From assembly GCF_030811595.1 (NCBI RefSeq), contig NZ_JAUSRB010000003.1:1-64000 (forward strand): a stretch of DNA of 64,000 bases, in the 5' to 3' direction. Positions 1-64,000 of the stretch are shown here, piece after piece. Numbering within the stretch: position 1 is the stretch's first letter; every line of letters begins with the position of its first letter. Source of the stretch: Streptosporangium brasiliense (lineage in GTDB: Bacteria > Actinomycetota > Actinomycetes > Streptosporangiales > Streptosporangiaceae). The position numbers and the translations under genes were made by a program. Below the pieces are notes generated by a model, which saw only the letters and a program-made list of their open reading frames with translations, was not told the origin of the DNA and did no database searches.

Positions 1-333
1 AGCGCGAGCGGCGATGTCAAGCTGCTTCTCCCCGACCTTGCCCAGCGGCTGGAGGACGCAGTACAGCGTGACCACCTGCTGTCCGTACTGCGCCTGATCG
101 AGACGGAGCCTTCGATCATCGGTATGAGCCAGAACTTCGTCGCGATCGCGCAGGCTCCCGCGAGGATTGATTGTCGTCACGAAGGGTGCAGTCAGCGATG
201 GGTCAGGCAGCTTCGACGAGAGGGTGTCCGCCCCAGCGAGTGCCTTTCTCGCTGCAGATGCGGGCATGTTCACAGCGTCAGCGTTGAGCAGGTGGGGACG
301 GTCTCCCGCCCACTGAAGGTCTCCTCCGGATAG
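1..333 (+). pseudogene. C-terminal fragment of a probable SAM-dependent methyltransferase
   Basis: The first reading frame is open from base 1 to a stop at 333, so the gene begins outside the window. The stretch LIETEPSIIGMSQNFVAIAQ (about residues 33-52) resembles the C-terminal end of actinobacterial class I methyltransferases, which usually stop soon after this motif. The following ~58 residues (Cys/Arg rich) match nothing I know and may be read-through into decayed DNA, because the far end of this frame overlaps a transposase remnant on the other strand. It is probably a border gene unrelated to the cluster. The family call rests on one short motif. Confidence 0.35.
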
Positions 334-455
334 GCCAGGCAGATCTCGTTGAAGCGGTGGATCACGTCGCGGACCGTGTCTGTTATTGGCCTGCACTGGC
401 TGAGCAATGACTGACACGTGGTTCCCGTCTGCCGAGGCCAGCAGCATCATCGCCG
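300..455 (-). pseudogene. IS630-type transposase N-terminal remnant, frameshifted
   Basis: On the minus strand one frame reads MMLLASADGNHVSVIAQPVQA and an adjacent frame continues DTVRDVIHRFNEICLA. Together these resemble the N-terminal helix-turn-helix segment of IS630-family transposases, where the same words occur in one frame. The frame change shows that it is dead. No catalytic DDE part and no clear terminal repeats were found. It marks past transposition at the cluster border. Confidence 0.5.
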
Positions 456-491
456 GCGATAGCACGCCGAAGTGGTGTACACATTGAACAC

Positions 492-806
492 ATGAACTAC
501 TATGCTCACATGGATATGGAACAGATCGGAATCGTCGAGGCTCGCAAGCGCCTGGGCACACTGGTCTCCCGCGCCGTTCATGCCCACGTCCCTGTGAGAA
601 TCAGCCGGTCAGCCGACGAGCATGCCGTACTCATCAGTGAGGACGACTACACCGAGCTCCAGAAGCTGCGTGCCGAACGTGAGATCGCCGAGTTCCAGGA
701 TCGGATCGACTCCGCCGGACGCGGAGAGACCACGCCGGTCGCTTTCGAGACCGCCGAGCAGATGTACAGTCACTTCGGCGTCTCCCATCCGGGCGAGCGC
801 CGTTGA
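492..806 (+). CDS. Phd/YefM-family antitoxin
   Basis: A 104-residue protein. The segment IGIVEARKRLGTLVSRAVHAHVPVRISR and the following AVLISEDDYTEL are the N-terminal DNA-binding fold of Phd/YefM antitoxins, which bind their own promoter and neutralise the partner toxin through the C-terminal half. It overlaps the toxin by four bases (TTGA), so the two are translationally coupled. No Shine-Dalgarno sequence precedes the ATG at 492; the in-frame ATGs at 510 and 516 are alternatives, and leaderless translation is possible. The pair is a border element with no expected role in product formation. Confidence 0.8.
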   Translation: MNYYAHMDMEQIGIVEARKRLGTLVSRAVHAHVPVRISRSADEHAVLISEDDYTELQKLRAEREIAEFQDRIDSAGRGETTPVAFETAEQMYSHFGVSHPGERR

Positions 807-1042
807 AGCGGCGAGTCCTTTTCGACCCCCAAGCTGAGCAGGCCGTTCTGGCGTTGCCGCCGGGCTTGCGTATCACCGTCCTCGATACCGTCTATGGCCT
901 GGTCGATGAGCCGGAGCCGCTCGGCGCGCGTCCCTACGGCATGATCCCTGATGCCTTCGAGATTGTGACGGACTCTTTCACCCTGCGCTACACCCATGGC
1001 GAGGATCACGTTTCCATCTGGGTCGTCCGTGCCAACACCTGA
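803..1042 (+). CDS. RelE/ParE-family toxin
   Basis: A 79-residue basic protein starting at a TTG that overlaps the antitoxin stop. The pattern FDPQAEQAVLALP, a central GARPYG and a C-terminal TLRYTHGEDHVSIWVV is that of the small RelE/ParE fold (mRNA interferase or gyrase poison; which one cannot be told from sequence alone). Gene order antitoxin then toxin, the overlap and the size are all standard for a type II toxin-antitoxin operon. It looks intact, unlike its decayed neighbours on both sides. Confidence 0.78.
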   Translation: MKRRVLFDPQAEQAVLALPPGLRITVLDTVYGLVDEPEPLGARPYGMIPDAFEIVTDSFTLRYTHGEDHVSIWVVRANT

Positions 1043-1109
1043 GTGCCGTACGCATCGGGCCTCGCGCGCCGTGGGCGGGGTCGGAGATCAAGAGTGAAAG
1101 CCCGCGGCC

Positions 1110-1138
1110 GGGTTGATCGACTCGTGGTCGATCAACCC
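1110..1138. terminator. 12-bp hairpin downstream of the toxin-antitoxin pair
   Basis: GGGTTGATCGAC and GTCGATCAACCC form a perfect inverted repeat with a 5-nt loop. It lies about 70 bp after the toxin stop and may end that transcript; there is no U-tract. It could also be a relic of mobile DNA. Confidence 0.5.
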
Positions 1139-1257
1139 CGCTGACAGCGTCCTGGCCATCAGCCATGGCTTCGGCGCGGGCAAGAAGGTCAAGGGTCGCG
1201 GGGCAGTTCGCCATCGGAGAGGTGAACATGCCGGCGAGGCGGGTGCCCTCCACCCTC

Positions 1258-1974
1258 TCAAGTGGCAGGCTCGAGGGAGTGCTGGAGCCAGACGTTCGGT
1301 TCCACGTAGACACTGAGGTCCTGCTCAGCCGAGGCCAGGACTGGAGCGATACCTCCTTCGACGAAGTTAGACCCTGCGGCGCGCCGGTCCATCGGTGCCA
1401 CTGCTCGAGCGTTCCGGTGATGCTCATCGCGGACGGGGTGATTTTGACGGATCGTGCGCCCAGCCGCTCGTGGGTGCGGAGCCATGGATCCTCGGGGAGC
1501 CCGTCGGCTCGGCGCCTGGCGGCGTACTCCTCCATTGTCAGTTTGGGGCACCGGACCTTGCCGGTGGGGCGTACCGATGCCACCGGCCTACCCATCCCGT
1601 TGTCACAGGTGCAGGCGCGCAGGCCGTCACCAGCGTGGTCGTCGGCCGGTTGTCGAGCGCGTCCTGCACTGCCCGGAGGATGACGCCGTCCCAGCCGTGG
1701 TCGGGCTTCTCTGTCCGCTCGGGGGTCGGAAACGCGACCGGCACGCTGACCGCCCGCGCCACGGGAACATCGCCGTCGAGCACTACCAGGAAGTATTCCG
1801 GCCACCGCGCGGCCAGACGTCTGGCTCGGGTGAGCGTGCCGATCCGGTCGTGTTGCATGAACTCGGCACGATGTCACCGAGTTCGAGTGCCGGCTTGAGC
1901 AGGTCCGGGTGTGTGGCGAGGTTTTCGATGAGCATGTGCGTCAAGCCTTCTTGATCAGTGGCCAACCGCTCCAT
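1258..1974 (-). pseudogene. Decayed GNAT N-acetyltransferase
   Basis: Pieces of one actinobacterial GNAT-like protein occur in order but in different frames. They are MERLATDQEGLTHMLIENLA (from 1974), then the stretch starting HDRIGTLTRARRLAARWPEY and running to HGWDGVILRAVQDALDNRP, then the stretch from YAARRRADGLPEDPWLRTHE to SITGTLEQWHRWTG, and finally the end EQDLSVYVEPNVWLQHSL. At least three frame changes are needed, so no functional product is expected. It belongs to the decayed border rather than the cluster. Confidence 0.7.
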
Positions 1975-2588
1975 GCTGCCCGTAACGGCTGCCCTTCTCC
2001 ATTCTTTTCGCCTGATCCCGAGCGAGCGCGGCCCGGAGACATGCCGGGGCGGTGCCTGTGATGCGCCGGGTCAGCTCACCGTTCGACAGGTGGAAAATTT
2101 ATTTCTCCGGCCGTTGTTCTCATCATCCGGCGGTGGACGGATTGTCGTTTCTGTTGGCCGGGCCGTTGTGCGCAATAGGTGGCAGGAAGCGGTCATCAAC
2201 AGGCAACTTGCTGGCTCCGTTCTGTCTGGTTTATGGCGCATAAAGCGCGCAGAGTCATTTATAACGGATCACATTTATACGAGGAAGGACAATTTGGATA
2301 GTCGGTAGTTCGATGAGGTTCTCACGGTGCGTGGATCGGGCGGATGCACTGTGATCCGCAGGAAATCGCGCTTGTACGTCGAGTGTTCCACCGGCCCTCC
2401 ATCGCACGTCCGGCGTGAATTCCATCCGGTGGAGCAGAACGCCGGGCGATCCCTTCATCACCGAGTTCATGGACGGAGCATCGCATCTCATGGCGGGCCG
2501 TACTCGCCGGCGGAGCCTTCCTGCCGATCGGAACCACCCTGAAACCACGTGCTCCACAGCGCAGTCCGAGAAATGGAGGGACATCCCC
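1975..2588. other. Gene-free border region with AT-rich promoter zone
   Basis: About 600 bp with no convincing gene. The part from 2091 to 2300 is clearly richer in A/T than the rest of the window. It holds a perfect 15-nt palindrome, TTTATG-GCG-CATAAA (2230-2244), followed by TATAAC- and TATACG-like hexamers (about 2260-2282). This is probably the control region of the C-S lyase gene. A half-match to the cluster box (GACAATTTGGATAGTCG, 2288-2304, 9/17) is noted but weak. Confidence 0.5.
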
Positions 2589-3878
2589 TTGACCAACGTG
2601 ACCCACGCCGGTACCGATCGGATCGACAGCCCGCTCACCGCGTACCACCTGGACCAGCTACGAGAACGACGCAGCGTCAAATGGCGGGAATGCCCGCCGG
2701 ACGTGCTGCCCATGTGGGTGGCGGAGATGGACACGCCGCTCGCCGAACCCATCGCCTCCGCGCTGACCTCCGCCATCGCCCATGGCGACACCGGCTACGC
2801 GGTCGCCGGACGGCTGCCGGAGGCGTTCGCCGGCTTCGCCTCCCGGCGCTACGGTTGGCAACCCGAGCCGTCCGGCATGCGCCTGGTGCCGGATGTCATG
2901 ACCGGGATCGTCGAGACACTGAGCCTGGTCACCGACCCGGGTGCCCGCGTGGTGGTCAACACTCCCGGCTACCCGTCGTTCTTCTACTGGCTGGACCGCA
3001 TCGGCCGCCGTGTGGTGAACAACCCGCTCTCCCCTGGCCCTCACGGCTACCGGCTCGATCTGGATCGGCTGGAACGGGACTTCGCCACGGGGGCGGAGGC
3101 CTATCTGTTATGCAACCCGCACAACCCCACCGGTCTGGTGCTCAGCCGCGGCGAGCTGCTGGCCGTCGCCGAACTCGGCGACCGTTACGGGGTCCGGATC
3201 ATTGTGGACGAGGTCCACGCGCCGTTGACCTATCCCGGCGTACGGCATGTGCCGTTCGCCTCCCTGAACACGCCGGCCGCGGCCCGGTCGATCACTTTCG
3301 TCTCGGCGGCCAAGGCCTGGAACCTGGCCGGCCTCAAGGCGGCTCTGGCCATCTTCGGCCCTGAGGCCCATGCCGACGTCGCCGCCATCCATCAGGAGGT
3401 CAGCGAGTGCGCCGGCCTGCTCGGTGTGATCGCCTCCGAGGCCGCCTTCACCGCCGGGGAGCCCTGGCTCACCGATCTGCTGACCGGCCTGGACAGCAAC
3501 CGATGGCTTCTGGCCGACCTGCTGGCCGAACATCTGCCCGCGGTCGGCTACCGGCCGCCTCAGGCAACCTACCTGGCCTGGCTGGACTGCCGGGCCCTCG
3601 GCCTCGGTGAGGATCCGGCCGCGGTGTTCCTGCGTCATGGCAGGGTCGCGCTCTCACCCGGCTACAGGTTCGGCACGCCCGGGCGGGGTTTCGTCAGATT
3701 CAACTTCGCCACCTCCCCCCAGCAGATCATCGAGGGGGTCCGGCGCATGGCCGCATCACTCGACGGGCCGTGCCAGAGCGTCCACGATCTGGCCGCGCTC
3801 AGTCTCGACGACCGTTGCTCCTCCCCTCGGATCGTGCCGTTGCCGAATTCACCGTGTGATCACGGGAGCGATCCTTGA
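2589..3878 (+). CDS. PLP-dependent C-S lyase (MalY/PatB class), possible OvoB partner
   Basis: A 429-residue fold-type I PLP enzyme. The opening RRSVKWRECPPDVLPMWVAEMD is the hallmark of MalY/PatB cystathionine beta-lyases. NPHNPTG, IIVDEVHAPL and the PLP lysine K242 in SAAKAWNLAGLK follow in the right order. These enzymes cleave C-S bonds to release a thiol, pyruvate and ammonia. The start is a TTG preceded at 8 nt by GGAGGG (2575-2580); an open frame runs further upstream but without family similarity. The chemistry is what is needed after OvoA, whose sulfoxide product must be cleaved by a PLP lyase (OvoB). OvoA lies 45 kb away in the same cluster, so the pairing is inference. An aminotransferase activity cannot be excluded. 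Confidence 0.75.
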   Translation: MTNVTHAGTDRIDSPLTAYHLDQLRERRSVKWRECPPDVLPMWVAEMDTPLAEPIASALTSAIAHGDTGYAVAGRLPEAFAGFASRRYGWQPEPSGMRLVPDVMTGIVETLSLVTDPGARVVVNTPGYPSFFYWLDRIGRRVVNNPLSPGPHGYRLDLDRLERDFATGAEAYLLCNPHNPTGLVLSRGELLAVAELGDRYGVRIIVDEVHAPLTYPGVRHVPFASLNTPAAARSITFVSAAKAWNLAGLKAALAIFGPEAHADVAAIHQEVSECAGLLGVIASEAAFTAGEPWLTDLLTGLDSNRWLLADLLAEHLPAVGYRPPQATYLAWLDCRALGLGEDPAAVFLRHGRVALSPGYRFGTPGRGFVRFNFATSPQQIIEGVRRMAASLDGPCQSVHDLAALSLDDRCSSPRIVPLPNSPCDHGSDP

Positions 3879-4172
3879 CTCCGGGATCGATCCGGCCGGT
3901 GACCTTTACCCTGTCCGGCGCCGGGTCGGCAGGAAGTGGCTACCGGCAGGCAACATGCTGACTTTGATTCATCTGGTTCCCCGGTCTCGGGACGTGCAGA
4001 GTTGATGGTGCGAGGGATAGACGGAAAGGGAGGTCAAGAAATGCCGGTCCGGCCACCTCGCCGGTAAATTTCGACAATGCAGCCAGGCAATAAATGGCGA
4101 TTACCGTTCCATCTTTTCTGACATTTCTCCTACATCATGACCAGCCGTGGCCGTGCGGGCTTTCCGCCCGCC

Positions 4173-4213
4173 GGCCCCGGTCCCGCGGCAGGCGCGGCCG
4201 CGGGACCGGGGCC
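4173..4213. terminator. Strong terminator after the C-S lyase
   Basis: A 17-bp perfect stem (4173-4189 with 4197-4213) and a 7-nt loop, about 295 bp past the C-S lyase stop and 68 bp before the next start. The 3879-4281 interval holds nothing else I can support. Confidence 0.65.
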
Positions 4214-4281
4214 CGGAATGAGCGACCCGGCGCTTCTGACGTCGATCCAGCCATCTGGGACACGAACATTTTGGAGAGGAA

Positions 4282-4581
4282 ATGATTGATCATCCAGCAG
4301 GCGAGACGGTCGTCGAGGAACGCGAACTCGTCGAGCTCCGCGAGCGGTGTACCACCCTGATGCGTGAGGCCGAGGAGCAGCGGCGGATCACGCTCAGCCT
4401 GCAGAAGGCGATCGACGTCTTCCGGCACGAGTTCGATCCGGCGCCTCCGGCTCACATCAGCCCTGTCCGGCCGTCGGAGCCCGGCAACCGGTGCAACCGA
4501 TGCACGCAGAGCCGGCACGCCGAAGTGCACCGCACCTCCCGCGTCGTCCTCGCCGAGTCGGCAGGACTCCGCGCCGCGTAG
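4282..4581 (+). CDS. Small coiled-coil-like protein, unknown function
   Basis: A 99-residue reading frame with a good ribosome site (GGAGAGGAA just before ATG). The first ~50 residues are acidic and heptad-like (VEERELVELRERCTTLMREA and onward through LQKAIDVFRHEFDP), suggesting a helix or short coiled coil. The second half is Arg/Cys-rich and low in structure. No family is recognised. It sits in the gap before the sugar nucleotidyltransferase and ends about 100 bp before it. The true C-terminus could differ, because the second half overlaps an open frame running into the next gene. Confidence 0.45.
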   Translation: MIDHPAGETVVEERELVELRERCTTLMREAEEQRRITLSLQKAIDVFRHEFDPAPPAHISPVRPSEPGNRCNRCTQSRHAEVHRTSRVVLAESAGLRAA

Positions 4582-4640
4582 CGGTGACGGCCTCGCCTCC
4601 GGCGCCTGAGGCCGAGAGCGGGCATGCCGGCAGGACAACC

Positions 4641-4662
4641 TCTATTGCGAACATCTATTGCG
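4641..4662 (+). repeat. Short direct repeat before the nucleotidyltransferase
   Basis: TCTATTGCG occurs at 4641-4649 and again at 4654-4662, a 13-bp period just upstream of the ribosome site. A spacing close to one helical turn plus would suit a regulator contact, but this is speculative. Confidence 0.3.
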
Positions 4663-4679
4663 GCAAAGGAAGCATTCTC

Positions 4680-5747
4680 ATGAAGGCTCTGGTGTTGGCC
4701 GGCGGATCGGGTACCCGACTACGCCCTTTCAGTTACTCCATGCCGAAACAGCTCATCCCGGTCGCGAACAGGCCGGTTCTGGAACATGTGCTGCGCAACA
4801 TCCGCGACCTGGGCGTGACCGAGATCGGTGTGATCGTCGGCGACTGGGCGGCAGAGATCGCCGAAGCCGTCGGGGACGGCTCCCGTTTCGGAGCGCGCAT
4901 CACCTATCTGCAGCAGCATCGGCCGCTGGGGCTGGCGCACTGTGTGACGACTGCGCGGGACTACCTCGGCGATGACGACTTCGTGATGTATCTGGGCGAC
5001 AACGTCCTGCCGGACGGGGTGGTCTCCATCGCCGAGGAGTTCCGCACCAGGCGCCCGGCCGCGCAGATCGTGGTGCGCAAGGTCGCCGACCCCCGGGCCT
5101 TCGGGGTCGCGGAGCTGGCCGCCGACGGCACGGTGCAACGGCTGGTGGAGAAGCCACAGCAGCCGCGCAGCGATCTGGCCCTCATCGGCGTCTACTTCTT
5201 CACCGCAGCCGTCCACCAGGCGGTCGCCGCCATCCGGCCGAGCGCCCGTGGCGAGCTGGAGATCACCGACGCGATCCAGTGGCTCGTCACCCAGGGAGCC
5301 GAGGTCAAGGCCAGCGAGTACGACGGTTACTGGAAGGACACCGGCAACATCGAGGACCTGCTGGAGTGCAACAGCCGGCTGCTCGGCGGACTGGACGCCG
5401 GCATCGCCGGAGAGGTCGACACCGCCAGCAGGGTCAACGGCGGGGTCGTCATCGAGCCGGGAGCCCGCGTGGTCCGGTCCCGGATCGAGGGGCCGGTGAT
5501 CATCGGTGCGAACACCCTGATCGAGGACAGCCACATCGGGCCGAACACCTCCATCGGCCGTGACTGCGTGCTGCGCGCCGCGCGCCTGGCCGACTCCATC
5601 GTGCTGGACAGCGCGTCGATCTCCGAGGTCACCGGCCTGCGCGGCTCGCTCATCGGCCGTTTCGCCACCGTCGGTCCCGGCGGCCGCGGTCAAGACAGCC
5701 ATCGTCTGGTGGTCGGCGACCACGGGCGGATCGAGATAGCCGCCTAG
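4680..5747 (+). CDS. Glucose-1-phosphate nucleotidyltransferase (long form)
   Basis: A 355-residue NDP-sugar pyrophosphorylase. The N-terminus LVLAGGSGTRLRPFSYSMPK is the nucleotide-binding signature, followed by PVANRPVLEHVL and the metal/sugar motif YLGDN. The C-terminal ~100 residues form hexapeptide-repeat (left-handed beta helix) turns, as in the StrD-like long forms. It activates glucose 1-phosphate with a nucleoside triphosphate and is the first step of the deoxysugar route. The ATG at 4680 follows AAAGGAAGC; the same frame is open upstream but lacks similarity. Enediyne and aminopentose clusters such as that for maduropeptin carry the same enzyme type. Whether UTP or dTTP is used cannot be read directly; the next two enzymes suggest UDP-sugars. 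Confidence 0.88.
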   Translation: MKALVLAGGSGTRLRPFSYSMPKQLIPVANRPVLEHVLRNIRDLGVTEIGVIVGDWAAEIAEAVGDGSRFGARITYLQQHRPLGLAHCVTTARDYLGDDDFVMYLGDNVLPDGVVSIAEEFRTRRPAAQIVVRKVADPRAFGVAELAADGTVQRLVEKPQQPRSDLALIGVYFFTAAVHQAVAAIRPSARGELEITDAIQWLVTQGAEVKASEYDGYWKDTGNIEDLLECNSRLLGGLDAGIAGEVDTASRVNGGVVIEPGARVVRSRIEGPVIIGANTLIEDSHIGPNTSIGRDCVLRAARLADSIVLDSASISEVTGLRGSLIGRFATVGPGGRGQDSHRLVVGDHGRIEIAA

Positions 5748-5911
5748 GCGGCCAGGACAGGCCCGATGCACCCGAGGCGGCAAAGAGGACACCCGCTGCG
5801 GGGCCGTGCCTTCCTCGTAACGCTCAACGCCGCCGGCAGTGGCAGGGACACAAGCTCCGAGCCACTACCGGCGGCGAGGCCGTACATCCGTTCAGGGGGC
5901 CGTTGCGGTGA

Positions 5912-8089
5912 TCAGATCTCCGCGCCGGTGCCGCGTGGGGTCCTGCGGCGTGCCCTGCGGGTCAGCGACACGCCGGGTGCCTGTCCGACCGGCAGTGCGG
6001 CCGGTCCCCCGGGTGCCCGGAAGGTGGCGGCGCGGCCGTTACCGGCGCGGGTGGAGGAGTTGGGCACCACCGGCTCGGCAGCCGACGGGGTCGGGGCCGC
6101 CTTGCTCTGCTGCTGGGCCTGCGGGGTGAAGAACACGTTCGGAGACATGGTGTCCCGCGGGATGTCGGTGTTCAGGGCGATGATGTCACCGAGCGGCTTG
6201 CGGTAGTCGATCCCGAAGACCTTCCGGATGAAGGGCAGCAGCGGGTCGTTGGCGTGGAAGAAGCGGTCGCCGTCGCGCAGCGCCGTGAACTCCCTCTTCC
6301 AGATCGCCAGCTGCGTCTCGCCGAACTCCCGGCCCGGCAGGTGCGGCTCAGCCATCATGCCGACGAAGGCGTCGACATCGGCCACGTTGGCGTAGACCGC
6401 CTTGAGCCGCGCGGCCAGCGGCGTGCGGCGCACACCGCTGGTGGCGTTGTCCGCCTCGGCCGTGGTCGGGTTGCCGTTGATGTCGAACAGCTGCGTGAAG
6501 TCCATGCTGTCCGGGTCGTTGATCTCGTTGCCGGGGGTCAGCAACGGGTCGGAGGGGAACGAGTCGGACGCCTCACCGGTGATGGCCTTGAACGAGGTCT
6601 TCGCCGGCAGGCCGTACGCCTGACGCAGCTGGTTGTAGGTCGGCATGCCGTGGTCGCGGCCCCGCTCGATGTCGAGCGCGCCCAGGTCCGTCACACCGAC
6701 GACGCAGTCCGGCAGCGTCGGGTCGTCGCCGCACAGCGGGTTGCCCGAGAGCTCGAAGCCCGCGCTGCGCAACAGGTTGTTGATCTGCTCGTCGTTCTTG
6801 TTCTGCGCCTTCAGGCCGATGCCGTGCAGCATGGGCCCCAGCTGGAGCATCTCCAGGAGGTCGGGGTTGAAGAAGGCGTCTTCGCCCAGGGGGATGGCCA
6901 GTTCGACTTCGTCGTCCTTGACCACGACGTCGATGTTCATCGCTTTCAGCGCGTCCAGCGTGGCCTGGCTGTAGCGGCCGGTCTCGGCAGTGATCCTGAA
7001 CTTGGGGCGGATCTGGCTGTGCCCGCGGTATCCGACGGTCGCGAACTCGTTGGTGACCGTCGCGTCCACCTTCGGCTTGTATCCCCTGTAGGGAGGCAGC
7101 GTCACACCCAGCGTGGGCAGGAACTCGTTGTAGGTGACGTACTGCTGCTCGGCGATGACGACGGCCCGGGCGATCTGGAACTTGTCCTGCTGCGACACCC
7201 AGCTCGGCAGCAGGGAGACGATCCGGTTGTGCTCACGGGCGAACAGCGTCTGTGTGGCCAGCAGCGCGGGGTTCTCGTTGGCCCGCTGATCGCCGGTGAC
7301 GGCGGCCCGGGTCGGCTTGGTGAACAGCTGGCCGCCGATGACCATGGCCGGCGCGGTGTCGGGGTTGCCGCGGCTGTCTCGCCGGGGCAGGTAGTTACCC
7401 GGCATCAGCAGCCGCGCGTCGTTGTTGTCCGGGTTGCCGTCCACGCTGCCCTCACGCATCCAGTCCAGGCGCGCGTCGGTGTCTCCGTAGACGGCCGAGG
7501 CCTCGATGTAGGAACTGATCGTGTTGATCTGGTCGCGGGCGCTGGTGACACCGCTGCCGGGGGCGGGGGCGGAACGCTCGAAGAAGATGACCCCGAGGTC
7601 GTTGCGGAACTTCTCAAGCGGGTCGTTCTTGTCGAAGGGGGTGTTCAACGCCTCCCCGGGGTCGCCGGTCCCCCGCCGGCCGAGCCGCTGGGCCATGGTG
7701 TGGTCGAGGAACTGGCCCCAGACGAATCCCCACTGGCTGACGTTGCGCTCGGAGTACAGATTCTGGTTGCTGTCGTTGAAGACACGGTTGCTCACGTACC
7801 GGGCGTTGGGCCCCGAAGCCGGCTTGTTGAGTCCGTCGGCGTAGCGCGCCGGGGCCAGCCGGGGGTAGAGCGCCCCTGCCACACCCCAGTCGGGGTGGGA
7901 TCGGTTGTTCTTGGCACCGCTGAGGCTCTGCGCCTCCCAGATGCCCAGGATCGGGCGGTCCGAGACCCCGCCGTCGTCGGCGTGGGCGGTGCCGTTCATG
8001 CTCAGTCCGCCGGCGACCACGAGCGCGACGAGCGAGAGTGCTCTTCCACGCCGGGTCCGATGGCGACCAGGGCGCGCGAATGCACGCAT
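5912..8089 (-). CDS. Secreted animal-type heme peroxidase
   Basis: A 725-residue protein of the animal heme peroxidase (myeloperoxidase/peroxinectin) superfamily. It starts with an Arg-rich signal peptide (MRAFARPGRHRTRRG, a hydrophobic core, then a likely cut after AHA near residue 41), so it is exported. The distal histidine H130 with the calcium-site Asp D129 sits in QFLDHTMAQ. The arginine/glutamate segment LFAREHNRI and the proximal histidine H357 in VGYRGHSQI are present, so it should bind heme and use H2O2. The last ~70 residues are Ala/Pro/Arg-rich and unlike the family. GAGGAG precedes the ATG. It is divergent from the UDP-glucose dehydrogenase, and each gene has its own copy of the cluster box. 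Its role is unknown: phenol oxidation or halide chemistry outside the cell, or protection, are possible. Confidence 0.88.
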   Translation of the reverse strand: MRAFARPGRHRTRRGRALSLVALVVAGGLSMNGTAHADDGGVSDRPILGIWEAQSLSGAKNNRSHPDWGVAGALYPRLAPARYADGLNKPASGPNARYVSNRVFNDSNQNLYSERNVSQWGFVWGQFLDHTMAQRLGRRGTGDPGEALNTPFDKNDPLEKFRNDLGVIFFERSAPAPGSGVTSARDQINTISSYIEASAVYGDTDARLDWMREGSVDGNPDNNDARLLMPGNYLPRRDSRGNPDTAPAMVIGGQLFTKPTRAAVTGDQRANENPALLATQTLFAREHNRIVSLLPSWVSQQDKFQIARAVVIAEQQYVTYNEFLPTLGVTLPPYRGYKPKVDATVTNEFATVGYRGHSQIRPKFRITAETGRYSQATLDALKAMNIDVVVKDDEVELAIPLGEDAFFNPDLLEMLQLGPMLHGIGLKAQNKNDEQINNLLRSAGFELSGNPLCGDDPTLPDCVVGVTDLGALDIERGRDHGMPTYNQLRQAYGLPAKTSFKAITGEASDSFPSDPLLTPGNEINDPDSMDFTQLFDINGNPTTAEADNATSGVRRTPLAARLKAVYANVADVDAFVGMMAEPHLPGREFGETQLAIWKREFTALRDGDRFFHANDPLLPFIRKVFGIDYRKPLGDIIALNTDIPRDTMSPNVFFTPQAQQQSKAAPTPSAAEPVVPNSSTRAGNGRAATFRAPGGPAALPVGQAPGVSLTRRARRRTPRGTGAEI

Positions 8090-8178
8090 GGTGTTCTCCT
8101 CTCCACACACCGATGACCGCGGCGGTTCCGCCGGAGAATCGTTATCCCGTGCAGCCTCACACCCAGCCTCTCGACACC

Positions 8179-8195
8179 ACATCTTCTGAATTGCG
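8179..8195 (-). promoter_or_regulatory. Cluster box for the heme peroxidase gene
   Basis: Read on the minus strand: CGCAATTCAGAAGATGT, 16/17 to the consensus. It lies 90 bp upstream of the peroxidase start. Unlike the other copies, no ACGAT element follows at 37-38 bp; one occurs at 53 bp. Confidence 0.75.
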
Positions 8196-8506
8196 GAATA
8201 TGAGTGGATTTGTGAGTGCTTTGCGGGTACGCCGTAACCCTCCGCAGCGGGCTGTGCCGGCCGGCACGGTCGCCGCTGAACCGGCGGTCACAGCCCGCTG
8301 CGGCACATGCCGCGCCTGCCCTGACCATCCCGCCACAAAAGGCCCAGATCAGCGGATGGAGGCGGGTATCGGCCACCGGGCCGCGGCACATGGGAGGGCC
8401 GCCGATCCGCCGCCCTCCGCGGCACCGCCGAGACGGCCTCACCTGTGCCGGCTCCGGGCATCCCGGGGCGGCCGCCGGCGCCGCAGTCGGCGTGCTCCGG
8501 CGGTTG

Positions 8507-8523
8507 GGCAAGCCAGGAGATGC
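8507..8523 (+). promoter_or_regulatory. Cluster box for the UDP-sugar operon
   Basis: GGCAAGCCAGGAGATGC, 13/17 to the consensus, followed at 37 bp by ACGATGG (8544). It points toward the UDP-glucose dehydrogenase start about 245 bp away. Confidence 0.7.
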
Positions 8524-8766
8524 AGCGTAGAGCGGCCGGGATGACGATGGGCTGAGGATCGACGGATCCAGGGCGGCCGATGGCCAAACGAGAAAGCAGC
8601 GATCATTTGGTGGCGACGCGAGATCACTCGGCTGTCTATCGGGGTTCGGTCTGTTTCTCTCATACTTTCTCGGAAACCTACGCCAGCACGCCCCAACGGA
8701 GAATTCAGGTCGCCGCTCACTGATGACGAAGGATCGACCCCGTATTTCTCTCGATTGGAGACGTAG

Positions 8767-10215
8767 ATGCGTTTTCTGCCCGACCGTGAAAACCTTAAAG
8801 TGGCAGTCATCGGCTTTGGGTATGTCGGCTCGTGCATCGCGGCGACACTGGCCGACCGCGGCTTCGACGTCGTCGGCGTGGACACCGATCCCCGGCTGAT
8901 CGAGGAACTGGCCCGCGGCTACTGCCGGTTCCAGGAGCAGGGGCTGGCCGACATGATCTTTCGCGGGGTGACAACCGGGCGGCTGCGCGTCACCACCGAC
9001 AGCGCCGAGCTCGCTAGCGCCGACGTCGTGCTGATCGCGGTCGGCACCCCGATCCGCGAGAAGGGGGCGCTGGCCGACGAGCAGCTGCGCGGCGCGTGCC
9101 TGGAGCTGAGCCGCCACCTCCGCCAGGGTCAGCTGGTGGTGCTCAAGAGCACCGTGCCGCCGGGCACGACCCGAGATGTCGTGCTGCCGCTGCTGGAGCA
9201 GAGCGGGCTGATCGGCGGTGTGGACTTCGGACTGGCCTTCACCCCGGAACGGCTCGCCGAGGGCACCGCCCTGGCCGAGCTGCGCACCTTCCCCATCGTG
9301 GCCGGCGGGCTGGAGCCGGACAGCACCCGGGACGTGGCGGCGTTCTGGCACAGGGTCCTCGGAGTCGAGGTGATCCCGCTGGACTCCCTGGAATCGGCGG
9401 AGATCGTCAAACTCGCCGACAACTGGTGGATCGACCTCAACATCGCCCTCGCCAACGAGCTGGCCAAGTTCTGCGCCCTGTACGACGTGGACGTGCTGGA
9501 CGTCATCGCCGCGGCCAACACGATCCCCAAGGGCAAGGGCACGGTCAACATCCTGCTGCCCAGCGTCGGCGTGGGCGGCTCCTGCCTGACCAAGGACCCG
9601 TGGATGGTGTGGCGTTCGGCCCGCCGGCGCGGCGTGGAGATCCTGACCGCGCCGGCCGGCCGCGAGGTCAACGCGGGGATGCCGGAGTACACGGCGCAGC
9701 TCGCCATCGACGAGCTGGTCAAGCTGGGCAAGAACCCGGCGACCGCGAAGGTGGCCGTGCTGGGCCTGGCCTTCAAGAACAACACCGGTGACCTGCGGGC
9801 CACCCCGACGCGGGGAGTGGTCGAGACCCTGGTCGAGACCGGCGCCCAGGTGCGCATCTTCGACCCGCTGGTCGACGTCGCCCACGCCGAGGAACTGTTC
9901 GGCATCACGCCCGCGGCGAGCCTGCAGGAGGCCGTGCAGGACGCCGACTGCATCGCCGTACTGGCACTGCACCGGGAGTTCGAGGACATCGACTTCGCGG
10001 CACTGCCCGTCGCCCGATCATGCCTGCTGCTCGACGGGCGGGCCTACTACTCCAAGGAGAAGATCGCCTCACTGCGCCGCCTGGGCTACCTCTACCAGGG
10101 GATCGGGCGGGTGGGCGCCCCCGCCGCCCCCGACCCGCACAGCTACCCGGTGGCGCCGGTCTCGCGCCTCGTCGAGGGTCCCGTGGCCGCACTCTACGTG
10201 GAGTCGGGCTCATGA
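8767..10215 (+). CDS. UDP-glucose 6-dehydrogenase
   Basis: A 482-residue NAD-dependent sugar-nucleotide dehydrogenase. VAVIGFGYVGSCIAATLADR near the N-terminus is the Rossmann dinucleotide site, STVPPGTT and FTPERLAEG follow, and the catalytic cysteine is C273 in GGSCLTKDP. It oxidises UDP-glucose twice to UDP-glucuronate. The start follows TTGGAGACGTAG. It overlaps the next gene by 4 bp (ATGA), so UDP-glucuronate is handed straight to the decarboxylase. The C-terminal ~45 residues are Pro/Ala-rich and probably flexible. The same enzyme pair occurs in calicheamicin and maduropeptin aminopentose pathways. Close relatives acting on UDP-HexNAc exist, but the partner gene argues for glucose. Confidence 0.9.
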   Translation: MRFLPDRENLKVAVIGFGYVGSCIAATLADRGFDVVGVDTDPRLIEELARGYCRFQEQGLADMIFRGVTTGRLRVTTDSAELASADVVLIAVGTPIREKGALADEQLRGACLELSRHLRQGQLVVLKSTVPPGTTRDVVLPLLEQSGLIGGVDFGLAFTPERLAEGTALAELRTFPIVAGGLEPDSTRDVAAFWHRVLGVEVIPLDSLESAEIVKLADNWWIDLNIALANELAKFCALYDVDVLDVIAAANTIPKGKGTVNILLPSVGVGGSCLTKDPWMVWRSARRRGVEILTAPAGREVNAGMPEYTAQLAIDELVKLGKNPATAKVAVLGLAFKNNTGDLRATPTRGVVETLVETGAQVRIFDPLVDVAHAEELFGITPAASLQEAVQDADCIAVLALHREFEDIDFAALPVARSCLLLDGRAYYSKEKIASLRRLGYLYQGIGRVGAPAAPDPHSYPVAPVSRLVEGPVAALYVESGS

Positions 10216-11264
10216 GCGCCGCGCACGAGAGCGGCGGCGCGGGCGCCGCGGCCGGCAAGCCCCACAACGACCAGGTGCACCGCCCGTCCCGGGTGGTCGT
10301 CACCGGCGGGAGCGGCTTCGTCGGCAGCCACCTGGTGGAGCGGCTCATCGCACAAGGCGACCAGGTCACCGTCTTCGACGGCGCACCGCCGTCGAAGACC
10401 TCCACCGGCCAGCACGCCAGACACGTCGAGGGCGACATCCGCGATCCGGCGAGACTCGCCGAGGCGATCACCCCCGGGACCGACATCGTCTACCACCTGG
10501 CCGCGGTCGTCGGCGTCGACCAGTACCTGGCCCGCCCGATGGACGTCATCGACATCAACTTCACCGGCACCCGCAACGTGCTGGACCTCGCCCACCGGAC
10601 CGGCGCGAAAGTCATCCTGGCCAGCACCAGCGAGGTCTTCGGCAAGAACCCCGCCGTGCCGTGGCGCGAAGACAGCGACCGGGTGCTCGGCGCCACCTCC
10701 TCCGACCGCTGGTCCTACTCCTCGGGCAAGGCCCTGGCCGAGCACCTCACCTTCGCCTTCGCCCGCCAGCACGGGCTGGAGGCCACGATCGTGCGCTACT
10801 TCAACGTCTACGGCCCCCGCCAGCGGCCCGCCTACATCGTCAGCCGGTCGATCCACCGGGCCCTCAACGGGCAATCCATGGTGGTCTACGACCAGGGGCG
10901 GCAGACGCGGTGCTTCACCTTCGTCGACGACGCCATCGAAGGCACCATCCTGGCCGCCACCCACCCCAAGGCGGTCGGTGAGTCCTTCAACGTCGGAAGC
11001 ATGGTGGAGACCACGGTCGGGGACGTCGTCCGGCTCATCGCCGAACTGACCGGGGCCGGCCCGTCGATCATCGACGTCGACACCAGCCAGCGGCTCGGCC
11101 CGGCCTATGAGGACCTGTCCCGGCGGGTCCCCGACAACGCCAAGGCACGCGAGATCCTGGGCTGGGACTGCCGGACCCCGCTGCGCGAGGGACTCCTGCA
11201 GACCATCGAATGGGCCCGCTCCAGCCCGTGGTGGCTCGGCCTGCCCGACAGCGGAGCGACCTGA
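10212..11264 (+). CDS. UDP-glucuronate decarboxylase (UDP-xylose synthase type)
   Basis: A 350-residue short-chain (extended) dehydrogenase. After a ~25-residue flexible leader comes VVVTGGSGFVGSHLVERLIA (NAD site). The catalytic Tyr-Lys pair is in YSSGKALAEHL, preceded by ASTSEVFG. The motifs VRYFNVYGPRQRP and DQGRQTRCFTFVDDAI are typical of UDP-glucuronate decarboxylases. It converts UDP-glucuronate to UDP-4-keto-pentose/UDP-xylose, giving the C5 skeleton of an aminopentose. The start ATG overlaps the dehydrogenase stop. The gene ends in a strong terminator. The product should feed the C-methyltransferase and aminotransferase located at 15-17.6 kb. Confidence 0.88.
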   Translation: MSAAHESGGAGAAAGKPHNDQVHRPSRVVVTGGSGFVGSHLVERLIAQGDQVTVFDGAPPSKTSTGQHARHVEGDIRDPARLAEAITPGTDIVYHLAAVVGVDQYLARPMDVIDINFTGTRNVLDLAHRTGAKVILASTSEVFGKNPAVPWREDSDRVLGATSSDRWSYSSGKALAEHLTFAFARQHGLEATIVRYFNVYGPRQRPAYIVSRSIHRALNGQSMVVYDQGRQTRCFTFVDDAIEGTILAATHPKAVGESFNVGSMVETTVGDVVRLIAELTGAGPSIIDVDTSQRLGPAYEDLSRRVPDNAKAREILGWDCRTPLREGLLQTIEWARSSPWWLGLPDSGAT

Positions 11265-11282
11265 CCCTCCGGCGCGCAAAAG

Positions 11283-11336
11283 CTGAGAGCCGGCGCGGGC
11301 GGGTCCCGGAAAGGACCCCTCCGCGCCGGCTCTCAG
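11283..11336. terminator. Terminator after the UDP-sugar operon
   Basis: CTGAGAGCCGGCGCGG (11283-11298) pairs with CCGCGCCGGCTCTCAG (11321-11336), with a nested GGGTCC/GGACCC stem inside. The rest of 11265-11674, between convergent genes, is very GC-rich and shows no gene. Confidence 0.8.
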
Positions 11337-11674
11337 CGCGCCTACGGCGTGCGCTCAGGCATCCCGCCCAGACCTGCCCGGACCACCCTCGACAGGCGGA
11401 CGGCCGCGCACCTCCGCCGCCTCCGGCCCCCCGCACCGCACCGGCCGGCGCCCGCACCCGGACAGACGGACGCCCCGCCGTCTCCGGCGGGGCGGACACC
11501 TTCCGTCAGCGGCCGCCTGGACGCCGCCGGCCCCGGCACCGGGACCCGTGGCGGCCGGGGCCTGCACGGGGCCCCGGCCCGGCGGTCACATCCGCGCGGC
11601 CGCGCTCATCTCGGCGCGGCCGGGCCGGATGAAGTCACCGGCCGACCGGCCCGCTCCTCCACCCGGCACGCGGC

Positions 11675-13075
11675 TCACCTGGCGGCGGCCTTCGACCTGG
11701 GACGGGCGACGGTCCGCTGCGGCACGCTGGGCAGCGCGGGCTTGCGCCACAGCTGCCGCAGCACGCTGATGATCAGCGCCGGCCGCATGAGCGTCTCCGG
11801 CGGGTCGATGAGCCCGGCCACCCTCATGAACGCGGCGGTGAAGCGCGGGTCCTGGGTCGCGGCCTTCTGCAGCAGACGCATGAACGCGTTGCCGGCCCGG
11901 ACCTTCAGCGTCCGCTTCCCCTGCACACCGGGGAAGCTGAGGTTGACGCTCGAGGTCATCTCCCACGCCGGCTTGATGATGTCGGCCACATCCTGCTGGA
12001 AGTCCTTCGGCTTCGGCGCCACCCCCCTCGCCAGGTGCCGGTGCAGGGCGAGCGCCTCAAGGGAGGCCAGCGTCTGCGCCTGGGCGTACACCGGGTTGGG
12101 CGTGCACACCGCGTCACCCATGATCAGGAACCGCTCGGGCAGGTAGGGGAGCAGGTCGTAACGGCGCCACATCGTGGTGGGGAAACGGAAGAGCGCCGGA
12201 TCGTCGAGCGGCTCCGCCTGGATGATCGTCTCGTAGATCTCGGGCGCCGCGAGGGTCTTGACGAACTCGTTGAAGCCCTCCGGGTCGGTGGGCGGGTGGT
12301 CGCCGAGGATGCCGTAGGCGGTCAGCTCCACCTTGCCGCTGTCGGTCTTGGTGAAGATCGCGCCCCGGGGCAGCGTGGCGGAGGCGACCGGGTTGATCGA
12401 GTGGTCGGTGCCGAACGGGTCGGTGCCCGGCTTCAGCACATAGTGCCGGCTGACATAACCCAGGCCGACCTTCATCCCGTCTTCCTGGACCCGCAGATAC
12501 CCCATCTGCTCCAGCCACAGCGGAGTCCGCGAGCCACGGCCGGCGGCGTCGATCACCAGGTCCGCCTCAAGGATCTGCTCCTTGCTGCCCTTGGCCTGAG
12601 CCTGCACCCGCGCCCCGGTCACCCGGGAGTGATCGGCCGTCGTGACCAGACCGACGATGTCGGTGTTCTCCATGAAGGTGACGTTGGGCATGGCCTGCAC
12701 CCGCCGGCGGACGTAGAACTCCATGATCGGGCGGGTGGCGGCGATGGAGGTCAGGCCGGCGCGGACCTGCTTCAGCGGCTCGCCGTTGAAGTACCAGCGC
12801 ACGGTGCCGGCCATGTCCGACAGCGGGATCCCGTCGTCGACCATCTCCTGGGTGATCCCGGGGAACATCTCCTCCAGAGCGAGCTGGCCGCGCGCGAGCA
12901 GCCCGTTGATGTGCCGGGTCTGCGGGGCGCCACGTCGCCACTCGGTCACGTCGATCAGCGTGTCACGGTCCACCAGCACCACTTCGCGGTAGGCCTTGCT
13001 GAGCGCGCTGGCGGCGAACAATCCGGTGATACTTCCGCCGAGCACGACCGCACGGTCGCCGACTTTAATACTCAT
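11675..13075 (-). CDS. FAD-dependent monooxygenase/epoxidase-like protein with altered GxG motif
   Basis: A 466-residue flavoprotein of the class A (PHBH-like) fold. VVLGGSITGLFAASALSKAY is the FAD/Rossmann site, VIDAAGRGSRTPLW the second nucleotide motif, and LIMGDAVCTPNPVYAQAQTL the C-terminal FAD-ribityl motif. It is clearly related to the protein at 50812 (about half identical by eye). Where that paralog has the family's NPVYGQGMSV, this one reads NPVYAQAQTL, so both glycines are lost. GAGGAG lies 9 nt before the chosen ATG at 13075; an ATG 9 nt upstream abuts it too closely. Likely a hydroxylase or epoxidase on the aromatic or core unit; the substrate is unknown. It is divergent from the zinc dehydrogenase with one box for each. 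Confidence 0.75.
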   Translation of the reverse strand: MSIKVGDRAVVLGGSITGLFAASALSKAYREVVLVDRDTLIDVTEWRRGAPQTRHINGLLARGQLALEEMFPGITQEMVDDGIPLSDMAGTVRWYFNGEPLKQVRAGLTSIAATRPIMEFYVRRRVQAMPNVTFMENTDIVGLVTTADHSRVTGARVQAQAKGSKEQILEADLVIDAAGRGSRTPLWLEQMGYLRVQEDGMKVGLGYVSRHYVLKPGTDPFGTDHSINPVASATLPRGAIFTKTDSGKVELTAYGILGDHPPTDPEGFNEFVKTLAAPEIYETIIQAEPLDDPALFRFPTTMWRRYDLLPYLPERFLIMGDAVCTPNPVYAQAQTLASLEALALHRHLARGVAPKPKDFQQDVADIIKPAWEMTSSVNLSFPGVQGKRTLKVRAGNAFMRLLQKAATQDPRFTAAFMRVAGLIDPPETLMRPALIISVLRQLWRKPALPSVPQRTVARPRSKAAAR

Positions 13076-13325
13076 GGCGATCATCTCCTCGAGTCTCGAT
13101 CCAGATCAGGCATTCCGATGGATGTCGCCGAACAGAATCGGACAACCACGTTCGGGACTTGCCTTGTCGACGCCGGTTCCGTTGCCGGTGGATGAGAGCC
13201 CCACATCGACCGTGCTGTTCCTTTTCTCGGCGGGACGCTTGCGAAAAGCAGCATTTCCGGACAGGCGGCGCGTCGGTGCCGCCTGTGCCACGCCCTCGCA
13301 TCGTCACAAGTGAGCGTGCCGCCGG

Positions 13326-13342
13326 GCATCTCCTGAATTGCG
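13326..13342 (-). promoter_or_regulatory. Cluster box for the first flavoprotein
   Basis: Minus strand CGCAATTCAGGAGATGC, 16/17, with ACGATGC starting 38 bp on (13304). The translation start is about 250 bp downstream. Confidence 0.8.
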
Positions 13343-13398
13343 TAGTCGCGCAGGCGCCGATCGCACCCTGCGACGCCCGGCCGGCGCGTCCGCGACAG

Positions 13399-13415
13399 CG
13401 CAATCGAAAAGATGC
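13399..13415 (+). promoter_or_regulatory. Cluster box for the zinc dehydrogenase
   Basis: CGCAATCGAAAAGATGC, 14/17, with AGGATGC at 37 bp. It sits 165 bp before the start codon and is back-to-back with the box at 13326. The rest of 13076-13579 shows no gene. Confidence 0.75.
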
Positions 13416-13579
13416 CGGACCCATGCGCCGGTGTGAGGATGCGGTTGCGGAGCCCGGCGGCGGCCGCGGTGCCACCTGCCGAGCGCGCAACGGCCGAGAC
13501 CGGCGTCTTCCAGCGGTGCGCGGCCTCGAGCCGGACCCGCCGTAGGACTAATTCCCCGCACCGCGAAGGTGGGTTGGCA

Positions 13580-14602
13580 ATGAAGGCTGCCGTCATTCCA
13601 GAGGTCAATGCCGCGTGGGAACTGCGTGAGGTGCCGACGCCACGGCCGGGCCCCGGTGAGGTGCTGATCAGGGTTCACGCGTCCGGGATCTGCCACAACG
13701 ACGTACTGGCCACACGGGGCATCATCCCCTTCCCCGCCTTCTCCCCCGCCGTCACCGGGCATGAACCGGTCGGCGAGGTCGTGGAGGTCGGCGCCGGAGT
13801 CACCTCCCGCAAGGTCGGTGACCGGGTCGGCACCACCTGGATCCAGGGGACATGCGGGCGATGCGACTACTGCGCGCTCGAACTGCCGGTCTCCGGGCAG
13901 GCGGCGTTCCGCTGCGCGGCCCCCGCGATGACGGGCTTCACCGTGCCGGGCGGGCACGCCGAGTACATGGTGGCCGCCGCGAGCGGCACGGTGCTGCTCC
14001 CCGACGGCCTGGACTACGAGCTCGCCGCCCCGGTGTTGTGCGCCGGCTACACGGCCTGGTCCGCCTTCCGCGTGGGCGCCCCCAGGCCGAAGGAGAGGGT
14101 CGCCGTCCTCGGCATCGGCGGTCTGGGGCACCTGGCGCTGCAGTTCGCCGCCGCCGGCGGATTTGAGACCGTGGCCATCACCCGGTCGCCGGACAAGCAC
14201 GCCCTGGCCCGGGAGCTCGGCGCCGACACCGTCGTCGGCAGCGGCGAGGAACTGCTCGCCGCCGGCGGCGCCGACGTGATCCTGGCGACCGGCCCCTCCT
14301 ACGCCGCCGCCACCGACAGCATGCGAGGGCTGCGGCTCGGCGGCCGGATCGTGCTGGCCGGGATCGACGGCTTGGAACCGTTCACGCTCGCGCCGGACCT
14401 GGCCAGGCCGTTCTTCGCCCAGCGGCACCAGGTGCTCGGCGCCACCCACGAGGGTCCGCAGTACCTCAAGGAGGCCCTGGAGGTGGTCGCCTCCGGGAAG
14501 GTGACGCCGAAGGTGGAGGTGTTCGACAAGACCCAGGTGGCCGAGGCGCTGGACAAGGTCGCCAAGGGCGAGGTCCGGTTCAAGGCCGTCGTGACCTACT
14601 GA
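13580..14602 (+). CDS. Zinc-dependent alcohol dehydrogenase (MDR family)
   Basis: A 340-residue medium-chain dehydrogenase. GICHNDV and GHEPVGEVVEVG carry the catalytic zinc ligands (Cys, His, Glu). CGRCDYC plus a fourth Cys near FRC is the structural zinc lobe. VLGIGGLGHLALQFA is the NAD(P) site. It oxidises an alcohol or reduces a ketone or aldehyde. GAAGGTGGG precedes the ATG. In this setting it could adjust a keto group on the sugar or the propionate side chain of the aromatic unit; maduropeptin needs a ketoreductase-type step for its 3-hydroxy acid. That link is inference. It is a single-gene transcript by spacing. Confidence 0.82.
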   Translation: MKAAVIPEVNAAWELREVPTPRPGPGEVLIRVHASGICHNDVLATRGIIPFPAFSPAVTGHEPVGEVVEVGAGVTSRKVGDRVGTTWIQGTCGRCDYCALELPVSGQAAFRCAAPAMTGFTVPGGHAEYMVAAASGTVLLPDGLDYELAAPVLCAGYTAWSAFRVGAPRPKERVAVLGIGGLGHLALQFAAAGGFETVAITRSPDKHALARELGADTVVGSGEELLAAGGADVILATGPSYAAATDSMRGLRLGGRIVLAGIDGLEPFTLAPDLARPFFAQRHQVLGATHEGPQYLKEALEVVASGKVTPKVEVFDKTQVAEALDKVAKGEVRFKAVVTY

Positions 14603-14970
14603 CCGGACGGCATGCGGCTGGAGGGGCGCGGCCACCGCGGCGTCCGGCGCGACCGGGCCGCCGCCAGGCCGCCCACGCCGCCCACCCGGGCGCCCGACGT
14701 ACCGCCGGCGCCACCGCGCCCCCTCCGGGGACACCTCCACGCCGGCGGCACGCCACAGGGCACTTCGGCCGTCCCCCGGCTCCGCGCGCGGCGGCTTCGG
14801 GGGCGCCGGCGGCCGCCCGCCGTCACGGGCACAGGCACGGCACCCGCAGCGATGGATGCGGCCGGGAACGGACGCGTGACGATTCCGCAGTCCCTGGGCC
14901 CGCGTACGGCGAGAGCACCCCGGCCCTCCATGAGCGGCGGTTCCCCGGCGGCCGTGCGGGCACTGCGCTC

Positions 14971-15001
14971 ATATCCGGAAACCAGATTTTCTGGCCGATA
15001 T
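14971..15001. promoter_or_regulatory. Imperfect dyad before the sugar C-methyltransferase
   Basis: Nested symmetry ATATC..CCAGA-TTT-TCTGG..GATAT in an AT-rich patch about 100 bp before the methyltransferase start. Operator or leader hairpin; the rest of 14603-15103 is GC-rich and gene-free. No convincing cluster box is present here. Confidence 0.4.
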
Positions 15002-15103
15002 AAGCATCTGCGCTAATTATGTGACCATTCTTGGAACGGCGGGCGGGTGAAATCGGCATCCGCGAAGAAGCGCGACCACGACACCGACGGTTAAGCTCAG
15101 TTC

Positions 15104-16324
15104 ATGTACACCAAATGTCGGGTTTGTGGCGGGAAAGTGCAGGAGTTCGTCGACCTGGGGCGGCAACCAACGGCGAATGGTTTCCTGCTGCCGCACGAGG
15201 CAGAGCAAGAATTCTTTTTCCGGCTCGCCGTCGGCGTGTGCGAACTCTGCACGATGGTGCAGCTGGTCGAGGAGGTGCCGCAGGATCTCAGATACCACGC
15301 CGGTTACCGGTACCACGCCTCCGGATCGGCCGGCCATCGCAAGCACTTCGAGCGGAACGCCCGGCGTTTCCTGGAGACCGAGCTCACCGGCTCCGACCCG
15401 TTCATCGTCGAGATCGGCTGCAACGACGGCGTGATGCTCTCGACGGTCGCGCAGGCCGGCGTGCGGCACCTGGGCGTCGAGCCGTCGGCGAACGTGGCCG
15501 AACTGGCCAGGGCCAAGGGCGTCCGGGTGCTGTCGGAGTTCTTCGACGAGCGGACCGCGGCCGCCGTCCGCTCCGAGCACGGCGAGGCCGACGTCATCTT
15601 CGGCGCCAACACCATCTGCCACATCGCGCACATCGACTCGGTCTTCCGGGGCATCGACGCGCTGCTGGCGCCCAACGGCGTGTTCGTGTTCGAGGAGCCC
15701 TACCTGGGCACCATCATCGAGCGGACCGCCTTCGACCAGATCTACGACGAGCACGTCTTCTACTTCAGCGTGACCTCGGTGCAGGCGATGGCCAGGCATT
15801 TCGGGTTCGAACTGGTCAACGCCGAGCACATCCCGCTGCACGGCGGCGAGATCCGCTACACCCTGGCCAGAGCCGGCGCGCGCACCCCGGCGCCGGCCGT
15901 CGACGCGCTGCTCGCCGAGGAGCGCGCCCGCAGGCTGTCGGAGACCGAGACCTTCGAGCACTTCGGGCAGACCGTCAAGCGCGTGCGGGACGACCTCGTC
16001 GCGCTGCTGCACAGGATCCAGTCGGACGGGCAGCGGGTGATCGGCTACGGCGCGCCGGGCAAGAGCTCGACGGTCACCAACTACTGCGGGATCGGGCCGG
16101 ATCTGGTCCCGTTCGTGTGCGATTCCACCCCGTCCAAGCAGGGACACCTCGTGCCCGGTTCGCACCTGCCGGTGAAGCCGCCGGAGGCCTTCTCCGCCCC
16201 TTACCCGGACTACGCCCTGCTGTTCGCCTGGAACCACGCAGAAGAGATCATGGCCAAGGAACAGGGCTTCCGCGAGGCCGGCGGCCGCTGGATCCTCTAC
16301 GTGCCCGAGGTCCACATCGTCTGA
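15104..16324 (+). CDS. NDP-sugar C-methyltransferase (TylC3/EvaC type)
   Basis: A 406-residue three-domain enzyme. The N-terminal zinc site is formed by CRVCGG and CELC. The SAM domain has VEIGCNDGVMLSTVAQAG. YDEHVFYFSVTSV and PLHGGEIRYT are active-site words of the family. The C-terminal Rossmann-like domain contains VIGYGAPGKSSTVTNY. Family members methylate a carbon next to the keto group of an NDP-4-keto sugar, normally C3. This fits a 3-C-methyl aminopentose such as madurosamine. The ATG at 15104 has no strong ribosome site. The gene is convergent with the sugar aminotransferase and shares a terminator with it. Confidence 0.88.
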   Translation: MYTKCRVCGGKVQEFVDLGRQPTANGFLLPHEAEQEFFFRLAVGVCELCTMVQLVEEVPQDLRYHAGYRYHASGSAGHRKHFERNARRFLETELTGSDPFIVEIGCNDGVMLSTVAQAGVRHLGVEPSANVAELARAKGVRVLSEFFDERTAAAVRSEHGEADVIFGANTICHIAHIDSVFRGIDALLAPNGVFVFEEPYLGTIIERTAFDQIYDEHVFYFSVTSVQAMARHFGFELVNAEHIPLHGGEIRYTLARAGARTPAPAVDALLAEERARRLSETETFEHFGQTVKRVRDDLVALLHRIQSDGQRVIGYGAPGKSSTVTNYCGIGPDLVPFVCDSTPSKQGHLVPGSHLPVKPPEAFSAPYPDYALLFAWNHAEEIMAKEQGFREAGGRWILYVPEVHIV

Positions 16325-16343
16325 GACCCCCGGCAACGCCATC

Positions 16344-16378
16344 GGGGCGCCCCCTCCGGCAGTCGGAGGGGGCGCCCC
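16344..16378. terminator. Bidirectional terminator between sugar genes
   Basis: GGGGCGCCCCCTCC and GGAGGGGGCGCCCC form a 14-bp perfect stem with a 7-nt loop between two convergent genes, serving both. Confidence 0.85.
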
Positions 16379-16394
16379 GGTCGTGCGCCTGAGG

Positions 16395-17588
16395 TCATCC
16401 TGCCCTGCGGTCGGCCACGGCGAGCTTCACGCCCCCGGCGCCGCCGAGGCGCTCGCTCACACACTCGCGCACCGCCTCGATGGTCCGCTCGACGTCGGCG
16501 TCGCTCAGCGCCTGGTGCATCGGCAGCAGCAGCGTCCTGTCGGCCGCGGCCTCCGCGTTGGGCAGCAGGGCACCCGACCCGTAGGCCGCGACCTTGTGCA
16601 GCAGCGGGTAGCGGAAGGTGGTGTAGATACCGCGCTCGTAGAGGTCACGCGCGATCTCGTCCCTGATGCCGCCCTCGAACTGCACCCAGTACATGTAGTA
16701 GGAGGACTCGTGGCCGGCGGGCAGCGGCGGCGGGCACAGCAGGCCGTCGAGGCCGGCCAGCCCGCTGTCGTAGCGCCGCGCGATCTCACGCCGGCGCTCG
16801 ATGAACTCCGGCAGCCGGCTCAGCTGGACGTTCCCGATGGCGGTGAGCACGTCGTTGGTGACCGAGCGCCTGGAGAACGACGAGATCTCGAAATCCCACC
16901 ACCGCGTGCGGGCGCGCAGCGCCTGGTCGTACCCGCTCTTCTGCTCCAGACCGAAATAGGCCAGCTTGGGCGCGCGCGCCGCCAGCTCGGGGTCGCGCAC
17001 GTACAGCATCCCACCGTCGACCGTCACGACGATCTTGCCGTGGTCGAAGCTCCAGACCCCCATGTCCCCGAACGTCCCGCACGGCCGGCCGTCGACGCGC
17101 GAGGCGATCGCGATCGCGGCGTCCTCGATCAGGAGGATCCCGCGGTCCCTGCACAGCTGCGCGATCTGGGCGACCTCCCCCGGATAACCGCCGTAGTGCA
17201 GGATGAGCACCGCCTTGGTCCGCGGCGTCAGCACGGCCTCGACATCGGCGACGGTGGGGTTCAGCGTCCGCGGATCGACGTCGCAGAACACCGGCTGCGC
17301 GCCGCGCGAGGCGATGGCGTTGCCCGCGCCGACGAAACTCACCGTCGGCAGGACCACCTCCGAGCCCGGGCCGACACCGGCCAGCTCCATCGCTATGAAC
17401 GTCGCCTCGGTGCAGGAGTTGACCGACGTCACGTGCTCCCGGCCGACACCGATATGGCGCGCGAACCCCGCCTCGAACTCGTTCGCCCTCTCACCACGGC
17501 CGACCCAGTTGCTCTCGAAGACCTCCCGCACCGCCGCCAGCTCCTGTTCACCGAGCGACGGTTGAAAAACGTTGATCATGTCGACCAT
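16395..17588 (-). CDS. DegT/DnrJ/EryC1 sugar aminotransferase
   Basis: A 397-residue fold-type I PLP enzyme. FQPSLGEQELAAV at the start, VVLPTVSFVGAGNAI, LIEDAAIAIAS and the PLP lysine K185 in SFDHGKIVVTVDGG match the sugar aminotransferase family. It transfers an amino group to a keto NDP-sugar, here most likely C4 of the methylated pentose. AAGGAG lies 6 nt before the ATG; the open frame upstream is Arg/Pro-rich and unlike the family. The neighbours and the other sugar genes point to a 4-amino-3-C-methyl-pentose. Regulated by its own box at 17942. Confidence 0.88.
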   Translation of the reverse strand: MVDMINVFQPSLGEQELAAVREVFESNWVGRGERANEFEAGFARHIGVGREHVTSVNSCTEATFIAMELAGVGPGSEVVLPTVSFVGAGNAIASRGAQPVFCDVDPRTLNPTVADVEAVLTPRTKAVLILHYGGYPGEVAQIAQLCRDRGILLIEDAAIAIASRVDGRPCGTFGDMGVWSFDHGKIVVTVDGGMLYVRDPELAARAPKLAYFGLEQKSGYDQALRARTRWWDFEISSFSRRSVTNDVLTAIGNVQLSRLPEFIERRREIARRYDSGLAGLDGLLCPPPLPAGHESSYYMYWVQFEGGIRDEIARDLYERGIYTTFRYPLLHKVAAYGSGALLPNAEAAADRTLLLPMHQALSDADVERTIEAVRECVSERLGGAGGVKLAVADRRAG

Positions 17589-17941
17589 CAGGTTCTCCTT
17601 CACGGACGTGGTGCGAGGCGGCCCGGCGACGCCGTCTGCGGCGGATCCGGCCGTGCCACCCGCCGGGTGGGCGCCGGTGGTTACGGTCAGGAGGCCGGTG
17701 CCGGCCCCTGTCCTTCCTGCTGTCCGGCCCCGGCCGGCGCCCCCTGCGCGCACCCGCCGGCGGGAGACGCCAGAGCGTGACGACGGCCGGCACGGCCCGT
17801 CCCGGCCCGGACGCGGCGGACCGGCCCCGGACTCATCGCCACCCGGCCGCAGCCCCCCGCCCCTCCCGGCGACGACCATGAGTGGCGGCACTCCGCGGCG
17901 ACGCCGTACGGAGTGATCATCTCAGTGACCCGCGCGCCGGG

Positions 17942-17958
17942 GCATCTTCTCGAATGCG
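17942..17958 (-). promoter_or_regulatory. Cluster box for the sugar aminotransferase
   Basis: Minus strand CGCATTCGAGAAGATGC, 14/17, with ATGATCA at 38 bp (17920). The leader to the start codon is long (about 330 nt). Confidence 0.72.
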
Positions 17959-18041
17959 ATGCGAGGACGGCGCGGCCGGCGATCCGCCCCGCCGCCACCG
18001 CACAACCCGCGGCGCGACACCGCCACCGTGCCGCGCGGCAT

Positions 18042-18058
18042 CGCACTCCAGAAGGTGC
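18042..18058 (+). promoter_or_regulatory. Cluster box for the dimethylsalicylate operon
   Basis: CGCACTCCAGAAGGTGC, 14/17, with ATGCTTGG at 37 bp. It drives the methyltransferase-PKS-ligase operon starting 200 bp downstream. Box plus leader resembles that of the P450 at 38989. Confidence 0.7.
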
Positions 18059-18105
18059 GGACCACAAGTGCCGCGATCATGCTTGGTGGAGACGTCGTGT
18101 CAGGA

Positions 18106-18250
18106 GCGACGAGTATCTGAGACGCGAGCAGGAAGGGCTGGATCCGAGGAGGCGACAGAGCCACAACCAGGAAGGCGCTTCCCCTCAGGACGCGGTCACG
18201 GCCGTGGACCGGGCAGTGCTTCCGCCTTTCGCTCGCCTTCCATCTGCGGA
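18106..18250 (+). repeat. Leader sequence shared with 38861-38980
   Basis: GCGACGAGTATCTGAGACGC here and GCGACGAGTGTCCGAGACGC at 38861 are near-identical. Similarity continues through CTGGATCCGAGGAGGCGAC / CTGGGTCCGAGGACGCGAC and GTGGACCGGGC / ATGGACCGGGC up to the start codons. The two untranslated leaders look like duplicates. Confidence 0.6.
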
Positions 18251-18258
18251 GGAGATCC

Positions 18259-19299
18259 ATGGCCGCCAGCGTCACCATCACGGATGCCGACTACTTGCGG
18301 ATCATCATTCACGGCACTACCGCATTCGAGTTGCTGCGCACCGGGCTTGAGTTCGACCTCTTCGAGCTTCTGGAGGGGGCGGGAGGGATGGACCTCAAGG
18401 AGGTCGCAACGGCGATCGGCGTGGAGGAGCAGCCCGCGCGCGTCCTGCTGCTCGGGCTGACCTCCCTGCTGCTGCTGGAGAAGCAGGGCGACAAGTACGT
18501 CAACAGCGAGATGGCCCGGCGCAAGCTGCTGCGCTCCGGTGAGCGCTTCCTCGGCCCGCTCATCGACATCCAAGCCAAGATCATCAATGCCAGCCTGGTC
18601 GACTTCGCCGAGTCCATGCGGCAGAACACCAACGTGGGGCTGCGCCACATCAGCGGCCCGGGCACGACACTGTACCAGCGCCTCACCGCCCACCCCGAGC
18701 TGCAGAAGGTCTTCTACGACAACATGGGCGACGCCTCGCAGCGGGCCTTCGCGCAGATCCTCGACCGCTACGACTTCTCCAACATCCGCCACGCCATCGA
18801 CATCGGCGGCGGCGACGGCACCAACAGCATCGAGCTGGCACGGCGCTACCCGCAGCTGGAGATGACGGTCTTCGACCAGGAGAGCGTCACCCGGCTCGCC
18901 TCGCAGCGGATCGAGGACCCGGACCTGCACAAGCGGGTGCACTTCCACGCCGGCGACCTGTTCGCCGACCCGCTGCCCCAGGGCGCCGACGCGATCCTCT
19001 TCTTCCACATCTTCGAGATCTGGTCGCTGGAGCGCAACACCGAGCTGCTGCGCAAGTGCTACGACGCGCTGCCCGAGGGGGGTGTGTGCCTGGTCTACAA
19101 CTTCACCTCCAACGACGAGGGCACCGGGTCGATGAGCGGCGGACTGGTGTCACCGTACTTCCTGGCGCTGGCCTCCGGCGAGGGCATGACCTACTCGCCC
19201 AACGACATGGAGAAGGCCGTCCTCGACGCGGGTTTCTCGCGCATCGAGCGCTACCAGGACATGGGTTTCAGTCACACACTCGTCGTCGGCCACAAGTAG
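18259..19299 (+). CDS. SAM-dependent methyltransferase, probable 6-methylsalicylate C-methyltransferase
   Basis: A 346-residue methyltransferase with an N-terminal winged-helix dimerisation domain (residues ~10-90, FDLFELLEGAGGMDLKEVAT) and a class I SAM domain (HAIDIGGGDGTNSIELARRY). LPQGADAILFFHIFEIW and CLVYNF follow. GGAGGAG precedes the ATG. It lies directly before the iterative PKS and the aryl-CoA ligase, the arrangement expected for making 3,6-dimethylsalicylate from 6-methylsalicylate, a unit known from maduropeptin and polyketomycin. The usual catalytic His of O-methyltransferases is not obvious, which supports C- rather than O-methylation. The substrate state (free acid, CoA or ACP) cannot be told from sequence. 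Confidence 0.78.
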   Translation: MAASVTITDADYLRIIIHGTTAFELLRTGLEFDLFELLEGAGGMDLKEVATAIGVEEQPARVLLLGLTSLLLLEKQGDKYVNSEMARRKLLRSGERFLGPLIDIQAKIINASLVDFAESMRQNTNVGLRHISGPGTTLYQRLTAHPELQKVFYDNMGDASQRAFAQILDRYDFSNIRHAIDIGGGDGTNSIELARRYPQLEMTVFDQESVTRLASQRIEDPDLHKRVHFHAGDLFADPLPQGADAILFFHIFEIWSLERNTELLRKCYDALPEGGVCLVYNFTSNDEGTGSMSGGLVSPYFLALASGEGMTYSPNDMEKAVLDAGFSRIERYQDMGFSHTLVVGHK

Positions 19300-19374
19300 G
19301 AACCCCGTTCCACTGGTTCTGAGCTGCTCTCGAGGCCCCGGAGGGAGGCCTGCGACGAGCGAAGGAGGGCTCTG

Positions 19375-22300
19375 GTGCAAGGACAAGGGGATGACCGTGG
19401 CCGGCGCCGTTTTCAAGACCGTCAACACGATGACGCGGGACCGCCGATGAACTCCCCCGAACCCGTCGCCATCATCGGGATGGCCTGCAGATTCGCCGGG
19501 GACATCGACTCCCCGGACAAGTTCTGGACCCTCCTGCGCGAGGGCGGCGACACCATCGGGGAGCTCCCCCGGGACCGCTGGGACTGGTACGCCTCCCAAG
19601 GCCGGGAGCACGCCGCCGCGGTGCGCGACGTGACCCGGCGCGGCGCTTTCCTCAACGACGTCAAGGGCTTCGACGCCGACTTCTTCGACATCACCCCGCG
19701 CGAGGCCGCCCTCATGGACCCGCAGCAGCGCATCGTGCTGGAGCTGGCCTGGGAGGCGCTCGAACACGCCGGGATCCCGCCCCGCGATCTCGGCGGGAGC
19801 GACGCCGGGGTCTTCATGGGGGTCGGCGCGGACGACTACGGCCGCAGGCTGCTGGAGGACCTTCCCCGCATCGAGGCGTGGACCGGCATCGGCGGCGCCT
19901 ACTGCGCGGTGGCCAACCGCGTCTCCTACGCGATGGACCTGCGCGGCCCGAGCGTGGCGGTCGACACCGCCTGCTCGTCCTCACTGGTGGCCATCCACCT
20001 GGCGGCGCAGGCGCTGCGCGCCGGGGAGTGCCCCGTGGCACTCGCCGGAGGCGTGCTCGTGATGGCCGCGCCGGGGCTGTCCCTGGTGCTCGACGCCGCC
20101 GGCGCCACCTCACCGGACGGGCGCAGCAAGTCCTTCGACGCCGACGCCGACGGCTACGGCCGCGGCGAGGGCGGCGGCGTCGTCGTCCTGAAGCTGCTGT
20201 CGGACGCCCGGCGCGACGGCGACCGGGTGCTCGCGGTCGTCCGGGGCAGCGCCGTGCACCAGGACGGGCGGACCAACGGCATCATGGCGCCCAGCGGCGA
20301 GGCACAGGCCCATCTCATGCGCCGCGCCTACCGGGCCGCCGGGATCGACCCGGCCACGGTCGGCTACGTGGAGGCCCACGGCACCGGGACCCGGGTCGGC
20401 GACCCGCTCGAAGCCGGGGCGATGACCTCGGTGTTCGGGCCCGGCCGCCCCGAGGGGCAGCCCTGCCTGATCGGGTCGGTCAAGCCGAACATCGGCCACC
20501 TCGAAGCCGGCGCCGGCGTGGCAGGCGTGATCAAGACGGTGCTCGCGCTGCAGCACGCCGAGATCCCGCCGAGCCTGAACTTCACCACACCCAACCCCGC
20601 CATCCCCTGGGACACCTCCGGCCTGCGGGTGACGACGGAGCTGACCCCGTGGCCGGACACGGGCGGGCCCCGACGGGCCGGCGTGTCCGGGTACGGCTAC
20701 GGCGGAACGATCGCGCACGTCATCCTGGAGGCGGCCGACGCGCCCGCCGAGCAGGCCGCCGACGACAGCGGCCCGGCCCTGTACCCGCTGTCGGCGGCCA
20801 GCCAGGCCGCCGTCGGCCAGTACGCCGGCCGCCTCGCCGACCGGCTCACGCGAGACGGCGGGACGAAGACCGCCGACGTCGGCCACACGCTGGCGCACCG
20901 GCGCACCCACCTGCCCCACCGAGCCGCGGTGTTCGCCGCCGACCGCGAGCAACTGATCGCGCGACTGCGCGAGCTGGCCGGATCCGGCACGGGGGCGGCG
21001 ACCGGGACCGTGCCACCGTCCACCGGCCGCGGACTCGTCTGGGTCTTCTCCGGGCACGGCTCCCAGTGGACCGGGATGGCCCGCGAGCTGCTGGCCACCG
21101 ACCCGGTCTTCGCCGGGGTGATCGACCGGCTGGAGCCGGTGTTCGTCGAGGAGATGGGCGTGTCGCCCCGCTCGACGATCCTCGACGACGCCCCGCAGCC
21201 GGTCGACGTCATCCAACCGATGATCTTCGCGGTGCAGACGGCGCTCGCCGCACTCTGGCGGGCCGGCGGCGTACGGCCCGACGCGGTCATCGGCCACTCG
21301 GTCGGCGAGATCGCCGCGGCGGTCACCGCCGGGGTGCTCACCCTCGAACAGGGCGCGAGGCTGGTCTGCCGGCGCTCGGTGCTCCTGCGCCAGGTCGCCG
21401 GCCGGGGCGCCATGGCCATGGTGAACCTGCCGCCGCAGGAGGCCGAACAGCGCCTCGGCGACCGGCGCGACCTCGCGGTGGCGGTCGCCGCCGCCACCGG
21501 ATCGGCCGTGGTCTCCGGCGACATCGAAGCCGTCCGGGAGATCAGCGAGCGGTGGCAGGCCGAAGGGCTCGGCGTCCGCCAGGTCGACTCCGACGTGGCC
21601 TTCCACAGCCCGCACATGGACCCGCTGCTCGACGCGCTGGCCTCGGCCGCCGCCGACCTGCCGCCGCGGACACCCGCCATCCCCGTCTACACCACGGCAC
21701 TGCACGACCCCCGCTCCACCGCGCCGCGAGACGGCTCCTACTGGGCGGCCAACCTGCGCGGGCAGGTGCGCTTCGCCCAGGCCGTGACCGCGGCCGTCGA
21801 GGACGGCTACCGCCTGTTCGTCGAGGTCTCCCCCCACCCCGTCGTGGAACACTCCATCAACGAGACGCTCGACGGGCTCGGCGTCGAGGACGCCTTCGTC
21901 ACCCACTCCCTGCGCCGCAACCGGCCCGAACGCGAGACGCTGCTCACCAATCTCGGCCTGCTGTACTGCCACGGCGCGGAGGTGGACTGGTCGGCCCTGT
22001 GGCCGGGCGGCACGCTCGCCGACCTGCCGACCACGGCCTGGCAGCACAGACCGCACTGGAGCGAGGAGCCGGTGGGCCGCTCCTCCCTGACCGAACAGCA
22101 CGACCCGGCCGGCCACACCCTGCTCGGCGGCCGGACCAGCGTCATCGGCACGACCCCGGCGCAGGCCTGGCTGACCTACCTCGACCGCGACTCCCGCCCC
22201 TACCCCGGCGACCACCCGGTCCGCGAGGTGGAGATCATCCCGGCGGCGGTCCTGCTGAACACCTTCCTCACCGCCGCCGCCTCCACCGGGCCCTGGCCGG

Positions 22301-24648
22301 ATCTGACCGACGTGGCCCTGCGCGTGCCGGTCAGCGTCACCAGCCCCCGCAACCTGCAGATCGTCCTGCAGGACGGCACGGTCCGGCTGTCGTCCCAGAT
22401 CGCCGACGACGGCGCCGACGACAAGGGCTGGGTCACGCACACCACCGCGGCCGTCGAGCCACACTCCGCCCCGGACACGCACCTCGAGCCCGACGACGTG
22501 GCGGCCGGGGAGGAGCTGCCCACCGACTACGTCGTCGACCGGCTCGCCGCGCTCGGCGTGGCCGCCATGGGCTTCCCCTGGGCGGTGGAACGGATCCAGC
22601 TCGGCGAAGGCACCCTCGTGGCCACCGTCCGCGCCGACCAGGACGCCGACACCGTGCCCACCACGTGGGCGCCCATCCTGGACGCCGCCCTGTCGACCGC
22701 CTCGGTGGCCTTCTCCGGACCGCCGATCCTGCGCATGCCCGCGCACATCCACCGTGTCACCCTCGCCGAGACCTCACCGGCACGGGCCCGCGTCACCGTG
22801 CGCGTGACCGGCGACGACGCCGTCGACGTGGAGATCGCCGACCTCGACGGCACCGTCGTCGGCAGGCTGTCGCGGCTGCGGTACGGCGTGCTGGACAGCG
22901 ACGTCGGAGCGGTCACCAACCCGCGCCGCCTGGTGCACGAGATCACCTGGCGGCCGGCGGAGCGCAAGGAGTCCCTGATCACGCCGGAGATGGTCCTCGT
23001 CGGCCCCGACACGGCGCTGCTCGGCAGGCTGACCGAGCGGCTCGGCGGCTCGGGCATCCCGCACCGCATCGCCACCACGCCGGAGGAGCTGCGCGACTCC
23101 GAGCTGACCGGCGACCACATCGTCCTGGTCGTGCCGGCGCTGGGAGCGCCCAGCGAGGTGGACGAGACGGCGGCCCATGCCTCGTGGCTGTTGGCGCGGA
23201 CCGCGCAGCGGCTGGCCGGCACCGGGCTGGTCACCCCCGCCCGGCTGTGGTGCGTCACCCAGGGCGTGCGCGAGAGCGCGGACGAGCGGGCGCTGGGACA
23301 CGGCCCGCTGTGGGGCCTGGGACGAATCATCGGCGGCGAGCATCCCGAGTTCTGGGGCGGCGTCGTCGACATCGGGCAGTCACCGGAGGACGTGCCCGGC
23401 CTCATCTCCGTCGTGCGCACCATGCGCGGCGAGGACGTGGTCGTGGTGCGCGACGGCGAGCCGTCACTGCCGCGCCTGCGCCGGCTGGAGGGCGACCCCG
23501 TCCGCCAGCCGATGACCTGCCAGCCGGACGGCACCTACCTGATCACCGGTGGCCTCGGCGTCCTCGGCCTGGAGGTCGCGCACTGGCTGGCCGACCGGGG
23601 CGGGCGGCGGATCGTGCTGGCCGGGCGCCGGGCGCTGCCGCCCCGGGACGCCTGGGACCGGCTCACCGACCCCACCGAGCTGGCGCAGGTGGAGGCCATC
23701 CGGTCGCTGGAACGGCTCGGCGTCACCGTGGTCACGGTGGCGGTGGACATCGCCGACGCCGAGGCCGCGGCGAAGCTGCTGTCGGCCGCCTCACTCGGGC
23801 TGCCCCCCATCCGGGGCGTCGTGCACGCCGCCGGCGTCCTGGACAACCACACCCTCCGCACCCTCGACGAGGGATCGCTGCGCACCGTCCTGCGACCCAA
23901 GGTGAACGGCGCGCTGGTGCTGCACAGCCTGTTCCCGCCGGGCAGCGTGGACTTCTTCGTACTGTTCTCCTCCAGCGGCCAACTGCTCGGCCTGCCCGGC
24001 CAGGCCAGCTACGCCGCCGGCAACGCCTTCCTCGACGCGCTGGCCGCCCACCGCCGGGCCGCCGGGGACAGCGCGACCACCAGCTTCGGCTGGACCTCCT
24101 GGCGAGGGCTGGGCATGTCCACCTCCTCCGCCGTCATCGACGTCGAGCTGGCCGCGCGCGGCACGGCCGACATCAGCCTCACCGAGGCGTTCGGCGCCTG
24201 GGAGCTGGCCGAGCGCTACGACCTCGGCTACGCGGCCGTCCTGCGGACCATCCCGCTGGAGGCGGGCGAGCGCAGGCTCCCGCTGCTCAGCGAACTGCCG
24301 TCGGACACCCCCGCCGAGGAGAGCACGGCCGAGCAGACGACCTCCCCGTGGATCGGCCTCAACGGGCCCGATCTGCATCTGTTCCTGACCGAGGAGATCC
24401 GCCGCCAGGTCGCCGCCGAGACGAAACTCGCGGCGACCGAGGTGGACCCGCGCCACCCCCTCATCGAGATGGGCCTCGACTCGGTCATGACGATGCGGAT
24501 CCGGCGCGGGCTGGAGAAACGGTTCCGGCTGCCGCTGCCGGTCACGCTGTTCTGGGACCGGCCCACCATCGACGCGGTCGCCTCCCTGCTGGCCGAGCGC
24601 ATCGACGGCTCCGAATCCGCCCCGCTCAGTGAAGGGAGCGTGCGATGA
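19375..24648 (+). CDS. Iterative type I PKS, KS-AT-DH-KR-ACP (6-methylsalicylate synthase type)
   Basis: A 1757-residue single-module PKS. KS is at ~28-455 (active Cys C200 in VDTACSSSL; EAHGTGT; NIGHLEAGAG). AT is at ~560-860 (VFSGHGSQWTGM; Ser642 in GHSVGE). DH or thioester-hydrolase-like domain is at ~925-1190 (HPVREVEIIP). The KR structural half and NADPH site are at ~1250-1600 (YLITGGLGVLGLEVA). ACP is at ~1665-1745 (Ser1703 in GLDSVMT). There is no ER, CMet or TE. A KR means one keto group is reduced, as in 6-methylsalicylate or naphthoate synthases and unlike orsellinate synthases. With the methyltransferase before it, 6-methylsalicylate is the simplest product. GTG at 19375 has an excellent ribosome site (GAAGGAGGG); ATG at 19447 begins the conserved part and is the alternative. 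Confidence 0.92.
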   Translation: MQGQGDDRGRRRFQDRQHDDAGPPMNSPEPVAIIGMACRFAGDIDSPDKFWTLLREGGDTIGELPRDRWDWYASQGREHAAAVRDVTRRGAFLNDVKGFDADFFDITPREAALMDPQQRIVLELAWEALEHAGIPPRDLGGSDAGVFMGVGADDYGRRLLEDLPRIEAWTGIGGAYCAVANRVSYAMDLRGPSVAVDTACSSSLVAIHLAAQALRAGECPVALAGGVLVMAAPGLSLVLDAAGATSPDGRSKSFDADADGYGRGEGGGVVVLKLLSDARRDGDRVLAVVRGSAVHQDGRTNGIMAPSGEAQAHLMRRAYRAAGIDPATVGYVEAHGTGTRVGDPLEAGAMTSVFGPGRPEGQPCLIGSVKPNIGHLEAGAGVAGVIKTVLALQHAEIPPSLNFTTPNPAIPWDTSGLRVTTELTPWPDTGGPRRAGVSGYGYGGTIAHVILEAADAPAEQAADDSGPALYPLSAASQAAVGQYAGRLADRLTRDGGTKTADVGHTLAHRRTHLPHRAAVFAADREQLIARLRELAGSGTGAATGTVPPSTGRGLVWVFSGHGSQWTGMARELLATDPVFAGVIDRLEPVFVEEMGVSPRSTILDDAPQPVDVIQPMIFAVQTALAALWRAGGVRPDAVIGHSVGEIAAAVTAGVLTLEQGARLVCRRSVLLRQVAGRGAMAMVNLPPQEAEQRLGDRRDLAVAVAAATGSAVVSGDIEAVREISERWQAEGLGVRQVDSDVAFHSPHMDPLLDALASAAADLPPRTPAIPVYTTALHDPRSTAPRDGSYWAANLRGQVRFAQAVTAAVEDGYRLFVEVSPHPVVEHSINETLDGLGVEDAFVTHSLRRNRPERETLLTNLGLLYCHGAEVDWSALWPGGTLADLPTTAWQHRPHWSEEPVGRSSLTEQHDPAGHTLLGGRTSVIGTTPAQAWLTYLDRDSRPYPGDHPVREVEIIPAAVLLNTFLTAAASTGPWPDLTDVALRVPVSVTSPRNLQIVLQDGTVRLSSQIADDGADDKGWVTHTTAAVEPHSAPDTHLEPDDVAAGEELPTDYVVDRLAALGVAAMGFPWAVERIQLGEGTLVATVRADQDADTVPTTWAPILDAALSTASVAFSGPPILRMPAHIHRVTLAETSPARARVTVRVTGDDAVDVEIADLDGTVVGRLSRLRYGVLDSDVGAVTNPRRLVHEITWRPAERKESLITPEMVLVGPDTALLGRLTERLGGSGIPHRIATTPEELRDSELTGDHIVLVVPALGAPSEVDETAAHASWLLARTAQRLAGTGLVTPARLWCVTQGVRESADERALGHGPLWGLGRIIGGEHPEFWGGVVDIGQSPEDVPGLISVVRTMRGEDVVVVRDGEPSLPRLRRLEGDPVRQPMTCQPDGTYLITGGLGVLGLEVAHWLADRGGRRIVLAGRRALPPRDAWDRLTDPTELAQVEAIRSLERLGVTVVTVAVDIADAEAAAKLLSAASLGLPPIRGVVHAAGVLDNHTLRTLDEGSLRTVLRPKVNGALVLHSLFPPGSVDFFVLFSSSGQLLGLPGQASYAAGNAFLDALAAHRRAAGDSATTSFGWTSWRGLGMSTSSAVIDVELAARGTADISLTEAFGAWELAERYDLGYAAVLRTIPLEAGERRLPLLSELPSDTPAEESTAEQTTSPWIGLNGPDLHLFLTEEIRRQVAAETKLAATEVDPRHPLIEMGLDSVMTMRIRRGLEKRFRLPLPVTLFWDRPTIDAVASLLAERIDGSESAPLSEGSVR

Positions 24649-26297
24649 AGCTCGACGGGGTGGTGCCCTGGCCCGCCGACCTGGCCTACGCCTACCGGGC
24701 GGCCGGCTGCTGGCAGGGCCGCCCGCTGGGCTCCTACCTGTGGGAATGGGCCGAACAGCGGGGCGAGCGGATCGCGGTGGTCGACGGCGGGCACCGGCTG
24801 ACCTACCGCGACCTGGCGGTGAACGCCGACGCCCTGGCCGAGCGGCTCGCCGACCTCGGCCTCGACCACGGCGACACCGTCCTGGTCCAGCTCCCGAACT
24901 GCTGGGAGTTCGTCGTGGTCACCGTGGCCTGCTTCCGCCTCGGCGTGGTGCCGGTGATGATGCTGCCGCCGCACCGCGAGCACGAGCTGGTCTCGATCGG
25001 GACGCACGTGCGGGCCAAGGCCCTGATCGTCCCCGACACCTGGCGCGGCTACGACCACCAGGATCTCGCCCACCGGGTGGCGGCCGCGCTGCCCGGGCCG
25101 GCGCGGGTGCTGGTGGTGGGCCAGGAGGTACGGCCGGACAGCGTCGACGTGCGCGGCCTGCTCGAGCAGGACGGCGACAGCGCGGCCCGGCGCCGCCGGC
25201 TCGACGGGCGGGCGCCCTCCGGCTCCGACGTCGCGGTGTTCCTGCTGTCCGGAGGGACCACCGGCGTGCCCAAGGTGATCAGCCGGACGCACGACGACTA
25301 CGAGTACAACATCCGGCGCAGCGCCAGGGCCTGCGACTTCGGCCCGGACACGGTCTACCTCGCCGTACTCCCGGCCGGCCACAACTTCCCGCTGGCCAGC
25401 CCGGGGATCCTCGGCGCGCTGTTCTCCGGCGGCCGGGCCGTCCTGCTGCCCTCGCCCCGCCCGGAGCCGGTGTTCGAGGCGATCGAGGCCGAGGGCGTCA
25501 CCGCCACCTCGGCCGTCCCCGCCGTGGTGCTCAAATGGATGGAGGAGGCCGCCACCAGCCGTCGCGACCTGTCCAGCCTGCGCTACGTCCACGTCGGCGG
25601 GTCCGTGCTGTCGCCGGAGATCGCCGCGCGGATCGGCCCGGCCCTGGGCTGCCGCCTGCAGCAGGTGTACGGCATGGCCGAGGGCCTCATCTGCTACACC
25701 CCGGCCGACGCCTCCGAGGAGGTGGCCCACACCACGCAGGGCGCCCCCGTCAGCCCCTACGACGAGCTGCTGGTGGCCGGCCCGGACGGGCACCCGGTGC
25801 TGCCCGGGGAGATCGGCGAGCTGCTCACCCGTGGCCCCTACACCCCGCGCGGCTACTACGGCGTGCCCGACCAGAACAGCCTCTCCTTCACCCCCGACGG
25901 CTGGTTCCGCACCGGTGACCTGGTGCGGATCACGCCGGAGGGCAACGTGGTGGTCTGCGGCCGGGTCAAGGACCTGATCAACCGGGCGGGCGAGAAGATC
26001 TCGGCCGGTGAGATCGAGACCCTGGTGCAGGAGATGCCACAGGTGGCCGAGGTCGCCGCGGTGGCCATGCCCGACCCGGAGGTAGGCGAGCGGGTCTGCC
26101 TGTTCGCCCGCCTGCACCCCGGCCACGAGCTGACGCTCGGCGACGTCTCCGCCGCCCTCACCGCCCGCGGCCTGGCCGCGTTCAAGATCCCCGAACGGCT
26201 TGAGGTGCTGGACGACCTGCCGCACACCCCGATCGGCAAACCCGACAAGAAGGTGCTGCAGAAACTTCTGCTCGCCGACGTCGCGGGCACCGCCTGA
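24645..26297 (+). CDS. Aryl acid adenylating enzyme / aryl-CoA ligase
   Basis: A 550-residue ANL-family enzyme of the 2,3-dihydroxybenzoate-AMP ligase branch. FLLSGGTTGVPKVISRTHDD is the phosphate-binding loop, QVYGMAEGLICYT the A5 region, GWFRTGDLVRITPEGNVVVC the hinge, and PIGKPDKKVLQKLLL carries the C-terminal catalytic lysine. The start overlaps the PKS stop by 4 bp (ATGA). It should activate the dimethylsalicylate as adenylate and CoA ester for transfer to the sugar or core, as proposed for the equivalent enzymes of maduropeptin and neocarzinostatin clusters. Last gene of the operon. Confidence 0.88.
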   Translation: MKLDGVVPWPADLAYAYRAAGCWQGRPLGSYLWEWAEQRGERIAVVDGGHRLTYRDLAVNADALAERLADLGLDHGDTVLVQLPNCWEFVVVTVACFRLGVVPVMMLPPHREHELVSIGTHVRAKALIVPDTWRGYDHQDLAHRVAAALPGPARVLVVGQEVRPDSVDVRGLLEQDGDSAARRRRLDGRAPSGSDVAVFLLSGGTTGVPKVISRTHDDYEYNIRRSARACDFGPDTVYLAVLPAGHNFPLASPGILGALFSGGRAVLLPSPRPEPVFEAIEAEGVTATSAVPAVVLKWMEEAATSRRDLSSLRYVHVGGSVLSPEIAARIGPALGCRLQQVYGMAEGLICYTPADASEEVAHTTQGAPVSPYDELLVAGPDGHPVLPGEIGELLTRGPYTPRGYYGVPDQNSLSFTPDGWFRTGDLVRITPEGNVVVCGRVKDLINRAGEKISAGEIETLVQEMPQVAEVAAVAMPDPEVGERVCLFARLHPGHELTLGDVSAALTARGLAAFKIPERLEVLDDLPHTPIGKPDKKVLQKLLLADVAGTA

Positions 26298-26310
26298 GGC
26301 CCCACGACCG

Positions 26311-26342
26311 CGGTCCCGCACCGGCTCGGCAGTGCGGGACCG
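26311..26342. terminator. Terminator after the dimethylsalicylate operon
   Basis: CGGTCCCGCAC (26311-26321) pairs perfectly with GTGCGGGACCG (26332-26342), 14 nt past the ligase stop. Confidence 0.8.
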
Positions 26343-26361
26343 TCTGGGTTTCACACCCGCA

Positions 26362-26391
26362 GGCGCCCGGCCGGCGCGCGGGCCGGGCGCC
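26362..26391. terminator. Second hairpin, end of the hydrolase gene
   Basis: GGCGCCCGGCC and GGCCGGGCGCC form an 11-bp stem 8 nt past the stop of the convergent hydrolase gene. Confidence 0.75.
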
Positions 26392-26398
26392 CGCGGCC

Positions 26399-27244
26399 TC
26401 AGCCGTTCCTGGGGCCCAGCACGCGGGCGAGCAGCTCGGCGAACTCGATCGGATGCGTCACATAGCCGACATGGCCCCCGGGAAAGTCCACGATCCCGAT
26501 GCCGAACCGTTCGGCCAGCACCGTGTTGGGACGGTAGGGGAAGTGCTCGCGCGATGCGCTCCCGCCGGCCAGGACCAGCCGGTCCGACACCGACTCCAGC
26601 GCCGCCAGGTCGGGGACGAAGGCCGGATAGGTCAGGATCTCGTGCTCGAACCAGAACACCTGGTTGCGGCGGAGCCGGGAGAGCATCTCGGCCAGCTGCT
26701 GCGGGGGCAGCTCGGCGTCCTTCGGCGGCCGCGTCGGGCTGGTCATGCCCATGCGGGTCCTGAAGACCTCCCTGGCCGCCTCGATGCCGGAACTCTGATA
26801 GGTGTCGTACAGGTCGGCGTAGAACCCGAGCCACCGGTCGGAGTCGGGCAGTATGGACGCCAGCGGCGGCTCGTGTGAGATCAGTGTCCGGACCTGGTCG
26901 GGGTGCCGCTCCAGCAGGGCCAGCGCGATGATGGCCCCGGAGCTGCTGCCGAACACGTGCGCGGGCGTCCGGGCCAGGTGGCCGAGCAGGCGGTGGATGT
27001 CGTCGACGTCGGCCTCCAGCCGCCGCCCGCCGTCCACCGGCCCGTCGAGCGGGCTGCGGGAGAAACCGCGCCGGTCGTATGTGATGACCGTGTAGCGGTC
27101 GGCGAGCGCGTCCGCCATCGGCCCGAGCGGGGCGGCGTCGCCGTTCCCGCTGGGGATCAGCAGCAGCACGGGGCCGGTGCCGCGCACCTCGTAGTAGAGG
27201 CTCGCACCCGGCAGGGGGAGCATGTCGATCGTTGGCGTGCGCAT
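26399..27244 (-). CDS. Alpha/beta hydrolase
   Basis: A 281-residue alpha/beta-hydrolase. The oxyanion region LLLIPSGNGD, the YDRRGFSRSP strand, the nucleophile elbow VFGSSSGAIIAL (central Ser) and the C-terminal histidine in FPGGHVGYVTHP are in order. CTGGAGGACC precedes the ATG. It is closer to the small lipase/thioesterase-like members than to the epoxide hydrolases of enediyne clusters. Possible jobs are removing mis-primed acyl groups or hydrolysing an ester or lactone. No cluster box is seen in the short gap upstream; the preceding hairpin belongs to the glycosyltransferase, so its promoter is unclear. Confidence 0.75.
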   Translation of the reverse strand: MRTPTIDMLPLPGASLYYEVRGTGPVLLLIPSGNGDAAPLGPMADALADRYTVITYDRRGFSRSPLDGPVDGGRRLEADVDDIHRLLGHLARTPAHVFGSSSGAIIALALLERHPDQVRTLISHEPPLASILPDSDRWLGFYADLYDTYQSSGIEAAREVFRTRMGMTSPTRPPKDAELPPQQLAEMLSRLRRNQVFWFEHEILTYPAFVPDLAALESVSDRLVLAGGSASREHFPYRPNTVLAERFGIGIVDFPGGHVGYVTHPIEFAELLARVLGPRNG

Positions 27245-27337
27245 CGGTCCTCCAGGTTGCCGGTCAGCGGGGCAGAGCGCGGCACGTGCCCGCCCCGTCA
27301 GGGGAGTCCACGCCCTGCGAGCCGACCGGGACGGACG

Positions 27338-27375
27338 CCGAGCTCCTGGCAGCCGTACGACTGCCAGGAGCTCGG
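27338..27375. terminator. Terminator after the glycosyltransferase
   Basis: CCGAGCTCCTGGCAG and CTGCCAGGAGCTCGG, a 15-bp perfect stem with an 8-nt loop, 30 nt beyond the glycosyltransferase stop. Confidence 0.82.
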
Positions 27376-27404
27376 GGGGTGCACCGCTCGGCTGAGGGGG
27401 GCGT

Positions 27405-28808
27405 TCAGCGGCGGTGCTCGGCGGTCAGTCTCTCCAGCACAGGGACGACGCCGGACGGGCTCGGCATGGACAGCCAGTCGTCGAAGACGGCCTGCGCGCC
27501 GGCCTGGTAGGAGGGGTCGGTCACCACCTTCTGGATCATCTCGCGGATCTCCTCGACCGACTGCGTGGTGTGGTCCAGCCGGGTGCCGGCGCCCCGGCTG
27601 ATCACGTAGTTCGACGTGGGGGTCGCCTCGAGCTTCTTGGCCGGCAGCTCCCAGGTGGTGACGGTCTCGACGACCGCCTCGTTGATGCCGAACTCGAAGC
27701 CGATGCGGTAGGTCCCGTCCTCCATGGTGCGCGGGTCCACCTGGACCGAGCGCATCATGAGGGTCTCACCGGTGTCACAGACGATCTGCGGCACCTTCAG
27801 CGCGGCCGAGGCGGCGTAGGTGCCTATGCCGCCGTGGTGGATGATCGCCGAGCAGGTGGGCAGCAGGTGGGTCAGGGTCACCCAGTCGATCGTCCGCACG
27901 TTGTCGGGGATGTGCTCGATCCCCTCCATCTGCAGGCTGTTCAGGGTGGCGACCAGCTCGATGTCCAGGTCGGCCACCGCCTCGATGATCTTCGGCGTGC
28001 GGCCCCAGTCACCCTTGATGAACCTGCGGGTCGACTCACCCAGCGACAGGGCCACCCGCGGCCGCTGCGGCCGCTCGTAGAGCCATTCGGGCAGGACCTC
28101 GGCGCCGTTGAACGGCACGTACCGCATCGGCACCTTGACCGCGCTGGTCGGCAGGGTCATCCCCGGCGGCATCGGGTCGATCGACCACTGCCCGTACAGC
28201 AGCTCGTCGTCGACCTCGATGCCGTACTTCTCGGCGAGCGGCCTGACCAGATCGGCCTGCGGGTTCTCCGACAGGCCCGCGGCCCTGACCTCGTCCCTGC
28301 GCTCGGCGAGCCGGTCCATGCTCCACCCGAGGTAGTCCGCGCCCAGGAGCATGCGGGCGTAGGCGGCACCCGAGACACGCGCCGCCACCGGCCCACACGC
28401 GAAGGTCGGGTCACATATCAGCAGGTCCGGCTGCCACGCCTTGGCGAAGTCGATCAGTTCCGCCGCGTACGGGAGGTCGATCCGGACGTAGTCCGAGATG
28501 GGGTTGAGCAGCCACTGGTAGTAGGCGATCCAGTGCTCGCGCCCCTCGTCGTCGAGTCCGAGGGCGTCGGCGTAACGGAGCACCTCCTCGGGCTGCGCCG
28601 GAGGCCGCGCGTCCGGCCGCATCCGCGCCTCGTCGACCGACGGGTCGCCCAGCGCCACCGCCGTCAGGCCCGTGGCCCTGATCGAGTCGGTGAACCTGGC
28701 GTGAGAGGCGACACGCACCTCGTGTCCGGCGCTCTGCAGTGCCCACGCGACCGGCACGGCCGGCCACAGATGGGCGTGCGACGGATAGACGGTGAACAGG
28801 ACTCGCAT
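27405..28808 (-). CDS. Glycosyltransferase (GT1 type)
   Basis: A 467-residue GT-B enzyme of the antibiotic glycosyltransferase family. MRVLFTVYPSHAHLWPAVPV is the N-terminal acceptor domain start. The donor-binding C-terminal half has HLLPTCSAIIHHGGIGTYAA with the HHGG motif, followed by PQIVCDTGE. It should move the aminopentose made by the sugar genes onto the aglycone. AGGGAGACC precedes the ATG at 28808; the frame is open upstream without similarity. It is the only glycosyltransferase in the window, which fits a single sugar. No separate DesVIII-like activator is seen. The leader from the box at 29019 is about 180 nt. Confidence 0.88.
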   Translation of the reverse strand: MRVLFTVYPSHAHLWPAVPVAWALQSAGHEVRVASHARFTDSIRATGLTAVALGDPSVDEARMRPDARPPAQPEEVLRYADALGLDDEGREHWIAYYQWLLNPISDYVRIDLPYAAELIDFAKAWQPDLLICDPTFACGPVAARVSGAAYARMLLGADYLGWSMDRLAERRDEVRAAGLSENPQADLVRPLAEKYGIEVDDELLYGQWSIDPMPPGMTLPTSAVKVPMRYVPFNGAEVLPEWLYERPQRPRVALSLGESTRRFIKGDWGRTPKIIEAVADLDIELVATLNSLQMEGIEHIPDNVRTIDWVTLTHLLPTCSAIIHHGGIGTYAASAALKVPQIVCDTGETLMMRSVQVDPRTMEDGTYRIGFEFGINEAVVETVTTWELPAKKLEATPTSNYVISRGAGTRLDHTTQSVEEIREMIQKVVTDPSYQAGAQAVFDDWLSMPSPSGVVPVLERLTAEHRR

Positions 28809-29018
28809 AAGGTCTCCCTTGGAAAGTGCCTTGCCTGCGGTTCGGCAATAGATCCGACGCTGCGATAGCGGCCCATGAGAGAAGCCGACGAGCCGTTCAC
28901 CGGTGGCGGCCGGCGTGGTGTCCAGCAGCGCGCGGCTGCCCCTTTCAGGTTCACCACCCGGTCGCCCGAGCGCGTGTAGATCTTCGCTGCTCCATAGTCC
29001 GTGTCCACGCGCCGCGAG

Positions 29019-29035
29019 ACATCTCCTGAATTGCC
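29019..29035 (-). promoter_or_regulatory. Cluster box for the glycosyltransferase
   Basis: Minus strand GGCAATTCAGGAGATGT, 14/17, with ACTATGG at 37 bp (28998). Confidence 0.75.
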
Positions 29036-29110
29036 GTATTTGACGGTGGAGCCCGGCGCAGCGGCCGTACCCGTGCTCGCCGGGACGGGTCCGGCCGGGG
29101 TGTGACGGCC

Positions 29111-29159
29111 GCGGGGCGCCGGCCTGCGCGGGTCGCGCCCGCACAGGCCGGCGCCCCGC
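29111..29159. terminator. Terminator after the DinB-family gene
   Basis: GCGGGGCGCCGGCCTG (29111-29126) pairs with CAGGCCGGCGCCCCGC (29144-29159), just past the DinB stop. Confidence 0.8.
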
Positions 29160-29166
29160 GCCGCCG

Positions 29167-29748
29167 TCAGTTCGGGTCGCGCCCGCCTATCGCGGCGAGC
29201 CGGTCGTACAGCGGCGCGTCGTCGCTCACCTTCACCTCGGGACCGATCTGGTATCCGTCCGCCTCGTCCCCGCGGAACTCCGGCTTGAGGTTGTTGCCGG
29301 CCCAGTCCAGCGCCAGTTGTCCCAGTTCGGGGTCGAGGTCGGTCGGCTGGCCGGTCGCCTTGGCGATGTCCCAGGCGTGCACCGACAGCTCCGTGATGTG
29401 CTGGCCGACCGCCCATCCGGCGTCGACCTCGCCTATGGACAGCCGCTGCGTCTGCTCCAGGGCGCCCGACTGCCGCCAGGCCGCCAGCAGCGCCTGAGCC
29501 GCCTCGCGGTAGGCGCCGGACCAGTCCTCGCCGATGACATCCACGCCCAGATGCCTGCGCTCGCCACCCGCGGTCACCTTGGCGAACTGGTGCATCTCGT
29601 CCACCACGTGGTTGACCAGCGCCCGCACGTCCCAGGACCGGCACGGGGTCGGCAGCGTCTCCTGTCCGGGCCGGATCTGGGCGATGAGGGCGCCGGTCTG
29701 GTCGAGCGCCCGGGACAGCAGGTCGAGGGGGCTGTCGGTCTGGGTCAT
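29167..29748 (-). CDS. DinB/TIGR03086-type metal-binding protein (mycothiol-linked)
   Basis: A 193-residue protein of the DinB fold. TPCRSWDVRALVNHVVDEMH and the second histidine set GQHITELSVHAWDIAKATG give the three-His metal site of the TIGR03086 group, which includes the N-terminal domain of mycothiol-dependent maleylpyruvate isomerase. Such proteins use or transfer mycothiol or bacillithiol. In a cluster for a DNA-damaging, thiol-activated compound it could help detoxify the product or its adducts; this is inference. The start is ATG with only a distant AGAAGG ribosome site. Confidence 0.72.
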   Translation of the reverse strand: MTQTDSPLDLLSRALDQTGALIAQIRPGQETLPTPCRSWDVRALVNHVVDEMHQFAKVTAGGERRHLGVDVIGEDWSGAYREAAQALLAAWRQSGALEQTQRLSIGEVDAGWAVGQHITELSVHAWDIAKATGQPTDLDPELGQLALDWAGNNLKPEFRGDEADGYQIGPEVKVSDDAPLYDRLAAIGGRDPN

Positions 29749-30314
29749 GGATGGCTCTGCCTTCTCTTGTTACGGCTTCTTCGCCGGTTCTTCCCGGTCA
29801 CTGCCTGCGCGCCGGACGGACAAGCGTGGGTTCGGCGTTCTTCGGGGACTCACGGGGCCCACGGCAGGGCGGCGCCGCGTCATCGCGCGATCCGGGGACG
29901 GGCACGTGGGGCCCATGCCGCCGCGACGTCCCCATCATGTCTCCATCGGAGGCGGTCATGCGCGTCCTGCCGGCCGCGGCGCCGCCCGGCTCGACACGGG
30001 ACAGGGCGCCGACGCGCGCGTCTGGGCATCAGAGGGCCAACGGGCCGGTCCGGGATCGTGGGCGCGCGAGGGATCCGCGGACGCGGCCGGGACCCGGCCG
30101 CCGGGCCGGACCACCTCTCCTGCGCGCCGTGGCCGGGCCGCCGTCCCCTCCGGTCATCGGCACGGTCCCGCCTTCGAACTCACCCATGACATCAGCGTCA
30201 CGTCCGCCCACCCCGGGCGCATCTTCCAGAATGCTCTGATCGGTGCGGACGGCGCACCCGACCCCGTCGCGGAGGCCGCGGCCGGGGCGGGCATCCCTGA
30301 GCGGACCCGCCGCC
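29749..30314. other. Long gene-free leader region
   Basis: About 570 bp of GC-rich sequence upstream of the DinB gene. Apart from the cluster box at 30219 I see no supported gene or repeat; a 60-codon Arg/Gly-rich frame on the minus strand is not convincing. If the box promoter is used the DinB leader is over 400 nt. Confidence 0.4.
30219..30235 (-). promoter_or_regulatory. Cluster box for the DinB-family gene
   Basis: Minus strand AGCATTCTGGAAGATGC, 12/17, with ACGCTGA at 37 bp (30198). Confidence 0.58.
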
Positions 30315-31043
30315 CTATTTCGCCTTCTTCAGGCCGAGATAGTGACTCCGCTCTTCTTTGTCGAGACGTTCGATCGCGTAGCGCAGAGCCGTACGCGGCA
30401 TGGTGGCGGCGTGCTTGTCCAGGAAGTCCAGCAGCTTCTGGTGGTCTTTCTTACCGGCCTCGCGCAGCAGCCCTCCGAAAGCCTTGTGGATCAGGTCCTG
30501 GTCGTCGTCGAGCAGTATCTCGGCGATTTTGAAGGTGTCGTCGACCTCGCCCTGCCGCACGAAGTAAAGGGTGCTCACGATGGCGGTGCGGCGCTCCCAC
30601 ATGTCTTTCGAGCGCGCCAGCTTGTACAGGATGTCGCGCGGCTTGTCGGACAGATAACCGCCGACCGCGTGCGGGCTGCCGAGATCGACCAGATCCCAGT
30701 TGTTGATCCTGTCGTGGCGCCTCATGTAGAGGTCGTAGAGCTCCTTCCTGCGGCTGGCGGGCGTCCTCTTGAGGCGGGCCTGCTTGTCCATGACACTCAG
30801 GCCGCCGACCCGCACCTCGTGGACCGGGCTCTCCAGCAGTTTTTCGATCTCGTCGGGCGGCATCTCGATGAACTCCTTGGCAAGCCCGAAGACGTCCCTC
30901 ATCCGCACACCGATGAAAATGTCCCCGTCGCCGTACTCACCCTCGCCGGATTTGAAATACCGATGAATCTTGTCGGCCTCGTCCGACGGGATGTAGGCCT
31001 CCAGCCTTTCGATGAATCGCTCCGCGCTGACGTTCTCCGGCAT
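30315..31043 (-). CDS. AlkD-like DNA glycosylase (DNA alkylation repair), likely self-resistance
   Basis: A 242-residue HEAT-repeat DNA glycosylase. NNWDLVD holds W116 and D120, matching W109 and D113 of Bacillus cereus AlkD in spacing; WERRTAIVS supplies the Arg (R152 for R148). At the place of AlkD W187 this protein has G191 (KAFGGLLREAG where relatives have a Trp), so one aromatic contact is missing. AlkD enzymes excise bulky or cationic alkylated bases, and YtkR2 protects the yatakemycin producer in this way. This is the only DNA-repair gene in the window, so self-protection is the natural reading. AAAGGGG precedes the ATG at 31043; a longer frame starts 22 codons upstream without a ribosome site. 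GC content looks slightly lower than its neighbours. Confidence 0.85.
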   Translation of the reverse strand: MPENVSAERFIERLEAYIPSDEADKIHRYFKSGEGEYGDGDIFIGVRMRDVFGLAKEFIEMPPDEIEKLLESPVHEVRVGGLSVMDKQARLKRTPASRRKELYDLYMRRHDRINNWDLVDLGSPHAVGGYLSDKPRDILYKLARSKDMWERRTAIVSTLYFVRQGEVDDTFKIAEILLDDDQDLIHKAFGGLLREAGKKDHQKLLDFLDKHAATMPRTALRYAIERLDKEERSHYLGLKKAK

Positions 31044-31196
31044 ATCGCACACCCCTTTGCCCGCAGACACACATGAATAGGGTTTCCGTCTTCCGCTCTG
31101 CGCGACCAACGTATCGAAGAGCGGCCCAGCCGCGGGCGGATCCCGCGGACGCGGCGTCGAGCCGGCCGGGGCTCATGCGTCGATGACCTTCCTAGG

Positions 31197-31226
31197 TTCA
31201 TAATCCGCCGCCGCGCGGGCTGTCAA
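31197..31226 (-). promoter_or_regulatory. Canonical -35/-10 promoter of the AlkD-like gene
   Basis: On the minus strand TTGACA (31221-31226) is followed after 18 bp by TATGAA (31197-31202), near-consensus for the main actinobacterial sigma factor. It is about 150 bp before the start codon, and there is no cluster box, so expression may not depend on the pathway regulator. Confidence 0.7.
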
Positions 31227-31259
31227 GCGCCGCCAGGCGTCCGCGCCGGTCGGCCGCAG

Positions 31260-31276
31260 CGCATTTCAGAGGATGC
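31260..31276 (+). promoter_or_regulatory. Cluster box for the O-methyltransferase/condensation operon
   Basis: CGCATTTCAGAGGATGC, 15/17, with ACGATGG at 38 bp (31298); start codon about 100 bp downstream. Confidence 0.78.
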
Positions 31277-31373
31277 AGCGGGCTGTGATCACGGGTGACG
31301 ATGGTCGCGCTCCGGTGTGGCCGGGCGTGGCGTCGCCTCCGCCCGAGCGACCCGTGTCAACACAGGGAGGGAC

Positions 31374-32063
31374 ATGAGCAGCCCGGGGTTCGCCGAGGTC
31401 AAGCACGTGCCGGTCAACCAGGCCATGCGCAACTATCTGGTCAGGTCCTGCAGTCCGCCCGACCCCGCGGTGAGGATGCTGGCCGAACGCACCGCGGGGG
31501 TCGGTGACGCGGCGGGCATGATGGTGCCGGTCGAGCAGGTCGCGCTGCTGACCATACTGGCCAAACTGCAGTCGGCGACGACCGTCGTCGACGTGGGGAC
31601 GTTCACGGGACTGTCGGCACTGGCGCTCGCCCTCGGCCTGGCCCCCGGCGGGCGCGTGATCACCTGTGACGTGACCGACAAGTGGGTGGACATCGCGCGG
31701 GAGCACTGGGAGCACGCGGGCGTGGCCGATCGCATCGACTTCCGGCTCGGTCCCGCCGGCCGGACGCTGCGCGAGCTGCCCGCCGACACCGCGGCCGACA
31801 TCGTCTTCATCGACGCCGACAAGATGAACTACCCCAACTACTACGAGCTGGCCGTCCCGCTGCTGCGCACCGGCGGCCTGCTGGTGGCCGACAACGTGCT
31901 GCTCGACGGATATGTCCTGGACCCCGAGCTCGCCGACTCAACGCTACAGCGCAAGTGCGCCGAGACGCTGCGCGTCTTCAACGCCGCGCTCGCCGGCGAC
32001 GACCGGTTCGACACGGTGATGCTGCCCATCGCCGACGGTCTCACCGTCGCCCGGAAGAAATGA
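31374..32063 (+). CDS. Class I O-methyltransferase (catechol/caffeoyl-CoA type)
   Basis: A 229-residue methyltransferase. VVDVGTFTGLSALALALGL is the SAM motif, FIDADKMNYPNYYE holds the metal-binding Asp residues, and LLVADNVLLDGYV is the conserved strand before the product site. This small, divalent-metal-dependent family methylates catechol hydroxyls. A 4-O-methylated, chlorinated dihydroxyphenyl unit, as in maduropeptin, would need such an enzyme; the substrate is inferred. GGGAGG precedes the ATG. The condensation enzyme starts 6 nt after its stop, so the two are co-transcribed and probably act on the same PCP-bound aryl unit. Confidence 0.85.
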   Translation: MSSPGFAEVKHVPVNQAMRNYLVRSCSPPDPAVRMLAERTAGVGDAAGMMVPVEQVALLTILAKLQSATTVVDVGTFTGLSALALALGLAPGGRVITCDVTDKWVDIAREHWEHAGVADRIDFRLGPAGRTLRELPADTAADIVFIDADKMNYPNYYELAVPLLRTGGLLVADNVLLDGYVLDPELADSTLQRKCAETLRVFNAALAGDDRFDTVMLPIADGLTVARKK

Positions 32064-32069
32064 GCTCCG

Positions 32070-33434
32070 ATGACCGACACACTGCCGCTGGCGTCCCCGC
32101 CGACCGGAGGCGAGGACCGGATCCCGCTCTCCTTCCAGCAGGAGTTCCTGCGCATGATGGACCACGGCGACGGCGCCGGGCCCTACGGCCCCCGGTACAC
32201 CATCGTCGGCGGCTGGCGCATCACCGGTGAGCTCGACCTCGACAGCCTGCGGGGCGCCCTGTACGACGTGGTGGCGCGGCACGAGGCGCTGCGCACCTCG
32301 GTCGTCCTCGACGACGGCGAGCCCTACCAGCGGATATTCCCCCCGGCCTGGCCGGACCTGCTGATCCACGACCTCGCCGATCGGGATCGGGGAGACCGGG
32401 ACGTGGTCGCCGAGCAGTTCCTCAACGAGATCGAGGCCGGCGAGTTCGGCGCCGACGAGATGCCGCTCATGCGCGGAGTGCTGGGCCGCTTCGACCGCCG
32501 CGACGCGGTGTTCGTCTTCATGGCCCACCACACCGCGGTCGACGGCTGGTCGGCCCAGATCGTCATGCGTGACCTCGCCGCCTGCTACGCCGCACGGCGT
32601 GAGCACCGGGCACCCGACCTGCCCGAGGTCCGCCAGCACCGGGAGTACGTCGCCTGGCAGCACGCCAACACGGCCGCGCCCGCGATCGTCGCGGCGCGCG
32701 AGTTCTGGCGGGAGAACCTGCGCGGCGCACAGGTGGTGCCCATCCCCACCGACCGCCCCCGGGAAGAGGGCCCGTTCGTCACCGGCTGGCACCGCTTCCT
32801 GCTGGAGGAGGAGTTCAGGGCCTCGGCCGCGGCACTGGCCGCCGAGACCCGCAGCTCGCCCTTCATGGTGCTGCTGGCCGCCTACCTGACCTACCTGCGT
32901 GAGCAGACCGGCCAGACGGACCTCGTCGTGCCGACCTTCACCCCCGGACGCCACCCGTCCTGGGTCCAGGACACCGTCGGCTCCTTCTACAACCTCCTGC
33001 CGCTGCGGACCGACATCTCCGGCTGCACGAGCTTCCGCGAGGTGATCGCCAAGGTCCGCGCCACGTGCATCGCGACCTACACCCACGAGATCCCGTTCCT
33101 CCAGCTGATCGAGGAGGCCCCCGACCTGATGGCGTCGGTCATGGAGCCGAACTCGGCCGCGTGCGTGTTCCAGGTCGTCCAGTCCCCGTTCATGATGGGC
33201 GGCGCGCAGGTCGGCGACCTGCGGTTCACCGCGATGCGCCGGCGGGTGCTGTCGGCGCCGGTGGGCTCGCAGCTGCCCGACGGCGCACTGTGGACGCTGG
33301 AGCTGCAGCCCGAGGGGGACATCGTCGGCAAGATCGGGTTCACCAGCAACCTGTTCGACGAGAGCACGGTCACCGCGATGGTGTCCGACTTCCGGCGGGT
33401 GCTGCGGGAGACCGTCACCGGGCCGGGGCGGTGA
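32070..33434 (+). CDS. Discrete condensation enzyme, SgcC5-like
   Basis: A 454-residue stand-alone NRPS condensation-fold protein. The catalytic motif HHTAVDGWSAQ (near residue 153) is intact. PLSFQQEFLRMMDH opens the fold and DTVGSFYNLLPLRTDI is the C-terminal lobe latch. In C-1027, SgcC5 joins the PCP-bound beta-tyrosine to the enediyne core through an ester or amide. The presence here of a beta-tyrosine set (aminomutase, halogenase, A domain, PCP) supports the same job. Contrast with the degenerate C domain of the NRPS at 59757. Translation is probably coupled to the O-methyltransferase. Confidence 0.88.
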   Translation: MTDTLPLASPPTGGEDRIPLSFQQEFLRMMDHGDGAGPYGPRYTIVGGWRITGELDLDSLRGALYDVVARHEALRTSVVLDDGEPYQRIFPPAWPDLLIHDLADRDRGDRDVVAEQFLNEIEAGEFGADEMPLMRGVLGRFDRRDAVFVFMAHHTAVDGWSAQIVMRDLAACYAARREHRAPDLPEVRQHREYVAWQHANTAAPAIVAAREFWRENLRGAQVVPIPTDRPREEGPFVTGWHRFLLEEEFRASAAALAAETRSSPFMVLLAAYLTYLREQTGQTDLVVPTFTPGRHPSWVQDTVGSFYNLLPLRTDISGCTSFREVIAKVRATCIATYTHEIPFLQLIEEAPDLMASVMEPNSAACVFQVVQSPFMMGGAQVGDLRFTAMRRRVLSAPVGSQLPDGALWTLELQPEGDIVGKIGFTSNLFDESTVTAMVSDFRRVLRETVTGPGR

Positions 33435-33486
33435 ACGGCTGACCGTCTGCGCTGCGCCCGTCGCTCTTCATCGCTTCTCTTCCCCC

Positions 33487-33514
33487 GCGGGGTAGGCCGG
33501 TCGGCCTACCCCGC
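33487..33514. terminator. Terminator after the condensation gene
   Basis: GCGGGGTAGGCCG-GT-CGGCCTACCCCGC, a 13-bp perfect stem 53 nt after the stop. Confidence 0.8.
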
Positions 33515-33709
33515 TCCGGGTCCAAGCACCGCGCCGCCCCGCCCCGTCGTGCCGGTCCACCGGCCGGAGCCGCCCCCGCCGCCTCACCTCGCCCCGGCTC
33601 GGCACGGGCCGCACCCCCGCACCCGTGAACCAACCGGCCCGGCACCTGGAGCGCGGCACCGGCCGGATCTTCAGAACGGCGGCCACGCACCCCCCAGCCG
33701 CAGCACGGC

Positions 33710-33762
33710 GAGCCTCCCCCTCCGGGCGCCGCCGGCGGCGGCATGTCCGGAGAGGGAGGCTC
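33710..33762. terminator. Terminator of the molybdopterin enzyme gene
   Basis: GAGCCTCCC..CTCCGG (33710-33725) pairs with CCGGAGAGGGAGGCTC (33747-33762), with an inner GCCGCC/GGCGGC stem, 22 nt from the stop of the minus-strand gene. Confidence 0.7.
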
Positions 33763-33783
33763 ACGCCCCGCCCGCGCGACCGC

Positions 33784-35964
33784 TCAGCGGCCGGAACCGA
33801 CGGGACTGACGCTCACGGGGACTCCGTTGAACACCGCGTTGCCCGACAGGACGTCGATGACCGACTCATCGGTCAGCGCGTTGGCGTTGACGCCGGCGTG
33901 ACCGGACGCGACCCGCTGGGTGCTGCCCTGGTGCCCCCAGCCGTGGGGCAGGCTCACCACACCAGGCATGATCTTGTCGGTCGGCTCGACCGGGACCACG
34001 ACCTCACCGGCGGCCGAGCGCACCAGGGCCTGCTCACCGAGCCCGAGCCTGGCCACGTCGGCCGGGTTGACGTGCAGCGTGCAGCGGTTGCTGCCGCCGA
34101 CCAGCGCCGGGGTGTTGTGCAGCCAGCTGTTGTTCGAGCGCAGCTGACGCCGCCCGATCAGCAGGATCTCCGGCTGCGGCCCGGAGAACCGCTCACGCAG
34201 CCGCTGGAGATCGCCCACCAGCTTCGGCGCGGCGAGTTCCACCCGGCCGGACGGGGTGTTCAGCAGTTCCTTCAGCCTCGGCTCCAGCGGCCCGAGATCG
34301 ATGCCGTTGGGGTTGTCACGCAGCTTGGCCAGCGACAGGCCGTACGGGCCGAGCTTGAGCATCGCGTCCAGCATCAGCTCGGGCCCGCTGTCGCCCTCCA
34401 GCTCCGCGCGCAGCCGCGCCACGTCCTGGCCGGCGAACGGGGAGCCGGGCGCCTCGACGGCCCCGGTCAGTATCTGCTGGAGGATCATGTCGTCGAGCGC
34501 GGCCGGATCGGCGTCCGCACCCTGGCCGGAGACGATGAGCGTCAGCCGCGCCAGGATCTCCGCCTCCGAGAGCTGTCCCGGTCCCAGCGGCAGGACCTGC
34601 GGGGAGAACCTCGTGTAGTTGCGCACCGTGACGATCAGCAGCAGGAAGTCGTAGTGCGGCATCTGCATGATCCGCGGCGGCGGCAGGATGACGTCGGCGT
34701 GCTTGGTCGTCTCGTTCAGGTAGGGGTCGACGCAGACCATGAAGTCCAGGCCGGGCAGCACCCGGTCCAGCTTCGGGCCGTTCGGCGCCGACAGCACGAG
34801 GTTGCCGGCGATCGACACCAGCGCCCTGACCTGCCCCTGCCCGGGAGTCTCGATCTCGTCGGCCAGGGTGGCGACGGGGAACTCCCCAAGAGCCTCCGGC
34901 AGCCCGCGGACCCGGCTGTGCCAGCGCCCGGTGTCGAACGGCTGGCCGGTGCGGAAGATCTCCAGCGCCGCCGTCCTGGTGAACATCACGCCACCGGGCC
35001 GGTCGAAGTTGCCGGTCAGGATGTTGACCACGTCGACCAGCCACTGCGCCAGCGTGCCGAACTCGGCGGTCGAGGTGCCGATGCGGGTGTAGACGGCCGC
35101 CGTCGGCGCCGCCGCCAGCTCACGGGCCAGCCGCACGACGTGCCCGGCCGGCACTCCGCACACCCGCTCCACGGCCTCCGGGGTGAACTCCGCGGCCAGT
35201 TCCCGCAGCTCCTCCAGGCCGTTCACCTCAAGATTGACGGTGGCGAGATCCTCACCGAGGAGCGTGTTGACGATCCCGAACAGCAGGAACACGTCGGTGC
35301 CCGGCCGTACGGGCAGGTGCTCGTCGGCGAAGGCCGCCGTGCGGGTGCGACGCGGATCGACGACCACGACCTTGCCGCCACGCTCGCGCAGCCCCTTGAG
35401 CCGGGTGTGGAAGTCGGGCGCCGCGCACAGCGAGCCGTGCGACTCCAGCGGGTTGGCCCCGATGATCAGCAGGTAGTCGGTGCGGTCCACGTCGGGCACC
35501 GCGATGGCGAACGGGTCACCGAACATGAAGCCCGTCGAGATGTGCTTGGGTATCTGGTCGATGGTGCTCGCCGAATAGGTGTTGCGGCTGTTCAGCGCCT
35601 GCGTCAGCGGCTGCCGGTACATGAAGCCGGCCATCGTGTGATAGGTCGGGTTGCCGAAGTAGACGGCCAGCGCGTCGCGGCCGTAGGTCTCGATCACCCT
35701 GGTCAGGCCCCGGTCGACCAGCCGGAACGCCTCCTCCCAGCTGGCCTCCCGCCAGTGGTCGCCCTCGCGGATCATCGGCACGCGCAGGCGGTCGGGGTCT
35801 TCGTCCAGCTGGCCGAGACTGGCGCCCTTCGGACAGATGTATCCCTTGGAGAAGGGATCATCCGGGTCGCCCTTCACCGACGTCACATGCCCCGCGTCGT
35901 CGAGAGTGAGTCGCAGGCCGCAGACGGCGTCACAGATCGGGCAGGTCCGGTGCGCGGTTCTCAT
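33784..35964 (-). CDS. Molybdopterin oxidoreductase with [4Fe-4S] cluster
   Basis: A 726-residue member of the DMSO-reductase superfamily. The N-terminal [4Fe-4S] ligands are C8, C11, C15 and C44 (CPICDAVC..ICPKG). The segment TYSASTIDQIP sits where the protein ligand to Mo/W lies, and GANPLESHG, VVVDPRRTRTA and C-terminal SNNSWLHNTP/LPHGWGHQG are pterin-binding words. No Tat signal and no small Fe-S or membrane subunit gene is nearby, so it is probably a soluble single-subunit enzyme, or it borrows a partner. CAGGAG precedes the ATG at 35964. Such an enzyme is unusual in this kind of cluster. It could carry out an oxygen-atom transfer, a dehydrogenation or a hydration; the superfamily includes acetylene hydratase. 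The substrate is unknown. Confidence 0.85.
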   Translation of the reverse strand: MRTAHRTCPICDAVCGLRLTLDDAGHVTSVKGDPDDPFSKGYICPKGASLGQLDEDPDRLRVPMIREGDHWREASWEEAFRLVDRGLTRVIETYGRDALAVYFGNPTYHTMAGFMYRQPLTQALNSRNTYSASTIDQIPKHISTGFMFGDPFAIAVPDVDRTDYLLIIGANPLESHGSLCAAPDFHTRLKGLRERGGKVVVVDPRRTRTAAFADEHLPVRPGTDVFLLFGIVNTLLGEDLATVNLEVNGLEELRELAAEFTPEAVERVCGVPAGHVVRLARELAAAPTAAVYTRIGTSTAEFGTLAQWLVDVVNILTGNFDRPGGVMFTRTAALEIFRTGQPFDTGRWHSRVRGLPEALGEFPVATLADEIETPGQGQVRALVSIAGNLVLSAPNGPKLDRVLPGLDFMVCVDPYLNETTKHADVILPPPRIMQMPHYDFLLLIVTVRNYTRFSPQVLPLGPGQLSEAEILARLTLIVSGQGADADPAALDDMILQQILTGAVEAPGSPFAGQDVARLRAELEGDSGPELMLDAMLKLGPYGLSLAKLRDNPNGIDLGPLEPRLKELLNTPSGRVELAAPKLVGDLQRLRERFSGPQPEILLIGRRQLRSNNSWLHNTPALVGGSNRCTLHVNPADVARLGLGEQALVRSAAGEVVVPVEPTDKIMPGVVSLPHGWGHQGSTQRVASGHAGVNANALTDESVIDVLSGNAVFNGVPVSVSPVGSGR

Positions 35965-36017
35965 CGCTACTCCTGACGGTCGGCCTCGCCCCATCATGAC
36001 GTCGGGCCCCGCCCGGC

Positions 36018-36034
36018 GGATCTTCGAAAATGCG
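36018..36034 (-). promoter_or_regulatory. Cluster box for the molybdopterin enzyme
   Basis: Minus strand CGCATTTTCGAAGATCC, 13/17, with ATGATGG at 37 bp (35997). The leader is very short, which places the ribosome site just after the predicted start of transcription. Confidence 0.62.
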
Positions 36035-36072
36035 GTGGTCCGCCCGATCCCGGCACCATCCCGCCGGCGGGT

Positions 36073-36089
36073 CGCAATCGAGAAGATGC
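36073..36089 (+). promoter_or_regulatory. Cluster box for the first P450 operon
   Basis: CGCAATCGAGAAGATGC, 15/17, with ACGATAC at 38 bp (36111); divergent partner of the box at 36018. Confidence 0.8.
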
Positions 36090-36202
36090 GGGCGGGGAAC
36101 GGCCGGTACGACGATACCTCTGCAGGAAGCACCCCCGGTTCCGACGAACGGCGCCGTGCTGATCCGCATCAGCGGCCTCCCATTCCTGAGTAAGGGGCGT
36201 CC

Positions 36203-37429
36203 ATGACCATCACACCGCCGCACTCCGCTGATCTGCCGGCGTTCCCGATTCCGCGTCCGTCGGAGTGCCCGTACCGGCCGGCGACGGAACACGTCGAGCT
36301 CCGTGAAGAAGGCCCGATGACCAAGGTGCGGCTCTACAACGGTCGCACCGCCTGGCTGGTGACCGGCGCGGCGCAGGCGCGCGCCGTGCTCTCCGACTAC
36401 CGCAGGGTGTCGATCCGCCCCTACCACGGGAACTATCCCCTGCTCAACGAGGAGTTCGAGAAGGTCGTCGACAGCGGCTACGCCGACGTCCTGTTCGGGG
36501 TGGACCCGCCCGAGCACACCAAGCAGCGGCAGATGATCATGCCGCGTTTCTCGTTGCGGCGCAGCGCGCAGCTGCGGCCCGACATCCAGCGCATCGTGGA
36601 CGAGAAGCTGGACGAGATGATGAGCCAGGGGGCTCCGGCGGACCTGGTGAGCCAGTTCGCCCAGCCGGTGCCGTCGATGGTCATGAGCCTGCTGCTCGGC
36701 GTCCCCTACGACGACCACGAGGAGTTCGAGACGCCGGCCAGGAAGCTGTTCGTGCCGGAACTGGCCGAAGAGGCGACCGCGGAGCTGGGCGACTACCTCG
36801 ACCGGTTGATCCAGAAGAAGGAGAACAACCCGGGCGCCGGCCTGACCGGGCTGATCGACGACCTGATCGTCAACCAGCTGCACAAGGGGGCCATCACCCG
36901 CTCGGAGCTGGTCCACATCGCCATGGCCATGCTGGTCGCCGGCACCGACACCACCACCAACGTGATCTCACTGGGCACGCTGGCGCTGCTGGACAACCCC
37001 GAGCAGTGGGAGGCGCTGCGCGCCGACCACAGCCTGATCCCCGGCGCGGTGGAGGAGATCCTGCGCTACGTCTCCCTCGTCGAGGCGTTCGCCCGGGTCG
37101 CGGTGGAGGACATCGACCTCGACGGAGGATCGATCAAGGCGGGCGAGGGCATCCTCATCAGCTGCGCCGGGGTCAACTTCGACCCGGCCTCGGCCTCCGA
37201 CCCCGACACCTTCGAGATCCGGCGGCCACCCCGGCCCAGCTTCTCCTTCAGCCACGGCATCCACCGGTGCCCCGGCGACAACCTGGCCCGCCTGGAGCTG
37301 GAGATCTCCTTCCGGACGCTGGTCGAGCGGATGCCCAACCTGCGGCCGGCCGTACCCCTCGACCAACTGCGCAGCAACAACAACGACGGGACCCTGCAGC
37401 GGCTCTTCGAGTTCCCGGTGGTCTGGTAG
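36203..37429 (+). CDS. Cytochrome P450 (first copy)
   Basis: A 408-residue soluble bacterial P450. I-helix VAGTDTTTN has the usual acid-Thr pair, VEEILRY the ExxR motif, and FSHGIHRCPGDNLARLEL the heme loop with C356. AAGGGG precedes the ATG. It is closely related to the P450 at 38989 (same PYRP..LREEGPMTKVRLYNGRTAWLVTG-type start) and leads a two-gene operon with the TIM-barrel-like protein. Likely a hydroxylase or epoxidase acting on the core, sugar or aromatic unit. Its redox partners are not encoded in the window. Confidence 0.92.
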   Translation: MTITPPHSADLPAFPIPRPSECPYRPATEHVELREEGPMTKVRLYNGRTAWLVTGAAQARAVLSDYRRVSIRPYHGNYPLLNEEFEKVVDSGYADVLFGVDPPEHTKQRQMIMPRFSLRRSAQLRPDIQRIVDEKLDEMMSQGAPADLVSQFAQPVPSMVMSLLLGVPYDDHEEFETPARKLFVPELAEEATAELGDYLDRLIQKKENNPGAGLTGLIDDLIVNQLHKGAITRSELVHIAMAMLVAGTDTTTNVISLGTLALLDNPEQWEALRADHSLIPGAVEEILRYVSLVEAFARVAVEDIDLDGGSIKAGEGILISCAGVNFDPASASDPDTFEIRRPPRPSFSFSHGIHRCPGDNLARLELEISFRTLVERMPNLRPAVPLDQLRSNNNDGTLQRLFEFPVVW

Positions 37430-37506
37430 CGACCGCCGGCGCGGTCCGCGGACGCGACCCGGGACCGCCGGGCACGGCGGCCGCCGTAGCGAAGAAAGGG
37501 AGCAGC

Positions 37507-38652
37507 ATGCCACACCCACGCACCGACCATGCTCGTGCGGAAGACGCCATTGCCGAGACGGAGGTGCCGCGGCAGGGCATCGCCTACCGTGGTGTCGCCT
37601 ATGACACCGGTACGAACTTCGCGACCGGTCAGGGGGCGCTGTCCCGGACCGCGTGGAGCACGCCCGACATGCTGTCGGAGCTGAGCCTGATCAGCGACCA
37701 GCTCAACTGCAACTCGATCACCGTCTACGGCAGCGACCTGGACCGGCTGACCGAGACCGCCACCGCCGCGGTGGAACACGACCTCCACGTGTGGCTCCAG
37801 CCCCGCCTGGTGGACCGGCCGCAGCAGGAGGTCCTGGACCACCTCGCCGAGGCCGCGCGGATCGCCGAGTCGCTGCGGAGCCAGGGCGCCGCGATCAACC
37901 TGACCGTCGGCGCCGTGCACCTGCTGTTCACCCCGGGCATCATCCCCGGCGACCAGTATCACGAGCGGATGGCGAACCTGTACGCCGACGCCGAGCACCA
38001 CCTGCTCACCCCGACCGCGACCGTCGACCTGGCCGCCGCGACGCCCCGGCTCAACGAGTTCCTGGGGAAGGCCGCCGCGGTGGCCCGCGGGATCTTCAAC
38101 GACAGGATCAGCTACTCCGCGGCGTACTTCGAGGACGTCGACTGGGGGCTGTTCGACTTCGTCGGCCTCATGTACCAGTACCTGCCGACCCACCTCACCC
38201 GCGAGCAGCACCTCGCCGAGGTGGCCCGCTACCGCCGCTGGGACAAGCCGATCCTCATCTCCGAGTTCGGGACCGCGACCTACCAGGGCGCCGAGGAGAA
38301 GGCCTTCTTCTTCTGGGACATCGCCGACCGGAGCGGGCCCGTGCCCACGATCATCGACGGCCACGTCCGCGACGAGAGCGCCCAGGCCGCCTACCACCTG
38401 AAGATGTTCGACGTCTTCGAGGAGGCGGGCGTCGAGGGCGTCGCGGTCTCGGAGTTCATCCACCCGACCCACCCCCACTCGACCGACCCCCGCCTCGACC
38501 TGGACACCGCGAGCATGGCCATCGTCAAGACCATCCGCGACGACTTCAGCGACCCGGCCTCCACCTACCGCTGGGAGCCGAAGGAGTCCTTCCACGCCAT
38601 CGCCGACTACTACGCCCACGTCGGCTTCCAGGAGGTCGCGCGGCGCCGGTAG
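37507..38652 (+). CDS. Putative TIM-barrel (glycoside-hydrolase-like) protein
   Basis: A 381-residue soluble protein. The stretches IAYRGVAYDTG, CNSITVYGSDLDRL, HDLHVWLQPRL, FVGLMYQYLP and especially PILISEFGTATYQGAEE look like successive strands of a (beta/alpha)8 glycosidase-like barrel, with a Glu in the ISEFG strand where retaining glycosidases place a catalytic acid. No secretion signal is seen, so it acts inside the cell. It begins 77 nt after the P450 with its own AAAGGGAGC site. In a biosynthetic cluster it might cleave or isomerise a sugar or other intermediate, but the family is not certain and I do not assign a reaction. Confidence 0.55.
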   Translation: MPHPRTDHARAEDAIAETEVPRQGIAYRGVAYDTGTNFATGQGALSRTAWSTPDMLSELSLISDQLNCNSITVYGSDLDRLTETATAAVEHDLHVWLQPRLVDRPQQEVLDHLAEAARIAESLRSQGAAINLTVGAVHLLFTPGIIPGDQYHERMANLYADAEHHLLTPTATVDLAAATPRLNEFLGKAAAVARGIFNDRISYSAAYFEDVDWGLFDFVGLMYQYLPTHLTREQHLAEVARYRRWDKPILISEFGTATYQGAEEKAFFFWDIADRSGPVPTIIDGHVRDESAQAAYHLKMFDVFEEAGVEGVAVSEFIHPTHPHSTDPRLDLDTASMAIVKTIRDDFSDPASTYRWEPKESFHAIADYYAHVGFQEVARRR

Positions 38653-38657
38653 GGGCC

Positions 38658-38680
38658 GTGCGGCGCCGGGGGCGCCGCAC
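38658..38680. terminator. Hairpin after the TIM-barrel gene
   Basis: GTGCGGCGCC-GGG-GGCGCCGCAC, a 10-bp stem 5 nt past the stop. Confidence 0.75.
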
Positions 38681-38792
38681 CGTCCACGGCGGCCGGCCCG
38701 CTCCGCGACATCGGCGTGCCACCGCCCGTGCCACTGCCCGTGCCCGCCCCCTCCGGCGCGGGCACGGGCGCCGCGGAGCGGATCACGCTCTG

Positions 38793-38809
38793 CGCATCGG
38801 AGAAGATGC
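38793..38809 (+). promoter_or_regulatory. Cluster box for the second P450
   Basis: CGCATCGGAGAAGATGC, 13/17, with ACGATTG at 37 bp (38830). The following leader resembles 18106-18250. Confidence 0.7.
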
Positions 38810-38860
38810 AGGGAACGTCCGCCACGATCACGATTGATGACGACGCCGCGCCGCAAACGC

Positions 38861-38980
38861 GCGACGAGTGTCCGAGACGCGAGCCGCAGGCACCTGGGTC
38901 CGAGGACGCGACCAAACCGCCGCGGATCCGCGGCCACGGCCATGGACCGGGCTGAGCTGCCGCCTTCCCAGACAAGAGGT
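38861..38980 (+). repeat. Leader sequence shared with 18106-18250
   Basis: Second copy of the duplicated leader: GCGACGAGTGTCCGAGACGC, then CTGGGTCCGAGGACGCGAC, then ATGGACCGGGC, in the same order as at 18106. Confidence 0.6.
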
Positions 38981-38988
38981 GACCATCC

Positions 38989-40236
38989 ATGGCCCTGCCA
39001 CTAGTGAACTCCCCGGAGACCGACTCCTCGGCCCTGCCGGCCTACCCGCTGCCGCGGGAATGCCCCTACCGGCCGTCCTCGGGCTTCGCACAGCTGCGTG
39101 CGCCGGGGCCGCTCACCAAGGTGCGGCTGTACGACGGCCGGACCGCGTGGCTGGTGACCGGACCGGTCGAGGCACGCGCCCTGCTGGCCGACAAGCGGAT
39201 GTCCAGCCTCGCCCACTACCCCAACTACCCGGTGCTGGACGAGCGGCACAAGCACATGCGGGCCACCCGCGAGATGGCCACGGAGGAGGAGGGCGGCTTC
39301 GCCGGGGCGCTGTTCGGAGTGGACCCGCCCGAGCACACCAGGCAACGGCAGATGCTGATCCCCAGCTTCACCACCCGGCGGGTCGCGGTGCACCGGCCGG
39401 AGATCCAGCGCATCGTCGACGAGCGGCTGGACGCGATGCTGCAGCAGGGCTCCTCGGCCGACCTGATGACGGCGTTCGCCACACCGGTGCCCATGATGGT
39501 GGTCTGCGCCTTCCTCGGCGTCCCCTACGAGGACCGCGAGTCCTTCGAAGGGCCGGCCCGGGACCTGTTCAACCCGGAGCGCGCCGACCAGGCCATGGAG
39601 GAGCTGACCGACTACCTCACCCGCCTGATCCAGGCCAAGGAGAGCGACCCGGGCAACGGCCTGCTCGACGACCTGATCGCCGGTCACGTCCGGAAGGGCG
39701 ACCTGTCGCGCGATGAGCTGATCCAGTTCGCGTTCGCGATCCTGGTCGCCGGCACGGTCACCTCGACCAGCACCATCGCGCTGGGCACCCTCGCCCTGCT
39801 GGCGACCCCGGGACAGTACGCCGCCCTGGCCGACGACCCCGACCTGGTCCCCGGCGCGGTCGAGGAGATCCTGCGCTACGTCACCCTGGTGGAGCAGCTC
39901 GCGCGGGTCGCGACCGAGGACATCGAGATCGCCGGAGAGGTCATCAAGGCCGGTGACGGCATCCTCGTCAGCTTCGCGGGCGCCAACATCGACCCGAGCG
40001 TGACCTCCCACCCCGACGTCCTGGACATCACCCGACCGCCCACCAACCACCTCGCCTTCAGCTACGGCATCCACCACTGCATGGGTCACAACCTGGCCCG
40101 CCTGGAGCTGGACATCGCCTTCCGCACCCTGGTCAAGCGGGTCCCCACGCTCCGGCTCGCGGTGCCCGCCGAGGAGGTCCCCTCCTACGACGACGGGACC
40201 GTGCCGCGGCTGCTGTCGCTCCCGGTCACCTGGTAG
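38989..40236 (+). CDS. Cytochrome P450 (second copy) lacking the I-helix acid
   Basis: A 415-residue P450, paralog of the one at 36203. The heme loop FSYGIHHCMGHNLARLEL (C364) and VEEILRY (ExxR) are intact. The I-helix reads VAGTVTSTST, so the acid that normally precedes the oxygen-activating Thr is V257 while T258 stays. Loss of this acid changes proton delivery and is seen in P450s with unusual chemistry, so a standard hydroxylation should not be assumed. AAGAGGTGA precedes the ATG. It is a single-gene unit followed by a strong palindrome. Confidence 0.9.
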   Translation: MALPLVNSPETDSSALPAYPLPRECPYRPSSGFAQLRAPGPLTKVRLYDGRTAWLVTGPVEARALLADKRMSSLAHYPNYPVLDERHKHMRATREMATEEEGGFAGALFGVDPPEHTRQRQMLIPSFTTRRVAVHRPEIQRIVDERLDAMLQQGSSADLMTAFATPVPMMVVCAFLGVPYEDRESFEGPARDLFNPERADQAMEELTDYLTRLIQAKESDPGNGLLDDLIAGHVRKGDLSRDELIQFAFAILVAGTVTSTSTIALGTLALLATPGQYAALADDPDLVPGAVEEILRYVTLVEQLARVATEDIEIAGEVIKAGDGILVSFAGANIDPSVTSHPDVLDITRPPTNHLAFSYGIHHCMGHNLARLELDIAFRTLVKRVPTLRLAVPAEEVPSYDDGTVPRLLSLPVTW

Positions 40237-40244
40237 CGGACCGC

Positions 40245-40264
40245 GGGCCCCGGATCCGGGGCCC
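40245..40264. terminator. 20-nt perfect palindrome after the second P450
   Basis: GGGCCCCGGATCCGGGGCCC, 8 nt after the stop, with flanking GCGGACC/GGTCCGC extending the stem. A probable terminator. Confidence 0.7.
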
Positions 40265-40372
40265 GGGTCCGGGTGGTCCGCGGGCGGGCCGCCGCCGCGG
40301 GGCGCGTGCTCACCGCACGTGAGGGGATGCGCCCCGCGTCCGCCCCGACACACCAGGTGAAAGGCCTGTGAA

Positions 40373-40385
40373 CTCGGAATCCGAG
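40373..40385. promoter_or_regulatory. Small palindrome before the class III aminotransferase
   Basis: CTCGGA-A-TCCGAG. It coincides with a weak half-match to the cluster box (CGGAATCC at 40375), and CCGATAC follows at 37 bp (40412), so a degenerate promoter of the same type may lie here. Confidence 0.35.
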
Positions 40386-40501
40386 CATCTCAGGAGAAGA
40401 GTGCCGAAGGGCCGATACCTAAACTTGCGAGCAGGAGGCGGTGGCATCCGGGGCCAGGCAGATCGGTCACCTCCGTTCTCGTTGGACGTGCCCGTCGCGA
40501 G

Positions 40502-41932
40502 ATGAACGACGACGGCTTCCAGCCAGTGCGCAACCCTCCTACATCGGCACTCATGATTGGAAGAATCGTGACAATTACCCCGATTCGGACGCAGTCAGCG
40601 TCGTCGACCGAGCTGGAAGACCTGGACCGGCGCCACCTCATCCACCCACTGCAGGCGGCCGCCATCTCCGACCGTCTCGTGATCGTCCGCGGCAAGGGCT
40701 GCGCCGTCTGGGACGCCGACGGCAACGAACTGCTCGACGCCACCGGCGGCGGGCTGTGGCACTCCCACGTCGGGCACGGGCGGCGCGAGCTCGCCGAGGC
40801 CGCGGCCAAGCAGATCGAGCAGCTGGAGTACTTCACCAGCTACCAGGAGTTCACCAACGACAAGGCCATCGAGCTGGCCGTCCGCCTGTCCGGGCTCGCC
40901 CCCGCCGACCTGAACAAGGTGTTCTTCACCAGCGGCGGCTCGGAGAGCGTCGAGACCGCGATCAAGGCGGCCCGGCTGTACCACGCCCGGCGGGGCCAGC
41001 CGGACCGCACCTGGATCATCTCCCGGCTGTACGGCTACCACGGCGCCAACTACGGCTCCGGCACCCTCACCGGCTTCGAGCCGATGCATCTCAGCGTCGG
41101 GCCCAACCTGCCGCACGTGGAGAAGGTCTCGCCGCCCTACCTGTACCGCGCCGCCGAGCTGTACGGTGACCAGGACCCGACCGACTTCCTGATCAACGAG
41201 CTCGAGCAGACCATCGAGCGGCTCGGCCCGGGCAACGTCGCCGCCATGATCGGCGAACCCGTCATGGGCGGTGGCGGCGTGCTGACGCCGCCGGCGGACT
41301 ACTGGCCCCGGGTGCGCGAGGTGCTCAACAAGCACGGCATCCTGCTCATCGCCGACGAGGTCATCACCGCCTTCGGCCGCACCGGCGCCTGGTTCGACTC
41401 CGCGCAGCGGGACATGGACCCCGACATCATCACCACCGCCAAGGGCATCACCAGCGGCTACTTCTCCTTCGGCGCGGTGCTGCTGCGCGACGGCATCGGC
41501 GACGCGATCACCGAGGACTACGGCTTCTTCCACGGCTACACCTTCAGCGGCCACCCGGTCGGCGCCGCGGTGGCCCTGGCCAACCTCGACATCATGGAGC
41601 GGGAGGACCTGCCGGCCAACGCCCTGTCGATCGGCGACTGGTTCCGGGCCGGGCTGGCCCCGCTGGCCGACGTGCCGACCGTCGGCGACGTCCGGGTCGA
41701 GGGCGCCGCGGCCGCGATCGAGATGGTCGCCGACCGCCAGACGCGCGAGCCGATGGCCTTCCCCGACGTGTTCGGGCTGACCGCCCAGATCCGTGCCAAG
41801 CACGGCGTCATCACCCGGCCCTACGCCCACAACATCATCCTCTCGCCGCCGCTGACCATGAACGAGGACGAGGTCCGGCGGGCGAGCGCCGCGATCGTCG
41901 ACGTGCTGACCCAGACGGCCGCGAACGGCTGA
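40502..41932 (+). CDS. Class III aminotransferase
   Basis: A 476-residue PLP enzyme of the omega-aminotransferase/GABA class. GKGCAVWDADGNELLDATGG starts the fold, FFTSGGSESVETAIK binds the cofactor phosphate, LLIADEVITAFGRTG places the cofactor Asp, and K314 in TTAKGITSG is the PLP lysine. It moves amino groups on terminal or beta positions. No good ribosome site fits the ATG at 40502; a GTG at 40568 with GGAAGA is an alternative. The next gene is an amino-acid permease in the same direction, and a PLP decarboxylase and FAD enzyme follow convergently, suggesting an amino-acid or amine side pathway. Confidence 0.85.
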   Translation: MNDDGFQPVRNPPTSALMIGRIVTITPIRTQSASSTELEDLDRRHLIHPLQAAAISDRLVIVRGKGCAVWDADGNELLDATGGGLWHSHVGHGRRELAEAAAKQIEQLEYFTSYQEFTNDKAIELAVRLSGLAPADLNKVFFTSGGSESVETAIKAARLYHARRGQPDRTWIISRLYGYHGANYGSGTLTGFEPMHLSVGPNLPHVEKVSPPYLYRAAELYGDQDPTDFLINELEQTIERLGPGNVAAMIGEPVMGGGGVLTPPADYWPRVREVLNKHGILLIADEVITAFGRTGAWFDSAQRDMDPDIITTAKGITSGYFSFGAVLLRDGIGDAITEDYGFFHGYTFSGHPVGAAVALANLDIMEREDLPANALSIGDWFRAGLAPLADVPTVGDVRVEGAAAAIEMVADRQTREPMAFPDVFGLTAQIRAKHGVITRPYAHNIILSPPLTMNEDEVRRASAAIVDVLTQTAANG

Positions 41933-42046
41933 CGGGCCACGGCCCTCGGTCACAACCGGATCCACTCGGCGTCCGGCAGGGAGATCACCTTCCCTGCCGG
42001 ACGCTTCCGTAAGCGGCCCGCGACACCCGGGGCCGGAGGAGCGCGC

Positions 42047-43510
42047 ATGACCACGACCCTGACCCCAACCGAGCGGCAGCTGCGCGGCACGCTGACCACC
42101 ACGAAGATCGTCTATCTCGTCATCGCGGCGGCGGCGCCGCTGTCCGCCCTGGTCGGGACCCTGCCGCTGGCCTTCGCCATCGGCAACGGCCCGGGCGTGC
42201 CCGCCATGTTCGCCTTCGCCGGCGTCACACTGCTGTGCTTCTCGGTCGGGTACGCGGCGATGAGCCGGCACATCGTCAACGCCGGGGGCTTCTACACCTA
42301 CATCTCCTGCGGGCTGGGCCGGCCGGCCGCCGTCGGCAGCGGCCTGATCGCGGTCATGGCCTACAACACCATCACGATCGGCCTCGTCGGCGCGTTCGCC
42401 TACTTCGCCCAGCTGGTGGCGGCCTCCCACGGGGTCGATCTGCCGTGGGAGCTGTGGGCCGCGGCGGCCGTCGCCGTGATGGCGGTGCTCGGCTACCGGC
42501 AGATCGACCTCAGCGCCCGGGTGCTGTCGGTGCTCATCATCGGCGAGATCGCGATCCTGGTGCTGCTGGTGGCCGCCATCCTGCTACGTGAGGGCACGGC
42601 CGCGCTGCCGGCCGCCTCGTTCGCGCCCGGCACGGTGGTCGGCGCCGGGATCGGCGTGTCGATGATGTTCGCCTTCTGCTCCTTCGTCGGCTTCGAGTCC
42701 ACGGCGCTCTACGGCGAGGAGACCAGCGACCCCAGGCGCAGCGTGCCACTGGCGACCTACGCGGCGGTGACCGTGATCGCGGTGTTCTACGCGCTCACCA
42801 GCTGGGTGGTGGTCGGCGCCGTCGGGCCGTCCCGGGTCCAGGAGGTGGCGGCCGCCCAGCTGGGCAACCTGTTCTTCGGGCTGAGCGACGACTACCTGAG
42901 CAAGGCGGCGACCGTGACGATGCAGGTCCTGCTCTGCACCAGCCTCTTCGCCGCGATGCTGGCCATGCACAACGCCTCCAACCGGTACCTGTTCGTCCTG
43001 GGCCGCGAACGGCTGCTGCCCCACTGGCTGCAGGCGGTGCACCCGCGGCACAGATCGCCGCACCGGGCCAGCCTCGTGCAGACCACGGTCACCGTCGTGC
43101 TGGTGGCGGCCTTCGCCCTCGTCGGGCTCGACCCGTACGTGAACCTGTCCACCAGCATGATCGGGATCGGTACGCTCGGCGTCGTCGTGCTGCAGGCACT
43201 GGCCACGCTGTCGGTCATCGGATTCTTCCGGGGCCGCCCCGACCGCCACTGGTGGCGCACCGGGCTGGCGCCGCTGCTCGGATTCGCCGGACTGGCGGTC
43301 GCCGGTGTGCTGCTGCTGGACAACTTCGCCCTGATGACCGGCACCACCGCGGTCGTGGTGACCTCGCTGCCCTGGCTGATCCTGGCCGCCGGTGTGGCCG
43401 GTATCGGCTACGCGCTCTGGATGCGGACCGCCCGGCCCGAGCGCTACGCCGCCCTGGCCGGCGTCCAGCGCCGCGACCAGGCCGGCCCGGTGGCCGCCTC
43501 CCGGCCCTGA
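42047..43510 (+). CDS. APC-family amino-acid permease
   Basis: A 487-residue membrane protein with about twelve hydrophobic segments, beginning KIVYLVIAAAAPLSALVGTL, and the APC signature in the first helices (GPGVPAMFAFAG). GFESTALYGEE in the loop after helix 6 is typical of the superfamily. GGAGGAG precedes the ATG. It should move an amino acid or amine across the membrane by proton symport or exchange. Since it shares a transcript direction with the aminotransferase and faces the decarboxylase, uptake of a precursor amino acid or amino-acid/amine exchange are both possible. It ends 36 bp from the convergent decarboxylase gene, with no room for much else. Confidence 0.85.
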   Translation: MTTTLTPTERQLRGTLTTTKIVYLVIAAAAPLSALVGTLPLAFAIGNGPGVPAMFAFAGVTLLCFSVGYAAMSRHIVNAGGFYTYISCGLGRPAAVGSGLIAVMAYNTITIGLVGAFAYFAQLVAASHGVDLPWELWAAAAVAVMAVLGYRQIDLSARVLSVLIIGEIAILVLLVAAILLREGTAALPAASFAPGTVVGAGIGVSMMFAFCSFVGFESTALYGEETSDPRRSVPLATYAAVTVIAVFYALTSWVVVGAVGPSRVQEVAAAQLGNLFFGLSDDYLSKAATVTMQVLLCTSLFAAMLAMHNASNRYLFVLGRERLLPHWLQAVHPRHRSPHRASLVQTTVTVVLVAAFALVGLDPYVNLSTSMIGIGTLGVVVLQALATLSVIGFFRGRPDRHWWRTGLAPLLGFAGLAVAGVLLLDNFALMTGTTAVVVTSLPWLILAAGVAGIGYALWMRTARPERYAALAGVQRRDQAGPVAASRP

Positions 43511-43546
43511 CCGGCGGGCACGCCGCGCCGTACCTGCTCGCCCGCC

Positions 43547-44953
43547 CTACACCGCGATCTTCCTGTCCACGACCGACCAGCTCGCGTCACGAACGATCTT
43601 CATCGCCTCGTCGACGTGCGCACGGTGGGTGCGGTGGTTGAGCACGCACAACCGCAGCGTGAACCGGTCCTGGATCTGCGTGCTGGTCAGGGCCACCCGG
43701 CGGCTGGCGTGAATGGTCTCCAGCAACCGGCGGTTCACCGCGTCGCCGCCGGGGGCGCGGAAGGTGAGGACCGTCAGGTCCGGGGCCGGCGTCTCCAGCA
43801 GCGGCATGTCCAGCAGCTCGCGGTGGACCACCTGGGCCAGGTCCAACTTCTCGTCGAGCGTGGCACGGAAGGCGTCGACCCCGTACAGATGCAGCGGCAG
43901 CCACAGCCGCAGACCGCGGAAGGGACGGCTCAGCTCCGTGCCGAGGTCGGCGTAGTTGGGCAGCCGCGAATCCAGCTGCAGGTCCTGCAGGTAGGCGGCG
44001 TCGGCGCCCTGCGCGGCCGCCAGCGTGCGCACGTCACGCGTCAGCAGGACACCCGTGCCGTAGGGCAGGAACAGCGACTTGTGCGGATCGAGGGTGATCG
44101 AGTCGGCCCGCTCGATGCCCGACAGCTTCGCCCGGCCCCGGCTGGTCAGCTGGAAGGCCCCGCCGTAGGCGGCGTCGACGTGGAACCACAGGCCCTGCCG
44201 CCCGGCGACGTCGGCGAGGTCGGCGAGCGGGTCGATCGTGCCGGTGTTCGTCGTGCCGGCGGTGCCGACCAGCAGGAACGGCCTCCGGCCGGCCGCACGG
44301 TCGGCGGCGACCAGTTCCTCGACCGCACCGGGGTCCATGCGGTGGTCGGCGGTGACCGGCACGGTGCGCAGCTGATCCGGTGCGAACCCGGCGATCCGCG
44401 CGGCCTTGGCGACGCTGTGGTGGGTGTGCTCGGTGACATAGACGGTCCCGGTGCCCGGTGGCCCGCCGAGCAGCTCCTGGCGCGCGGCCAGCAGCGCCGA
44501 CAGAGTGCCGCCGGACGCGCCGCTCGTGAGCAGCCCGCCCGCCGTCTGCGGGAGCCCGAACACCCCGCAGAGCCACCGGATCACACCGTGCTCCATGGCC
44601 ACCAGGGCGGGCGCCATGGCACCCGAGCCCGTGTACCGGTTCACGGTGGAGGCGAGGAGCTCGGCCACCGCCGACGCGAAAAGGCCACCGCCGGGAAAGT
44701 AGGCGAAACAGCCGGGGCCCGCGGTCTCCACCGCCTTCGAGGCGGCCTGCCGGAAGGTCTCCAGCAGCCCGTCGAAGTCACCGGCGTGATCGCCGGGCGG
44801 TGCGAGCAGATCGACCCGCATGCGGTCGGAGACATCGAGGTCGACGGCGGGAGCCTCGTTCAGCGAACCGACGAAATCGGACACGAACGAGGTCGCCGAA
44901 GTCATCATCGCCGCCAGCTCGTCCCCGCTCGGCTCCAGGGGGAACAGTGACAT
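43547..44953 (-). CDS. PLP-dependent group II amino-acid decarboxylase
   Basis: A 468-residue PLP enzyme of the aromatic/glutamate decarboxylase family. GLLTSGASGGTLSALLAAR, WFHVDAAYGGAFQL (cofactor Asp) and the PLP lysine K292 in LDPHKSLFLPYGTG are the family landmarks. It would turn an L-amino acid into an amine, or run decarboxylative oxidation as some members do. TAGGAG precedes the ATG. It starts only 12 nt after the stop of the FAD enzyme gene and is co-transcribed with it. Candidate substrates are tyrosine-type or histidine-type amino acids; the ovothiol synthase next door makes a thiohistidine worth testing. Confidence 0.88.
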   Translation of the reverse strand: MSLFPLEPSGDELAAMMTSATSFVSDFVGSLNEAPAVDLDVSDRMRVDLLAPPGDHAGDFDGLLETFRQAASKAVETAGPGCFAYFPGGGLFASAVAELLASTVNRYTGSGAMAPALVAMEHGVIRWLCGVFGLPQTAGGLLTSGASGGTLSALLAARQELLGGPPGTGTVYVTEHTHHSVAKAARIAGFAPDQLRTVPVTADHRMDPGAVEELVAADRAAGRRPFLLVGTAGTTNTGTIDPLADLADVAGRQGLWFHVDAAYGGAFQLTSRGRAKLSGIERADSITLDPHKSLFLPYGTGVLLTRDVRTLAAAQGADAAYLQDLQLDSRLPNYADLGTELSRPFRGLRLWLPLHLYGVDAFRATLDEKLDLAQVVHRELLDMPLLETPAPDLTVLTFRAPGGDAVNRRLLETIHASRRVALTSTQIQDRFTLRLCVLNHRTHRAHVDEAMKIVRDASWSVVDRKIAV

Positions 44954-44965
44954 GAGCGCTTACTC

Positions 44966-46741
44966 CTAACTGTGAAGGCGCGCGGGCGACGCCGGATGCG
45001 TCGGCTGCAGCGGCGGCAGGGTGAAGGCGTGCATGCGGCCGGCGTGGATCACCGGCCGTCTCCAGTCGGAGTGGTCCAGCGGGGCCAGGCCGTGGCGCTG
45101 CCTGCGGGTGGCCTCGATGCTGGCGGCACGTGCCGTGACGTCCCTGCCGCCGGCCTGGACGATCTGCTGGATCCGCTCGGCGCCGAAGTTGACCGGAAGG
45201 GCCTGGCTGAACTCCGTGGCGCTGACCTGCAGCCACCCGTGGGTGTCCTCCTTGATGCCGTCGGCGAGCCGCCTTATCGCGACGTCCTGGCCGACCTGGG
45301 CCTCCCTGTCCTTCCAGTAGGCCAGCAGCCGGTGGGCGTGTCCCACCATGCCGGTGATGGCGCCGCCGCTGGTCATGAAGTTCCCGTTGCCGAACGAGTC
45401 GCCGGCGATCACGCCGTTGGCGGCCACCAGCGGGTCCGCCCCGACCCGTTCGACCAGGCTGAACATCTTCGGCCCGTAGGACGTCGCGACCTTCTGCAGA
45501 TGCTCCTTCGGCATCTCCAGGATGTGCGCGGCCTGCTCCAGGTAATAGTCACGGAGCATGTGGCGGTAGGCGGCGTAGTATTCCAGCGACTCCCGGTCGG
45601 TGCCGGGCGGCACCAGGCCGGCCACGATGGGGTCGAAGACCTTGAAGTCCGGGACCTGGACCAGCACCCAGCCGATCGCGGGATCCCCCTCGTGACCGAC
45701 GGCGATCTGCCGGACCCAGAACTCGCGACCCTCCTCGTCGAACTCGGAGGCGATGCGCCGCCGGAGCCGGCCGTCCACCAGCACCCCCAGCAGGCCGGCC
45801 AGATAGTCCGCCTGGGCCACCACCGGCCCCTGGCCGTCCTCGTGGTCGACCTTCACATCCTCCTGCTTGAACCCCAGCCGGTCGGCGTCGTCGCTGTCGA
45901 AACCCTGGGCGACCATGAACAGCTCGGGCACGCCCAGATCGATCAGATCGCTGCCGGGTATCCGCACCCGGTGGAACCTTCCCCGGTAGTCCAGCTCCCG
46001 GAGCGCCTCGATGCGCACCCTCTTGCGGCCGTCGGGGAGCTCGGTGAAGCCGTCGTCGCCGAGCGCGACCCGGTGGTGGGTGAAAAGGCGGACCCGCGGG
46101 GATTCCACCCCCGCCTCCAGGTCCAGCCGCTCGATCTCCTCCAGATAGCGCCGCAGCAGGATCAGCAGCTGCAGGGCTCCGGTCTGGAACATCGACGGGC
46201 TGTCCAGCACCTCGACCATGTCGGTGCCGGTCCGTTCCGGGTCCGGCCCGCTGGGCGGCTCGGCCGCGTCCAGCACAGTGATCACCCGGTGGGGCGCGCC
46301 GTCCTTCCACCGGTCGTCGATGAACTCGGTGTGGTGGATGAGGCCGGCGATGCGCGCGGTGGAGAAGCCCAGGAACAACTCGTCCGTCGCGATGGGGCCC
46401 GCGGGCCAGTCCGGCCGGTACAGGCATTCGGCGAGGCGGAAGACACTGCCGTCGCCGCGATGCGGCACCCGTTCCTCGCCGTAGCGCTCCAGCATCATCT
46501 GGTCGATGATGCCCAGATGGTGGTACAGCTCCTCGCGGATGTTCCAGTGCACCCCGAGCGAGGGGTCGCCGCGCATGTCGACGCCGACGGCACGGCGGCC
46601 CATGGCCACCGTCCACAGCATGGCCATCATGTTCGTGCAGCCCAGACCCAGCGCCAGGAAATCCGGATCGCGTACGCCCCTCAGATCATCCGTATGATCG
46701 CTCTGGTTGAACGGGACATAATCCACGTCGGGCTGATTCAT
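44966..46741 (-). CDS. Large FAD-dependent oxidoreductase, uncharacterised
   Basis: A 591-residue protein. FLALGLGCTNMMAMLWTVAM followed by GRRAVGVDMRGDP reads as a beta-alpha-beta nucleotide site with an acidic strand end. The C-terminal VIAGDSFGNGNFMTSGGAITG is the GD motif of flavin monooxygenases/oxidases. The middle part (DYLAGLLGVLVDGRLRRRIA, WVLVQVPDFKVFDPIV) matches no family I can name. GGGGAGGAG precedes the ATG at 46741; an ATG 24 nt upstream is less well placed. It forms an operon with the decarboxylase and is divergent from ovoA across 686 bp. An amine or amino-acid oxidation step is possible. Confidence 0.6.
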   Translation of the reverse strand: MNQPDVDYVPFNQSDHTDDLRGVRDPDFLALGLGCTNMMAMLWTVAMGRRAVGVDMRGDPSLGVHWNIREELYHHLGIIDQMMLERYGEERVPHRGDGSVFRLAECLYRPDWPAGPIATDELFLGFSTARIAGLIHHTEFIDDRWKDGAPHRVITVLDAAEPPSGPDPERTGTDMVEVLDSPSMFQTGALQLLILLRRYLEEIERLDLEAGVESPRVRLFTHHRVALGDDGFTELPDGRKRVRIEALRELDYRGRFHRVRIPGSDLIDLGVPELFMVAQGFDSDDADRLGFKQEDVKVDHEDGQGPVVAQADYLAGLLGVLVDGRLRRRIASEFDEEGREFWVRQIAVGHEGDPAIGWVLVQVPDFKVFDPIVAGLVPPGTDRESLEYYAAYRHMLRDYYLEQAAHILEMPKEHLQKVATSYGPKMFSLVERVGADPLVAANGVIAGDSFGNGNFMTSGGAITGMVGHAHRLLAYWKDREAQVGQDVAIRRLADGIKEDTHGWLQVSATEFSQALPVNFGAERIQQIVQAGGRDVTARAASIEATRRQRHGLAPLDHSDWRRPVIHAGRMHAFTLPPLQPTHPASPARLHS

Positions 46742-46932
46742 TTCGCGCTCCTCCCCGGTATTCATTTGTCGACGCCACAGAAAAAGAGTTGCGACCGGCT
46801 GTTCCCGGTACGATTGAATTGAACCGATTCAGTAATCGACCTCTTCATGCCCTTCTCTTTTCTTGGTCCGCCGAGTTTTCCTCCAGAACCAACTCTGCGC
46901 GTCCGGCGGCACGCAAACCAGGAATCTCGGTT

Positions 46933-46964
46933 GCAGGAAGCTGCCCGTGATTGCAGCTTCCTGC
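46933..46964. repeat. 12-bp inverted repeat, likely operator
   Basis: GCAGGAAGCTGC - 8 nt - GCAGCTTCCTGC, perfect arms, 192 bp before the FAD enzyme start and 464 bp before ovoA. Each arm resembles the right half of the cluster box (CAGAAGATGC), so it may be a back-to-back variant of that site or a separate repressor site. Confidence 0.55.
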
Positions 46965-47341
46965 CACGCCGCCGCATCCGGGCGGCCGCGCCGCCGTGTC
47001 GAATACCGGAGCAGGAGTGCATGGAGAAAAGACGGCGCAGGCGCGCCGCCGGGCGTCTTTGACGGGGAGGTCCGGCACCGGTCCTGCGCTCCGGCAAAGG
47101 CCGGATACCGGTCCGGGACGGAGATTCATGAGGCCGCTCCCGGCGGCCGAAAGCACCGGTCCGGCTAGGCGGCCCGTGCCCCGCGATCCGCGCCCGGCCC
47201 TCGGTCAGGGCGGCGCCACGGACGGTGGAGCCGGCCGGCCTGACGCGCCGGCCGGCACGGCCGCCGGCAGGAGCGCCCGCGTGCCGCACACGGCAATGCC
47301 GTCCGCGGACGTCATAAAAGTTATTACCTGTGATCGAAGTC

Positions 47342-47358
47342 AGCAATATCGGAGAAGC
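47342..47358 (+). promoter_or_regulatory. Weak cluster box for ovoA
   Basis: AGCAATATCGGAGAAGC, 11/17, with ATCCT at 37 bp. Its right end matches the box at 63065 (GAGAAGC). A candidate only. Confidence 0.4.
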
Positions 47359-47427
47359 CAGGCGCGCCGGACCTTGAAATCCTACGGGGAACTTACGTTC
47401 TCAACTGTGAGGAAGAGGTGAGCAACA

Positions 47428-49785
47428 ATGACTGTCACCGTGGCGGAGGAGTGGAAAAAGAATGTAGCGGCGCATTCGGACGAGCGATTGACCGGCCCCC
47501 GGGGCGCGTGGTGGTTCACCGGCAAACGCCCCCTCCCCGGGGAGTGCCCGGGTATGCAGGAGACCGGCCGGATCACTTCGCTGCCGCTGCCGGACCTGTC
47601 GGTGTGCGGCCGTGACGCGGTGCTCGACTACTTCGACAACTCTTGGGCGCTTCAGGAGATCCTGTTCGCGGGACTGCAGACGTCAGAGGCCTTCTACCGT
47701 CCTCCGGCGCACAACCTGCGGCACCCCATGATCTTCTACTACGGTCACCCGGCCGCGCTGTACATCAACAAGCTGCGGGTCAGCGGCCTCCTGAGCGGTC
47801 CGGTCAACGCCTACCTCGAGCACGTCCTGGAGACCGGCGTCGACGAGATGTCCTGGGACGACCTGTCCAAGAACGACATGCTCTGGCCCTCTGTCGGTGA
47901 GGTCCACAGCTACCGGGCCGAGGTCTACCGGATCGTCCGGGGGATCATCGAGTCGACGCCGTTCGCCCCGGACCTGGGCCGCCCGGTGACGATGGACGAC
48001 CAGGCGTGGGCGATCTTCCTCACTTTCGAGCACGACCGCATCCACCTGGAGACCAGCTCCATGCTGATCCGGGAGCTGCCCCTCAAACTGGTGCAGCACC
48101 CCTCCGCCTGGCCGGCCCCCGCCCCGATGCGGCGCGTCGGCGACGCCGGCGGCCCGACCCCGGAGTCGGTCCCGGACAACCGCACGGTGGCCGTCCCCGG
48201 CGGGCGGGTCCGCCTGGGCAAGCCCTGGTCCTTCCCCTCCTTCGGCTGGGACAACGAGTACGGGACCCGGGAACTGGACGTCGCCGACTTCGAGGCCTCC
48301 CGCTACCTGGTCAGCAACGGCGAATACCACCGCTTCGTCGCCGACGGCGGCTACCGCCGGCCGGAGCTGTGGTCGGAGGAGGGCTGGGGCTGGCGCGCCT
48401 TCCGCAACGCCAAGTGGCCCCAGTTCTGGGTGCCCGACGGGCCGAGCGGACTGCACCGCTACCGCCTGCGCACGACCTTCGAAGTCATCGACATGCCCTG
48501 GGACTGGCCGGTCTGCGTCAACTACCACGAGGCGAAGGCCTACTGCGCCTGGCGCGCCGAGCGGGACGGCCGCGCCTACCGGCTGCCGACCGAGGCGGAG
48601 TTCCGCTGCATGCGCGCGCTGCCGGACGAGCCGGCCGTCGACGACGACCCGGTCATGCGCCTCAGCGGTGCGCACCTGCGCGCGCAGGGCGTCAACCTCA
48701 ACCTCGCCTGGGGGTCGGAGACCCCCGTCGACCACTCGCCCGCCACCGCGCACGGCGTGCACGACTCCGCAGGAAACCTCTGGACATGGTGCGAGGACAC
48801 CTTCAACCCGCTGGACGACTTCGCCGTCCACCCCTACTACGAGGACTTCAGCACCCCCTGCTTCGACGGCCTGCACCAGATGATCCTCGGAGGCTCGTTC
48901 GTCAGCACCGGCGACGAGGCGAGCATCTGGGCGCGTTTCCACTTCCGCCCGCACTTCCTGCAGCAGTCCGGGATCCGGCTGATCGCCTCGCCGGACCCGG
49001 CCACGAGCACCGAGGCCCCCGACACCTACAACACCCAGGAGATGCTCAACCGCTATCTCCTGATGCACTTCGCCAGCGTCCAGGAGACCTTCGGCCGCCC
49101 CGACCACCCCCTCGCCGTCGCGCACGCCTATCCGCAGCGCCTGGCGAGAATGCTCACACGCGAGGCCGAGCGGATCGGCGTCAGCCTCCACCGGGTCCTG
49201 GACGCCGGATGCGCCGTCGGCGGTGCGAGCTTCACCCTTGCCGAGAGCACCGTCACCAGCGTCGTGGGCGCCGACCTCAGCTCCACCTTCATCGAGACCG
49301 CCCGCAAACTGGCACGCGGCGAGGCGGTGCCGTACGAAAGGCTCGACCAGGGCGAGGTCCGCACCCGCCTGCACGCACGCGCGCCGCGGCCGGCCGGCGG
49401 CGCCGACGTCGACTTCGTCATCGCCGACTGCTGCGCGCTGCCGGAGACCCTGGGCAGCTTCGACGCCGTGCTCCTGTCCAACCTTCTCGACCGCGTCGCC
49501 GACCCCCGGGCGTGCCTGCGGCAGTTCACCGACTCCGACCGGGTCCTGCGCTCGGGCGGGCTGCTGCTGGTGGCCAGCCCGTGGTCGTGGCAGCCCGCCT
49601 ACACCGCGCCGGACAAGTGGCTCGGCGCACGGTCCCAGTCGCCGACCAGCGAATACGAGATCAGGCGGATCCTGGATGAGGCCTTCGACCTCGTGGCGGA
49701 GTCCGACGAGCCGGGCATGCTGCGCGACCACCGGCGTCACTACGAATACCTCAGCGCCGACGTCTCGCTGTGGCGCAAGCGCTGA
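47428..49785 (+). CDS. ovoA: Ovothiol synthase: 5-histidylcysteine sulfoxide synthase plus N-methyltransferase
   Basis: A 785-residue full-length OvoA. Residues ~1-230 are the DinB-like iron domain: FTGKRPLPGECPG, HNLRHPMIFYYGHPAALYIN and the iron motif H202-D-R-I-H206-L-E208. Residues ~250-530 are the FGE-sulfatase-like domain (FPSFGWDNEYGTRELDVADF; DSAGNLWTWCEDTFNP; GGSFVSTGDEASIWARFHFR). From ~560 the SAM methyltransferase runs (VLDAGCAVGGASFTLAE). OvoA joins cysteine sulfur to C5 of histidine with O2 and later N-methylates 5-thiohistidine; a PLP lyase acts in between. AGAGGTGAG precedes the ATG. The three domains are complete, which EgtB enzymes are not. Why a redox-thiol enzyme sits in this cluster is open: building block, activating thiol or protection. 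Confidence 0.93.
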   Translation: MTVTVAEEWKKNVAAHSDERLTGPRGAWWFTGKRPLPGECPGMQETGRITSLPLPDLSVCGRDAVLDYFDNSWALQEILFAGLQTSEAFYRPPAHNLRHPMIFYYGHPAALYINKLRVSGLLSGPVNAYLEHVLETGVDEMSWDDLSKNDMLWPSVGEVHSYRAEVYRIVRGIIESTPFAPDLGRPVTMDDQAWAIFLTFEHDRIHLETSSMLIRELPLKLVQHPSAWPAPAPMRRVGDAGGPTPESVPDNRTVAVPGGRVRLGKPWSFPSFGWDNEYGTRELDVADFEASRYLVSNGEYHRFVADGGYRRPELWSEEGWGWRAFRNAKWPQFWVPDGPSGLHRYRLRTTFEVIDMPWDWPVCVNYHEAKAYCAWRAERDGRAYRLPTEAEFRCMRALPDEPAVDDDPVMRLSGAHLRAQGVNLNLAWGSETPVDHSPATAHGVHDSAGNLWTWCEDTFNPLDDFAVHPYYEDFSTPCFDGLHQMILGGSFVSTGDEASIWARFHFRPHFLQQSGIRLIASPDPATSTEAPDTYNTQEMLNRYLLMHFASVQETFGRPDHPLAVAHAYPQRLARMLTREAERIGVSLHRVLDAGCAVGGASFTLAESTVTSVVGADLSSTFIETARKLARGEAVPYERLDQGEVRTRLHARAPRPAGGADVDFVIADCCALPETLGSFDAVLLSNLLDRVADPRACLRQFTDSDRVLRSGGLLLVASPWSWQPAYTAPDKWLGARSQSPTSEYEIRRILDEAFDLVAESDEPGMLRDHRRHYEYLSADVSLWRKR

Positions 49786-49793
49786 CCACCGAG

Positions 49794-49829
49794 GGGCCCG
49801 CCGGATCCCGCCCCTGATCCGGCGGGCCC
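49794..49829. terminator. Terminator after ovoA
   Basis: GGGCCCGCCGGATC (49794-49807) pairs with GATCCGGCGGGCCC (49816-49829), 9 nt past the stop. Confidence 0.85.
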
Positions 49830-49852
49830 GCCCCCGCCTCCGCGCGGAGCGA

Positions 49853-49890
49853 CAGGAGATCCGCCGTCAGCCGTGACCGCGGATCTCCTG
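49853..49890. terminator. Inverted repeat over the end of the VOC gene
   Basis: CAGGAGATCCGC and GCGGATCTCCTG flank the stop codon of the minus-strand VOC gene; the right arm lies inside the coding end. Confidence 0.45.
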
Positions 49891-50247
49891 AACCGCCCAG
49901 CCGTTGCCGTCCGGGTCGCTGAAGTGCACGAAGGCGCCGCCGTCCCTCGAAGAGAGCCGCTTGACCTCGGTGACCTCCACGCCCCGCTCCAGCAGCTCGG
50001 CCCGGGCCGCCTCGATGTCGGAGACGACCAGATGCAGGCCCTGGAGCGAACCCGGCGGCGTGTCCACGATTCCGACGCCGATGGCGATCGAGCAGGCCGA
50101 TCCGGGCGGGGTCATCTGGACCACCCGCAGATCGTCGCTCATCCAGCTGTCGTGGTCGAGGTCGAAGCCGACCTTCTCGGTGTAAAAGCTCTTGGCCAGG
50201 TCCACGTCCTTGACGGGAACCGGCACCAGTTCGAGCTTCCATTTCAT
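49867..50247 (-). CDS. VOC-family (glyoxalase/bleomycin-resistance fold) protein
   Basis: A 126-residue protein with two beta-alpha-beta-beta-beta modules: VPVKDVDLAKSFYTEKVGFD and LHLVVSDIEAARAELLERGV ending in VHFSDPDGNGWAVQE, where the last Glu and an early His/Gln often bind metal. Members are glyoxalases, dioxygenases, thiol transferases or drug-binding resistance proteins. GAAGGATG precedes the ATG. Enediyne and bleomycin clusters use such proteins to bind or modify the product, so resistance is a fair guess. It is convergent with ovoA. Confidence 0.8.
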   Translation of the reverse strand: MKWKLELVPVPVKDVDLAKSFYTEKVGFDLDHDSWMSDDLRVVQMTPPGSACSIAIGVGIVDTPPGSLQGLHLVVSDIEAARAELLERGVEVTEVKRLSSRDGGAFVHFSDPDGNGWAVQEIRGHG

Positions 50248-50508
50248 GGCGCGTCATCCTTCCGTACGGTCGATCTTCCAAGCCGCGCGGACCGACGGGC
50301 ACGGCCGCCAGGACCTACCCCCGCCTGAGCCGTCCGCCGTCCCCCGCGCGGAGGCCGCACAGGGTCCCCCGCCCGGCCGCCTCCGGAGGACGGCCCACGC
50401 GTCCCTCGAGCTCACGTAGAGCTATCACGAACCTCCTGCCCCCGTCCCGGGGTTCGCGTTCCGGCCACGCCCGGGCGCGTCCCGCACCCACGTCACGCCC
50501 GGGCGGCC

Positions 50509-50525
50509 CGCAACCTCGGAGATGC
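50509..50525 (+). promoter_or_regulatory. Cluster box for the second flavoprotein
   Basis: CGCAACCTCGGAGATGC, 12/17 with both ends intact, and ATGCTGC at 37 bp (50546). The remainder of 50248-50811 shows no gene. Confidence 0.6.
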
Positions 50526-50811
50526 ACGGCCGACCGGGGCGGTGTGATGCTGCCTGCGTAGACACGTTGACGGTAGGGGCTTGATCTCGACAGCAGCCCG
50601 TTGGGACGGACCGTTTCCGTCCCGCCGGATGGTGACCGCAGGCGGTTCTGACGGTTTCGACGTCATCGGCGTGCAGGACGCGGCCGGTCAACGGCGCCGC
50701 GCCGCCGCGGTGAGCACGGCCGAGGCGGACGGGCGGCCGGTGAGCCCTCGGTGACGACCGGGCCGCCGCCAAGTCGGGTCCGTTGACCCGTCTTTAAGAA
50801 AGGTGACCGCA

Positions 50812-52206
50812 ATGAGCAGCCAGGTCGGAGATCGCGTTGTGGTACTTGGCGGGAGCATGGCCGGGATTCTCGCCGCCCGGGTGCTCGCCGAGGCGTACCG
50901 GGAAGTTCTGGTGGTCGATCGCGACACGGTGGTCGGGGTACGCGGGCCGCGCCGGGGAGCGCCCCACACCCGCCACGCCCATGGGCTGCACGCCCGCGGT
51001 CACCTGATCCTGGAATCCCTTTTCCCGGGCTTCACCGAGGAGCTGAGCGCGGCCGGCGTGCCCACCGGCGACCTCGGCGAGATGCGGTGGTATTTCAACG
51101 CCCGGCGGCTGAAGCCCGCGCGGACCGGGCTGGTCTCCGTGACGGCGCCCCGGCCGGTTCTGGAGCACCACGTCCGTGCCCGGGTGGCGGCCCTGCCCAA
51201 CGTGACGTTCATGGAGCAGTGCGACATCGTGGGACTGGTGGCCACCGCGGCACGTGACCGGATCACCGGCGTGCGGGTCCAGCGGCGCTCGGCGGACTCC
51301 GTCGAAGAGGTGCTGGAGGCGGATCTGGTGGTCGACGCCACCGGCCGCGGCTCCCGCACGCCCGCCTGGCTGGAGGAGTTCGGCTACCAGCGGCCCGTCG
51401 AGGACCGGGTGAAGGTCGGCCTGGCCTACACGACCCAGCACTACCGGACGCGCCCGGAGTGGTTCGACGGCGTCCAGTCCATCAACCCGGTGGCCTCCCC
51501 GGCGCACCCCCGGGGCGCGTTCTTCGGCCAGGTCGGCCGCGACCTGTGCATCCTGTCGCTCACCGGCCTCCTCGGCGACCACCCTCCGACCGAGCCCGAG
51601 GCGTTCCTCCAGTTCGTCCGCTCCCTCCCGGTGCCGGAGGTGTACGAGGCGGTCCGCGACGCCGAGCCGCTCGACAACGCGGTGTCGTTCCGGTTCCCGG
51701 CGAGCGTGCGGCGCCGCTACGAGCGGCTGACCCGCTTCCCCGACGGTCTGCTGGTCATGGGGGACGCGGTGTGCAGCTTCAACCCGGTCTACGGCCAGGG
51801 GATGAGCGTCGCCGCGCTGGAGACGATGGTGCTCCGCCGGCACCTGCGGCAGGGCACCCCGCCGCAGCCGCTCCGTTTCCTCGGCGATGTCGCCCGCGTC
51901 ATCGACACCCCGTGGGACATCTCCGCCGGCGGCGACCTCGACTTCCCCGGCGTCGAGGGACCGCGCACGGTGAAGGTCCGGGCCGGCAACGCCTACATGG
52001 CGCGGGTGCAGTACGCCGCGACGAAGGACGCCAAGGTCACCGAGGGATTCATGCGCGTGGCCGGTCTCATCGATCCGCCGCAGGCCCTCATGCGCCCGTC
52101 GATGCTCCTGCGCGTCCTGCGGCACGCCGTCCTGCGGCCCTCCCCCGGCGAGTCCTGGCTGGCGCGGGAGCGGGCGGCCGAGACGATGATCCAGCCGACC
52201 CCGTGA
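50812..52206 (+). CDS. FAD-dependent monooxygenase/epoxidase-like protein (second paralog)
   Basis: A 464-residue flavoprotein, paralog of the one at 11675. VVLGGSMAGILAARVLAEAY, VVDATGRGSRTPAWL and LVMGDAVCSFNPVYGQGMSV are all canonical, so this copy keeps the full FAD site. It belongs to the class A monooxygenase/epoxidase-like group. The pair of related but unequal flavoproteins suggests two successive oxidations or a catalytic and a modified partner. AAGAAAGGTG precedes the ATG at 50812; a GTG 9 nt upstream is inside that site. Confidence 0.8.
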   Translation: MSSQVGDRVVVLGGSMAGILAARVLAEAYREVLVVDRDTVVGVRGPRRGAPHTRHAHGLHARGHLILESLFPGFTEELSAAGVPTGDLGEMRWYFNARRLKPARTGLVSVTAPRPVLEHHVRARVAALPNVTFMEQCDIVGLVATAARDRITGVRVQRRSADSVEEVLEADLVVDATGRGSRTPAWLEEFGYQRPVEDRVKVGLAYTTQHYRTRPEWFDGVQSINPVASPAHPRGAFFGQVGRDLCILSLTGLLGDHPPTEPEAFLQFVRSLPVPEVYEAVRDAEPLDNAVSFRFPASVRRRYERLTRFPDGLLVMGDAVCSFNPVYGQGMSVAALETMVLRRHLRQGTPPQPLRFLGDVARVIDTPWDISAGGDLDFPGVEGPRTVKVRAGNAYMARVQYAATKDAKVTEGFMRVAGLIDPPQALMRPSMLLRVLRHAVLRPSPGESWLARERAAETMIQPTP

Positions 52207-52292
52207 CGACCGGGCCGGCCGCCTCGGACGCCCCGCGGAAAAGAACGGACGGGTGAAATTCCCGGAGCCCGCGACAGGTATAGACACCACAT

Positions 52293-52311
52293 ATGAATCA
52301 ACACAATTCAT
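52293..52311. promoter_or_regulatory. AT-rich dyad upstream of the exporter genes
   Basis: ATGAAT - 7 nt - ATTCAT in an AT-rich patch about 600 bp before the first MFS gene and 87 bp after the flavoprotein stop. It may be an operator of the exporters. Confidence 0.35.
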
Positions 52312-52483
52312 GTCATTGTGTGATTTCTCTCCGGGGGTCGCGGGCCCTGCACCCATTCAGCGGCCGCCGATGTGACAGCGGAATCCGCAGGCCGGTGACA
52401 TCCCACGTCACCGGCCGGTGGGCCCGGCCGATTCCGGATCGGCGTTCCAGTGTAATCGCCCCGCACGGCGACAAAGGCAAAAG

Positions 52484-52500
52484 AGCAATTTGGAAGATGC
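52484..52500 (+). promoter_or_regulatory. Cluster box for the exporter genes
   Basis: AGCAATTTGGAAGATGC, 14/17, with ACGGTCA at 38 bp (52522). The leader to the first MFS gene is about 370 nt and contains no supported gene. Confidence 0.72.
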
Positions 52501-52906
52501 GCTGACCAGGACACAACTGCCACGGTCATGGTGAGGGTCAGCACGCTCATCGCTGGCAGAGCAAGGAACGTGCCTATCGACACCACAGGCGGACGGCATG
52601 CATCGGAGGTAGCACGAATTCTGTCGCCCAGGCGGGACCCGCGTCCGCACCGCGGATCCGCACGATCTCCGACGGCCGGCTCCGCGACTGCCTCGCGCGG
52701 GCCGATGTCGTGATCGGGGCTGTACGGAATGGGGCTTCCGATCTCCGCCTGGCCCTTGAGGGAGGACGCGGTTTGACGACCGAGATCCCGACGCGGGAGC
52801 AATCTGTGCCCCGCCCGAACGGCGATGAGTATCCGAGCGCATCGTCGTCCCCATATCCAGCCGCTCCGGCGACCTGCGGCACCAACGACGAGAGGATGAT
52901 CAAGAC

Positions 52907-54508
52907 ATGACGACAGTCGACGCGCCGCCCAAGGCTGGGCGGCGGGAGTGGATCGGCCTGGTCGTACTGGCCTTGCCCACCATGCTGACGACCGTGGACA
53001 TCAGCGTGCTGTTCCTCGCGCTGCCCCAGCTGGCCACCGAGCTGGGCGCCACCGGCACCGAGCAGCTGTGGATCACTGACATCTACGCCTTCCTGATCGC
53101 CGGATCCCTCATCACCATGGGGACCCTCGGCGACCGGATCGGCCGCCGCAAGGTGCTGCTGAGCGGCGCGGCGGTCTTCATCGTCGCCTCACTGCTGGCC
53201 GCCTACTCCACCTCCCCCGAGATGCTGATCTTCTCGCGCGGGCTGCTCGGCATCGCCGGAGCCACGGTGATGCCCTCGGTCATGGCGCTGATCAGCAACA
53301 TGTTCAAGGACCCCGCGCAGCTGGGCGCCGCCTACGGCATCTGGGGCGGCTCCATCATGATCGGCGTCGTGCTCGGCCCGGTGGTCGGCGGAATCCTGCT
53401 CGGCGCCTTCGGCTGGCAGTCGGTCTTCATCATGGGTGTGCCCATCATGGCGCTGCTGCTGCTGCTCGGCCCGTTCTTCCTCCCCGAGTTCCGGGCCCCG
53501 GAGGCCGGGCGGCTGGACCTGTTCAGCGTGATCCTGTCCTTCGCCTCCATCCTGCCGATCGTCTACGGCCTCAAGGAGGTGGCCAGGAACGGCTGGCAGC
53601 CGGCGGCCATCGCGGCCCTCGTGGCCGGCGTGCTGTTCACCCTGATCTTCATCGTGCGCCAGCGCAGGCTGACCAGCCCGCTGCTCGACCTGAGCCTGTT
53701 CTCCATCAAGGCGGTCCGCACAGGGCTGATCGTCGCCACGGCCATCGGTGTCATCATGGGCGGGGTCGGCCTGACGGCCGTGCTGTACATGCAGATGGTC
53801 GAGGGACTGTCACCGCTGCAGGCGGGCGCGTGGATGCTGGCTCCGACGATCCTGATGACCGTGGGCGGCATGGGGATCGCCCCGCAGATCGCCCGCAAGG
53901 TCCGTCCCGCCTTCGTCCTGGTGGTCGGCATGGTGATCGCCGCGATCGGCATGCTGGTGCTCACCCAGGTCAGCAGCGTGGGCGGGTTCACGACCCTGAT
54001 GATCGGCCTCATCATCGCCTACATCGGCGGCAGCCCGGTCGGAGGACTGACCCAGTACATGCTGATGAGCTCCGCCCCGCCGGAGAAGGCGGGATCGGTG
54101 TCGTCGGTGTCGTCGACCGGCGGCGAGCTGGGTGTCGCGCTGGGCATCGCCGTCCTGGGCAGCGTCGGCACGATCGTCTTCCGGAACGAGGTGGTCATCC
54201 CGGCCGGGGTCTCCGCCGGGGCCGCCCAGACCGCCAAGGAGAGCGTCGCCGGCGCCGTGGCCACTGCCCAGCAGCTGCCCGGCACGGTAGGCGCCGACCT
54301 GCTCGAATCCGCTCGTGAGGCCTTCACCAGCGGGCTGCACGCGGTCACCACGGTCACCGGCGTCCTCTACATCGGCCTGGCCATCCTGACCTTCGTCGGG
54401 CTCCGGCACCTGCCCCCCATGAGCGGGGCACCGGGTGCGCCGCCGACGCCGGGCGAGGCGGCACAGACCGAGCCGTCCAAGGACGACACGGTCCAGACCG
54501 TCAGCTGA
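52907..54508 (+). CDS. MFS drug exporter, DHA2 type (first)
   Basis: A 533-residue transporter of the 14-helix drug:H+ antiporter group. GTLGDRIGRRKVLLSGA is motif A between helices 2 and 3, and GATVMPSVMALISNMF and the antiporter motif C region (LGPVVGGILLGAFGW) follow. SgcB-type exporters of enediyne clusters belong to the same group. GAGAGGATG precedes the ATG. It very probably exports the finished compound and so gives resistance. A strong terminator separates it from its paralog. Confidence 0.9.
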   Translation: MTTVDAPPKAGRREWIGLVVLALPTMLTTVDISVLFLALPQLATELGATGTEQLWITDIYAFLIAGSLITMGTLGDRIGRRKVLLSGAAVFIVASLLAAYSTSPEMLIFSRGLLGIAGATVMPSVMALISNMFKDPAQLGAAYGIWGGSIMIGVVLGPVVGGILLGAFGWQSVFIMGVPIMALLLLLGPFFLPEFRAPEAGRLDLFSVILSFASILPIVYGLKEVARNGWQPAAIAALVAGVLFTLIFIVRQRRLTSPLLDLSLFSIKAVRTGLIVATAIGVIMGGVGLTAVLYMQMVEGLSPLQAGAWMLAPTILMTVGGMGIAPQIARKVRPAFVLVVGMVIAAIGMLVLTQVSSVGGFTTLMIGLIIAYIGGSPVGGLTQYMLMSSAPPEKAGSVSSVSSTGGELGVALGIAVLGSVGTIVFRNEVVIPAGVSAGAAQTAKESVAGAVATAQQLPGTVGADLLESAREAFTSGLHAVTTVTGVLYIGLAILTFVGLRHLPPMSGAPGAPPTPGEAAQTEPSKDDTVQTVS

Positions 54509-54571
54509 CCGGAGAACCCGCCGGCACGGCACCGCGGGGCCACATCGGACCAGGTGCCGACGGACCGGACC

Positions 54572-54618
54572 GACGACAGGTTCCCGCTCCCGGAAAAGGG
54601 GGGCGGGAACCTGTCGTC
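54572..54618. terminator. 16-bp stem terminator between the two exporters
   Basis: GACGACAGGTTCCCGC (54572-54587) pairs with GCGGGAACCTGTCGTC (54603-54618). Partial read-through could set unequal levels of the two exporters, as no separate promoter for the second is obvious. Confidence 0.85.
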
Positions 54619-54707
54619 ATCGGCCCCGGGCGCCGGCGCGGGCAGGTAACCCCGCCTGGGCCGCCTGCCCGGACCCACCTGTGAGAGGCCGGAATCGGGA
54701 GGACCTG

Positions 54708-56312
54708 ATGGACGCCGACCGGACGACCGGGCCAGGACCGCGGGCCGGGCGACGGGAGTGGACCGGGCTGGCCGTACTGGCCCTGCCCACCCTGCTGGTC
54801 TCCCTCGACGTGTTCGTGATGCTGCTGGCGCTGCCGCACCTGAGCAGGGACCTGGGAGCCGGCAGCACCCAGCAGCTGTGGATCACCGACATCTACGCGT
54901 TCATGCTCGCCGGATTCCTGATCACCATGGGGACTCTCGGCGACCGGATCGGCCGCCGCAGGCTGCTGCTGGGCGGCGCGGCCGTGTTCGGCCTCGCCTC
55001 GGTGCTGGCCGCCTACTCCACCTCCCCGGAGATGCTGATCGCCGCCCGCGCGCTGCTCGGGGTCGCCGGGGCGACCCTGGCCCCCTCGACCCTGGCACTG
55101 ATCAGCAACATGTTCCACGACCCCCGGCAGCGGGGCCTGGCCATCGGGGTGTGGCTGACCTGCTTCATGGGCGGCGCCGCCATCGGCCCGATCGTCGGCG
55201 GCGCGATGCTGGAGACCTTCTGGTGGGGCGCGGCGTTCCTGATCGGGGTGCCCGCCATGGTGCTGCTGCTGGTGCTCGGGCCGCTGCTGCTGCCCGAATA
55301 CCGCACCCCGCAGGCCGGCCGGCTGGACCTGGCCAGCGTCGCGCTGTCCCTGGCCGCGACCCTGCCGATCGTCTACGGCCTCAAGGAGCTCGCCAGGAAC
55401 GGCTGGCAGCCGTTGCCCGTCGCCGCGGTCGCGGTCGGCCTCGCCGTCGGCGTGGTCTTCACCCGCCGGCAGCGTGGACTGGCCGATCCGCTGCTGGACC
55501 TGCGTCTGTTCGCCAACCGCACCTTCAGCGCCGCACTGGGCACAATGCTGTTCGGCATCATGCTGACCAGTGCGATCATGCTGTTCATCACCCAGCACCT
55601 CCAGCTGGTCGACGGCCTGTCACCCCTGCAGACGGGCCTGTGGATGCTCCCCACCGTCGCCGCGAACACCGCGAGCTTCCTGCTGTCGCCGCTCCTGGCC
55701 CGCCGGATCCGCCCCGCCTACCTCATCGGAGCCGGCCTGGCCGTGTCGGTGGCCGGCCTGCTGCTGCTCACCCGGGCCGGCGCGGCCTCCGGACCCGCGG
55801 TCCTGGCGGCGGGCTTCGCCCTCAGCAACCTCGGCGCCGGCCCGCTGCTGACCCTGGGCACCAACCTGGTCGTCGGATCCGCCCCGCCCGGCAGAGCCGG
55901 ATCGGCTGCGGCCATGAACGAGACGAGTGCGGAGTTCGGCTTCGCGCTCGGCATCGCCGTACTGGGCAGCGTCGGCACCGCCGTGTACCGCCACCACATC
56001 GCCGCCGGCATCCCCGCCGGCATACCGGCCCCGGCCGCCCAGGCGGCCCGTGACACGCTCGCCGGCGCCGCGACCGCGGCCCAGCACCTGCCCGGCCGGC
56101 TCCAGGCGGCGCTGCTCGCCCCCGCCCGCGAGGCCTTCACCAGCGGGCTGCACGCCGTCGCGATCCTCAGTGCCGTGCTCCTGGCCGGCGTCGCGATCCT
56201 CGCCGTGACCCTGCTCCGGCACGTGCGCCCCAGCGCTCAGAACCACCCCGACCAGCCTGGCGACGCCCCGGAGGCGGCAGCCGGTGCCGTCCCCCAGGGA
56301 GCCTCCAACTGA
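54708..56312 (+). CDS. MFS drug exporter, DHA2 type (second)
   Basis: A 534-residue paralog of the exporter upstream, alike through most of its length (GRREWTGLAVLALPTLLVSL; GTLGDRIGRRRLLLGGA; LPIVYGLKELARNGWQP; the end AREAFTSGLHAV). They arose by tandem duplication. The ATG at 54708 follows GGGAGGACCTG; an open frame further upstream crosses the terminator and is not used. It may have a different specificity (for example product against adduct or shunt) or act as a backup. Confidence 0.9.
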   Translation: MDADRTTGPGPRAGRREWTGLAVLALPTLLVSLDVFVMLLALPHLSRDLGAGSTQQLWITDIYAFMLAGFLITMGTLGDRIGRRRLLLGGAAVFGLASVLAAYSTSPEMLIAARALLGVAGATLAPSTLALISNMFHDPRQRGLAIGVWLTCFMGGAAIGPIVGGAMLETFWWGAAFLIGVPAMVLLLVLGPLLLPEYRTPQAGRLDLASVALSLAATLPIVYGLKELARNGWQPLPVAAVAVGLAVGVVFTRRQRGLADPLLDLRLFANRTFSAALGTMLFGIMLTSAIMLFITQHLQLVDGLSPLQTGLWMLPTVAANTASFLLSPLLARRIRPAYLIGAGLAVSVAGLLLLTRAGAASGPAVLAAGFALSNLGAGPLLTLGTNLVVGSAPPGRAGSAAAMNETSAEFGFALGIAVLGSVGTAVYRHHIAAGIPAGIPAPAAQAARDTLAGAATAAQHLPGRLQAALLAPAREAFTSGLHAVAILSAVLLAGVAILAVTLLRHVRPSAQNHPDQPGDAPEAAAGAVPQGASN

Positions 56313-56316
56313 AACG

Positions 56317-56343
56317 AGCGTGCCGGCCGTCGGCCGGCACGCT
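56317..56343. terminator. 27-nt palindromic terminator
   Basis: AGCGTGCCGGCCG-T-CGGCCGGCACGCT, perfect 13-bp arms, directly after the second exporter and facing the convergent halogenase gene. Confidence 0.85.
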
Positions 56344-56394
56344 GTGTGCGCACGCTGTGGAGGTCCGGCCGGGGCCGGGCGGTCGGGCGGGGGA

Positions 56395-57885
56395 TCAGGC
56401 TGCCGGCCACGTCCAGTGCATGCCGTCAAGGGAGGGGATGAGACCGCCTGGGCGCACCGGGGTCTGCTCGTCGGCGTTCTCACCGATGACGGCCTGCACC
56501 TGGATCCGGGCGCCGGCCTTGACGACGGAGCGGGCCAGCGAGGCCTGCAGCAGGTTGCGGTCCTCTCCCTCGACGTGCACCGGACGCTGGACGATCTGCG
56601 ACAGCTCCTCGAAGGCGGAGGCCCGCTCGGTGAGGTAGGAGCCGGCGTCGACGAGCGCTCCCTCGTTCGAGGCGCCGCCGCCGACGAGCTCCACGAAGGA
56701 CTCCAGCTCGGACGCGGTGTTGTTGGTGACCTTCTTGGCGTTCCAGAAGTAGGAGTCCTCGTGCTGGTGCATGTCGTAGAAGGCGACGAGGAAATCGTGG
56801 AAGAGCGCGTACTCCTTGCGGTAACGGGCCTCGTACTCCTCGAAGGCGGCCGTCTCCTGGGTCTGGTCGCGCAGGGAGGTGTTGATGGAGCGGGCGGCCA
56901 TCATGGCGCTGTAGGTCGCCAGGTGCACCCCGGAGGAGAAGACCGGGTCGATGAAGCAGGCCGCGTCACCGGTCAGGACCATGCCGGGCCGCCAGAACGC
57001 CTCCTTGCTGTAGGAGTAGTCCTTGCGGATGCGGATCTCGCCGTAGGGCCCGTCCGTGACGCGCTGGGCGTCGGCCAGGTATTCGGCGATCAGCGGGCAT
57101 TCGTCGATCAGCTTGCTCAGCGCCTTCTCCCGGTCGCCCTGGACCCGTTCGAGTTCGGCCTGGCGCACGACCGCGCCGACGCTGGTGAGCTCGTCGGTGA
57201 GCGGGATGTACCAGAACCAGCCGGAGTCGAAGGCCGCGGCCAGGATGTTGCCCTGGTTGGGGGCGGGCAGTCGCTTGCCGCCGGTGTAGTAGCCGAACAG
57301 CGCGATGTTGCGGAAGAACTCCGAGTAGAGCCGCTTGCCGCCGACCCTCTGATGGATGCGGCTCTTGTGCCCGGAGGCGTCGACGAGGTAGCGGCTGCGG
57401 GCGGTGTGCCGCACGCCGTCGGCGTCGGTGAAGTGCACACCGCACACCCGTCCGTCGTCCTCGACGACGTCGGTGACCGATGTCCGCTCGCGCACCTCGA
57501 CGCCCTTGCGGCGGGCGTTGTCGAGGAGGATCTGGTCGAACTTCATCCGTTCGACCTGGTAGGCGGTCGAGGCCTCGGTGCTGAACTTGGAGGAGATGGA
57601 GAAGGAGAAGGTCCATGGCTCGGGATTGCTGCCCCACCGGAAGGTGCCGCCCCGTTTGGGCATGAATCCGGCTTCCCGCAGTTCCTCCGACACGCCGAGG
57701 AGCTGGCAGATTCCGTGCACGGTCGAGGGGAGCAACGACTCCCCGATCTGGTAGCGGGGGAACTGTTCTTTCTCCAGGAGCAGGACGTTGTGTCCCTGCA
57801 TCGCCACGAGCGCCGCGGTCGTCGAGCCCGCGGGGCCGCCGCCGACCACGATGACGTCGTATTCAAGGGCGTTCTCAGCACTCAC
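56395..57885 (-). CDS. FADH2-dependent halogenase (SgcC3-like)
   Basis: A 496-residue flavin halogenase of the carrier-protein-dependent kind. VIVVGGGPAGSTTAALVAMQ is the FAD site, QFPRYQIGESLLPS the family motif after it, DSGWFWYIPL carries the WxWxIP halogenase signature, and VLTGDAACFIDPVFSSGVHL is the FAD tail. It is very like SgcC3, which chlorinates PCP-bound beta-tyrosine. The GTG at 57885 lies 9 nt after AAGGAG; the longer open frame is Arg/Gly-rich. It is the third gene of an NRPS-aminomutase-halogenase run, 196 bp behind the aminomutase. A flavin reductase must be supplied from elsewhere. Confidence 0.92.
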   Translation of the reverse strand: MSAENALEYDVIVVGGGPAGSTTAALVAMQGHNVLLLEKEQFPRYQIGESLLPSTVHGICQLLGVSEELREAGFMPKRGGTFRWGSNPEPWTFSFSISSKFSTEASTAYQVERMKFDQILLDNARRKGVEVRERTSVTDVVEDDGRVCGVHFTDADGVRHTARSRYLVDASGHKSRIHQRVGGKRLYSEFFRNIALFGYYTGGKRLPAPNQGNILAAAFDSGWFWYIPLTDELTSVGAVVRQAELERVQGDREKALSKLIDECPLIAEYLADAQRVTDGPYGEIRIRKDYSYSKEAFWRPGMVLTGDAACFIDPVFSSGVHLATYSAMMAARSINTSLRDQTQETAAFEEYEARYRKEYALFHDFLVAFYDMHQHEDSYFWNAKKVTNNTASELESFVELVGGGASNEGALVDAGSYLTERASAFEELSQIVQRPVHVEGEDRNLLQASLARSVVKAGARIQVQAVIGENADEQTPVRPGGLIPSLDGMHWTWPAA

Positions 57886-58019
57886 GTTCACGTTCTCCTT
57901 CACAAGGCACGCCGCCCGGCCCGAGCGGACGTGTGGTGATTCCCCGTCAGCCTCCTCGCCGCCGGCGGCACCGGGCCGGCCCTGGGACCACCGGATGATC
58001 CGGCGGCCCCGGGGCGCCG

Positions 58020-58040
58020 GCCCGGCCCCGTGGGCCGGGC
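58020..58040. terminator. Intercistronic hairpin between aminomutase and halogenase
   Basis: GCCCGGCCC-CGT-GGGCCGGGC, with a second palindrome CCGGATGATCCGG at 57991-58003. Possibly an attenuator or RNA-stability element inside the operon. Confidence 0.5.
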
Positions 58041-58081
58041 GTCGATGGGGCATGGAAGTTCAGGACCGGCCGCGCCTGGGG

Positions 58082-59719
58082 TCAGCGCAGCTCGACGCCA
58101 CAGTCCACGACGGCCTGGAGCACCTCACCGCGCGCCAGGGCCGCGGCCACCGTCTCGATGTCGTCGGCCATGTAACGGTCCTTGTCCAGCGTCGGCACCA
58201 GCGAGCGCACCTTGTCGTAGACAGCCTTGGCGGCCGGGCTCAGCCCCTCGTAGCGCCCGGAGACGTCCACCGCCTGGGCCGCGGCGAGGAACTCCACCGC
58301 GAGGATCTTCTCGTTGTTCTGCAGGACCCTGCGCGCGTTACGCGCCGAGATCAGGCCCATGCTGACGATGTCCTGGTTGTCGCCGTTGGAGGGCACGCTC
58401 TGCGTGCTGGCCGGGCCGATGGTCCGGTTCTCCGCTATCAGCGCCGTCGCCGGGTACTGCGCACCGGCGAATCCGCTGTTGAGACCGGGGTCGCCCATGA
58501 CGAGGAACTCCGGAAGGCCGTAGCTGAGGTGCCGGTTCAGCAGCCGGTTGGTCCGCCGCTCGGACAGGACGCCGAGCTGGGTGAGCGCGATCGTCACGAA
58601 GTCCATCGCGAACGCGATCGGCTGACCGTGGAAGTTGGCGCCGTGGAAGATCTCCTGCCCCTCGAAGAACAGCGGGTTGTCGTTGGAGGAGTTGAGTTCG
58701 ATCTCCAGCTTCGTCACCGCGTGGTAGAGGGTGTCGCGGACGGCCCCGAGGACCTGCGGGATGGCCCGCAGCGAGTAGGCCTTCTGCAGGTAGTGCGGCG
58801 TCCGCTGCACGGTCTGGCCGTTCTGCCTGCTCTCCTGCACCTGCTGGCGCAGGTCGGCGTGCTCCACGGTCAGCTCGCTGCCCCGCATCAGCTCGCGCAT
58901 GTTGGCGGCGCTGTCGATCTGGCCGGCGTGCGGGCGGGCGATGTCGTGCCCCTCGGGACGGAAGGGACTGGTCGAGCCCTGCAGCGTCTCGATCACCAGC
59001 GCCGCGACGATCTCGGCCTGCCGCACCTGGGTCAGGGCCCGGCCGACGACGAGGGAGCCCAGCCCGGTCATCGCGGACGTGCCGTTGATCAGCGCGAGCC
59101 CCTCCTTGAAGCGCAGCTCCAGCGGCTCGATGCCGAACTCACTGAGAACCTCGGCGGTCTTGACCCGCTTGCCGTCACGCAGGACGTAGCCCTCGCCGAT
59201 CACCGTGCTCGCGATGTGCGCCAGCGGGGCCAGGTCGCCGCTGGCGCCCAGCGAGCCGATCTCCGGGATGGCCGGGATGATCCCCAGGTTGAGGTAGAGC
59301 GCCAGGCGCTCCAGCACCTGCGGCCGCACGGCGGAGTACCCCTTGGCCAGGGCGTTCAGCCGGGTGGCGAGGATCGCTCTGGCCTCGTCCTCGGCGAACA
59401 GCGGGCCCACGCCGGCGCTGTGGCTGCGCACGAGGTTGGTCTGCAGCTCCACCTCCTTGGCGGTGCCCACCAGCATGTAGATCATCTCGCCGAAGCCGGT
59501 GGTGACTCCGTAGATGGGGATGTCCTCGCGGGCGATGTCCTCGAAGACCTGCCGGCTCCTGGCGGCCGCGGCCAGGGCACCCGGCGTGAGCTTGCAGGGC
59601 GCCCGGTCCTCGGCGATCCGCCGGACACCGGCGATATTCAGGCTCTCGCCGTCGATGTCAACCGACACGTCGACCTGGACCGCCTCGGTCTTGACCACTT
59701 CGGTCTCGACTAGAGTCAA
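58082..59719 (-). CDS. MIO-dependent tyrosine aminomutase (SgcC4-like)
   Basis: A 545-residue member of the ammonia-lyase/aminomutase family. The MIO cofactor forms from Ala-Ser-Gly in IGSLGASGDLAPL (about residues 159-161). The catalytic Tyr is in IYGVTTGFGEMIYM, and NRHLSYGLPEFLV and TQSVPSNGDNQD are conserved. The GFGEMIYM word and the overall match are those of SgcC4-type tyrosine 2,3-aminomutases rather than histidine lyases. It makes beta-tyrosine for loading on a PCP. Start choice: TTG at 59719 lies 8 nt after AAGGAG, while the GTG at 59728 touches that site. The NRPS gene ends 37 bp upstream, so they are co-transcribed. Confidence 0.9.
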   Translation of the reverse strand: MTLVETEVVKTEAVQVDVSVDIDGESLNIAGVRRIAEDRAPCKLTPGALAAAARSRQVFEDIAREDIPIYGVTTGFGEMIYMLVGTAKEVELQTNLVRSHSAGVGPLFAEDEARAILATRLNALAKGYSAVRPQVLERLALYLNLGIIPAIPEIGSLGASGDLAPLAHIASTVIGEGYVLRDGKRVKTAEVLSEFGIEPLELRFKEGLALINGTSAMTGLGSLVVGRALTQVRQAEIVAALVIETLQGSTSPFRPEGHDIARPHAGQIDSAANMRELMRGSELTVEHADLRQQVQESRQNGQTVQRTPHYLQKAYSLRAIPQVLGAVRDTLYHAVTKLEIELNSSNDNPLFFEGQEIFHGANFHGQPIAFAMDFVTIALTQLGVLSERRTNRLLNRHLSYGLPEFLVMGDPGLNSGFAGAQYPATALIAENRTIGPASTQSVPSNGDNQDIVSMGLISARNARRVLQNNEKILAVEFLAAAQAVDVSGRYEGLSPAAKAVYDKVRSLVPTLDKDRYMADDIETVAAALARGEVLQAVVDCGVELR

Positions 59720-59756
59720 TTCCCTCACTCCTTCATGGCCTTGCTAACGGCTGTCG

Positions 59757-62700
59757 TCAAAGGCTTGCGTTTGGCACAGGGTCGGACGTCGTCGTCGGAC
59801 TGTTCCTCACTGCCGACTCGACCAGGGCGGAGAGACCGGCCAGCGAGGGGTTGGCGAAGCATTCCCGCAGCGACAGCTGGACCCCGAACCGCTCGTGGAT
59901 CAGCGTGATCAGCAGGGGTATCAGCAGGGAATGCCCACCCACCGCGAAGAGGGTGTCCTCGGTGCTGAGCTGGTCGGTGCCCAGCAGCTCCGACCAGATC
60001 TCCGCCATGCGCCTCTCCGCCCAGGTGCGCGGCATCGGGGCGTCCTTGGCCGGGAGCGGGCCCGGATCGGGGAGCCGGCGTCGATCGACCTTGCCGGCGA
60101 GGTTGCGCGGGAGCCGATCGTTCATGATCATGAACGACGCGGGTAGCGTCAGCTTGCCGAACCGCCGGCGCAGGTGAGCGCGCCACACCTCCGGGGAGCC
60201 CGCGGCGTCCCCGGACGGCGTGCGCTGCGGCACGACATAGACCATCAGGCGGGTGACCAGCCCCTCCTTGTTGGTGAGGGCGGCCACCGCACACTCGGTG
60301 ACCGAGTCGTGAGCGGCCAGCGCCGCTTCGACGTCGGTGAGCTCCACCCGGTTGCCGAGGAGCTTGACCTGGAAATCCTTACGCCCGCGGAACTCCAGCA
60401 GGCCGTCCCAGCGCCTGCGCCCGAGATCCCCGGTCCGGTAACAGCCGCCGGGCTCGGCACCGGAGGCCTCCAGCCCGCGCACCGGCAGGAAGGCCGGGCC
60501 GACGCCGGCCCCGGCGCCGATGTAGCCCGGCGTGACGTACGGGGTGAGGATGACGATCTCCCCGGTGACCCCCGCCGGACAGGGCCGGTCCAGCTCGTCC
60601 AGCACCAGGACCTGCCGGCCGGGAATGGAACGGCCGATCGGCACCGTCCCGTGCACAGGAGCACTGATCTCGTGCCAGGTCGCCGCGATCGTCTCGGTGG
60701 GGCCGTAGGCGTTGATCAGCCGGGTGAAGGGCAGGGCCGCGCGCAGCCCGTTCGCCAACTCCTCCGGCAGCGCCTCCCCCATCAGCAGGAGATGGTCGAG
60801 CGCGGCGAGCCGCCCGGCCGAGTCCTCGCTGGTGACCAGCGCGAGGATCTCCTTGGCGAAGCTGGGGACCGTCTCGATGAGCGTGATCTGCTCATCGGCG
60901 AGCCAGTCGACCAGTTTCTCAGGGTTCATCCTGATCCGTTCGGGGACCGGGCAGAGCGTCCCTCCCGAGACGAGGGTCGCGAAGACCTCGCACAGCGCCG
61001 GGTCGTGCTCCGGAGCCACCCACTGCGCGACCCGGGAACCGGGGCCGATGCCGAACTCCGCGGCCAGCCAGGTGACGAACTGGGCGAAGGCGCCGTGCGT
61101 CTGCGAGATCCCCTTCGGCCTGCCGGTCGACCCCGAGGTGTAGGCGACGTAGGCCCATTCGCCCAGCCCGCTCCCCGGCGGGGTCGGCGGGACCGGGAGG
61201 GCCTCGGACCGGTCCGGGGCCGAGAGGTCCAGGACGCGGCCGCCGAGCTCGTCCCGGTACCAGGTGCTCAGCTCGTCGCCGGCCGTCTCCTCGTCGAGCA
61301 CGAGGCAGGTGGGCCGCAGGTCCTGCAGCACCGCCTTGCCGCGTTCCCCGGCGTCGGCCGTGCCGAACCAGACCAGGTGCGCGCCGGCGCCGAGCACCCC
61401 GAGCAGCGCGGCGATCTGGCGGACCCCCCGCGGCAGCCGCACCGCGACGGCCTGGCCCTCGACGGTGCCGAGCGCACGCAGGGAGGCGGTGATCGACGCC
61501 GCCTGCCCGACCAGGTCACGATAGGTGACGGTGGTGCCCTGCCAGGCGATCGCGACCGCCTCCGGATGCCGCTCGGCGTGCCTGCGCACCAGCTCGTGCA
61601 CCGGCCACTCGGCCGGGGCGGCGCCGGTGATGTGGTCGGCCTCGCCCACTGCCGCCCGGATGCGCTCCTCATCCTCCAGGGGCAGCGCCCCCACCGGCAG
61701 GTCGGGCGTCGCCAGCGCCGCGGCCAGCAGCGTGTGGAGCTGATCGAGGATGGCGCGGGCGGATGAGCGCTCGAACAGGCCGGCGCGGTACTCCAGGGAC
61801 CCGGTGACCGAGGAGTGCGTGCTGCCCACGGTGAGCGTGAGGTCGGCTCTGGCCGCGCGGCCGTCGACCGGCCGGCGCCGCACCTGGGCGCCGGCCAGCC
61901 GGAGCTCGGACTCGGGCGCCTGCGGGGACACGAACATGGCGTCGCAGAGCGGGATCCGGCGGGGGTCCCGCTCGACCTTCAGCGCCCGGACCAGGTGGGC
62001 GAAGGGCAGCTGCCGGTGGGCGGAGGCGCCCTCCGCCAGTTGCGCCACCCCGGCGACCAGCTCGCGGAAGGTGGGAGCCTGCGAGACGTCGGCGCAGAGC
62101 ACCAGGAGGTTGTGGAAGGGGCCGATGAGCGCGTCGGCTCCGGAGTCCGGCCGCACCGTCGCCGGCACGCCCACGGCGATACGGTCCTCGCCGCTGTAGC
62201 GGTGCAGCAGGCACTGGAACCCCGCGAGCAGGACGACCCATGGGCTCGTCCCCGCCGCCCGGGCCAGTCCGGCCAGCGAACGGCCGAAATCCTCGCCCCA
62301 GTCGAACGACACGGCGCCACCGTGGAAGGACGGCTCCGCGGGGCGGGCCCGGTCCGTCGGCAGGTCCAGTGGGGGCGGCGGCGGCGTCAGCCTCGCGATC
62401 CACCACTCCAGCAGCTCCGGCGCGCTCTCCTGCGCGCGCTGCTCGCGCGCGTAGTCGGCGTACTGCGAGGCGAGGGCGGGCAGCGCGGCAGGCCTGCCGG
62501 AATCCTCCGCCGCGTAGCCCGCGGAGAGATCCTCCACCAGGACGGACACCGACCGGTCATCGGCGACGGCCTGATGCAGCGCGAGCAGCAGAACGTGCTC
62601 GGTGACGCTCAGCCGCACGACGGCCGACCGGACCGGCGGTCCCGCGGCGAGGTCGAACGGCGTGTCGGCCCAGTCCGCGCAGAAGCGGTCGAGCTGCGTC

Positions 62701-63020
62701 TCCCGGTCCTGCGGGGGCGTCCCGCTGAGATCCACGAACGACATCGGGTTGTCGTCTTCGTCGGCGATCCGCTGCACCAGCCGCCCGTCGATCTCGACCA
62801 GGGTGGTCCGCAGGGCCTCGTGCCGCTGGAGCACCGCCCGCCAGGCCGCGCGCAACGCGCCGATCCGAAGGCCGCCCGTTATCTGATATGCCCGGTTTAT
62901 ATGATGGGCCGTGGAATCTGGAATAAGCTGGTTCAGGAACCATAAACCGTCTTGGGCATCGGACGCCACCGCGTGCTTGGCACCGACCTCACGTGCACAA
63001 AATACGTCAGCCGCGACCAT
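59757..63020 (-). CDS. NRPS module C-A-PCP with degenerate condensation domain
   Basis: A 1087-residue single NRPS module. Residues ~20-430 have the condensation fold, but the active-site motif reads HQAVADD: the catalytic second His is Q150 and the final Gly is Asp, so condensation is doubtful. Residues ~440-960 are the adenylation domain (AYTSGSTGRPKGISQTHG; NAYGPTETIAATW; the A10 lysine in LAGKVDRRRLP); HDPALCEVF keeps the Asp that holds the amino group. The PCP (GGHSLLIPL) ends the protein. There is no TE. It should activate tyrosine or beta-tyrosine. The start is M at 63020 behind GAGGTGG; the open frame continuing upstream covers the cluster box and is rejected. Confidence 0.88.
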   Translation of the reverse strand: MVAADVFCAREVGAKHAVASDAQDGLWFLNQLIPDSTAHHINRAYQITGGLRIGALRAAWRAVLQRHEALRTTLVEIDGRLVQRIADEDDNPMSFVDLSGTPPQDRETQLDRFCADWADTPFDLAAGPPVRSAVVRLSVTEHVLLLALHQAVADDRSVSVLVEDLSAGYAAEDSGRPAALPALASQYADYAREQRAQESAPELLEWWIARLTPPPPPLDLPTDRARPAEPSFHGGAVSFDWGEDFGRSLAGLARAAGTSPWVVLLAGFQCLLHRYSGEDRIAVGVPATVRPDSGADALIGPFHNLLVLCADVSQAPTFRELVAGVAQLAEGASAHRQLPFAHLVRALKVERDPRRIPLCDAMFVSPQAPESELRLAGAQVRRRPVDGRAARADLTLTVGSTHSSVTGSLEYRAGLFERSSARAILDQLHTLLAAALATPDLPVGALPLEDEERIRAAVGEADHITGAAPAEWPVHELVRRHAERHPEAVAIAWQGTTVTYRDLVGQAASITASLRALGTVEGQAVAVRLPRGVRQIAALLGVLGAGAHLVWFGTADAGERGKAVLQDLRPTCLVLDEETAGDELSTWYRDELGGRVLDLSAPDRSEALPVPPTPPGSGLGEWAYVAYTSGSTGRPKGISQTHGAFAQFVTWLAAEFGIGPGSRVAQWVAPEHDPALCEVFATLVSGGTLCPVPERIRMNPEKLVDWLADEQITLIETVPSFAKEILALVTSEDSAGRLAALDHLLLMGEALPEELANGLRAALPFTRLINAYGPTETIAATWHEISAPVHGTVPIGRSIPGRQVLVLDELDRPCPAGVTGEIVILTPYVTPGYIGAGAGVGPAFLPVRGLEASGAEPGGCYRTGDLGRRRWDGLLEFRGRKDFQVKLLGNRVELTDVEAALAAHDSVTECAVAALTNKEGLVTRLMVYVVPQRTPSGDAAGSPEVWRAHLRRRFGKLTLPASFMIMNDRLPRNLAGKVDRRRLPDPGPLPAKDAPMPRTWAERRMAEIWSELLGTDQLSTEDTLFAVGGHSLLIPLLITLIHERFGVQLSLRECFANPSLAGLSALVESAVRNSPTTTSDPVPNASL

Positions 63021-63064
63021 ATGATTCACCACCTCTGCATTCTCATGCCAAGACGCGTTCGGGA

Positions 63065-63081
63065 GCTTCTCAAGAATTGCG
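63065..63081 (-). promoter_or_regulatory. Cluster box for the NRPS-aminomutase-halogenase operon
   Basis: Minus strand CGCAATTCTTGAGAAGC, 13/17, with AGAATGC at 38 bp (63043). It shows that translation cannot begin at the upstream ATG at 63113. Confidence 0.68.
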
Positions 63082-63278
63082 ATAACCGAGCGGCGTCTGC
63101 ACCTGTTCAGCACCGCGGATCACTGGCGCGGCAGCGTGTTCTCGGCGGGCCGCAGGGGGCGGGCCCGATCTGCCGTCGGCCGGCGCGGTGGACGTCTGCC
63201 GCAGCTCCGATAGTGGCAGCTCCGGCCATCGGGGCCTTCTCCGAAGTTGCCGCGTTCACAGCCATGTGCAGCGAAAAA

Positions 63279-63295
63279 AGCAATCGTAAAGATGC
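63279..63295 (+). promoter_or_regulatory. Cluster box for the discrete PCP gene
   Basis: AGCAATCGTAAAGATGC, 12/17 with intact ends, and ACGATGG at 37 bp (63316). Start codon about 145 bp downstream. The rest of 63021-63440 shows no gene. Confidence 0.66.
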
Positions 63296-63440
63296 GGCCG
63301 CCTGCTCATCCGCGAACGATGGTCGGAGAGTCGTTGGCGTGCCGTGTGCGAACTTCCGCGGCAATTAACGGCGCCTGATCCGGCGCTGCGGCGGATGAGA
63401 GCCCCGTACCCACGAATGGACCGCGTAAGGAGCATATCCA

Positions 63441-63716
63441 ATGACGGTTAACCACCTGAATGACCTGAGCCTTCCGGCGGTTGAGAAGCGGGTCGAAGAC
63501 ATCTGGCGATACGTGCTCCGTATGCCGGAGGAGCAGAAGAACGCCACGTTCTTCGAGTTGCAGGGCCACTCGGTGTCCGCGATCCGCATCGCGTCCCGCA
63601 TCGAGGACGAGCTCGGCATCAGCATCGACGTGAGCGCCCTGTTCGAGGACCCCAGCATGAAGGACTTCGTCCGCACCGTCGTGGCGCAGGCCGAGAGCGC
63701 CGGGATCGGCGGCTGA
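63441..63716 (+). CDS. Discrete type II peptidyl carrier protein (SgcC2-like)
   Basis: A 91-residue carrier protein. The phosphopantetheine serine is in FFELQGHSVSAIRIASRI; Gln replaces the more usual first Gly. VEKRVEDIWRYVLRMPEEQ is helix 1. It resembles the free PCPs that hold beta-tyrosine during chlorination and hydroxylation in C-1027-type pathways. AAGGAG precedes the ATG by 9 nt. It is divergent from the NRPS, which already has its own PCP, so two carriers are available for the aryl unit. Confidence 0.9.
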   Translation: MTVNHLNDLSLPAVEKRVEDIWRYVLRMPEEQKNATFFELQGHSVSAIRIASRIEDELGISIDVSALFEDPSMKDFVRTVVAQAESAGIGG

Positions 63717-63748
63717 CAGGGCCGCCCGTACGGCCGGGCGGCCCCCTG
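63717..63748. terminator. Hairpin after the PCP gene
   Basis: CAGGGCCGCCC and GGGCGGCCCCCTG pair with one bulge directly after the stop. A second GC-rich hairpin follows near 63757-63790. Confidence 0.6.
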
Positions 63749-63918
63749 CCGGCGAGAACGCGGGCGCTCCTCCGCCGGGCGCCCGCTCTGTCGTGCCCGG
63801 CGCCGGCGTGCGGCATCACCGTCTCCACCCCCGGTCGTCGTCGGCGGCCAGGACCGGAGCGCGAGGGATTCGTCGCCTCGCAGCCGCCTGACGGACCGCC
63901 CGGCTGCGGTGACGCACC

Positions 63919-64000
63919 ATGCCCGACCGCTTCAACTACATTCAGGGACGGGACCGTCATGGCCGACCTCCGCTCGCCGCGACGGCCCGATATCGCGAGG
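63919..64000 (+). other. Possible 5' end of a gene cut by the window edge
   Basis: Two frames are open to the edge: one from ATG 63919 (MPDRFNYIQGRDRHG) and one from ATG 63959 (MADLRSPRRPDIAR). Neither has a strong ribosome site and no family can be called. 63749-63918 holds nothing I can support. Confidence 0.25.

Follow-up and report, generated by a model that had tools for sequence, protein, structure and literature searches.

The window analysed here, the first 64,000 nucleotides of a 92-kb contig (C3) of Streptosporangium brasiliense, carries genes of an antibiotic cluster, with tailoring genes that presumably resemble those of nine-membered enediynes, and a 17-bp box repeated before these genes (Table 1). 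The earlier note on this DNA had listed 16 such boxes, and all 16 are found at the start positions it gave. They match the consensus at 12-16 of 17 positions, and every one is directed at the following gene; the five divergent pairs that it described (8179/8507, 13326/13399, 17942/18042, 36018/36073 and 63065/63279) are real. Its placement of all boxes between genes holds with refined gene starts and fails with the longest open reading frames (ORFs) for three of them: the boxes at 29019 and 36018 fall inside the longest possible ORFs and that at 8179 overlaps one by 4 bases, with Shine-Dalgarno-preceded starts lying downstream in each case.

Table 1. Boxes of the window, boxes further along contig C3 and the candidate regulator gene (window coordinates unless a contig is given; SD, Shine-Dalgarno-preceded start).
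Feature	Position	Strand	Genes	Matches	Matrix score	-10 (distance from box, nt)	Start downstream (nt)
Box 1	8179..8195	-	haem peroxidase 5912-8182(-) (longest ORF)	16/17	29.5 + 9.3	TGAGGCT (19)	89 (SD)
Box 2	8507..8523	+	UDP-glucose dehydrogenase 8767-10215, epimerase/decarboxylase	13/17		TGACGAT (18)	
Box 3	13326..13342	-	FAD oxidoreductase 11675-13084(-)	16/17		TGACGAT (19)	
Box 4	13399..13415	+	zinc alcohol dehydrogenase 13412-14602 (longest ORF)	14/17		TGAGGAT (18)	
Weak extra box	15055..15071	+	sugar C-methyltransferase 15104-16324	matrix only	16.4 - 0.7		no SD found
Box 5	17942..17958	-	DegT-type aminotransferase 16395-17891(-)	14/17		AGATGAT (19)	
Box 6	18042..18058	+	O-methyltransferase 18259, iterative type I PKS 19375-24648, AMP ligase 24645	14/17		TCATGCT (18)	
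Box 7	29019..29035	-	glycosyltransferase 27405-29144(-)	14/17		GGACTAT (18)	210 (SD, refined)
Box 8	30219..30235	-	leftward; nearest gene MDMPI-like 29167-29748(-)	12/17		TGACGCT (18)	470 (nearest SD)
Box 9	31260..31276	+	O-methyltransferase 31317-32063, condensation enzyme 32070	15/17		TGACGAT (19)	
Box 10	36018..36034	-	molybdopterin oxidoreductase 33784-36132(-)	13/17		TCATGAT (18)	53 (SD, refined)
Box 11	36073..36089	+	cytochrome P450 36203-37429	15/17		CGACGAT (19)	
Box 12	38793..38809	+	cytochrome P450 38989-40236	13/17		TCACGAT (18)	
Weak extra box	47342..47358	+	OvoA-like gene 47428-49785		19.4 + 1.7		69
Box 13	50509..50525	+	FAD enzyme 50803-52206	12/17		TGATGCT (19)	
Box 14	52484..52500	+	MFS transporters 52907-54508 and 54435-56312	14/17	30.5 + 3.8		
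Box 15	63065..63081	-	NRPS C-A-PCP 59757-63113(-), aromatic aminomutase 58082, halogenase 56395	13/17		TGAGAAT (19)	44
Weak extra box	63235..63251	-	leftward promoter region shared with box 15		10.0 + 4.1		
Box 16	63279..63295	+	carrier protein 63441-63716, NUDIX gene 63909	12/17		GAACGAT (18)	
Boxes past the window	C3:66514, 76065, 79103, 66599, 68775						
SgcR2-type AraC gene	C2:4271748-4272515		beside enediyne core, outside window				

Box occurrence and genomic specificity

Sites with at least 12, 13 and 14 matches number 23, 14 and 9 in the window, against means of 7.2, 0.69 and 0.02 (maxima 14, 4 and 2) in 200 first-order Markov sequences. When 200 permuted consensus words were scored on the real sequence, the corresponding means were 6.1, 0.68 and 0.05 and the maxima 29, 5 and 2, so that a bare 12/17 count is unsafe when taken alone. 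These counts were scored with the consensus of the earlier note itself, and a matrix built without the source genome provides a cleaner test. This matrix recovers all 16 boxes and yields 24 hits at a score of at least 11 on C3; at thresholds of 10, 12, 14 and 16 it gives 28, 24, 23 and 21 hits, versus 2, 2, 1 and 0 on the reversed contig. Seven sites that reach 12 or more matches were unlisted (653, 13298, 33665, 40314, 45487, 47646 and 49881); none of them attains a score of 11 in the C3 scan, and three weaker boxes missed by the first listing (15055, 47342 and 63235) are found. The observation of a repeated box before genes of the antibiotic cluster is confirmed.

A relaxed bipartite pattern, comprising the box and a -10 element, has 8 hits in the source genome (10.49 Mb), every one of them on C3 (control, 0), and the 9 matches to the box alone that allow no more than one mismatch all fall there too. 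With two mismatches, 10 of 12 matches lie off C3, and with up to three there are 117 matches versus 57 for the reversed pattern; looser matching of the box alone loses the specificity for C3. A hit density equal to that of other DNA in this genome, named in the earlier note as the result that would speak against a regulon, did not emerge from the part of that check that was run: genome-wide pattern scans place all hits of the relaxed bipartite pattern, and all those of the box with up to one mismatch, on C3, and it is the box alone, at two or more mismatches, that is unspecific.

The regulon extends beyond the window and includes part of another contig, C2. Further boxes lie on C3, a good one at 68775 preceding no gene, and with the other-genome matrix the enediyne core operon on C2 is likewise seen to have boxes in front of it (7 hits on C2, with 4204534 outside the enediyne region). 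Core genes are located there and not on C3, with DUF1702 genes at C2:4257811 and 4259028 and a 1929-residue PKS homologous to the PKS adjoining DUF1702 in relatives; the genome has both the PksE and the DUF1702 core genes, and an enediyne product is predicted. Regulator and core operon are carried by the 8.3-Mb C2, and most targets by the separate C3.

Promoter architecture and distribution

The box forms one half of a bipartite promoter, followed after 18-19 nt by a TGACGAT-like -10, with -35 and -10 positions assigned from sequence alone. This spacing is observed in 48 of 56 cases, a fraction inflated because the pattern used to pick part of the training regions itself contained a -10; on C3, without preselection, 12 of 19 have it. 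Column counts are likewise partly a product of construction, since boxes were chosen by consensus. Of 49 sites selected by the right half and the -10 alone, 48 have the left-end GCA; at position 6, 34 have T and 6 have the C of a dyad. The box is asymmetric, spanning approximately -49 to -32 with the conserved GCA at its far end.

Among 345 genomes of the order, 48 contain the strict pattern and none its reversed control; strong DUF1702 enediyne genes are present in 47 and an SgcR2-like AraC gene in 46 of these 48, genomes that are not phylogenetically independent. The association is incomplete in both directions. The relaxed pattern is absent from 22 of 89 genomes having the AraC, and three Nonomuraea loci (20 kb each) lack a box by matrix as well. 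Conversely, 11 genomes have the relaxed pattern and no AraC at E<=1e-50; among the nine checked (all except G174 and G182), six hold a diverged AraC copy and G264, G331 and G337 distant AraC proteins only. A matrix scan of 80 loci, those of the training clusters included, gave 105 hits in 58 loci (reversed, 0/80), with hits in 14 of the 27 loci outside Streptosporangiales as sorted by genus name; the plasmids of ADI95-16 and S. finlayi also gave hits, which stand here as raw counts. Applied to the published cluster for C-1027, the matrix locates 13 boxes, each of them intergenic and 64-213 nt before a gene, leaving aside two of its 15 hits (96065 and 96414) that lie beyond the cluster. The box is common to enediyne clusters of many soil bacteria, C-1027 included, and precedes differing tailoring genes, in other orders, in different clusters.

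Candidate regulator and mechanism

Six box-bearing clusters were compared by their core regions, and among the genes conserved in every one of them the only product recognisable as DNA-binding is an AraC protein, which shares 54% identity over 243 aligned residues with SgcR2. Its gene adjoins the P450/PKS/DUF1702 operon in the source genome, and likewise the core operon in G005, G010, G235, G238 and G316; no box precedes the regulator gene itself in matrix scans of the source genome and C-1027. The earlier suggestion that one activator encoded outside the window binds all boxes thus acquires a candidate of the right location and remains the best reading, with binding itself a prediction. Most likely a single conserved activator of the whole pathway lands on the box, and very probably, judging by its sequence features, the box is a MarA-like class II site read by the SgcR2-type protein: it combines a GCA with a putative second contact at marbox spacing, is asymmetric, and by sequence lies in forward orientation over the -35 region at a fixed distance from the -10.

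Under this model the box would serve as operator, forming one half of a promoter that depends on an activator. The AraC protein would bind in one orientation, its first helix-turn-helix reading the GCA end and its second the AGATGC end one turn on, and would sit centred near -40, over the place of the -35 element. From there it would recruit RNA polymerase to the TGACGAT-like -10, by class II activation as in MarA and RamA, turning on core operon, tailoring and transport genes together.

The fixed spacing would also fit an alternative (ECF) sigma factor with box and -10 as its -35 and -10, and the source genome has two ECF genes, 73% identical, one adjoining the AraC gene (C2:4273328) and one on C3 (76091-76579); an ECF gene is also found near the AraC in several other box genomes (e.g. 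G008, G009, G083 and G316). We consider this very unlikely: no more than 19 of the 48 genomes with the strict box have an ECF homologue at E<=1e-30, where a cognate sigma factor would be expected in each, the box is longer than an ECF -35 element is generally taken to be, and the -10 carries the A and T familiar from housekeeping -10 elements. It is highly improbable that the box is instead the operator of a dimeric repressor, even though its outer bases form an imperfect dyad (GCA...TGC) and the products would be dangerous if made early, for the scarcity of the dyad's C at position 6 argues against symmetry, the -10 always lies to the same side of the box, a -35 element was not noticed, and sgcR1 and sgcR2 together, like TnmR7, are described as acting positively in the relevant passages of PMC2657911 and PMC9464397.

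Hardly plausible is a StrR-like, SgcR1-type reader with the AraC as mere neighbour. An SgcR1-like match (E<=1e-25) exists in 28 of 48 strict-box genomes and is missing from 20, the source genome included, and the box is unlike the GTTCGAC dyad that is the site of StrR. The two genes are linked, being neighbours in at least 12 of those 28 genomes (e.g. G080, G283, G298, G041 and G016-G020), and in C-1027 they share an operon and were assayed jointly, as the pertinent part of PMC2657911 relates. To a plain promoter element that accompanies enediyne genes solely because the clusters have a common ancestry we give almost no weight: clusters are homologous in parts, but boxes stand before differing, reordered tailoring genes and all relaxed hits of the source genome are on C3.

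Taking the SgcR2-type activator site as the preferred reading, we lean slightly towards a pan-enediyne operator, in which the asymmetric box and its -10 would provide a common promoter code from Streptosporangium relatives to Streptomyces, kept while tailoring genes are swapped and joining, in this strain, a pathway split between a chromosomal core with its regulator and tailoring genes on a linear plasmid. A gene gaining a box would join the pathway, which suggests a route for tailoring-gene recruitment. The defined box may serve to predict operons of enediyne clusters, mark cluster borders and connect the parts of clusters that are divided among contigs or replicons. It also makes it possible to test whether one regulator can generally switch on silent clusters.

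Comparison with known systems

AraC proteins were already known in enediyne clusters, namely SgcR2 and TnmR7; our literature searches found neither such an operator nor a target site for either protein. SgcR2, an AraC/XylS family protein of Streptomyces globisporus C-1027 (plasmid SGLP1), adjoins the core operon in a cluster with the same boxes, as in the source strain, but its gene is preceded by the StrR-like sgcR1. The sgcR1-sgcR2 operon is bound by SgcR3, according to the part of PMC2657911 concerned with it. TnmR7 of tiancimycin, likened here by description only, is an AraC activator of an enediyne cluster, as we propose for the source protein; the passages of PMC9464397 dealing with it describe a positive regulator conserved in anthraquinone-fused enediynes, the protein being insoluble and direct binding hence not assayed in that study.

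The marbox of MarA, SoxS, Rob and RamA, as characterized in the pertinent section of PMC12052159, is like the box asymmetric, with GCA at one end and a second contact nine bases on. It too lies in forward orientation over the -35 region, centred near -41, and the source AraC protein shares the MarA-type DNA-binding fold. The second half of the box, in contrast, reads ATG(C) where the marbox has AAA, the source protein has a predicted C-terminal beta-sandwich, unlike the MarA group, and that group governs a stress regulon whereas the box serves one pathway. StrR is likewise a pathway activator of an actinomycete cluster, but from a different family.

Specificity of the box in the window and beyond

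All 16 of the 17-bp boxes that the earlier note had placed at promoters were found again, each agreeing with the consensus at 12 to 16 of its 17 positions and each oriented with its downstream gene (16/16). Compared with 200 Markov sequences, the window contains 9 sites with ≥14 matches (0.02 expected), 14 with ≥13 (0.69 expected) and 23 with ≥12 (7.2 expected). Since one of 200 permuted consensus words gave 29 sites at the ≥12 level, a single 12/17 match is weak alone. In the whole genome (10.49 Mb, five contigs), sites differing from CGCAWTYSAGAAGATGC at no more than one base were confined to C3, the 91,923-base contig whose positions 1-64000 form the window (9/9). At two mismatches 10 of 12 matches fell off C3, and up to three mismatches yielded 117 matches versus 57 with the reversed pattern. 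The box alone is therefore specific only near its consensus.

A weight matrix built from relatives' boxes, leaving out the genome under study (G000), gave 28, 24, 23 and 21 matches on C3 at thresholds 10, 12, 14 and 16, against 2, 2, 1 and 0 on reversed C3. At score 11 it recovered all 16 boxes among 24 C3 matches and placed none at genes 40502-46765. The 100 kb around the enediyne core on C2, an 8.3-Mb contig, hold 7 matrix sites versus 0 when reversed. With sites on both contigs, the predicted regulon joins C2 and C3.

A bipartite, asymmetric promoter element

In 12 of 19 aligned sites, fitted with free spacing, an 8-mer resembling GTGACGAT starts 17 or 18 nt past the box and forms a further conserved block. 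Of 56 non-redundant boxes taken from relatives and not from G000, 48 are followed by the 7-mer TGACGAT at a distance of 18 or 19 nt (maximum of 15 in any three-offset window over 20 shuffles), a count that arises partly by construction, the regions having been preselected with a pattern containing a -10 and the boxes chosen by consensus. In an independent half-site test on the fetched regions and two Streptomyces plasmids, selection for just RAGATGC, the right half, plus the -10 returned 49 sites versus 3 in reversed sequences. GCA, which was not part of the selection, occupies positions 2-4 in 48 of the 49, and position 6, where a dyad requires C, is T in 34/49 and C in 6/49; the two halves therefore form one unit and the site is asymmetric. 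The left half and -10 alone were non-specific (137 sites versus 121 in the same sequences reversed), with AGATGC present in 49 of the 137. If GACGAT represents -12 to -7, the box would span about -49 to -32, centred near -40.

In a search for box and -10 together across 345 genomes from the order, 48 contained the strict pattern (reversed pattern, 0/345) and 78 the relaxed one, with reversed-control matches in 3 genomes. The earlier note would have been contradicted by equal hit density elsewhere in the genome; close matches and relaxed bipartite matches (8/8 in G000) are confined to C3, while the box alone at two mismatches is mostly off it. DUF1702, an enediyne core marker, was detected at E<1e-100 in 47 of the 48 strict-pattern genomes, and pattern matches tend to share its contig where contigs are long enough. 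Genome G026, with no DUF1702 match, carries boxes and the AraC gene discussed below on one contig.

A cluster split over two contigs and its candidate regulator

Pfam profiles identify in the window a UDP-glucose dehydrogenase, sugar epimerase/decarboxylase, C-methyltransferase, aminotransferase, iterative PKS, AMP ligase, condensation enzymes, free carrier protein, aromatic amino acid lyase/mutase and halogenase, with an HpaB hydroxylase gene just past its end. Together they are similar to the periphery of nine-membered enediyne pathways. The core is absent from C3; on C2, genes for a 1929-aa PKS, a flavin reductase and a P450 come after a DUF1702 pair, as they do in relatives. Core and periphery come from one contig in genomes G238, G235 and G316, whereas G000 has them on two, the core lying deep inside C2. 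C3 is possibly a linear plasmid or replicon, given a sub-threshold match to the telomere-associated protein Tap; the C-1027 cluster and two other clusters examined are on linear plasmids.

Several neighbouring genes deserve mention. The OvoA-like gene is an unusual partner within an enediyne tailoring cluster, and the 599-aa protein beside it had no match in Pfam or NCBIfam. Animal-type haem peroxidases are not commonly known from such clusters. The AlkD-like protein possibly serves self-protection; at score 11 the matrix scan places no separate box at its gene. The nSTAND1 NTPase of genome G005 has a 76% identical copy in G010.

Coordinates of sites and genes on C2, C3 and a fetched locus of G005 (L035)
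Location	Feature	Detail
C3:5912-8182	animal-type haem peroxidase	PF03098, E 5.9e-95; downstream of box 8179
C3:15055, 47342, 63235	weak extra matrix sites	in window
C3:30315-31109	AlkD-like DNA alkylation repair protein	PF08713
C3:44966-46765	599-aa protein	between PLP decarboxylase and OvoA-like gene
C3:47428-49785	OvoA-like 5-histidylcysteine sulfoxide synthase	with methyltransferase domain; TIGR04344, 595 bits
C3:66514, 76065, 79103	box matches, ≤1 mismatch	past window
C3:66599	extra matrix site	beyond window
C3:68775	extra matrix site	beyond window; no gene downstream
C3:76091-76579	ECF sigma gene	beside box 76065
C3:85699-90888 (L010:2699-7888)	1729-aa ORF	Tap, 109 bits, cut-off 600
C2:4204534	matrix site	outside enediyne region
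C2:4257358, 4274831, 4274858, 4275065, 4291247	matrix sites	
C2:4257695	matrix site	87 nt upstream of first core gene
C2:4257811, 4259028	DUF1702 pair	
C2:4271748-4272515	AraC gene	
C2:4273328-4273825	ECF sigma gene	beside AraC gene
L035:5931-9980	nSTAND1 NTPase with WD40 repeats, 1349 aa	G005 enediyne cluster edge

A 255-aa AraC protein encoded beside the core operon is the only recognisable DNA-binding homologue common to the six box-bearing clusters with a fetched core (G000, G005, G010, G235, G238 and G316), for which annotation covered part of the genes. At E≤1e-50 its profile matches 89/345 genomes. Of the 48 with the strict pattern, 46 are among these (p 9.6e-30), and so are 67 of the 78 with the relaxed pattern. 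Among 105 strong-DUF1702 genomes, the relaxed pattern occurs in 65/78 with AraC versus 7/27 without (p 1e-7), both p-values being too small as genomes are related to one another. Eleven relaxed-positive genomes lack AraC at this cut-off; of nine examined, six have a diverged copy (E 1e-38 to 1e-49), adjoining DUF1702 in G111, G122, G127 and G136, and G264, G331 and G337 have distant AraC proteins only. The association is seen again outside the order, where 19 of 27 genomes selected by presence of AraC contain the relaxed pattern (33 matches, control 0). The pattern is absent from 22 of the 89 AraC genomes, some of which may use a variant site.

Judged by its sequence, the box could possibly be a repressor site. 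Homologues of the StrR-like SgcR1 occur in 28 of 48 box genomes, G000 not among them, and in 12 or more of these their gene adjoins the AraC gene; a neighbouring ECF sigma factor has homologues in 19/48, and neither can read the box everywhere. The AraC protein is the candidate reader. The two ECF sigma genes of G000 are 73% identical, homologues lie near the AraC gene in other box genomes too, and the pair perhaps forms a second regulatory layer.

Comparison with the C-1027 cluster

The AraC protein of G000 is 54% identical to SgcR2. The latter, likewise an AraC protein, is encoded in the C-1027 cluster of plasmid SGLP1, where its gene adjoins that of the StrR-like regulator. With a training set devoid of Streptomyces, the matrix finds 13 matches of score ≥10 in that cluster, all intergenic (13/13) though 91.7% of the stretch is annotated coding, and each 64 to 213 nt upstream of an annotated same-strand gene; the core operon has its box 72 nt upstream. 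The record contains two more matches beyond the cluster and none in the reversed control. At score ≥12, a second enediyne plasmid gave 14 matches versus 1 reversed, and a 49-kb part of a third gave 4 versus 0.

No described operator of this kind was found in the open-access literature searched. In one published study, SgcR3 bound the sgcR1R2 promoter and not the structural promoters tested, and sgcR1R2 partly restored production without SgcR3 (PMC2657911). The missing connection to the C-1027 structural genes could be provided by the box.
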